From: Stramenopiles sp. TOSAG23-6
Lineage: Eukaryota; Sar
NCBI GenBank assembly: GCA_900128565.1
Contig: LT635988.1
Span: forward strand, 1-26,014
Length of the DNA stretch: 26,014 nt
Reading direction: 5' to 3'
In this document: piece after piece, positions 1 to 26,014 of the stretch
How the letters are laid out: every line of letters starts with the position of its first letter
Numbering within the stretch: position 1 is the stretch's first letter
The notes under the pieces: generated by a model
Seen by the model: the letters and a program-made list of their open reading frames with translations, nothing else
Told to the model about the DNA's origin: nothing
Database searches by the model: none
Made by a program: the position numbers and the translations under genes

Positions 1-65
1 TTTTTTTTTCATACGAAATTTTGTACCTAACGATTTTTTTTTTGAAATATTTTTCCAAAATACAC
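1..65 (+). mobile_element. Partial introner-type intron (3' portion), copy A
   Basis: The window opens inside a T-rich sequence that contains the family's GAAATTTTGTACCTAAC block (15-31) and its 3' tail TTTTTCCAAAATAC (50-63). The 5' half lies off the left edge. By alignment with the five complete copies the intron ends at 65, but here the last bases read AC followed by C where the other copies read AT followed by G. The downstream frame is open from 66 (CAA TCA AGG). It is either a coding intron or a 5'-leader intron, because the first ATG in frame is at 102. Confidence 0.75.
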
Positions 66-3000
66 CAATCAAGGGTTGTGTCTCGAAGAGGAAAAAACAA
101 TATGGTAGTCAAGTATGGTTGCCAAACGGCAAAAATGCTAAAAAATATAAGCCTCAGGATTCATCGTTACGAAGAATTTTCAAAAGAATTTCTTCCGCCG
201 TCTAAATCAAGAAAAACTGATATGCTTGAGAAAGCTGAACGGATAATGAAAGATGTTCATTATAGAGTTTTTAAGGATGCTTTTTGGGGAGACAAGGAGA
301 ATGTTTTTAAGGCTGCCCTCAAAGAAGAAAAGTGTTTTGAAAAAAAAATTAAGAAAAATGTTATTTGTAAACATGAAATTACTATTGAATATCAAGACAT
401 AAAAAAAGAAAAACTCTGTATAAAATCTTATAAGCTTCACAGTAAAGGATGTGCAGTACATGTTCCATCTAGAGGATCAAGAAAAGCAGATTTATCAAGT
501 ACTTATAGCGAAGAATTGCGCCTCGAAGCTGTTGCAAATCCAATAAACTCAAAAAAAATTAAAAAAATTAGGAACAAGGAATTGATCAGAAGTGGATATA
601 CACAACAAACCGATCAAGACTACAGGTTCCTCCGTCGACAACAGAAAAAAATTATTGGAACCCCACTGGACCATGTTCAACTGGTAGTGACAAAGCTGTT
701 GAAGCATGTGAAGGGAAAAGATGATGAGACCCAGCTTTTTTTTGAGTTCACGTTATCAGAGGAAAAAGAATTTAGATTACATTTAAAATCAATAGGAATG
801 ATCCCGGGGTCATTTATTCGAATGCTGGAAGTTGAAGTTGACAATGTGCCCATCATAAGGAAGAATCGTTCCGGAGATGCTGCGCATGCAAATTCTCTCT
901 TTTTCGGAATTCTCCTAAATATTCTTGCTAGTGGTCCTGGGAATATGATACTTCTAGCTCTACTTGCATGGTGTTCAAGACATGAAAGTAATTCAACATG
1001 GGGTTTTACAAGTCATATTTATAAAGAGGTCTTAGGTGTAATTTTTGCATTGATGTCTGATGGTCGGAAAGGTTTGGCTGGTGTATTCAAACGTGAAATG
1101 GGAATCAACAGTTTCAAGCTTGCATGTTATATGCACTTAAAAAAAAATCTATTAGATAATGGGATTCCTCAAGACAAGATTGGTTTCTTTACAGCAATGT
1201 TCTATGCTCGTACAAGAGATAATTTTTATATAAATATGAAATACATGCTTGAAGACTTAAGTCAACGTCAAGTACAAACAATTAAAAGAATACTATGTGA
1301 AGAGAATCCTGTTTTCACTTGGTCTGCACCATTTTTCCCTGAAGGTGTAACAAGAGAAGGGATGTTCACCAATCAATTGAACGAATCATATCATGGCGCG
1401 ATGAACAAGCGTGAGACTCGGAAGCTTTTTCCTGGTCAAATGCTACAAGTAGAGCATGATGAACATTTCAAACGATACACACTACAGCTAGAAACTGCAA
1501 AGAAGGAGCTTTTACAAGGTTATATACTCGAGAAGAAATACAGAGATCGCGTTACTGAAGCACTAGAAGTCCTCGATAATTTAGAGGGGACATTCAGTAT
1601 GGTTGTCAATCCAAATGATCACATGAAGGCTGAAATAACTTACATAACTAAATCTGGTCGTCGGGGTGAAACACACATTTGCAGTGCTGTACCACCATAT
1701 GAGTGCAGCTGTAATACTATAAGAGATTGTGAGTATCTTTCATGTGTCAATTCAAACTATTTCCTTCGGAAGAGGAACATTGACCCAAGATATGCGGTTC
1801 ATGTGCGACATCGTATTACATCAAAAATTAAACTCATGGAAGCTGCTCTTAATGTAAAGACAAATAAAGACCTTCTTAATATAAATCTCTCAAAGGTGGA
1901 GCAGATCACGACACCGCTAATAAATGCAAAGAATAAACGACCAGCAGGTAGAATGACTACACAAAAACAGAGAGCTAAATATAGAAAACAAGAAAAGATC
2001 AATAAACGTAGATTTGAAGAAAACCCTAATATTATTTTCAAAGAACTGGAACGAACTGTTCGTTGTGTCCTCTGTGGTGGTCCTCATTTTGCAGATAGAT
2101 GTACAACATGCAGCGACGGCAAAGGTAATTCAATAAATCCTAATAGGATGCAACGGGAAATAGATGCGAAATCAATAATAATAAAAATAAACTCCATTCA
2201 AGATATACTTGACTTAATCCCGAAGGATATCAATGAATGGAATGAATTACTCAAGAAACAAACTCATAATAATAATAATAGCAAGAGTACAGAAACTCCT
2301 GAATATAGACGACTATGTCGGCAATTTGTGATAAACACATTGAAAGATTATGCACAAACATTGCAGCCTGTTCCGATTGCTCATCTATCTCTAACGCAGA
2401 GACAGCTATTGAGAGAAACCTATGTAAATCTTAATGCATCCTATAATCATAATCTGTTAAAACGAAAGTGTTCCAAACCTATTCAAGAAAGAACCAAAAA
2501 ACCTCGTACAAAATTGACTGATAAACATGTTCCGAAATCGACTGATAAACATGTTCCAAAATCGACTGATAAACATGTTCCGAAATCGACTGATAAAGAT
2601 GTTCCGGAATCGACTGATAAACATGTTGCAAAATCGACTGATAAACGTGTTGCTCTAAAAAATAAAAAAAAAATAAGAAAATTGAGTGCTGATGCTGCTG
2701 AAAAAAATCATATGAAATCTCTAGAAATTTTACAAAGAGGTGCAGTTGGACTAGTAAACCTGGGTAACACCTGCTACTTAAATAGTGTGGTACAATGTTT
2801 GTATGTTTTACTTTTTTTTTCAAATTTGAAATTGTTTTTCATAAGAAATTTTGTACCTTATGATATTTTTGAAATATTTTTCCAAAATACATGAGTTCTT
2901 GTGAAAGCCTCACACACTTCTTCCTTGAAAATTATGAAGAAAAAGAAGGAGTTCCGAATTATTATTTTAAATTAGTGAAGGAAATGTGGTCTTTGGAGTG

Positions 3001-4961
3001 TACTAATGTGTCACCAAATGACATAGTAAATCATTACAAAAAAAAACATTCGGTATTTTCATTGAATATACATCATGATGCATCCGAATGGATGGTTGCC
3101 TTACTAAATGACTTAGATGAAAGCTTGGCCGATAAATTTGTTGAGTCTAAACAAAATGACTCATCTATTCTTATTTATAATGAACAAAGTGTGGAATCAA
3201 AGACAAATGATGAAAATGACTTACGTAAAATATATCTCCAACAATATCAAACATCTGTCATAAGTTCGATATTTGGCTTTCTTGTAAAATGTACAATCAC
3301 TTGTCCAAATTGTAGTTTACAATCTTTGAAATTTGCAAGACAAATGAAATTGGATCTACCATTCACACAACCGAAAGGTTCGAATGATTTTGTTGAGTTG
3401 AAAGACTTGATTGATAATTTTTTGATAACTGAAGAACTGGATTCTGAAAATATGTGGAATTGTCTACAATGTAAAAAAAAAGTAAATGGAAAAAAACAAC
3501 TTGCTGTATTCAACAGTCCAACCATTTTGGTTCTCTGTCTCAAGAGGTTTGAATATATACATGAGAAAGGGAGGATCAAAATCAGTACCAAAGTCAAATA
3601 TCCTATAGAATTAAATATGTCAAACTTTATGTTGCCAGGTTCTTCAAATGTTGAACTGTATAATCTGGTAAGTGTTAGTCATCATATGGGTTCTGCTCAA
3701 ACAGGGCATTATGTAGCATATACACGTAATTTTTTAAACAAAAAATGGTACAAATTTGATGATGACTCAGTTGAAGAAATTATATGTACAGAATCAACAA
3801 TTGTCGATAATTCCGCATATATACTTTTCTATGAGAAAAAAAATTCAAAAATTCAAAATTGTAATTTAAAACAACAAACCGAGAAAAGTGAATTTTGTGT
3901 ATGCAAAAAGTTTAAAGATGAACGTATGATTATGTGTGAGGAGAAAAATTGTCCACATGGGAAATGGTTCCATTTAACATGTGTCAATGTACTTGAAAGT
4001 TATGCAAAGAATCCTTCCAATAAATGGTTCTGTAATGAATGTTCTGAAATAGATCTCGTTTCTGATTATGATACTGATGATGAAGAAATCCCCACAATTA
4101 AAAGGAAAAAAAAAAAAAAAACTTTTAAGATGGAATATTCAAAAAGAAAATTTACAGCATCACAGAAACGAAAAATTCATAAGCATCTTGCTTATTCTGA
4201 AGAAGAGTCTTCTGAAGAAGAGGATTCTGAAGGAGAGGAAAGCATGATTGATGTAAATGTATATCCTATTCGGCCAAGTGATTTTCGTCGTCTTCGACCA
4301 AAAACGTGGCTCAATGATGAGATCATAAATTGGTTTCTCTTGGATGTATTCCCAAAAGAATACAACGGACTAAAATTTCATTTTTTCAACACATATTTTT
4401 TTAAAAAGCTCTATTTTGAGGGAGGTTGTTATAATTATGAAAATGTCAAAAGATGGACAAAGAATCTAGAGAAAATGTTAAAAAAAGATGTAGTATTCAT
4501 TCCGATTAACCCACCTCTGCATTGGTCTTGGGTGGCTCTTTTTCCAAAGAAGAAAGAAATTCATTATTATGATTCTTTTCAGAATAAACTAAATGCACAA
4601 AGATATGGTCGTATAATAACCAGATATTTAAAAGATGCAACTTCAGATAAACTAAACATATCATTACCAAAGTGGAAGATAAAACATCCGGTGTCACCTA
4701 TCCAAACAAATCAGTGGGATTGTGGTGTATTTACAATCATCGGAATAATGCATGTTTTATATTTTTTCAATTTTGATTTTTTTTTTAATATGAAATTTTG
4801 TACCTAACAAATATTAATTTTTTTTTTGAAATATTTTTCCAAAATACATGTACACTTTTCTAGGAAAAACTTTTGATTATAAAGAAGAAGACATGCCACG
4901 TTTTAGATTATTATTGGCTTTTACAATATTAAAAAATTCTAAAAAAGAATTCAAAATATGA
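66..4961 (+). CDS. MULE transposase - USP - PHD - Ulp1 polyprotein (5' incomplete)
   Basis: Exons 66-2800, 2893-4749 and 4850-4961 join in frame into 1,567 residues, or 1,555 if translation starts at the ATG at 102. Residues about 200-700 resemble Mutator-like transposases: an acidic D259 in VEVDNV, then SDGRKGL (D332), a CYMH pair and NQLNESYHG. A CSC...CEYLSC cluster (about 547-560) resembles a degenerate SWIM finger, and CVLCGGPHFADRC (667-679) is a CX2CX3HX4C zinc knuckle. Six 8-residue TDKHVPKS-like repeats follow. The USP domain starts near 892 with Cys903 in NLGNTCYLN, His1184 in TGHYVAY and Asp1201-1203. A C4HC3 PHD finger spans about 1247-1295. After a Glu/Ser-rich linker comes a Ulp1/SENP domain with His1455, Asp1472, Gln1516 and Cys1522 (DCGVF), ending in FDYKEEDMPRFRLLLAF. 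Known MULEs can carry Ulp1 domains; a USP, PHD and Ulp1 together on the transposase chain is unfamiliar to me. The role of the proteases, perhaps removing ubiquitin or SUMO near the transposition complex, is inference. Confidence 0.85.
2511..2654 (+). repeat. Six in-frame 24-bp tandem repeats (TDKHVPKS units)
   Basis: Six consecutive 24-bp units based on AATCGACTGATAAACATGTT encode TDKHVPKS and the variants TDKDVPES, TDKHVAKS and TDKRVALK. Units 1-3 are nearly identical and units 4-6 carry substitutions. The tract is a hydrophilic, positively charged linker between the transposase part and the USP domain of the polyprotein. Repeat number is probably variable between copies or strains. Confidence 0.95.
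2801..2892 (+). mobile_element. Introner-type intron, copy B (in USP cysteine box)
   Basis: This 92-bp intron begins GTATGTTTTACTTT, contains GAAATTTTGTACC, and ends TTTTTCCAAAATACAT before G at 2893. It interrupts the first USP motif: splicing 2800 to 2893 gives QC-L-SSCES-LTHFFL (phase 2), the same spacing as [14 protein letters not shown] in the other USP of this window. A GT-AG alternative ending at ATGAG would stay in frame but would delete one residue of this motif. Confidence 0.88.
4750..4849 (+). mobile_element. Introner-type intron, copy C (in Ulp1 domain)
   Basis: This 100-bp copy begins GCATGTTTTATATT and ends TTTTTCCAAAATACAT before G at 4850; it contains GAAATTTTGTACCTAAC. Joining 4749 to 4850 (phase 2) restores the Ulp1 C-terminus: DCGVFTIIGIM followed by YTFLGKTFDYKEEDMPRFR. 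The first downstream AG (4861-4862, TCTAG) cannot be joined in frame to the GT at 4754-4755. The copy shows GC instead of GT at the 5' end if the same register is used. Confidence 0.88.
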
Positions 4962-4984
4962 AACATTTACAAAATAAAATTTAT

Positions 4985-7900
4985 TTATTTAATAAAATAT
5001 ATATAAAATTTTGGTATATTATTGTTTTTAACAGCAAATTTTTTTTTTATGATTTTTACACAATTTTTCCAATTCAATTGTTGATTTCCTTTGAAATCAA
5101 TCACAGATATTTTATGTTTTTGTTTGAGAAATATTGAAACATTAGCTGTATGCATTACAGCTGTATTCATAACGTTTTTGAATTCTTTTTTTGAAATTAA
5201 CTTAAAATTTTTTTTTTGGTATTTTGTTTGTATGTGTTTTTGGATAAATTCATCCAATTTCTTTTTTTTTTTTTCATTTTGTTTTTTTTCTATTTTTAAA
5301 CGTTTTTTTTTTAAATATAATTTTTTTAAAATATAGGAATTATTCACTTGAATCATTGGTGATTCTACAGTTGTTGACAAAGAGGAAACTGCGATATTCG
5401 ATTGACTTGTATCAAGATTAGGATTACTATTTACTATTATCTTTTTTTTGCTTCTTTTGAATATCTCTGAGGACGGTTTTAATTTTCTTTTTCGAGAAGC
5501 GAACGACGCTTTAGATATGTCTAGCACTACTTGTTGAAGTAACTTTGATTGTCTGTAAGGTTTATTAAAAGAATTGTTGCTGCAAATCTTCACAACATCA
5601 TCGCTTACAACACTGTGCATTGTTCCTCGTACACCTTCTGTTGTGTAAATATTATATGCGCTTTTACGTTTCGTGTCTAGTAAAAGGTTTCCAACAATCT
5701 TCGGATGTGTATCGACAAACATTGGAGAAATGACTGGTCGTAAATAGAATCCACCTGTAGCACATGTCTCTCTGTGAACCCATTCACCAGGAAAGAATGT
5801 TTTTTTGCCTCCAATATTGCAGAGATAAGATCCAGATTTAACGCGTAATGAATGTTTTATAAACTCGTCATTTATTGAACCTACCATTGAACCAACAATA
5901 CTACAGGAACCTAGAGAAACTGCATATCCAGAACATTTTCTTAAACTATCTTCTTTCTTATTATTCATTTTTGCTTTTGCAAAAAGAAAGTCCTTGTGTA
6001 ACCAGGCTATCGCTTCTTCAAGTATTTTACATTGCTTCTCATCAAGAAGGGCATCTTCACGGTTTTTTTTCGATAATGTCACTTTTGCAAGAGTATTCAG
6101 AAGTGGCCCAGATAAGGAAACATTTACAGCAATAGTTGATTGAGCGTACATCGCACAAAATAACTTTTGGAAATTTGACTGTACTCCGAATTTTGTGAGC
6201 TGACCAGCAAGGAACTTTTCACTACCTTTTGAATTGATTTGATCACCATACGAGTGTATTCCGGTTTTGCTATGAAGGCAGAGAATAGGAACTCTGGCAG
6301 CTTTTGGCAGAAGTGGGAAAATTGATCCTTCAATACAGATCTTATCACGAAGAGACCTATCCGATATGTTTTCGTTAAACAGAATTTCGGAGGAACATTT
6401 TTTACGATACCTTACAATACGATTTACTTCCTTTGAAGAGCAATTGGGGGTTGGGAATAAAGTCTCTCTTATTGTATCATAAAGTTTAGCTAAGTCATTC
6501 ACTCCATATCCGATTTTCTCTCGTGACATTTCAACTAATGTCATAAATTTATTTGTTGCTGCTGTTGTTGTTGTAGATGTTGTTGTTGTTGTTGGTGTTG
6601 TTGTAGATGTTGTTGTTGTTGTTGGTGTTGTTGTTGGTGTTGTTGTTGGTGTTGTTGTTGTTGATGTTGTTGTTATTGTTGTTGTTTTTACTGTTGTTGA
6701 TGTTGTTGTTGTTGTTTTAAGATGTCCTTCCGAAATATCCTTTCGAAAGACAATGTTTTTTCGAATTGTATCTATAACTTTTTTACATTTATAACCTCGC
6801 CATAGGGCCTGAAATTGTATTATACCAATCCGCCTCTTCCTAGCTCTGCCCATTTGCTTGTTAAGCCATAATAATGACGAAAAACTCAATTGTCTTTTTG
6901 ACAAGCTCAGGTTATCATCATTTTGGTTACCTTCCTCAGAACTAATTAAAATTTCCCACTTCTCTTTTAATCCTACAATATCTTTTTCTGATGCAAGATC
7001 CCACACTTTTCCATTTGAAGATCTCAAAGCACTTTCAGCAGCTGTTTCCGCGTCATTGCAAGGTTTGATTCCAGCACCAAAAGTTAAATATGCAGCCATT
7101 ACGGCTCTAGCTAAGAACGAGATAGGAATCGACAAATATGAAATTGAAAGTGATTCTGCTCCAGCCCTAGCTGAACCATTGACACCATTTCCGGATCTCG
7201 GTACAGTATAAGTTGTCTGGGCATTCCCTCCACCGGCAGGTAGCAACGCCCCGAAACGATTAAGAAGTATTCCTTTCGATCGATTGATACCCTTATATTC
7301 TGGAACAATACCAGGTACTCGCAAACCACGAAGATCCGCAAGATTCAATAATGTAGGTTCGAGAGAGTCTCCTTCAAAAGGGAGTAATACTTCAATATAT
7401 TTCTTATCTTTGGCGATAATTTTACGCTGTTGACTTTTTTTTCCTTGATCAACAAATTTCTTTGACTTTGATTGTGATGATGACTTCAATCTTTTAGAAG
7501 GATATCTGATTTCCCACATACTTTTCGTAATGTCTTTCGAAATTAACCTAGTGTGCGAAACATCAAACCGTGTACTTATTATGTTGCGTTGTAAAAAATC
7601 CCGGAACGTAGATGCAAATTCAGTATCGATAGGTACAGCACAGTGAGTTGCAACAGAGTTAATACATATTGGTGAATCTATCCATTCCGATAGATAACCA
7701 GAATGGACGTTATCACAACTTGATTTTTTCTGAACGCTCACTGGGCAGCGAGACGACATGTTTATCAAAACACAGTGCTCTTTACCGTAAGGAATTGAGT
7801 GACAGCAATGATTCCTTTTTGACTCATTTATTGCACCAACAATCGGGTTGGTGTATATGTTAAATTCTGTACCGCTCTTTTTAAAAACAGCCTGCAATTC

Positions 7901-9208
7901 ACTTTTGTCAATTTTATACTCATCGTTAATTCCTAACTTATGTTTAATACGCTTGGCATTAATAAAATTTTCCCTAAATACACTTTCTGTCATATCAATG
8001 GCGTAGATTTGAGCAGTTGATGAGTATTTTGTTGGATTTCCTGCAGAGTTGTCCGCCGCAATAGAGCAATCAAGTGGGGAGTGGCTACCTTGAGAACCTG
8101 CGTTCAATTTTTCCCATATAGTCTTGTGTGAGCCACGCAATTTCTCATCAAAATTCTTTTGTGCTTCCATAACTATTTTATTTTTGCTTTCATGTGGTAT
8201 ACTTTCCAACTCTGTATTTTCCTGTAAAAAAGATTCCTTTGCCTCTTGAACACATTCATAAGACAAACGCATTAGTAATTTTGTTGCTTTTGGAGGTTCA
8301 CCATCTCGATGTGAACGGAAAGGTTTGCCACTATTCACTGGTCTAACTCGGACAATAAGATTCTGAATTGTGCCAGATATAATAAAAAGATCAATCAGGT
8401 AATCCATCGCTTCATTATTAATCGGATAAGCACTCAACTTAAGCCCAGGAGTTTTACTGTCCGGGTTTGGTACTCTCAGAGTATAGCCTGATCCACTAGC
8501 ACCAAATACGTGAAACATCCTCCCAGTTTCTTGGATACCTTTTAATTTTTCAGTCATAGCAATGAATCGTGATGCAACGTCATGGCTAACCCCAGTTTCA
8601 TAACGACTCACAAATGCGACAGGTTCATTATTTATTTGAACTTTTCCGGAGAAATTTCTGTCTTCTAAACCTAAGGCTGGAAAAATTCCTCTATTTTCAC
8701 CACGTTCATTCAGACCATAAAAAGTTATTTTTCTATTACAATCTATTTTTGGTAGATTTGGTACATTGCGCTCTTCAGATATTACTCGCAAAGCAACGCG
8801 GAATCGAGCGTATGAGGAGTCATCATGACTAAACCCTTGAGCAAAACAGTCATATTCAAGATTAGTCCAACTGTATATTCGGCATCTAGCAATAGCAAAG
8901 CTAGATATTGTGTCATCTTGTTTTTCTAGTATTGTTGGTGACATATTTTGCGATTGCATATGATATTGGTTGTATTTATTGTTTATAGTAAAGGTTGTGT
9001 AGAGTTTTACTGTTGCAACTTCTTCGTTAATTGAAATGAGAGTTCCTAGACTAAGTGGTTCTTGGGAATGAGGACAACATATGACAATTTTTGTGTCTTT
9101 CTTGGTTGTTTTATTTATCAATGAACCCTCGGATGAATAGCTCCTATATATTTGAAGACATCTGTTTACTTCTTCATCATGTAAATCTGGAGTTTTCTTA
9201 GGAATCAT
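4985..9208 (-). CDS. 1,407-residue protein of unknown family with IQ-like motif and poly-Thr tract
   Basis: A single uninterrupted ORF runs from an ATG at 9208 to a stop at 4985, 23 bp beyond the convergent polyprotein stop. I recognise no catalytic family. Visible features: a Cys/His-bearing middle region (residues about 440-510) without a regular zinc-finger pattern; an IQ calmodulin-binding-like motif, IQFQALWRGYKCKK, near residues 793-808; a long Thr-rich stretch (about 829-890) broken by Ser, Pro and Ala; and a very Lys-rich C-terminal segment (about 1285-1320) that may act as a nuclear localisation or nucleic-acid-binding tail. Its position suggests an accessory protein of the MULE-like element, but that is context only. 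It has no introns, unlike the polyprotein gene. Confidence 0.75.
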   Translation of the reverse strand: MIPKKTPDLHDEEVNRCLQIYRSYSSEGSLINKTTKKDTKIVICCPHSQEPLSLGTLISINEEVATVKLYTTFTINNKYNQYHMQSQNMSPTILEKQDDTISSFAIARCRIYSWTNLEYDCFAQGFSHDDSSYARFRVALRVISEERNVPNLPKIDCNRKITFYGLNERGENRGIFPALGLEDRNFSGKVQINNEPVAFVSRYETGVSHDVASRFIAMTEKLKGIQETGRMFHVFGASGSGYTLRVPNPDSKTPGLKLSAYPINNEAMDYLIDLFIISGTIQNLIVRVRPVNSGKPFRSHRDGEPPKATKLLMRLSYECVQEAKESFLQENTELESIPHESKNKIVMEAQKNFDEKLRGSHKTIWEKLNAGSQGSHSPLDCSIAADNSAGNPTKYSSTAQIYAIDMTESVFRENFINAKRIKHKLGINDEYKIDKSELQAVFKKSGTEFNIYTNPIVGAINESKRNHCCHSIPYGKEHCVLINMSSRCPVSVQKKSSCDNVHSGYLSEWIDSPICINSVATHCAVPIDTEFASTFRDFLQRNIISTRFDVSHTRLISKDITKSMWEIRYPSKRLKSSSQSKSKKFVDQGKKSQQRKIIAKDKKYIEVLLPFEGDSLEPTLLNLADLRGLRVPGIVPEYKGINRSKGILLNRFGALLPAGGGNAQTTYTVPRSGNGVNGSARAGAESLSISYLSIPISFLARAVMAAYLTFGAGIKPCNDAETAAESALRSSNGKVWDLASEKDIVGLKEKWEILISSEEGNQNDDNLSLSKRQLSFSSLLWLNKQMGRARKRRIGIIQFQALWRGYKCKKVIDTIRKNIVFRKDISEGHLKTTTTTSTTVKTTTITTTSTTTTPTTTPTTTPTTTTTSTTTPTTTTTSTTTTAATNKFMTLVEMSREKIGYGVNDLAKLYDTIRETLFPTPNCSSKEVNRIVRYRKKCSSEILFNENISDRSLRDKICIEGSIFPLLPKAARVPILCLHSKTGIHSYGDQINSKGSEKFLAGQLTKFGVQSNFQKLFCAMYAQSTIAVNVSLSGPLLNTLAKVTLSKKNREDALLDEKQCKILEEAIAWLHKDFLFAKAKMNNKKEDSLRKCSGYAVSLGSCSIVGSMVGSINDEFIKHSLRVKSGSYLCNIGGKKTFFPGEWVHRETCATGGFYLRPVISPMFVDTHPKIVGNLLLDTKRKSAYNIYTTEGVRGTMHSVVSDDVVKICSNNSFNKPYRQSKLLQQVVLDISKASFASRKRKLKPSSEIFKRSKKKIIVNSNPNLDTSQSNIAVSSLSTTVESPMIQVNNSYILKKLYLKKKRLKIEKKQNEKKKKKLDEFIQKHIQTKYQKKNFKLISKKEFKNVMNTAVMHTANVSIFLKQKHKISVIDFKGNQQLNWKNCVKIIKKKFAVKNNNIPKFYIYFIK
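6550..6720. repeat. Trinucleotide low-complexity tract (poly-Thr coding)
   Basis: The plus strand reads as impure GTT/TGT trinucleotide repeats with interspersed GTTGGTGTT and GATGTTGTT blocks. On the minus strand it encodes a Thr-rich run with occasional Pro, Ser, Ala, Lys and Val, within the 1,407-residue protein. Nested duplications of GTTGTTGTTGGTGTT and GATGTTGTTGTTGTT are visible, consistent with slippage expansion. Confidence 0.95.
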
Positions 9209-9295
9209 TGCGGCTTGAGCGCAAAACCTTTCGTGAATTTCTCACGTGGTAGTGTGCTCAGAGGCCGCAAAGAAACTTTATTAAACTTCTCGCTT

Positions 9296-9318
9296 TTCTC
9301 GCTTTTCAAAAGCGAGAA
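9296..9318. promoter_or_regulatory. Perfect palindrome upstream of the 1,407-residue ORF
   Basis: TTCTCGCTTTT (9296-9306), one C, then AAAAGCGAGAA (9308-9318) form a perfect inverted repeat with 11-bp arms; the left arm is partly duplicated just before it (TTCTCGCTTTT from 9287). It lies 88 bp upstream of the start codon at 9208, so it could be a binding site or a leader hairpin. Function is not shown. Confidence 0.6.
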
Positions 9319-9745
9319 AGTTTACGAATGACGAATGGTATCGACCGAAGAGAAGTGATCCATCAACATCAAAAAAAATTGGCCAATCAAAAAAAAAAAA
9401 ATCGCGCCCATCAACATCAAAAACAAAATTTATATTTGTTTTTCAAAATAAAATATTCTTCTGTGTATAACTCTTGGATTAATAGAATTATGTAATTGAT
9501 TTAATTAAAGTTTATATATTAATTAAAGTTTATATATTAATCAAGAAAAAATAATTTTTGACTTTGAATTGTGGAATGATTTTTGTTGCGAGATTGGATA
9601 TGCCAAACTATCCATTTTTAATGCTTCAAATAATAAATAAACCAATATCTGCTGAGAATATACATCAAATAATGTCTAAAAGATATAAATACTAGTAGAT
9701 AGTGTCACAATGCGATTAGATAATGTCAAAACGATATTGTGTATA

Positions 9746-9830
9746 GGTCACACAAGTTACGAGAAATTACCGGGTAACAGGTCACACAAGTTACGAAATG
9801 CGTTACTTTTGGTCACACAAGTTACGAAAT
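9746..9830. repeat. Three direct repeats GGTCACACAAGTTACGA
   Basis: The 17-bp sequence GGTCACACAAGTTACGA occurs exactly three times, starting at 9746, 9780 and 9811 (periods 34 and 31 bp). Copies two and three share a further AAT; copy one continues GAAAT. The spacers are unrelated. Spaced identical sites like this are typical of protein-binding clusters, such as subterminal transposase sites or an upstream activating cluster. Which of these applies cannot be decided here. Confidence 0.9.
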
Positions 9831-10207
9831 CTGGGAAAAAGTGACAGTCTGTAACTGTAGCTATCAAATCTTTTTGTTGTGGTCAAAAACAAAACACAAA
9901 TTTTTCGTGTATCGAAAACACAAATTGTTTATTGAGAAAAACTTGATAATATTAGGGTAATCTGTCTGAAATCATTGAAAATAAATGCACTTTTAGTTGA
10001 TTATGTAACTCATAAAAACTCCCACTATAATACATATTTTTTTTTTTTTTTTTTTTTAATAGAAAAATTTGTACCCCCAAAAAGAGGAAAACTCTCATTT
10101 TTTTTCATTTTTTTTCCTTCAAAATATTTCGATACTATTTACATCTGAGACAGCGTCATAGTATATAATAATGTTTTATCATAAACCTAAAAAACACTAT
10201 ATTTCTA

Positions 10208-11800
10208 TTATATAAAATGTGTCCCAGTGAGTTCCGATGGAATTTCTTTCTGTGCACGGTTTTGCTTTATATTTTTTTTACCAGTCTTTTTTTTACGTGT
10301 CCTTTTCTTAGTTTCTCCATTTTCATCAAAACTATATTTCTTCTGTTTATTATGTTGTTTATACAAAGAGTCTTTTCGACCAATTAAAATCTCGTCACGG
10401 ACATCGTGTAAGACATCAGTAGGAACAACGCTATGCCACATGGCATTATATAGGTTTCGAAAGCGAACGCTAGTATCCTGATGTTGAATTTCATCTGGTA
10501 CATATTCCTTATAACTAAAACAGAAATGATGACCAACAGCGGCGAAAGCCATTTCAACACATATTAGAAAATCAGCGAGACCACGACCTACCTCATTTGT
10601 ACTCCAATTAAAGCTTTGTGTTGAATGCACCACCCCAACTTCCATTAATAATCTAATAATACAAGACTGCCAGAATGAAAAAAATACAACCAACTTTACA
10701 CATAAAAACTTATAAAAAGGTTCTATCGGTTGTAATTCCTCTTTGCAGCAGCGATAGAACATAACCAAACTATACATTGCCCACATCTGACTAAAACCAA
10801 CTGCGAATGTAACGTAGGTATACGCTTTCGACCATACAAATAATCCTTGAAGTTCGCCATATTCAGAATCCCACACGCATGGAATTTTAGGATCCGAAGT
10901 AGTAAAAGGCACACAAATGGGAATATTTTCTTTGAGAAGCTTAGCAAGCATGGGCGAATCGACACGAATATCGCTATCACATCTACCTTCAATACCATAT
11001 CCACATACGTATTTGCCACGAGATTCTAAAATAAATACAACAATGGCAAAAAAAAGTCGTACAGCAACGTATTGAAGACATCCCTGTTTCACCTTGTAAA
11101 TAAAATGCGAACCAAGACGCCATGGTGCAAATGGGAGTCGTGGGCCCCTAGTTATAAATAATCTTGCATGTGTTACCAAACGTGGATCTTTGCGTTTCAG
11201 AAGTATTCTTAGTTTACCCTCTGAGTTTTCAGATGTTAACGTTGACGAAACAGATTTGCTAGCAACCTGTTCACAGTATGATAAAACAAAATACGTAAAA
11301 GAATAAATCGTAAATGCTTCGTAAAAATCCTTAATCGTATCAATTGATAGTGCATTATGTCTTAAATAAAGCGCGCAATACGAACTAATGGCATACACTG
11401 GAACCATAATAATTATTCTAACAACATAACGTTGTAAATGGGGCTGATAATAATGAGTCAAGTGCATAAATATTTCATACGAACTTATAATAACCGCCAT
11501 GAGAACTGTAACCAGCGCAGATATATACGCAACAGATTCAACTGACACACCATCAATCAGTGCACGAATACTAAAATACACTGTGATGGAAAATGTTACA
11601 ACTACAGTAAATACCAAAAGGCAAGCAGTACACGAGATTGCAGTTAAAGACGCGATAGTTTTACGCACTCGTCCGACTTCGGGAGATGCGTGTAGTGATG
11701 AAGTTGCCAAGAGAGTAGCTGATGGTATTTCTTCATCGTCATTGGCGTGCACCATTTCAGATACAGGTAAAATGTCGTCAACACATCGAGGGGAATGCAT
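10208..11800 (-). CDS. TMEM184 / organic solute transporter alpha family membrane protein
   Basis: The ATG is at 11800 and the protein is 530 residues. The sequence matches the Solute_trans_a (TMEM184/OST-alpha) pattern: several hydrophobic helices beginning near residue 50, HYYQPHLQRYVVRIIIMVPVYA, FYEAFTIYSFTYFVLSY, a membrane segment VRLFFAIVVFILESRGKY, VKLVVFFSFWQSCIIRLL and DFLICVEMAFAAVGHHFCFSYKEY. The C-terminal tail is strongly basic (KKRTRKKKTGKKN) and cytosolic-looking. The region between YVCGYGIEGRCD and KIPCVWDSEYG holds Cys residues absent from the short family members and may be an extracytoplasmic loop. Family members include bile-acid/steroid transporters and proteins of unclear function; the substrate here is unknown. 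No introns are visible. A 16-bp palindrome lies 33 bp upstream of the start. Confidence 0.88.
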   Translation of the reverse strand: MHSPRCVDDILPVSEMVHANDDEEIPSATLLATSSLHASPEVGRVRKTIASLTAISCTACLLVFTVVVTFSITVYFSIRALIDGVSVESVAYISALVTVLMAVIISSYEIFMHLTHYYQPHLQRYVVRIIIMVPVYAISSYCALYLRHNALSIDTIKDFYEAFTIYSFTYFVLSYCEQVASKSVSSTLTSENSEGKLRILLKRKDPRLVTHARLFITRGPRLPFAPWRLGSHFIYKVKQGCLQYVAVRLFFAIVVFILESRGKYVCGYGIEGRCDSDIRVDSPMLAKLLKENIPICVPFTTSDPKIPCVWDSEYGELQGLFVWSKAYTYVTFAVGFSQMWAMYSLVMFYRCCKEELQPIEPFYKFLCVKLVVFFSFWQSCIIRLLMEVGVVHSTQSFNWSTNEVGRGLADFLICVEMAFAAVGHHFCFSYKEYVPDEIQHQDTSVRFRNLYNAMWHSVVPTDVLHDVRDEILIGRKDSLYKQHNKQKKYSFDENGETKKRTRKKKTGKKNIKQNRAQKEIPSELTGTHFI

Positions 11801-11832
11801 CAAAATCCTACTGTTGGCTAGAACCGACTACC

Positions 11833-11848
11833 CTACTAGCGCTAGTAG
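11833..11848. promoter_or_regulatory. 16-bp perfect palindrome before the TMEM184-like gene
   Basis: CTACTAGCGCTAGTAG is a perfect 16-bp palindrome, 33-48 bp upstream of the start codon of the minus-strand TMEM184-like gene. It may be a dimeric binding site or a small leader hairpin. No other copy was noticed in the window. Confidence 0.4.
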
Positions 11849-11906
11849 TACCTACACTGGATATTCGCAGAATGCAAAAAAAAATCTGAATTCAGTATCT
11901 TTTGCG

Positions 11907-11921
11907 TTAACCCTAACCCTA
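11907..11921. repeat. Short interstitial telomere-like repeat
   Basis: TTAACCCTAACCCTA contains two CCCTAA-type units in the intergenic space between two minus-strand genes. TTAGGG telomeres are widespread in eukaryotes, but two units can arise by chance or by repair. It is not evidence of a chromosome end. Confidence 0.4.
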
Positions 11922-12016
11922 CAGTAAGTTTTAACCCCTCCCACGGTCAAGCTTTTGAATCTCTATATATCAATATTCTTTCTTTGGATCTAATTCGTTA
12001 GATATCATCGAGAGTA

Positions 12017-13042
12017 CTACTGCAATGTCAAAACACCATTACTTATTTGCTTCGTATTAGTAATTAATAGTAAAGCAATTGACGTTGAAATTACGATGCA
12101 GACCCAGTAATTTCGAAGTGATTCACATGTATATCCTCCACAATACCGATTCGTATCATAAGTGTTTCCCACATAAACAATCACTACCAAATATGTCGAT
12201 ATGAGTAATTTTAGTATATATGGATCGATGCTTTTCGAACAAAACATACCTAGACTAAGTAAAAAAACAATCACAAAACTCATATATATCACTGTAAAGG
12301 CTATAGCTATGTCAAAAAGAAATACGGGATATGCAAATTGTTGATGATGGTTGTCATATTCTATCTTGGGTGAGGATCTATTTCTTCGAGCTTTCAACTT
12401 AAGTAATTTATTTGCGATCATTTTGACGTTTTGACTTGCCACGAATGCCGCATCTCTAGCAACAGCTACTTTCAGTGCAGCAGCTTGTCTCTCTACCGAA
12501 GCGTTTTTTAGTAAGCGGTCCATTTCTAAAGTTTGATTATTTAGTGCCGCTACTTGAGCAATAAAAAAATCAGCCTTAGATCTATTATATTTACTATTCA
12601 TATCTTCAGAAATATGTCCTTTGTTTTGGCATTTACTTCCGGTACAATCTGTAAATAAATTGATATTTTTCTCCACTATAGAAGTTTCTGATGAAAAATC
12701 ACGAGACGTGTCTTTCGTGTAATCATAGTTTTGAGACCCCTCAACTAGACCTGAGCGTTCTCTAAGGGTGTATTCCTTCGGTGATTTCTTCTCGCTCATA
12801 AATATCTCAGCACGTAAAGAGGATATTTTTTTCGCAATTATAGCAATACATTCTTTTTCGTGAACACCAAGTTCTTCACACACTTGTATGGAACCTTTTA
12901 AAGTAGACACATCAGCCTCAATTGTTACACTCTCAACTTTATGATCAACGTCAACTTCAAATGAAACTTCATAATCTGAATTAACTCGCAAAAAGGTGTA
13001 TTGGTACACTATCAATGTGATCAATGTTATCCTCATGTTCAT
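12017..13042 (-). CDS. Unrecognised secretory-pathway protein with three C-terminal membrane segments
   Basis: The ATG is at 13042 and the product is 341 residues. It begins with a likely signal peptide (residues 1-22, MRITLITLIVYQYTFLRVNS), followed by an acidic luminal/extracellular region with Cys residues (EELGVHEKEC; FTDCTGSKCQ) and several N-glycosylation-type sites. An Ala-rich, probably helical or coiled-coil stretch (AALKVAVARDAAFVASQNV) follows, then three hydrophobic segments: FLFDIAIAFTVIYMSF, LLISTYLVVIVYVG and VCIVISTSIALLLI. I do not recognise the family. It is transcribed divergently from the first ABC transporter, with 271 bp between start codons. A cell-surface or organelle-membrane role is possible, but no specific function is supported. 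Confidence 0.75.
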   Translation of the reverse strand: MNMRITLITLIVYQYTFLRVNSDYEVSFEVDVDHKVESVTIEADVSTLKGSIQVCEELGVHEKECIAIIAKKISSLRAEIFMSEKKSPKEYTLRERSGLVEGSQNYDYTKDTSRDFSSETSIVEKNINLFTDCTGSKCQNKGHISEDMNSKYNRSKADFFIAQVAALNNQTLEMDRLLKNASVERQAAALKVAVARDAAFVASQNVKMIANKLLKLKARRNRSSPKIEYDNHHQQFAYPVFLFDIAIAFTVIYMSFVIVFLLSLGMFCSKSIDPYILKLLISTYLVVIVYVGNTYDTNRYCGGYTCESLRNYWVCIVISTSIALLLITNTKQISNGVLTLQ

Positions 13043-13313
13043 TCTATACGCGTATGATCAGACCATCTTGAAAGATACTCTTCATTCATAATAATAGCCA
13101 TATTACGGTACCGTATAGGTTGCCACATACCCAACGAACGACGTTACAGTCAAAGAAATCACGAAATATATAGAAAAAGGTCAAAGGAGTCAGTGCAAAA
13201 GTTTGCTATGGGCTGATTGTGTCGAGCCCTTAACCTATTGCATGCGCTTAGTTCATTCTACAAGAAGGAGTAATTTTACACCAGTGTTAAACCTACTCTA
13301 TTTCTTGGTTACA
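13043..13313. promoter_or_regulatory. Shared divergent intergenic region
   Basis: These 271 bp separate the start codons of the minus-strand membrane protein and the plus-strand ABC transporter, so both promoters must lie here. The plus-strand frame is open from 13203, but ATG at 13314 (MTEMLKL) is preferred because the paralogue has no matching upstream extension. No conserved promoter element was identified. Confidence 0.55.
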
Positions 13314-16079
13314 ATGACGGAAATGTTGAAATTGGATCTTCTCACAGAAAATATGGAAGATGGCATATGTAATAAAAAGAATCAGCGACCTAACGCGAAG
13401 TCCTTCAAGATGCGTTCACAGTGCCGCGGTATGGGTGCGAAGTTAACTTGTTTTTACAAAGTACTTCAATTCAGTCAATCTAAATTTTACTACTACTCGT
13501 CTTACTTAATTCTTTCGTTATGCCTAGCGAGTACTTCTACGTCATTCATTATGCAGCAAACTTCAATAAATAACGGGGTTTTACCCTCTGCTAAACTTCG
13601 TCTCATAGTTGTGTTTGCACTGACTGCAATTTCCGGTTGCGTACCTGTATTTTTAGTCGCAACTGGCCTTAACGTCTTACGAGAAATGAGGTTATCACAG
13701 AGTATAATGATGGATCTTGGAATGTGGTTCTTCGACACATTATGCCTTGCAGTCTTGTGCGTGGATGACCTCGCTTTTGTATCTCCGTACACAAAGCAAT
13801 ACCTTGCAGGTGCGACGTTGCTCACAGCATTAAGATTGAACACTCACAACGTTACAATGAGTGGCTTAAGTCGTGTTTATGATGTTGTAGGTGAAAATAT
13901 GCAAGATGGTTATCGTATTGATGCTCAAGATGTTNGGAACACTATTCGTAAAGCATCAATCTCTCCGTCAGCAAAAGCTGTAATGGAACGAAGTCTTGAA
14001 AATACACAAATGGACCGAAACGGTACAATTAGTGCAAGACAGTACATGGCTTTGTTCAATCTCTTCCGCAGTACTTTGCGATGGCGGCATGCGACGGAAC
14101 GTAACCGTAAATCTGTGGATATGGCGCTTGCCCGTATAGTTCAGGAGAACCCTACTATATCTATTGGAAACAACAACCCTAAAGGTCTGAAAAGATGCTT
14201 AACGGCGACTCAGAAAAATGAAGAAGATGCTCGTGAAAATTTACTCGCCGAACTTTTTGACCTTATGCGAGAAGGTAAAGGGAGTCGCGAGGAAGAATTT
14301 TCAATGTGGGTAACATTTATGAAATCGATGGGGCTTCTCATGCGAGACCAAAAAATGACAGCATCCCTTTCTATTACCTGTATGGTCTTATTTGCGTGTT
14401 GTATGCCTCTTCAGGCGTATCTTGCCGGTGAAATGGTACGAATGTGCAACGCTAGAAGAGTAGCAACCCCTGATGAACATGATAAAGACCAAGGTAAGTT
14501 TTTCACATATTTTGGTGTCATCATTGGTCTCTACTTTTTTAGTGACGTAATGTCATATACGTATCTTTACCTCTGGGGTAAAATGGGGGGAAACTCTGTC
14601 AGACGTATTCAAATGGAAATGATCCAAAAGGTCTGTATTGGTGATACTACATTTGGTGATAAATTTCGGCCTGGTAAACTAGGTAGCCGTTTCTCTTCAT
14701 CTCTTGCGGGTATATTTACTTTGTGGACAAATGGGGCGCAGTTTATTGCACTACCACCAATTCTTTTAATGGTGGCATTTGGTTTTATGGGCACTGTGAG
14801 TACAGCATACGTAATTTTTTCATTCGGCGCGATACCGTTCATTCTCTCTTTGGAATTTCTTTCAAAACGATCCTTATCCAGTTCGCGAAAGAACGTCACA
14901 GCTATGGGTATAATTTTCGGGGCGTTCCAGAATACAGTCGATATGCGCGATGCACTTCGAACTTGTGATGGATCAACGGAGTACCTTCTTGAAAACCTTG
15001 CTCATCCGGCCGATCAAGCTGGCAAGTCATGGGCACACTCTTTTCATTGGACATTATATTTACAAAACACATTTAATTCTGTTGCGTGGGGTTTTCAGTG
15101 TATTTCAACCTGTACCTTTCTTTTAGCGCTATGGAATGAAGTAATTCAGCTTGATGAATTTGTCGCTATTCAAGGTTACGTTGCTGCTGCGACCGTCCCG
15201 ATGTTTCAGGTTGGTATTGGTGCTCGATTTATTACATCTGCTGCTGGTGACGTTATCGCTATTCTTGAAATTCTTAACTGCCCAGATGTAGAAGACCGAA
15301 AAAAAGGTGCAAAGATGAAAGTCATTGAAGGAAAAGGTTTTGCTGTTTCCATTGAGAATGTTTCATTCCGATATACCCCTGAAGGACCCCTGGTGTTGAA
15401 GGGTATCACTGCCAATATAGAAGCTGGCAGTTATGTTGTGCTTTGTGGGGGTAGTGGTAGTGGGAAGTCAACTCTTCTTAGTATCCTAATGCGATTTCGT
15501 GATGCTGCTGGTGGTCGTGTCTGTATCAATGGACAAGATATTAGTAAAACATCACTCGAATCATTCCGTCAATCAAGTTCGGTGGTTTTCCAAACTACAC
15601 TCATTTTAGATGGATCTATAGCTGAAAATATTGCTTTTGGTCTCGAAGGTGACGATATTCGTGAGCGCGTGGAACAAGCAGCTCGTGATGCAGAAATTTA
15701 CGACACTATTGTAGCCACGCCGGACGGTTTCGAAACTCAAATTGGTAAGCGCTCCACGGTAAATTTGAGTGGTGGTCAATTGCAGCGTATTTGCATTGCT
15801 CGTGCTCTTGCTAGAAAGCCAAAACTGCTGTTATTGGATGAAGCTACAAGTGCACTTGATCCAATCACAGAAACTTCCATTATCCAAACATTAGAGCGTC
15901 TTCGTGAAGCTAGTAAGGGACAGCTTACAATTATTAGTGTGTCACATCATCCACTTACGGCACTGAACGCAGATAATATTTTTGTCATGGAAGATGGCCA
16001 AATCGCTGAAACAGGTACTTTTGAATCTCTGGTTGCAGCTGGTGGGCGTTTTGCGGATTTGGTGGATTCAACAAAGTAG
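13314..16079 (+). CDS. ABCB-like half-transporter, tandem paralogue 1
   Basis: The product is 921 residues from the ATG at 13314. The N-terminal third has about four hydrophobic segments (from near residue 55 to 190), then a degenerate EF-hand-like loop near residue 232 (QMDRNGTISARQ; positions 1 and 12 are not acidic, so calcium binding is doubtful). A six-helix ABC transmembrane domain begins near residue 345 (SLSITCMVLFACC). The nucleotide-binding domain has Walker A GSGSGKS (Lys718), Q-loop VVFQ, signature LSGGQ (818-822), Walker B LLLLDEA (Asp842, Glu843) and H-loop His878, all intact. One TMD plus one NBD means it must dimerise, perhaps with its downstream paralogue. One base is ambiguous (13935); the paralogue suggests a Trp codon there. 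It carries no introns. Substrate is unknown. Confidence 0.93.
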   Translation: MTEMLKLDLLTENMEDGICNKKNQRPNAKSFKMRSQCRGMGAKLTCFYKVLQFSQSKFYYYSSYLILSLCLASTSTSFIMQQTSINNGVLPSAKLRLIVVFALTAISGCVPVFLVATGLNVLREMRLSQSIMMDLGMWFFDTLCLAVLCVDDLAFVSPYTKQYLAGATLLTALRLNTHNVTMSGLSRVYDVVGENMQDGYRIDAQDVXNTIRKASISPSAKAVMERSLENTQMDRNGTISARQYMALFNLFRSTLRWRHATERNRKSVDMALARIVQENPTISIGNNNPKGLKRCLTATQKNEEDARENLLAELFDLMREGKGSREEEFSMWVTFMKSMGLLMRDQKMTASLSITCMVLFACCMPLQAYLAGEMVRMCNARRVATPDEHDKDQGKFFTYFGVIIGLYFFSDVMSYTYLYLWGKMGGNSVRRIQMEMIQKVCIGDTTFGDKFRPGKLGSRFSSSLAGIFTLWTNGAQFIALPPILLMVAFGFMGTVSTAYVIFSFGAIPFILSLEFLSKRSLSSSRKNVTAMGIIFGAFQNTVDMRDALRTCDGSTEYLLENLAHPADQAGKSWAHSFHWTLYLQNTFNSVAWGFQCISTCTFLLALWNEVIQLDEFVAIQGYVAAATVPMFQVGIGARFITSAAGDVIAILEILNCPDVEDRKKGAKMKVIEGKGFAVSIENVSFRYTPEGPLVLKGITANIEAGSYVVLCGGSGSGKSTLLSILMRFRDAAGGRVCINGQDISKTSLESFRQSSSVVFQTTLILDGSIAENIAFGLEGDDIRERVEQAARDAEIYDTIVATPDGFETQIGKRSTVNLSGGQLQRICIARALARKPKLLLLDEATSALDPITETSIIQTLERLREASKGQLTIISVSHHPLTALNADNIFVMEDGQIAETGTFESLVAAGGRFADLVDSTK

Positions 16080-16673
16080 AGTCATAGATAGCAAACATGT
16101 AATAGTGGTCAATACAAAGATTCTTTTCATAGCATAATGAAGGGAATTTTTATTTAAAGATTTTTATTTGAAAATACTCTGTAAAAATAAAACTGTCATT
16201 ATCTGTTCGTTCCTGTAATAACTATTCTTTTAGTAATACTTTTCTTGTTTTAGAATTTAATGTGGGTTTTATTCTATAGAAAATATCAGGTTACAAATAA
16301 TGTTCATTTAGTTTGACTTTATATGAACTGGTTTATGTGTTTATATGCAATGTGACTGCCTACGGTGTAATCCGCATTAGAGATGTGATAGAATTGTTCA
16401 ACAGCTAGTGCTAGCTATAGCAAAGGCCAATAATTTTTAGTTGTCGAAAATTTGAAATTCCAACAAAAAATTAAAATTCTTTCAAAAACACGAAATCATG
16501 AAAACTCAAAAAATTAAAAACGCCGTTACGGACTGTTACTTTTAGAATCTAGATATACAGTACAAAACTCATACTCATATAGATACAGTACAAAACTCAT
16601 ACTCATACCTGGAGTGTTTGCACTAAGAATCTGCCATTTTTAGTTCAAACAAGGACTTATCTTCTTATTAAGT
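16080..16673. other. Intergenic region between ABC paralogues
   Basis: No gene is seen in these 594 bp. It contains the 3' flank of paralogue 1, a small hairpin AGCTAG-TG-CTAGCT (16403-16416), and two copies of a 25-bp sequence beginning ATACAGTACAAAACTCATAC (16555-16579 and 16583-16607, period 28), ending about 67 bp before the start codon of paralogue 2. The paired repeats may be promoter sites. Confidence 0.6.
16555..16607. repeat. 25-bp direct repeat pair upstream of ABC paralogue 2
   Basis: Two identical 25-bp copies starting ATACAGTACAAAACTCATAC and ending TCATA lie 28 bp apart, 67-119 bp before the ATG at 16674. No equivalent pair is seen upstream of paralogue 1, so the two transporter genes probably differ in regulation. 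Confidence 0.85.
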
Positions 16674-19457
16674 ATGCATAATGGCACTCATGCAACCGAT
16701 TCAGTTGCTCGCGACGTAGTGAAAATTGCTATCTTAGGTGAGCTCGAGGAGAAAAGCAAAGACAAAGTAAAAAAAAAGTCTTTTTCAAAGTTTATGAGGA
16801 AGCGTGGCCTGGGTAGGAAATTGTCATCCTTCTACATGGTGCTTCGATTCAGCCAGACTAAGTTCTATCTAATTGGTTCATATGTAGTTCTTTTTCTCTA
16901 TTTATTAAATGTTTCAGCATCCTTTGTTGTACAACAAGCAACAGATACCTCATTCAATTCCAGAGATTGGCGTCTGATTCTCTGTTGTGTAATATCGGGT
17001 TTGTCAGGGTGGGTGCCGTTGATATTAGTAGGAACAGGTCTGCCAGTACTACAAGAGATGAAACTTTCCCGAACTCTAATATTTGATTGTTTGATATGGT
17101 TTTTGAATTTCGGATTTCTGGTGGGTTTAGCCATACCAGGAGATTTACTTGAAACTTCTTACATAAAGACATTCCTCGGCGCAGCAGCCTTGCTCACAGC
17201 ATTGAGATTAAACACCCATAATGCAACCATGAGTGGTTTACATCGCGTGTTTATTACAGTTGGTGATTTTGAAAATCCTTATACGGTGGACGCTCAAGTT
17301 GTATGGCAAGTTCTCCGCAAGGCACTCATTTCACCATCTGCAAAGGCATCCATGGAACAAAGTCTCGAACGGACAAAAATGGACATTAATGGTAAAATTA
17401 GTCCTCGTCAATACTCCGCGTTACTGGCCATTTTTCGTGATACTTTAAATTGGAATGAGAAGGTTGAAAAAAGACGAAGAAGTTACGACAAGGCATTAAA
17501 AATGGCGTATGCAGATGACCCATCTATGAGTATTGGCCCGAACATAAGTGAAAATCTTCAACTGCAAGGCGCTGTGTCTGTAAGAACTGAAAAGAATGAT
17601 CGTGAAGCCTTATTGGCTGATTTAGCGTATCTCGTTCACTCTCAAGAAGGAGGTAAAACCAAAAATGGCGTATCGCTGGTTGCTACATTCAGTAAGGCTA
17701 TGTATCTTCTTGTTCGCGGCGAAAAGATGAAAGCTTTTCTTTCCGTGTTATGCATGTTTCTATTCGCTTGCTGTACTCCAACCCAGGCTTACCTCGCTGG
17801 TGAAATGGCAGCAATGTGCAACACCAGGCGAGTAGCAACCATTGATAAGAAAGATGAAGACAAAGATACGTTTTACACATATTTTGGTGTCATCATTGGT
17901 CTCTACTTTTTTAGTGACCTAATGTCATATACGTATCTTTACCTCTGGGGTAAAATGGGAGGAAACTCTGTCAGACGTATTCAAATGGAAATGATCCAAA
18001 AGGTCTGTATTGGTGATACTACATTTGGTGATAAATTTCGGCCTGGTAAACTAGGTAGCCGTTTCTCTTCATCTCTTGCGGGTATATTTACTTTGTGGAC
18101 AAATGGGGCACAGTTTATTGCACTACCACCAATTCTTTTAATGGTGGCATTTGGTTTTATGTCTACTGTGAGTGTTCCATACCTAATATTCTCATTTGGT
18201 GCTATTCCATTCGTATTTTCACTTGATTTTCTCACAATGCGATCTCTTTCAAGCTCTAGGAAAAATGTAGCAGCAAGTGGTGCAATTTTTGGAGCGTTTC
18301 AGAATGCAGTTGATATGCGTGATGCACTTCGAACATGTGATGGATCAACCGAGTATCTTCTTGAAAACCTTTCTCCCATCGCTGATGAATCGGGTACTGC
18401 GTGGAAAGAGTCATTCCACTGGACATTGTATTTACAAAACACATTTAATTCAGTTGCATGGGGTTATCAGTGCTTGTCAACTTGTACGTTTATTGTTGCA
18501 CTTTGGAATGAGGTGATTTCCCTGAATCAATTTGTTGCCATTCAAGGCTATGTTGCTGCTGCGACTGTCCCGATGTTTCAAGTTGGTATCGGTGCTCGAT
18601 TTATTACATCCGCAGCTGGCGATGTAACTGCTATTGTTGAAATTCTCAACTGCCCAGACATTGAAGAAAGACAAAAAGGGGAGGATTTAAAAATAGATAA
18701 TAACCAAGGATGCTGTGTTACGTTAGAGAATATTTCTTTCCGCTATACCCCAGAAGGACCTCTCATTCTGAAGGGAATTACTCAAACTATTGCTGCCGGA
18801 AGTTATGTTGTGCTTTGTGGGGGTAGTGGTAGTGGAAAGTCAACTCTTCTTAGTATCCTAATGCGATTTCGTGATGCTGCTGGTGGTCGTGTCTGTATTA
18901 ATGGGCAAGATATCAGTAAAACATCACTTGAATCATTCCGCCAATCAAGCGCTGTGGTTTTCCAAACTACACTAATTTTAGATGGTTCTATAGCTGAAAA
19001 TATTGCTTTTGGTCTTGAAGGTGACAATATTCGTGAGCGTGTGGAACAAGCAGCTCGTGATGCAGAAATTTACGACACTATTGTAGCCACACCGGATGGT
19101 TTCGAAACTCAAATTGGTAAGCGATCCACAGTAAATTTGAGTGGTGGTCAATTGCAGCGTATTTGCATTGCTCGTGCTCTTGCTAGAAAGCCAAAACTGC
19201 TGTTATTGGATGAAGCTACAAGTGCACTTGATCCAATCACAGAAACTTCCATTATCCAAACATTAGAGCGTCTTCGTGAAGCTAGTAAGGGACAGCTTAC
19301 AATTATTAGTGTGTCACATCATCCACTTACGGCACTGAACGCAGATAATATTATAGTTCTCAGTAATGGTGCTGTGGCTGAAACTGGTACTTTTAAATCT
19401 CTGGTTGACGCTAAAGGACATTTTGCTAAATTAGTTGATTCTGGAGAGCCGGGATGA
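16674..19457 (+). CDS. ABCB-like half-transporter, tandem paralogue 2
   Basis: The product is 927 residues from the ATG at 16674, collinear with paralogue 1: four N-terminal hydrophobic segments, degenerate EF-hand-like loop (KMDINGKISPRQ), six-helix ABC transmembrane domain, and an intact NBD with Walker A Lys722, signature LSGGQ (822-826), Walker B Asp846 and His882. The first 60 residues differ from paralogue 1 and are more basic (KDKVKKKSFSKFMRKR). Two DNA tracts, 17876-18161 and 18801-19352, are almost identical to paralogue 1 while the flanking coding DNA is much more diverged. It carries no introns. Head-to-tail arrangement indicates unequal duplication; a homo- or heterodimer with paralogue 1 is an inference. 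Confidence 0.93.
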   Translation: MHNGTHATDSVARDVVKIAILGELEEKSKDKVKKKSFSKFMRKRGLGRKLSSFYMVLRFSQTKFYLIGSYVVLFLYLLNVSASFVVQQATDTSFNSRDWRLILCCVISGLSGWVPLILVGTGLPVLQEMKLSRTLIFDCLIWFLNFGFLVGLAIPGDLLETSYIKTFLGAAALLTALRLNTHNATMSGLHRVFITVGDFENPYTVDAQVVWQVLRKALISPSAKASMEQSLERTKMDINGKISPRQYSALLAIFRDTLNWNEKVEKRRRSYDKALKMAYADDPSMSIGPNISENLQLQGAVSVRTEKNDREALLADLAYLVHSQEGGKTKNGVSLVATFSKAMYLLVRGEKMKAFLSVLCMFLFACCTPTQAYLAGEMAAMCNTRRVATIDKKDEDKDTFYTYFGVIIGLYFFSDLMSYTYLYLWGKMGGNSVRRIQMEMIQKVCIGDTTFGDKFRPGKLGSRFSSSLAGIFTLWTNGAQFIALPPILLMVAFGFMSTVSVPYLIFSFGAIPFVFSLDFLTMRSLSSSRKNVAASGAIFGAFQNAVDMRDALRTCDGSTEYLLENLSPIADESGTAWKESFHWTLYLQNTFNSVAWGYQCLSTCTFIVALWNEVISLNQFVAIQGYVAAATVPMFQVGIGARFITSAAGDVTAIVEILNCPDIEERQKGEDLKIDNNQGCCVTLENISFRYTPEGPLILKGITQTIAAGSYVVLCGGSGSGKSTLLSILMRFRDAAGGRVCINGQDISKTSLESFRQSSAVVFQTTLILDGSIAENIAFGLEGDNIRERVEQAARDAEIYDTIVATPDGFETQIGKRSTVNLSGGQLQRICIARALARKPKLLLLDEATSALDPITETSIIQTLERLREASKGQLTIISVSHHPLTALNADNIIVLSNGAVAETGTFKSLVDAKGHFAKLVDSGEPG

Positions 19458-19877
19458 AAGTAATAGGAGAAAAAGTAAAATTATTTTAAAGATACACTTA
19501 CACTCAATCGGCAAAGATTTCATTCTGAGCGAACAAACTTGAAAATACTAGAACATAAAATTGTAGTTTCAGAAATCATCTGTGCATCAAGATTATATCT
19601 TCATAACGATCTCAAATGTAGTGGTTAGTTTTGACTGTAAAAATACAAAAAAATAAAAGAAAAAATAATATTATTTTTCCAATTAATTTTAAAAACATAC
19701 AGAATTTCCTTATTATTGTTTATTTGATATTTCGTGTTTACGGGGATTGCTCGCTCCTACTGGTACAGTAATAGATTGATAGTGGTAGACTTCTTCGACT
19801 CTGTTTTAGAATATAAAAAATGTTTGTTTTTTCAAGATGATTCAGCATTTCTGTAAGTCATTCCTTGAAATCGTTTG
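19458..19877. other. Intergenic region, no gene seen
   Basis: These 420 bp between paralogue 2 and the methyltransferase gene are AT-rich with no credible ORF or RNA gene. They must hold the ABC gene's 3' end and the methyltransferase promoter. Confidence 0.6.
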
Positions 19878-20993
19878 ATGAATGTGTTTATTAAAGATCT
19901 TGATCCAGGTAAAGCTTCTTCTGAGCCCAACAGTGTGTCATCCAAGTGTGTGGCACTATCTATAGATCTGATGATCACTTTGAATCACCAAATAGAACTT
20001 TTTCGTCAAATAGAGTATAATTCAGGATTCCCTTCCCTCAAGAAGTATAATTCACTACGTTTTTCAAAGCCTCTGTTACCAGAAGATCGCAGGATAAGCT
20101 ATGTTTATGAAAAGTCAAATCCTGTAATTATGGTTGAGTTACTCTCTAAAATACGCAACTTTGGTTGCTTACCAAAACTGGCAACTTCAATGGATGGTAT
20201 ATTCTATGATTTAGGATCTGGTGAAGGTCACGTAGTATTTGCGGTAGCTGCATTGTGCAAAGAATTTAATATACTGAAAGGAATAGAACTGAACTGGGGA
20301 CGATGTAGTTTTTCAAAGGCGTTTTCGCAATGTTGTACTTTTTCAAAATTGAGTTTCAAATTTTTTTTTTCATACTAAATTCCGTACCTAACAAAAAAAA
20401 ATCTAAAATGTTTTTTTCACAATACATGGTTATCCCACTTAGACAATATTATTTCACAAAATAAAAAAAATAAAGACATAGGATATACTCCGAAACATCA
20501 AAAACAGAAACAAGAAATAAAAAAAAATGAAAGGGAAATGACTGAAATTGTCAATATACCAGAAAATATTCATTTTTTACAGGAAGATTTTATTGACGGT
20601 AGAATTGACTGGAGCGACGCTTCTTGTGTTTGGGTTTCATCTACTTGTTATGATGATGTGACAATGTCACATATTTGGAACCTTGCGAAACAGCTTTGTC
20701 ACAATTCAGTGGTTGTAACTTATGTACGTTTTCAAAATTAAATTTCGAATTTTTTTTTGTACCAAATTTTGTACCTAACAAATTTTTACTAAAAATAATA
20801 TTTTTCCAAAATATATGATAAACCACTACGACCCATAAAACTCCGACTTGATAATTCTGAAACAACTTTACGAAAAAACCCTAACTTTTGTACATTTTTT
20901 TCAGTTGAAGACATAGGTATTTTTTCTCTTAGTCCTACATGGAGGCCTCGAGTATTCGTAAATGTGCGTAATGAAATTCCTTGGCACCTTTAA
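19878..20993 (+). CDS. DOT1-like SAM-dependent methyltransferase (three exons)
   Basis: Exons 19878-20334, 20428-20723 and 20817-20993 join in frame into 309 residues. The SAM-binding motif I is FYDLGSGEGHVVFAVA, followed by the motif II-like LKGIELNWGR, then EDFIDGRIDWSDASCVWVSSTCYDD and a strand VVVTYDKPLRP. This order (DLGSGxG, GIE, DF, W.DA..V..ST.YDD) matches DOT1-type class I methyltransferases of protists, whose best-known member methylates histone H3 Lys79; a different protein target is possible. Both introns belong to the introner family. A Lys/Gln-rich insert (KKNKDIGYTPKHQKQKQEIKK) follows the first junction. The protein is short for DOT1, essentially the catalytic core. The start is the first ATG of the open frame. 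Confidence 0.75.
20335..20427 (+). mobile_element. Introner-type intron, copy D
   Basis: This 93-bp copy begins GTACTTTTTCAAAATTG and ends CACAATACAT before G at 20428; it contains TAAATTCCGTACCTAAC. It is the most diverged of the complete copies. Joining 20334 to 20428 (phase 1) gives FSQC-W-LSHLD and keeps the methyltransferase frame open; reading through meets a stop near 20376. Confidence 0.85.
20724..20816 (+). mobile_element. Introner-type intron, copy E
   Basis: This 93-bp copy begins GTACGTTTTCAAAATTA and ends TTTTTCCAAAATATAT before G at 20817; it contains AAATTTTGTACCTAAC. Joining 20723 to 20817 (phase 0) gives VVVTY-DKPLRP and an open frame to the stop at 20991-20993. Reading through gives an immediate in-frame TAA. 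Confidence 0.87.
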
Positions 20994-21288
20994 AGATCTT
21001 TTTTATTGTGGAAATTTTGAAAATTCAATGTGAAATGAGATTTTTTTTTTGTGTGTTTTCGTGTTTTCAGTTTGCGAATCGGTTAATTTGAAACCGTCAT
21101 TCAATTAGGGTATTCCAATTCAATTTCTTTTTTTCTCAACGGTGATTATTTACCGTGTTTCAATGTATAAATAAAGAGGAATTGGTTGCTCTTTCTATTT
21201 CTTCAATCCAAATGATTTATATGTGGTGCTATAAGAATATATTTTTAGCTTATTTTTGTAGAACTTTTGCTTTATAGTTATTTGTCTC
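20994..21288. other. Intergenic region before the USP gene
   Basis: These 295 AT-rich bases hold the 3' end of the methyltransferase gene and the promoter of the downstream USP gene. A TATAAATA stretch at about 21165 is the only TATA-like sequence noticed; it lies some 120 bp before the ATG. Confidence 0.5.
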
Positions 21289-23543
21289 ATGTCAACTGGT
21301 GGTAGAAAGGGACGCTTCAACAGCTACAATAATCGTAGTGGTAACTATTTATCTTCAACTCAGTACACGCACCAGAAAAATCATTGTAGAAATGATACAA
21401 GTGGTGGGACTGATAGCTACAGGACAATTAAAAGCAGTACCAATAGAATGAATAGAACTAATATTCAAAAAAATGATCGTAGACTGGTGGACTCAAACTA
21501 CCGTCAAACTTCAAATCTAGACAACTTGAGAAAATTTGACTCGTCTTATTCGAGTACTTCCTCATTGATGCATTCTTCCCACGACCAGAGACATTCTAAT
21601 AGCATGAAAAGATCATATAAACGCCAAGGTTCGTATCTGCTCGGAGGTTCGCCATCTTTGCATAGCCAAAATAGATCCTATTCAGGCAGCAGTTTCAGTA
21701 ATTTAACTATGGAACAGCAACTTCCTGACAAAGAAAGCACTGAAAAAAATAATTATAACTGTAAAACACAGTCAAAACAACAACTATTGAGCCAAACGAC
21801 AAACAAACGACTTGAAAGAGCAATGAAGCATTTAGATTTGTCAAGTAATTTTACATTAAACCGATCCACAACACCAATTTTAAATTCAAACAAATTCGCT
21901 TCAAAGGATACGTCTCACATGCTTTCATATAATAGTTATGAAGATTCAAACAAATTCTCTTCAAAAGATACGTCTCGCATGCTTTCATATAATAGTTATA
22001 AAGACCCGAGTAGTGTCCCCAGTACGATGAATTACTCAACTTCGGCATTACCAATACATTCAAAGAAAGTGGAAAATTGCACTAACCCATTAGTTATTTC
22101 AAACACATCAAGAATTTCCAAACAAAATGATTTATGCCATCCTCTACATAGATACAGTAGATGTAACGGGAGAAATCGACGAATCTCCGACACACATGTT
22201 TATGATAATAGCTTTCGGAATAGCCCCATTAGTAAGACTGGTAATAAAGTTATTGGCATCAAAAGTCAAAATGAATTTTCTCAACAAAAGAGTGACTGCA
22301 CGAAGAATGAATTATATGCAGTGTTTTCTAATCCTTCAACACCTCGTTGGCCACTACCACCGTCGACACCACTAAGAGAATCTCCTGCAGGTAAAAAGGC
22401 TGGCTATTGTGGTTTACGCAATTTAGGTAATACTTGTTTTATGAATTCTGCATTACAATGTTTGAGTAACACTCCTACTTTAACTGATTATTTTCTTAGG
22501 GGAAGACATCAACGGCAAATCAATAGGACAAATCCATTGGGAATGCGTGGTGAGTTGGCTACTGCATATGCTGACTTGATATCATCAATGTGGAATGAAA
22601 CAAAACAATCAATTTCACCATCTAAATTCAAAGCAGTTATAAGTAAATTTGCACCTCAATTTAGTGGTTATCGGCAGCACGACAGTCACGAATTATTAGC
22701 ATTCCTTCTAGATGGTATTCATGAAGATTTAAACCAAGTTAAAAACAAGCCATATAGAGAAATGCCAGATGATTCATCAATGCAAGACATCGAATTAGCG
22801 AATTTATTTTGGCAGCATCATACAGCTCGAAATCAATCAATTATTGTAAATCTTTTTCATGGACAATTTAAATCACGAGTACAGTGTCCTGAGAAGTCAT
22901 GTACGTTTTATTTTTTTTTCAAGTTCGAATTTATTTTTCGTACGAAATTTTGTACCTAACAAATTTTTGAATTTTTTTTGAAATATTTTTCCAAAATACA
23001 TGTAAACATACTTCACTCACATTTGATGCGAGCATGTATCTATCAGTTCCGGTTGTAAAAAAAAGTAGAGGAAGAAGTAGTAGTACTCATTTAAGAGACT
23101 GTCTAGCAAAGTTTTCGACACAGGAACAATTAGGTAAGAATGATCAATGGTATTGCTCAAAGTGTAAAAAATTTAAACAAGCGTATAAACAGCTTACGAT
23201 TTGGAAATTACCTCGTATACTTGTATTGCATCTCAAACGTTTTCAACATGGAAAATACCGACGGAGTAAACTTGAGACTTTGGTTGAATTTCCAATTTCT
23301 GGATTAGATATGTCTTCATACTTGGTGCCTGGATCTCCTGATTCAAAAATGTCTAATTTATATGACTTAATTGCGGTATCTAACCACTCTGGAAATATGA
23401 GAGGAGGGCATTATACCGCATGTGGATTAAATCAGGTGACTGGCCAATGGCTATGTTTTAATGACGCAATGGTAAGTTCAGTGAGTGAATCTTCACTTGT
23501 ATCTAAATCAGCATATATATTATTTTATAAAAGAAGACAATAA
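21289..23543 (+). CDS. Ubiquitin-specific protease (C19 deubiquitinase), two exons
   Basis: Exons 21289-22900 and 23002-23543 join into 717 residues. The first 375 residues are Ser/Asn/Thr-rich and probably disordered, with a 20-residue tandem duplication near 200-239. The USP domain begins with [19 protein letters not shown] (catalytic Cys383), followed by [45 protein letters not shown], the zinc-ribbon pair CPEKSC / [14 protein letters not shown], and the His box GGHYTAC (His674) with Asn691-Asp692 in CFNDAMV. It ends [11 protein letters not shown], the usual USP C-terminus. It resembles the USP8/USP4/Doa4-type catalytic core; no ubiquitin-like or DUSP domain is visible. It cleaves ubiquitin from proteins or chains; substrates are unknown. 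The first zinc pair is CX4C rather than the common CX2C. Confidence 0.93.
21886..22005 (+). repeat. 60-bp in-frame tandem duplication in the USP gene
   Basis: Two adjacent 60-bp units (21886-21945 and 21946-22005) encode SNKF(A/S)SKDTS(H/R)MLSYNSY(E/K)D twice, with only a few substitutions. It lies in the disordered N-terminal part and is probably a recent slippage or unequal-exchange event. Confidence 0.95.
22901..23001 (+). mobile_element. Introner-type intron, copy F (in USP zinc-ribbon region)
   Basis: This 101-bp copy begins GTACGTTTTATTTT, contains GAAATTTTGTACCTAAC, and ends TTTTTCCAAAATACAT before G at 23002. Joining 22900 to 23002 (phase 1) gives [22 protein letters not shown], the expected USP sequence. 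CATGTA occurs at both junctions, so the exact cut can slide by a few bases. Using the first downstream AG (GATGCGAG) would delete the conserved SLTFDAS residues. Confidence 0.9.
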
Positions 23544-23651
23544 AAACCCCTAAAAGAATGGTTGATATCAATGACGTTAAACATTATTCCACCAACAATG
23601 TTTGAAGTAAAAAAAAGGAAAATGATTCATATAATCGACACCCTAAACTAT

Positions 23652-24518
23652 TTAACTCTTTGTATGTTTTCTTTCATACATTTCCTCTGCAATTTTCATT
23701 TCCAATTTAACTTGTTTATAAATTTCTTCGTCTTCCTTTTTGCGGTCTCGCTCTACACTTGTAGAATATACTTTCGATAAAGAAGAACCTATAGGTTTTA
23801 ATACATTCTTGGCATACATACCAAATTCTTTGAAACTAGATGACTCAGTAGAGTACGCAACACCTCCTACTAATATACCCATACCACCAACAGCGATGAC
23901 AGTTGCATAAGCAAAAGCTTTCATAGCAGAAGTCATAGCTGCTGTTTTTGTGGCGTTTGATATAGATGTGCCGGTAATTCTGCCCGTAGTTCTCAACCCA
24001 ACATGTTTTGATGTTTTACTTTTTTCCACTCTAGGACTAAAAGAATGTTGTCTTTTTTCCACTCTAGGACTAAAAGAATGTTGTCTTTTTTGTCGTCGTA
24101 AACCCATGTAAAAGCCACCTCCTAAAAATGTTATGCCACACGCAGATAAAATAGAATATTGGAATGTTGTGGACTGTAAGAGTGATGAAGATAATGATGG
24201 TTCCGACACTGTACAAAAATCTTTTACATTTGTTTCCACGACAAAAAACTCGTTTTCTCCAGTCGGTTTCACCCAAGAAGTCACACCAGTGTCTCGATTG
24301 TGATAATACTCCCTTTGATAACTTTTATCAAAATAAATATACCATTTATCTCTAAAAGAAGTGTTACTAAGCGGTGGTAAACTTAAAGAGCTTGACCCTT
24401 TTGAGTTGTCTGATGAGGCTGCTATTGAATACATCGAGGCAGTACAAACAGAACCCGCTATAACAACCACTCCAGCAGCAACAACAGCAATCGTTGAATA
24501 ATCATCATAGTTTGGCAT
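23652..24518 (-). CDS. WW-domain membrane protein with TMEM242-like C-terminal part
   Basis: The ATG is at 24518 (MPNYDDY) and the protein is 288 residues. Near the N-terminus is a hydrophobic segment (IAVVAAGVVVIAGSVCTASMY). A WW domain follows (WYIYFDKSYQREYYHNRD to SWVKP, about residues 59-86), with both Trp residues and the central Tyr pair. The second half has two membrane segments, SILSACGITFLGGGFYMGL and YATVIAVGGMGILVGGVAYS, separated by an 11-residue tandem duplication RQHSFSPRVEK. The pattern AMKAFAYATVIAVGGMGILVG then FKEFGMYAKNVLKP recalls TMEM242, a mitochondrial inner-membrane assembly factor; this is a weak family-level resemblance. A charged coiled tail ends the protein. It converges on the USP gene with 108 bp between stops. 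Confidence 0.6.
   Translation of the reverse strand: MPNYDDYSTIAVVAAGVVVIAGSVCTASMYSIAASSDNSKGSSSLSLPPLSNTSFRDKWYIYFDKSYQREYYHNRDTGVTSWVKPTGENEFFVVETNVKDFCTVSEPSLSSSLLQSTTFQYSILSACGITFLGGGFYMGLRRQKRQHSFSPRVEKRQHSFSPRVEKSKTSKHVGLRTTGRITGTSISNATKTAAMTSAMKAFAYATVIAVGGMGILVGGVAYSTESSSFKEFGMYAKNVLKPIGSSLSKVYSTSVERDRKKEDEEIYKQVKLEMKIAEEMYERKHTKS
24022..24087 (-). repeat. 33-bp in-frame tandem duplication
   Basis: Two adjacent 33-bp units carrying CCACTCTAGGACTAAAAGAA encode RQHSFSPRVEK twice on the minus strand, in the loop between the two putative TMEM242-like membrane segments. The units are essentially identical in DNA, suggesting a recent duplication. Confidence 0.95.
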
Positions 24519-24818
24519 TCTAATATTCACTTGTATGTATGGAAAACATTAAATACCTTATTTAGTTCACTTCCACAATACATATCACTATTTTTTGGAT
24601 CATGCGTAGATTTACAGCCCCGGTGCTGCGACCAATACTTCTATATAGTAGGTCTGTAGTAGCGGTAGTATTGTATAGCCTAACAACACAGCCTTGTCAG
24701 AATCGCGACGACGTCACACGTGTCATCTCGTGTTGACAGAAACACTTCGACTTCTGATAATCTGATTAGCTTTGTACGCTGTAGAAGACGAGCATCACAA
24801 GCAGCTACTGCCGCGCTC
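24519..24818. promoter_or_regulatory. Divergent promoter region
   Basis: These 300 bp separate the start of the minus-strand WW protein from the preferred start of the plus-strand RPC7-like gene. The plus frame is open from 24720, but family comparison favours ATG 24819. No clear promoter motif is recognised; the 24610-24720 part is noticeably richer in GC than the flanks. Confidence 0.5.
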
Positions 24819-25478
24819 ATGAGTGGTCGTGGTAGAGGTGGCTATGGNGGTCGTGGTCGTGGTCGNGGCAGTGGAGATGGTAAAGGTGGTAGATTAGCAT
24901 ATATACAGAAAAGCCAAACCACTGGCCCTCCTCCTTTGTACCCATCAGTAGAAAATCCTCCCCAACTTGTAGAAATATCTGACAAATTGAAGTATCAAGT
25001 TTTAAAGTATCAAGAAATGACATATGAGTTAAAATCGTCACCATTTTATGTTACTAAAGAAGTATCAACAACAGTTCGACGATATACTGACCGATATCGT
25101 ATACGGAGTAAAGGAACAGACGCATTACCATCGTGGCTCCCAAGTGGCAGTGCTGCACACACCCTGATGCCCCTTGAACTCCGTATTTCTACAAACGCTC
25201 GTGAAAGGCAGCAAGCATTAAAAAATGCGGCTATAGAGGCTAATACTTTAATTGCGACTTCTCGTGACGCACAGATGGCTTCGGATGCAGCACATAAGGC
25301 TGCGTTGTTTAGTAATTGGAGCACTGAGCTTACCAGGCAAGACGAAGCTGAGAGTGAAGGTGACGATGAAGTTAGCGATAACGACAATGAGGATAATGAA
25401 GATTTTAATGATTACACTGTAGATTACTATGATGAAGACCATGACGATGGTGGTGATGAAGATGGAGCTGTGTTTTAG
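24819..25478 (+). CDS. Probable RNA polymerase III subunit RPC7/Rpc31-like protein
   Basis: Starting at ATG 24819 gives 219 residues beginning MSGRGRGGYGGRGRG, the Gly/Arg-rich start typical of RPC7/Rpc31 (POLR3G). It continues with PPPLYPSVENPPQL, then LKYQVLKYQEMTYELKSSPFYV, and ends in a long acidic tail (SEGDDEVSDNDNEDNEDFNDYTVDYYDEDHDDGGDEDG), the hallmark of this subunit. In RNA polymerase III this subunit joins the RPC3-RPC6 initiation heterotrimer. An upstream in-frame ATG at about 24720 region would add a basic extension without family support. Two ambiguous bases (24848, 24866) fall at third codon positions of Gly and Arg codons, so they do not affect the protein. Identification rests on architecture and short motifs rather than alignment. 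Confidence 0.72.
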   Translation: MSGRGRGGYXGRGRGXGSGDGKGGRLAYIQKSQTTGPPPLYPSVENPPQLVEISDKLKYQVLKYQEMTYELKSSPFYVTKEVSTTVRRYTDRYRIRSKGTDALPSWLPSGSAAHTLMPLELRISTNARERQQALKNAAIEANTLIATSRDAQMASDAAHKAALFSNWSTELTRQDEAESEGDDEVSDNDNEDNEDFNDYTVDYYDEDHDDGGDEDGAVF

Positions 25479-25843
25479 TTAATGTTGATGATCCGCTATA
25501 AATCGATTATTATTATTATTATTATTATTATTTATTTGTACTTTTTTGTTTCTCTGAAGCATCAAGCGAGTATCTTGGGTACCGTACTTTCACTAGAGTT
25601 TTTACATTATTTAGTATGTAGCCTAGAATGAAAAAATACTTTCTTGTGACTGCAGCTGAAGCAATTATCTTTAATAGAAACAAATTAATAGTGATTTCCG
25701 TGGCAATAAATATTCATGAAATAACTCTAAAAGACAACTTTATTGCTATCGAAATTTCGAAAATAAATATTTATCAAACACTGTATCCATGGTAGTATTG
25801 TAATATTTCGACCTCTACTTTTTACTAGGCCTAGGTTGTGACT
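25479..25843. other. Convergent intergenic region with ATT microsatellite
   Basis: These 365 bp lie between the convergent stops of the RPC7-like gene and the Ala/Glu-repeat protein. Nine ATT units run from 25506 to 25532. No ORF or RNA gene is seen in the rest. Confidence 0.7.
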
Positions 25844-26014
25844 TCATACTAATTCGTGGTGACCGTCTTCAGCATAGTCAACATCAGACCCAGAGTCTTC
25901 TGCTGCTGCTTCTTCTGCTGCTTCTTTAGCTGCTGCTGCTTCTTCTGCTGCTTCTTTAGCTGCTGCTGCTTCTTCTGCTGCTTCTTTAGCTGCTGCTGCT
26001 TCTTCTGCTGCTTC
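25844..26014 (-). CDS. C-terminal end of an Ala/Glu-repeat protein (5' part outside window)
   Basis: The minus strand is open from the right edge to a TGA at 25844-25846, giving 56 residues. Three complete 10-residue units EAAEEAAAAK and a partial fourth are followed by an acidic tail, EDSGSDVDYAEDGHHELV. The 30-bp repeat unit (plus strand 25901-25930, 25931-25960, 25961-25990, then partial) is essentially perfect. Such a sequence should form a long charged alpha helix. The protein family cannot be told from this fragment. Confidence 0.6.
   Translation of the reverse strand, partial: EAAEEAAAAKEAAEEAAAAKEAAEEAAAAKEAAEEAAAEDSGSDVDYAEDGHHELV
25901..26014. repeat. 30-bp tandem repeat running off the right edge
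   Basis: Units of 30 bp beginning TGCTGCTGCTTCTTCTGCTG repeat from 25901 with no visible substitutions, three whole and one partial, and continue past the window. They are in frame with the minus-strand CDS. Confidence 0.95.

Follow-up and report, generated by a model that had tools for sequence, protein, structure and literature searches.

The introns of the contig analysed here, a 26,014-nt stretch of Stramenopiles sp. TOSAG23-6 (hereafter, the window), raise the question of how introns in three genes came to share one sequence, and of how such introns are recognised and removed. According to the original prediction, five complete introns and one partial intron are copies of a single dispersed sequence, an introner family. 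All the start and end coordinates given there for the complete introns are exact to the base, the lengths of 92-101 nt hold (92, 100, 93, 93 and 101), and the partial copy, from base 1 to about 65, was confirmed by alignment, as was the sequence common to all six in three genes. The GT start is found in four of the complete introns, while the copy at 4750 starts with GC. The introns and their host genes are the following.

1..65, + strand: partial family intron, its 5' part cut off by the contig start, ending in ATACAC (alignment; pattern match at C38:22-62).
66..4961, + strand: host gene 1, an N-terminal part of ~900 aa followed by USP, PHD and Ulp1/SENP domains.
2801..2892, + strand: family intron 1 (GT...AT), which interrupts the USP domain encoded by the gene-1 fusion (UCH match split at profile positions 1-22 and 17-254).
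4750..4849, + strand: family intron 2 (GC...AT), which interrupts the Ulp1/SENP domain of gene 1 (spliced product compared with SENP2).
19869..20993, + strand: host gene 2, an open frame of three exons for a DOT1-like methyltransferase (weak match).
20335..20427, + strand: family intron 3, GT...AT, in the DOT1-like gene (weak DOT1 match of the upstream exon).
20385..20392, + strand: TACCTAAC, probable branch point of intron 3, given as an example (read from sequence).
20724..20816, + strand: family intron 4 (GT...AT), the second one of the DOT1-like gene (ORF of 312 aa after removal of both introns).
21262..23543, + strand: host gene 3, an open frame of two exons for a ubiquitin carboxyl-terminal hydrolase.
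22901..23001, + strand: family intron 5, GT...AT, in the USP4/15-like ubiquitin hydrolase gene (UCH halves at profile positions 1-136 and 130-254).

The mean pairwise alignment score of the five complete introns is 47.25, against 11.75 in dinucleotide shuffles (300 sets, of which the highest mean was 16.95), with three of the ten single pairs (scores of 30, 34 and 36) falling under the top shuffled pair (36.5). The likeness ends at the intron boundaries: when window positions 2750-2950 were used as a query against the genome, the 47 matches besides the window itself started at query positions 38-58 and ended at 141-151, i.e., from window positions 2787-2807 to 2890-2900, and exon base preference is weak outside -3 and +2 (79 copies). 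Only family members are seen among the introns of the window, in agreement with the claim that the family supplies every visible intron, but genome-wide this claim does not hold, at least one intron of an SLC37-like gene (locus L030) being outside the family.

A genome search for further copies returned hundreds of pattern matches. In the organism's own assembly (8.03 Mb), a strict pattern gave 520 exact matches and its reversed control 0, a count that includes duplicates, since several contigs (C2, C4 and C13/C14, among others) look like palindromes or near-identical copies. A profile built from 152 unique copies gave 331 matches (E<1e-3) spread over the window and 118 other loci, not all of them unique because the loci overlap, and 0 in a block-shuffled control. 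Copies with unrelated flanks reach 96.8% identity, and most of the introns in the sample, with a typical length of ~94 nt, are copies of one short mobile-like sequence. This distribution, i.e., numerous introns of closely similar sequence at positions that are not homologous between genes, is that by which introners are defined, and the genome-wide copies with unrelated flanks thus support the introner-family reading. The dispersal of the copies was computed directly; it is hardly credible that these introns were instead duplicated along with their host genes, by expansion of a gene family or of a transposon. Some copies are indeed paired on one contig, a few hundred bases apart, as such duplication would allow, but the flanks look unrelated in the best 25 of the most similar pairs sampled, the host genes are diverse, and the N-terminal part of gene 1 is single copy in the assembly.

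The reading frames of the host genes indicate that the element is removed from RNA. When the flanks are joined at the element end, the frame is open at 110 of 144 sites, as compared with 21 if the element is retained, 17-22 if the end is moved by 1 or 2 bases (mod 3) and 7 for the antisense element, 6 of which are open in sense too. Once every recognised family intron is taken out, 113 of 139 junctions are open versus 12-21 at shifts of -1, +1 and +2, the other 26 being closed over 120+120 nt; partly open flanks are uninformative (17 sense and 16 antisense of 139). Because removal restores sense frames and not shifted or antisense ones, the element behaves as an RNA intron, removed in the sense direction; both the sense-only occurrence in coding sequence and the restoration of frame at element-fixed ends were computed directly. 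Ends 3 or 6 bases off are open at 101-110 of 144 sites (+3: 102 of 138), indistinguishable from the element end, and since the frame test is blind to such shifts the evidence for the exact cut base is homology, in few genes, where the junction position was likewise computed directly. Across intron 1, gene 1 reads QCLSSC after splicing, and the paralogous USP at 22453 contains the empty site CAATGTTTGAGT. At intron 2, where the junction falls between IM and YTF, the spliced Ulp1/SENP product aligns gap-free with SENP2, and in intron 3 retention of the downstream dinucleotide copy would lead to a stop codon. Outside the window, three of four junctions of the SLC37 gene at L030 are gap-free against EukProt g403.t1. 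The upstream exon of gene 2 scores 20.1 bits against DOT1, under the Pfam cut-off of 23, and the spliced product of intron 5 has two residues more than USP4/15 directly before the junction.

In general, the family members are laid out as a GTAYGT donor, a conserved ACCTAAC and the end ATACNN, in which NN usually equals the last two bases of the exon. As in canonical U2 introns, there is a GT donor (G in 92% at +1 and T in 91% at +2, in 79 copies) together with a branch-point-like motif: CTAAC is present in 140 of 152 copies, its branch A lying at a median of 36 nt from the intron end. As judged from sequence, ACCTAAC is the probable branch point; the other window copies have equivalents of TACCTAAC, with the variant TACCTTAT in intron 1. 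The canonical 3' AG, by contrast, terminates only 3 of 152 copies. The original prediction had mentioned neither the missing 3' AG, nor the probable branch point in GTACCTAAC, nor the 2-base direct repeat at the ends.

Among the 44 copies with upstream bases other than AT, 16 have those two bases again at the intron end, where 2.05 are expected (0 of 20,000 shuffles). A duplication of the target is not proven, because the remaining 28 sites have no match at the other end and the CT class mostly ends in AT (7 of 9, with one of 9 matching); 27 of the loci sampled were picked for CT or TT upstream. The repeat is broken in 38 of 152 copies, 28 of them with one clear frame; in these, keeping the upstream copy leaves the frame open and keeping the downstream copy closes it in 5 cases, the reverse in 0, with neither open in 1 and both in 22. 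Introns with AT...AC ends, the downstream repeat copy being kept in the exon, were considered too and are disfavoured by these broken repeats, which favour GT...NN by 5 to 0. The terminal inverted repeat, ATGTAT/ATACAT, is short (6 bp, 2-base repeat included), and end pairing, in 80 of 152 copies, shows a modest excess (3.33, versus 2.46 and 2.17 in controls). By eye, some copies repeat more than 2 bases, and the one at 22901 up to 5.

It is improbable that these are ordinary GT-AG introns with a real 3' AG nearby, for which the element end would be a lookalike. The GTATGT-like donor, the ordinary probable branch point and the few copies that do end in AG would fit such introns, and AGs between branch point and end fall below expectation (30 of 151 observed, 63 expected), as if AGs there mattered; yet with a cut at the nearest AG past the branch point or past the element end 51 or 52 of 141 frames are restored, as compared with 119 of 141 when the cut is at the element end, and protein homology puts the junctions at non-AG ends. 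Excision from DNA instead of from RNA, in the manner of the internal eliminated sequences of ciliates, would account for the shortness and AT-richness of the elements, their 2-base direct repeat and their near-traceless removal. Ciliate-type eliminated sequences are not known to have an orientation relative to the gene, whereas here orientation tracks the gene, as the sense and antisense counts given above indicate, and donor and branch-point motifs are conserved; moreover, the window genes have standard stop codons and the host matches MAST-labelled entries and no ciliate, so that elimination from DNA is very improbable.

The preferred reading, to which a probability of about 0.8 is assigned, is that of an introner-like intron family with hundreds of dispersed ~94 nt copies, most likely in a MAST-3 host, each removed from RNA. 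The U2 spliceosome would remove the copies by means of GTAYGT as donor and ACCTAAC as branch point, and would make the 3' cut at ATAC-NN, about 36 nt downstream of the branch A, with NN mostly other than AG. Each copy would have been inserted as DNA, like a small non-autonomous transposon, with duplication of two target bases, mostly AT; the upstream duplicate would remain exonic and the downstream one would provide the final two bases of the intron, and therefore splicing would restore the original reading frame. A less likely alternative to DNA transposition is spread via RNA, by reverse splicing and copying back into DNA, with which the essentially sense-only orientation of the open-frame copies, a donor and a branch point that are part of the element, and the weakness of the terminal inverted repeat are consistent. 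However, the 2-base direct repeat covaries beyond chance while reverse splicing predicts none, and purifying selection alone could remove antisense copies from coding DNA. A further-reaching possibility can be put forward tentatively, namely that the MAST-3 U2 spliceosome is largely freed from the 3' AG, the cut being set by the element itself (branch point, spacing and paired ends), and that a single transposon-like family exploits this freedom, its last two intron bases being a copy of the exon, so that almost any site could be spliced tracelessly.

An uncultured stramenopile of the MAST-3 group is the most likely host, because two window proteins match, block for block, EukProt entries labelled GSMAST32, and it looks like a tiny uncultured marine predator. 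In EukProt GSMAST32 model 2812.1 host gene 3 is mis-spliced. All five introns compared with public gene models are misread by them, which suggests that the public annotation of this organism is faulty at many introns; such faults would distort gene counts and annotation-based intron surveys. At gathering scores, the window has no match to any Rfam family. In the partial assembly, U1, U2 and U6 searches gave no match over the cut-off (two U1 matches at E 3.4 and 4.0; controls uninformative), and no transposase was found through PF01359 (mariner-type), the sole Pfam family sought, with an uninformative control. An 18-base core piece has 0 exact matches in viral_contigs, a search that may omit records near the host genome, and its two exact matches in cyanobacterial genomes were taken as chance.

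The family is a natural test of how new introns originate and of what the splicing machinery really requires. If confirmed by RNA, it would represent a working spliceosome with a non-AG 3' splice site, together with hundreds of near-alike natural test introns, in an ocean protist that lives freely, and a transposon that brings its own donor and branch point while the host target supplies the acceptor. In the open-access literature searched, no paper was found that combines introners and MAST-3, nor do the introner papers since 2023, judged by title, concern MAST; the word "intron" occurs twice in the main text of PMC5778133 and not in that of PMC8163842 or PMC12614181.

Among the systems described to date, and as far as the portions of the sources used here extend, the introner candidates of mirusviruses are mostly GT-AG (PMC12768974). 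The introners surveyed in 3,325 genomes (PMC9860276) resemble the present family in being highly similar introns at unrelated sites, and some bring their 5' splice site while the target provides the one at the 3' end (Fig. 2C legend); that survey began from annotated introns, whereas the public models compared here misread those of the present family, and the portions used mention rare GC/GA donors and, unlike here, no family lacking a 3' AG. The non-canonical introns of diplonemids and euglenids (PMC12621601, PMC4770533) share the lack of standard terminal dinucleotides and the pairing of ends, and direct repeats were noted in a recently gained euglenid intron, but in the portions used no single repeated family is described, and the euglenid CAG/CTG pairing between +4..+6 and -8..-6 is absent here (T/C-G-T and A-A-A, respectively, in the consensus of 79 copies). 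The introner elements of Amoebophrya A25 and A120, with 252 and 1,954 families, have direct repeats of 3-5 nt, inverted repeats of 8-20 nt and terminal dinucleotides without a clear splice signature (PMC7789003). In contrast, one family dominates the present sample, the GTAYGT donor and CTAAC motif are conserved, the repeat that stands out is of 2 nt (the only length tested), the inverted ends are of 6 bp, and the host is a stramenopile and not a dinoflagellate. Common to both are repeated introns with non-canonical and complementary ends, direct repeats at the boundaries, transposon-like spread and marine protist hosts (PMC7789003), and we call this a new, introner-like family, most like the introners of Amoebophrya, with an unusual 3' splice site.

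The five introns of the window and the partial copy at its start share a common order of blocks, GTAYGTTTT, a T-rich stretch, AAATTTTGTACCTAAC and TTTTTCCAAAATACAT, each with variants, as read and aligned. Together with the other features of the contig they lie as follows:

1-65, partial copy of the family
66-4961, gene 1 (introns 2801-2892 and 4750-4849), a ~900 aa N-terminal part fused to USP, PHD and Ulp1/SENP domains
6523-6743, GTT-type repeat read as a threonine tract, within a 1418 aa minus-strand open frame that has no Pfam match
13119-16079 and 16644-19457, tandem long uninterrupted open frames, ABC transporter-like by eye, with stretches 78-88% identical at a spacing of 3372 nt
19869-20993, DOT1-like gene (introns 20335-20427 and 20724-20816)
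21262-23543, USP4/15-like gene (intron 22901-23001)

The mean pair score among the window introns is 47.25 vs 11.75 in dinucleotide shuffles (300 shuffled sets, largest mean 16.95), with 3 of the 10 single intron pairs falling below the highest shuffled pair. Later analysis supports the ends of the original prediction, the intron at 4750 beginning with GC. Its claim that every visible intron belongs to the family holds within the window, for all interruptions seen, but not for the genome, where the SLC37-like gene of L030, a locus fetched from the same assembly, carries a further, non-family intron. This intron, placed by homology between GTF and QSSGW (reverse complement, about 100-224), occurs only on contigs C13 and C14, which appear near-identical; a search with the family profile gave no match to it, and its best-fitting ends, judged by eye in this one case, are not GT-AG either.

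That the introns are dispersed copies was borne out by a genome search, in which one strict pattern gave 520 matches in the 8.03 Mb assembly (408 contigs, the window being C38) and the reversed control none, a count inflated by palindromic and near-duplicate contigs. Hit positions in mirror image suggest that C2, C4 and C396 are palindromic, and such contigs arise in whole-genome amplification of single cells. Since a like pattern fits 26 of the 63 copies that, by position, were not the anchor of a fetch, the family may, as a rough estimate, number about a thousand across the 8 Mb. At least 20 among 100 listed strict matches sit within ~50 nt of a contig end, so the assembly seems to be broken by the family repeat; the contigs whose sizes were shown are all above 10 kb. 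The 152 unique copies (those without recognisable ends or with <30 nt of flank being excluded) are 75-127 nt long (median 94.5), with a mean pairwise identity of 69% and a maximum of 96.8%, the latter between copies with unrelated flanks; 123 of them form one cluster averaging 78% identity, and 7 form another that has diverged further. On the reverse complement of L056, another fetched locus, two family-like introns, near 81 and 674, bear telomere-like CCCTAACCCTA runs close to their 5' end.

Removal from RNA is predicted from the reading frames. When the element was cut out from GT to ATACNN and an open frame was required over 120 + 120 nt (8 of the 152 copies lacking enough flank), the sense frame was open at 110 of 144 sites; 21 were open with the element retained, 17-22 with the end moved by 1 or 2 (mod 3), and 7 in antisense, 6 of which are open in sense too. 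Moving the end by 3 or 6 leaves 101-110 of 144 open, not distinguishable from the element end. With all recognised family introns removed (partial profile matches excluded), 113 of 139 frames were open, and 21, 12 and 20 of 139 at shifts of -1, +1 and +2, with 102 of 138 at +3. At least 42 spliced open frames reach at least 180 aa, many resembling conserved proteins by eye; USP, ArgRS, REV1 and SENP products were checked via sequence search.

As to the exact ends, the spliced Ulp1 product aligns with SENP2 without a gap across the junction, 3 of the 4 junctions of the SLC37-like gene of L030 are gap-free in a 50%-identity alignment with EukProt g403.t1 (the remaining one falls in a variable region), and the second USP gene of the window has an empty site, CAATGTTTGAGT, at the intron position of the first. 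On the other side stands the USP gene interrupted at 22901, whose product carries two extra residues (KS) relative to USP4 and USP15, immediately before the junction. The end repeat is broken in 38 of the 152 copies; 28 of these have a single clear frame, which in 5 is open when the upstream bases are kept and closed when the downstream ones are, the reverse holding in 0, with both choices open in 22 and neither in 1, and on this asymmetry we take the family intron to extend from GT through the downstream repeat copy. Of 152 copies, 122 end in AT and 3 in AG. Splicing at the nearest AG is disfavoured: with 90 nt flanks, 119 of 141 frames are open at the element end, as against 51 when the intron is ended at the first AG beyond the branch point and 52 when it is ended at the first AG that coincides with or follows the element end. 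The predicted branch point is the motif CTAAC, its second A lying a median of 36 nt from the intron end (n = 140); an AG occurs between it and the end in 30 of 151 copies vs 63 expected from composition.

The two bases preceding the intron equal its last two in 16 of 44 non-AT sites (2.05 expected, 0 of 20,000 permutations), with agreement at 10 of 23 TT and 1 of 9 CT sites, in a sample that includes 27 loci fetched for CT and TT. Our reading is that a 2-base target duplication may have been followed by drift towards AT. The ends are able to pair (ATGTAT/ATACAT), a signal that, over the 80 of 152 copies analysed, is modestly above controls. No mobile partner of the family was found, the transposase search covering one Pfam family (PF01359), and the N-terminal part of gene 1 is single copy in the assembly.

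Block-for-block EukProt matches link 10208-11827 (minus strand) to GSMAST32.ASY1.ANO1.2810.1 and 21262-23543 to.2812.1, GSMAST32 presumably labelling a MAST-3 single-cell assembly. In PMC5778133, MAST-3A and MAST-3F co-assemblies measure 18.9 and 21.1 Mb. Public models misread 5 of 5 family introns compared: 2812.1 runs 20 nt into the intron at 22901 and picks up again at 23034, and 955.1 misreads 4 of 4 in the SLC37 gene. The same models also drop stretches other than family introns and are therefore poor in general. Within 10208-11827, model 2810.1 leaves out two in-frame stretches of open frame, not GT-AG. The survey of PMC9860276 began from annotated introns and may therefore miss this family.

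Judged from genomic sequence, we regard these elements as a new introner-like family with an unusual non-AG 3' end and a predicted removal from RNA. They are of the same sort as the introners of Amoebophrya, yet fall outside the Amoebophrya repeat lengths.
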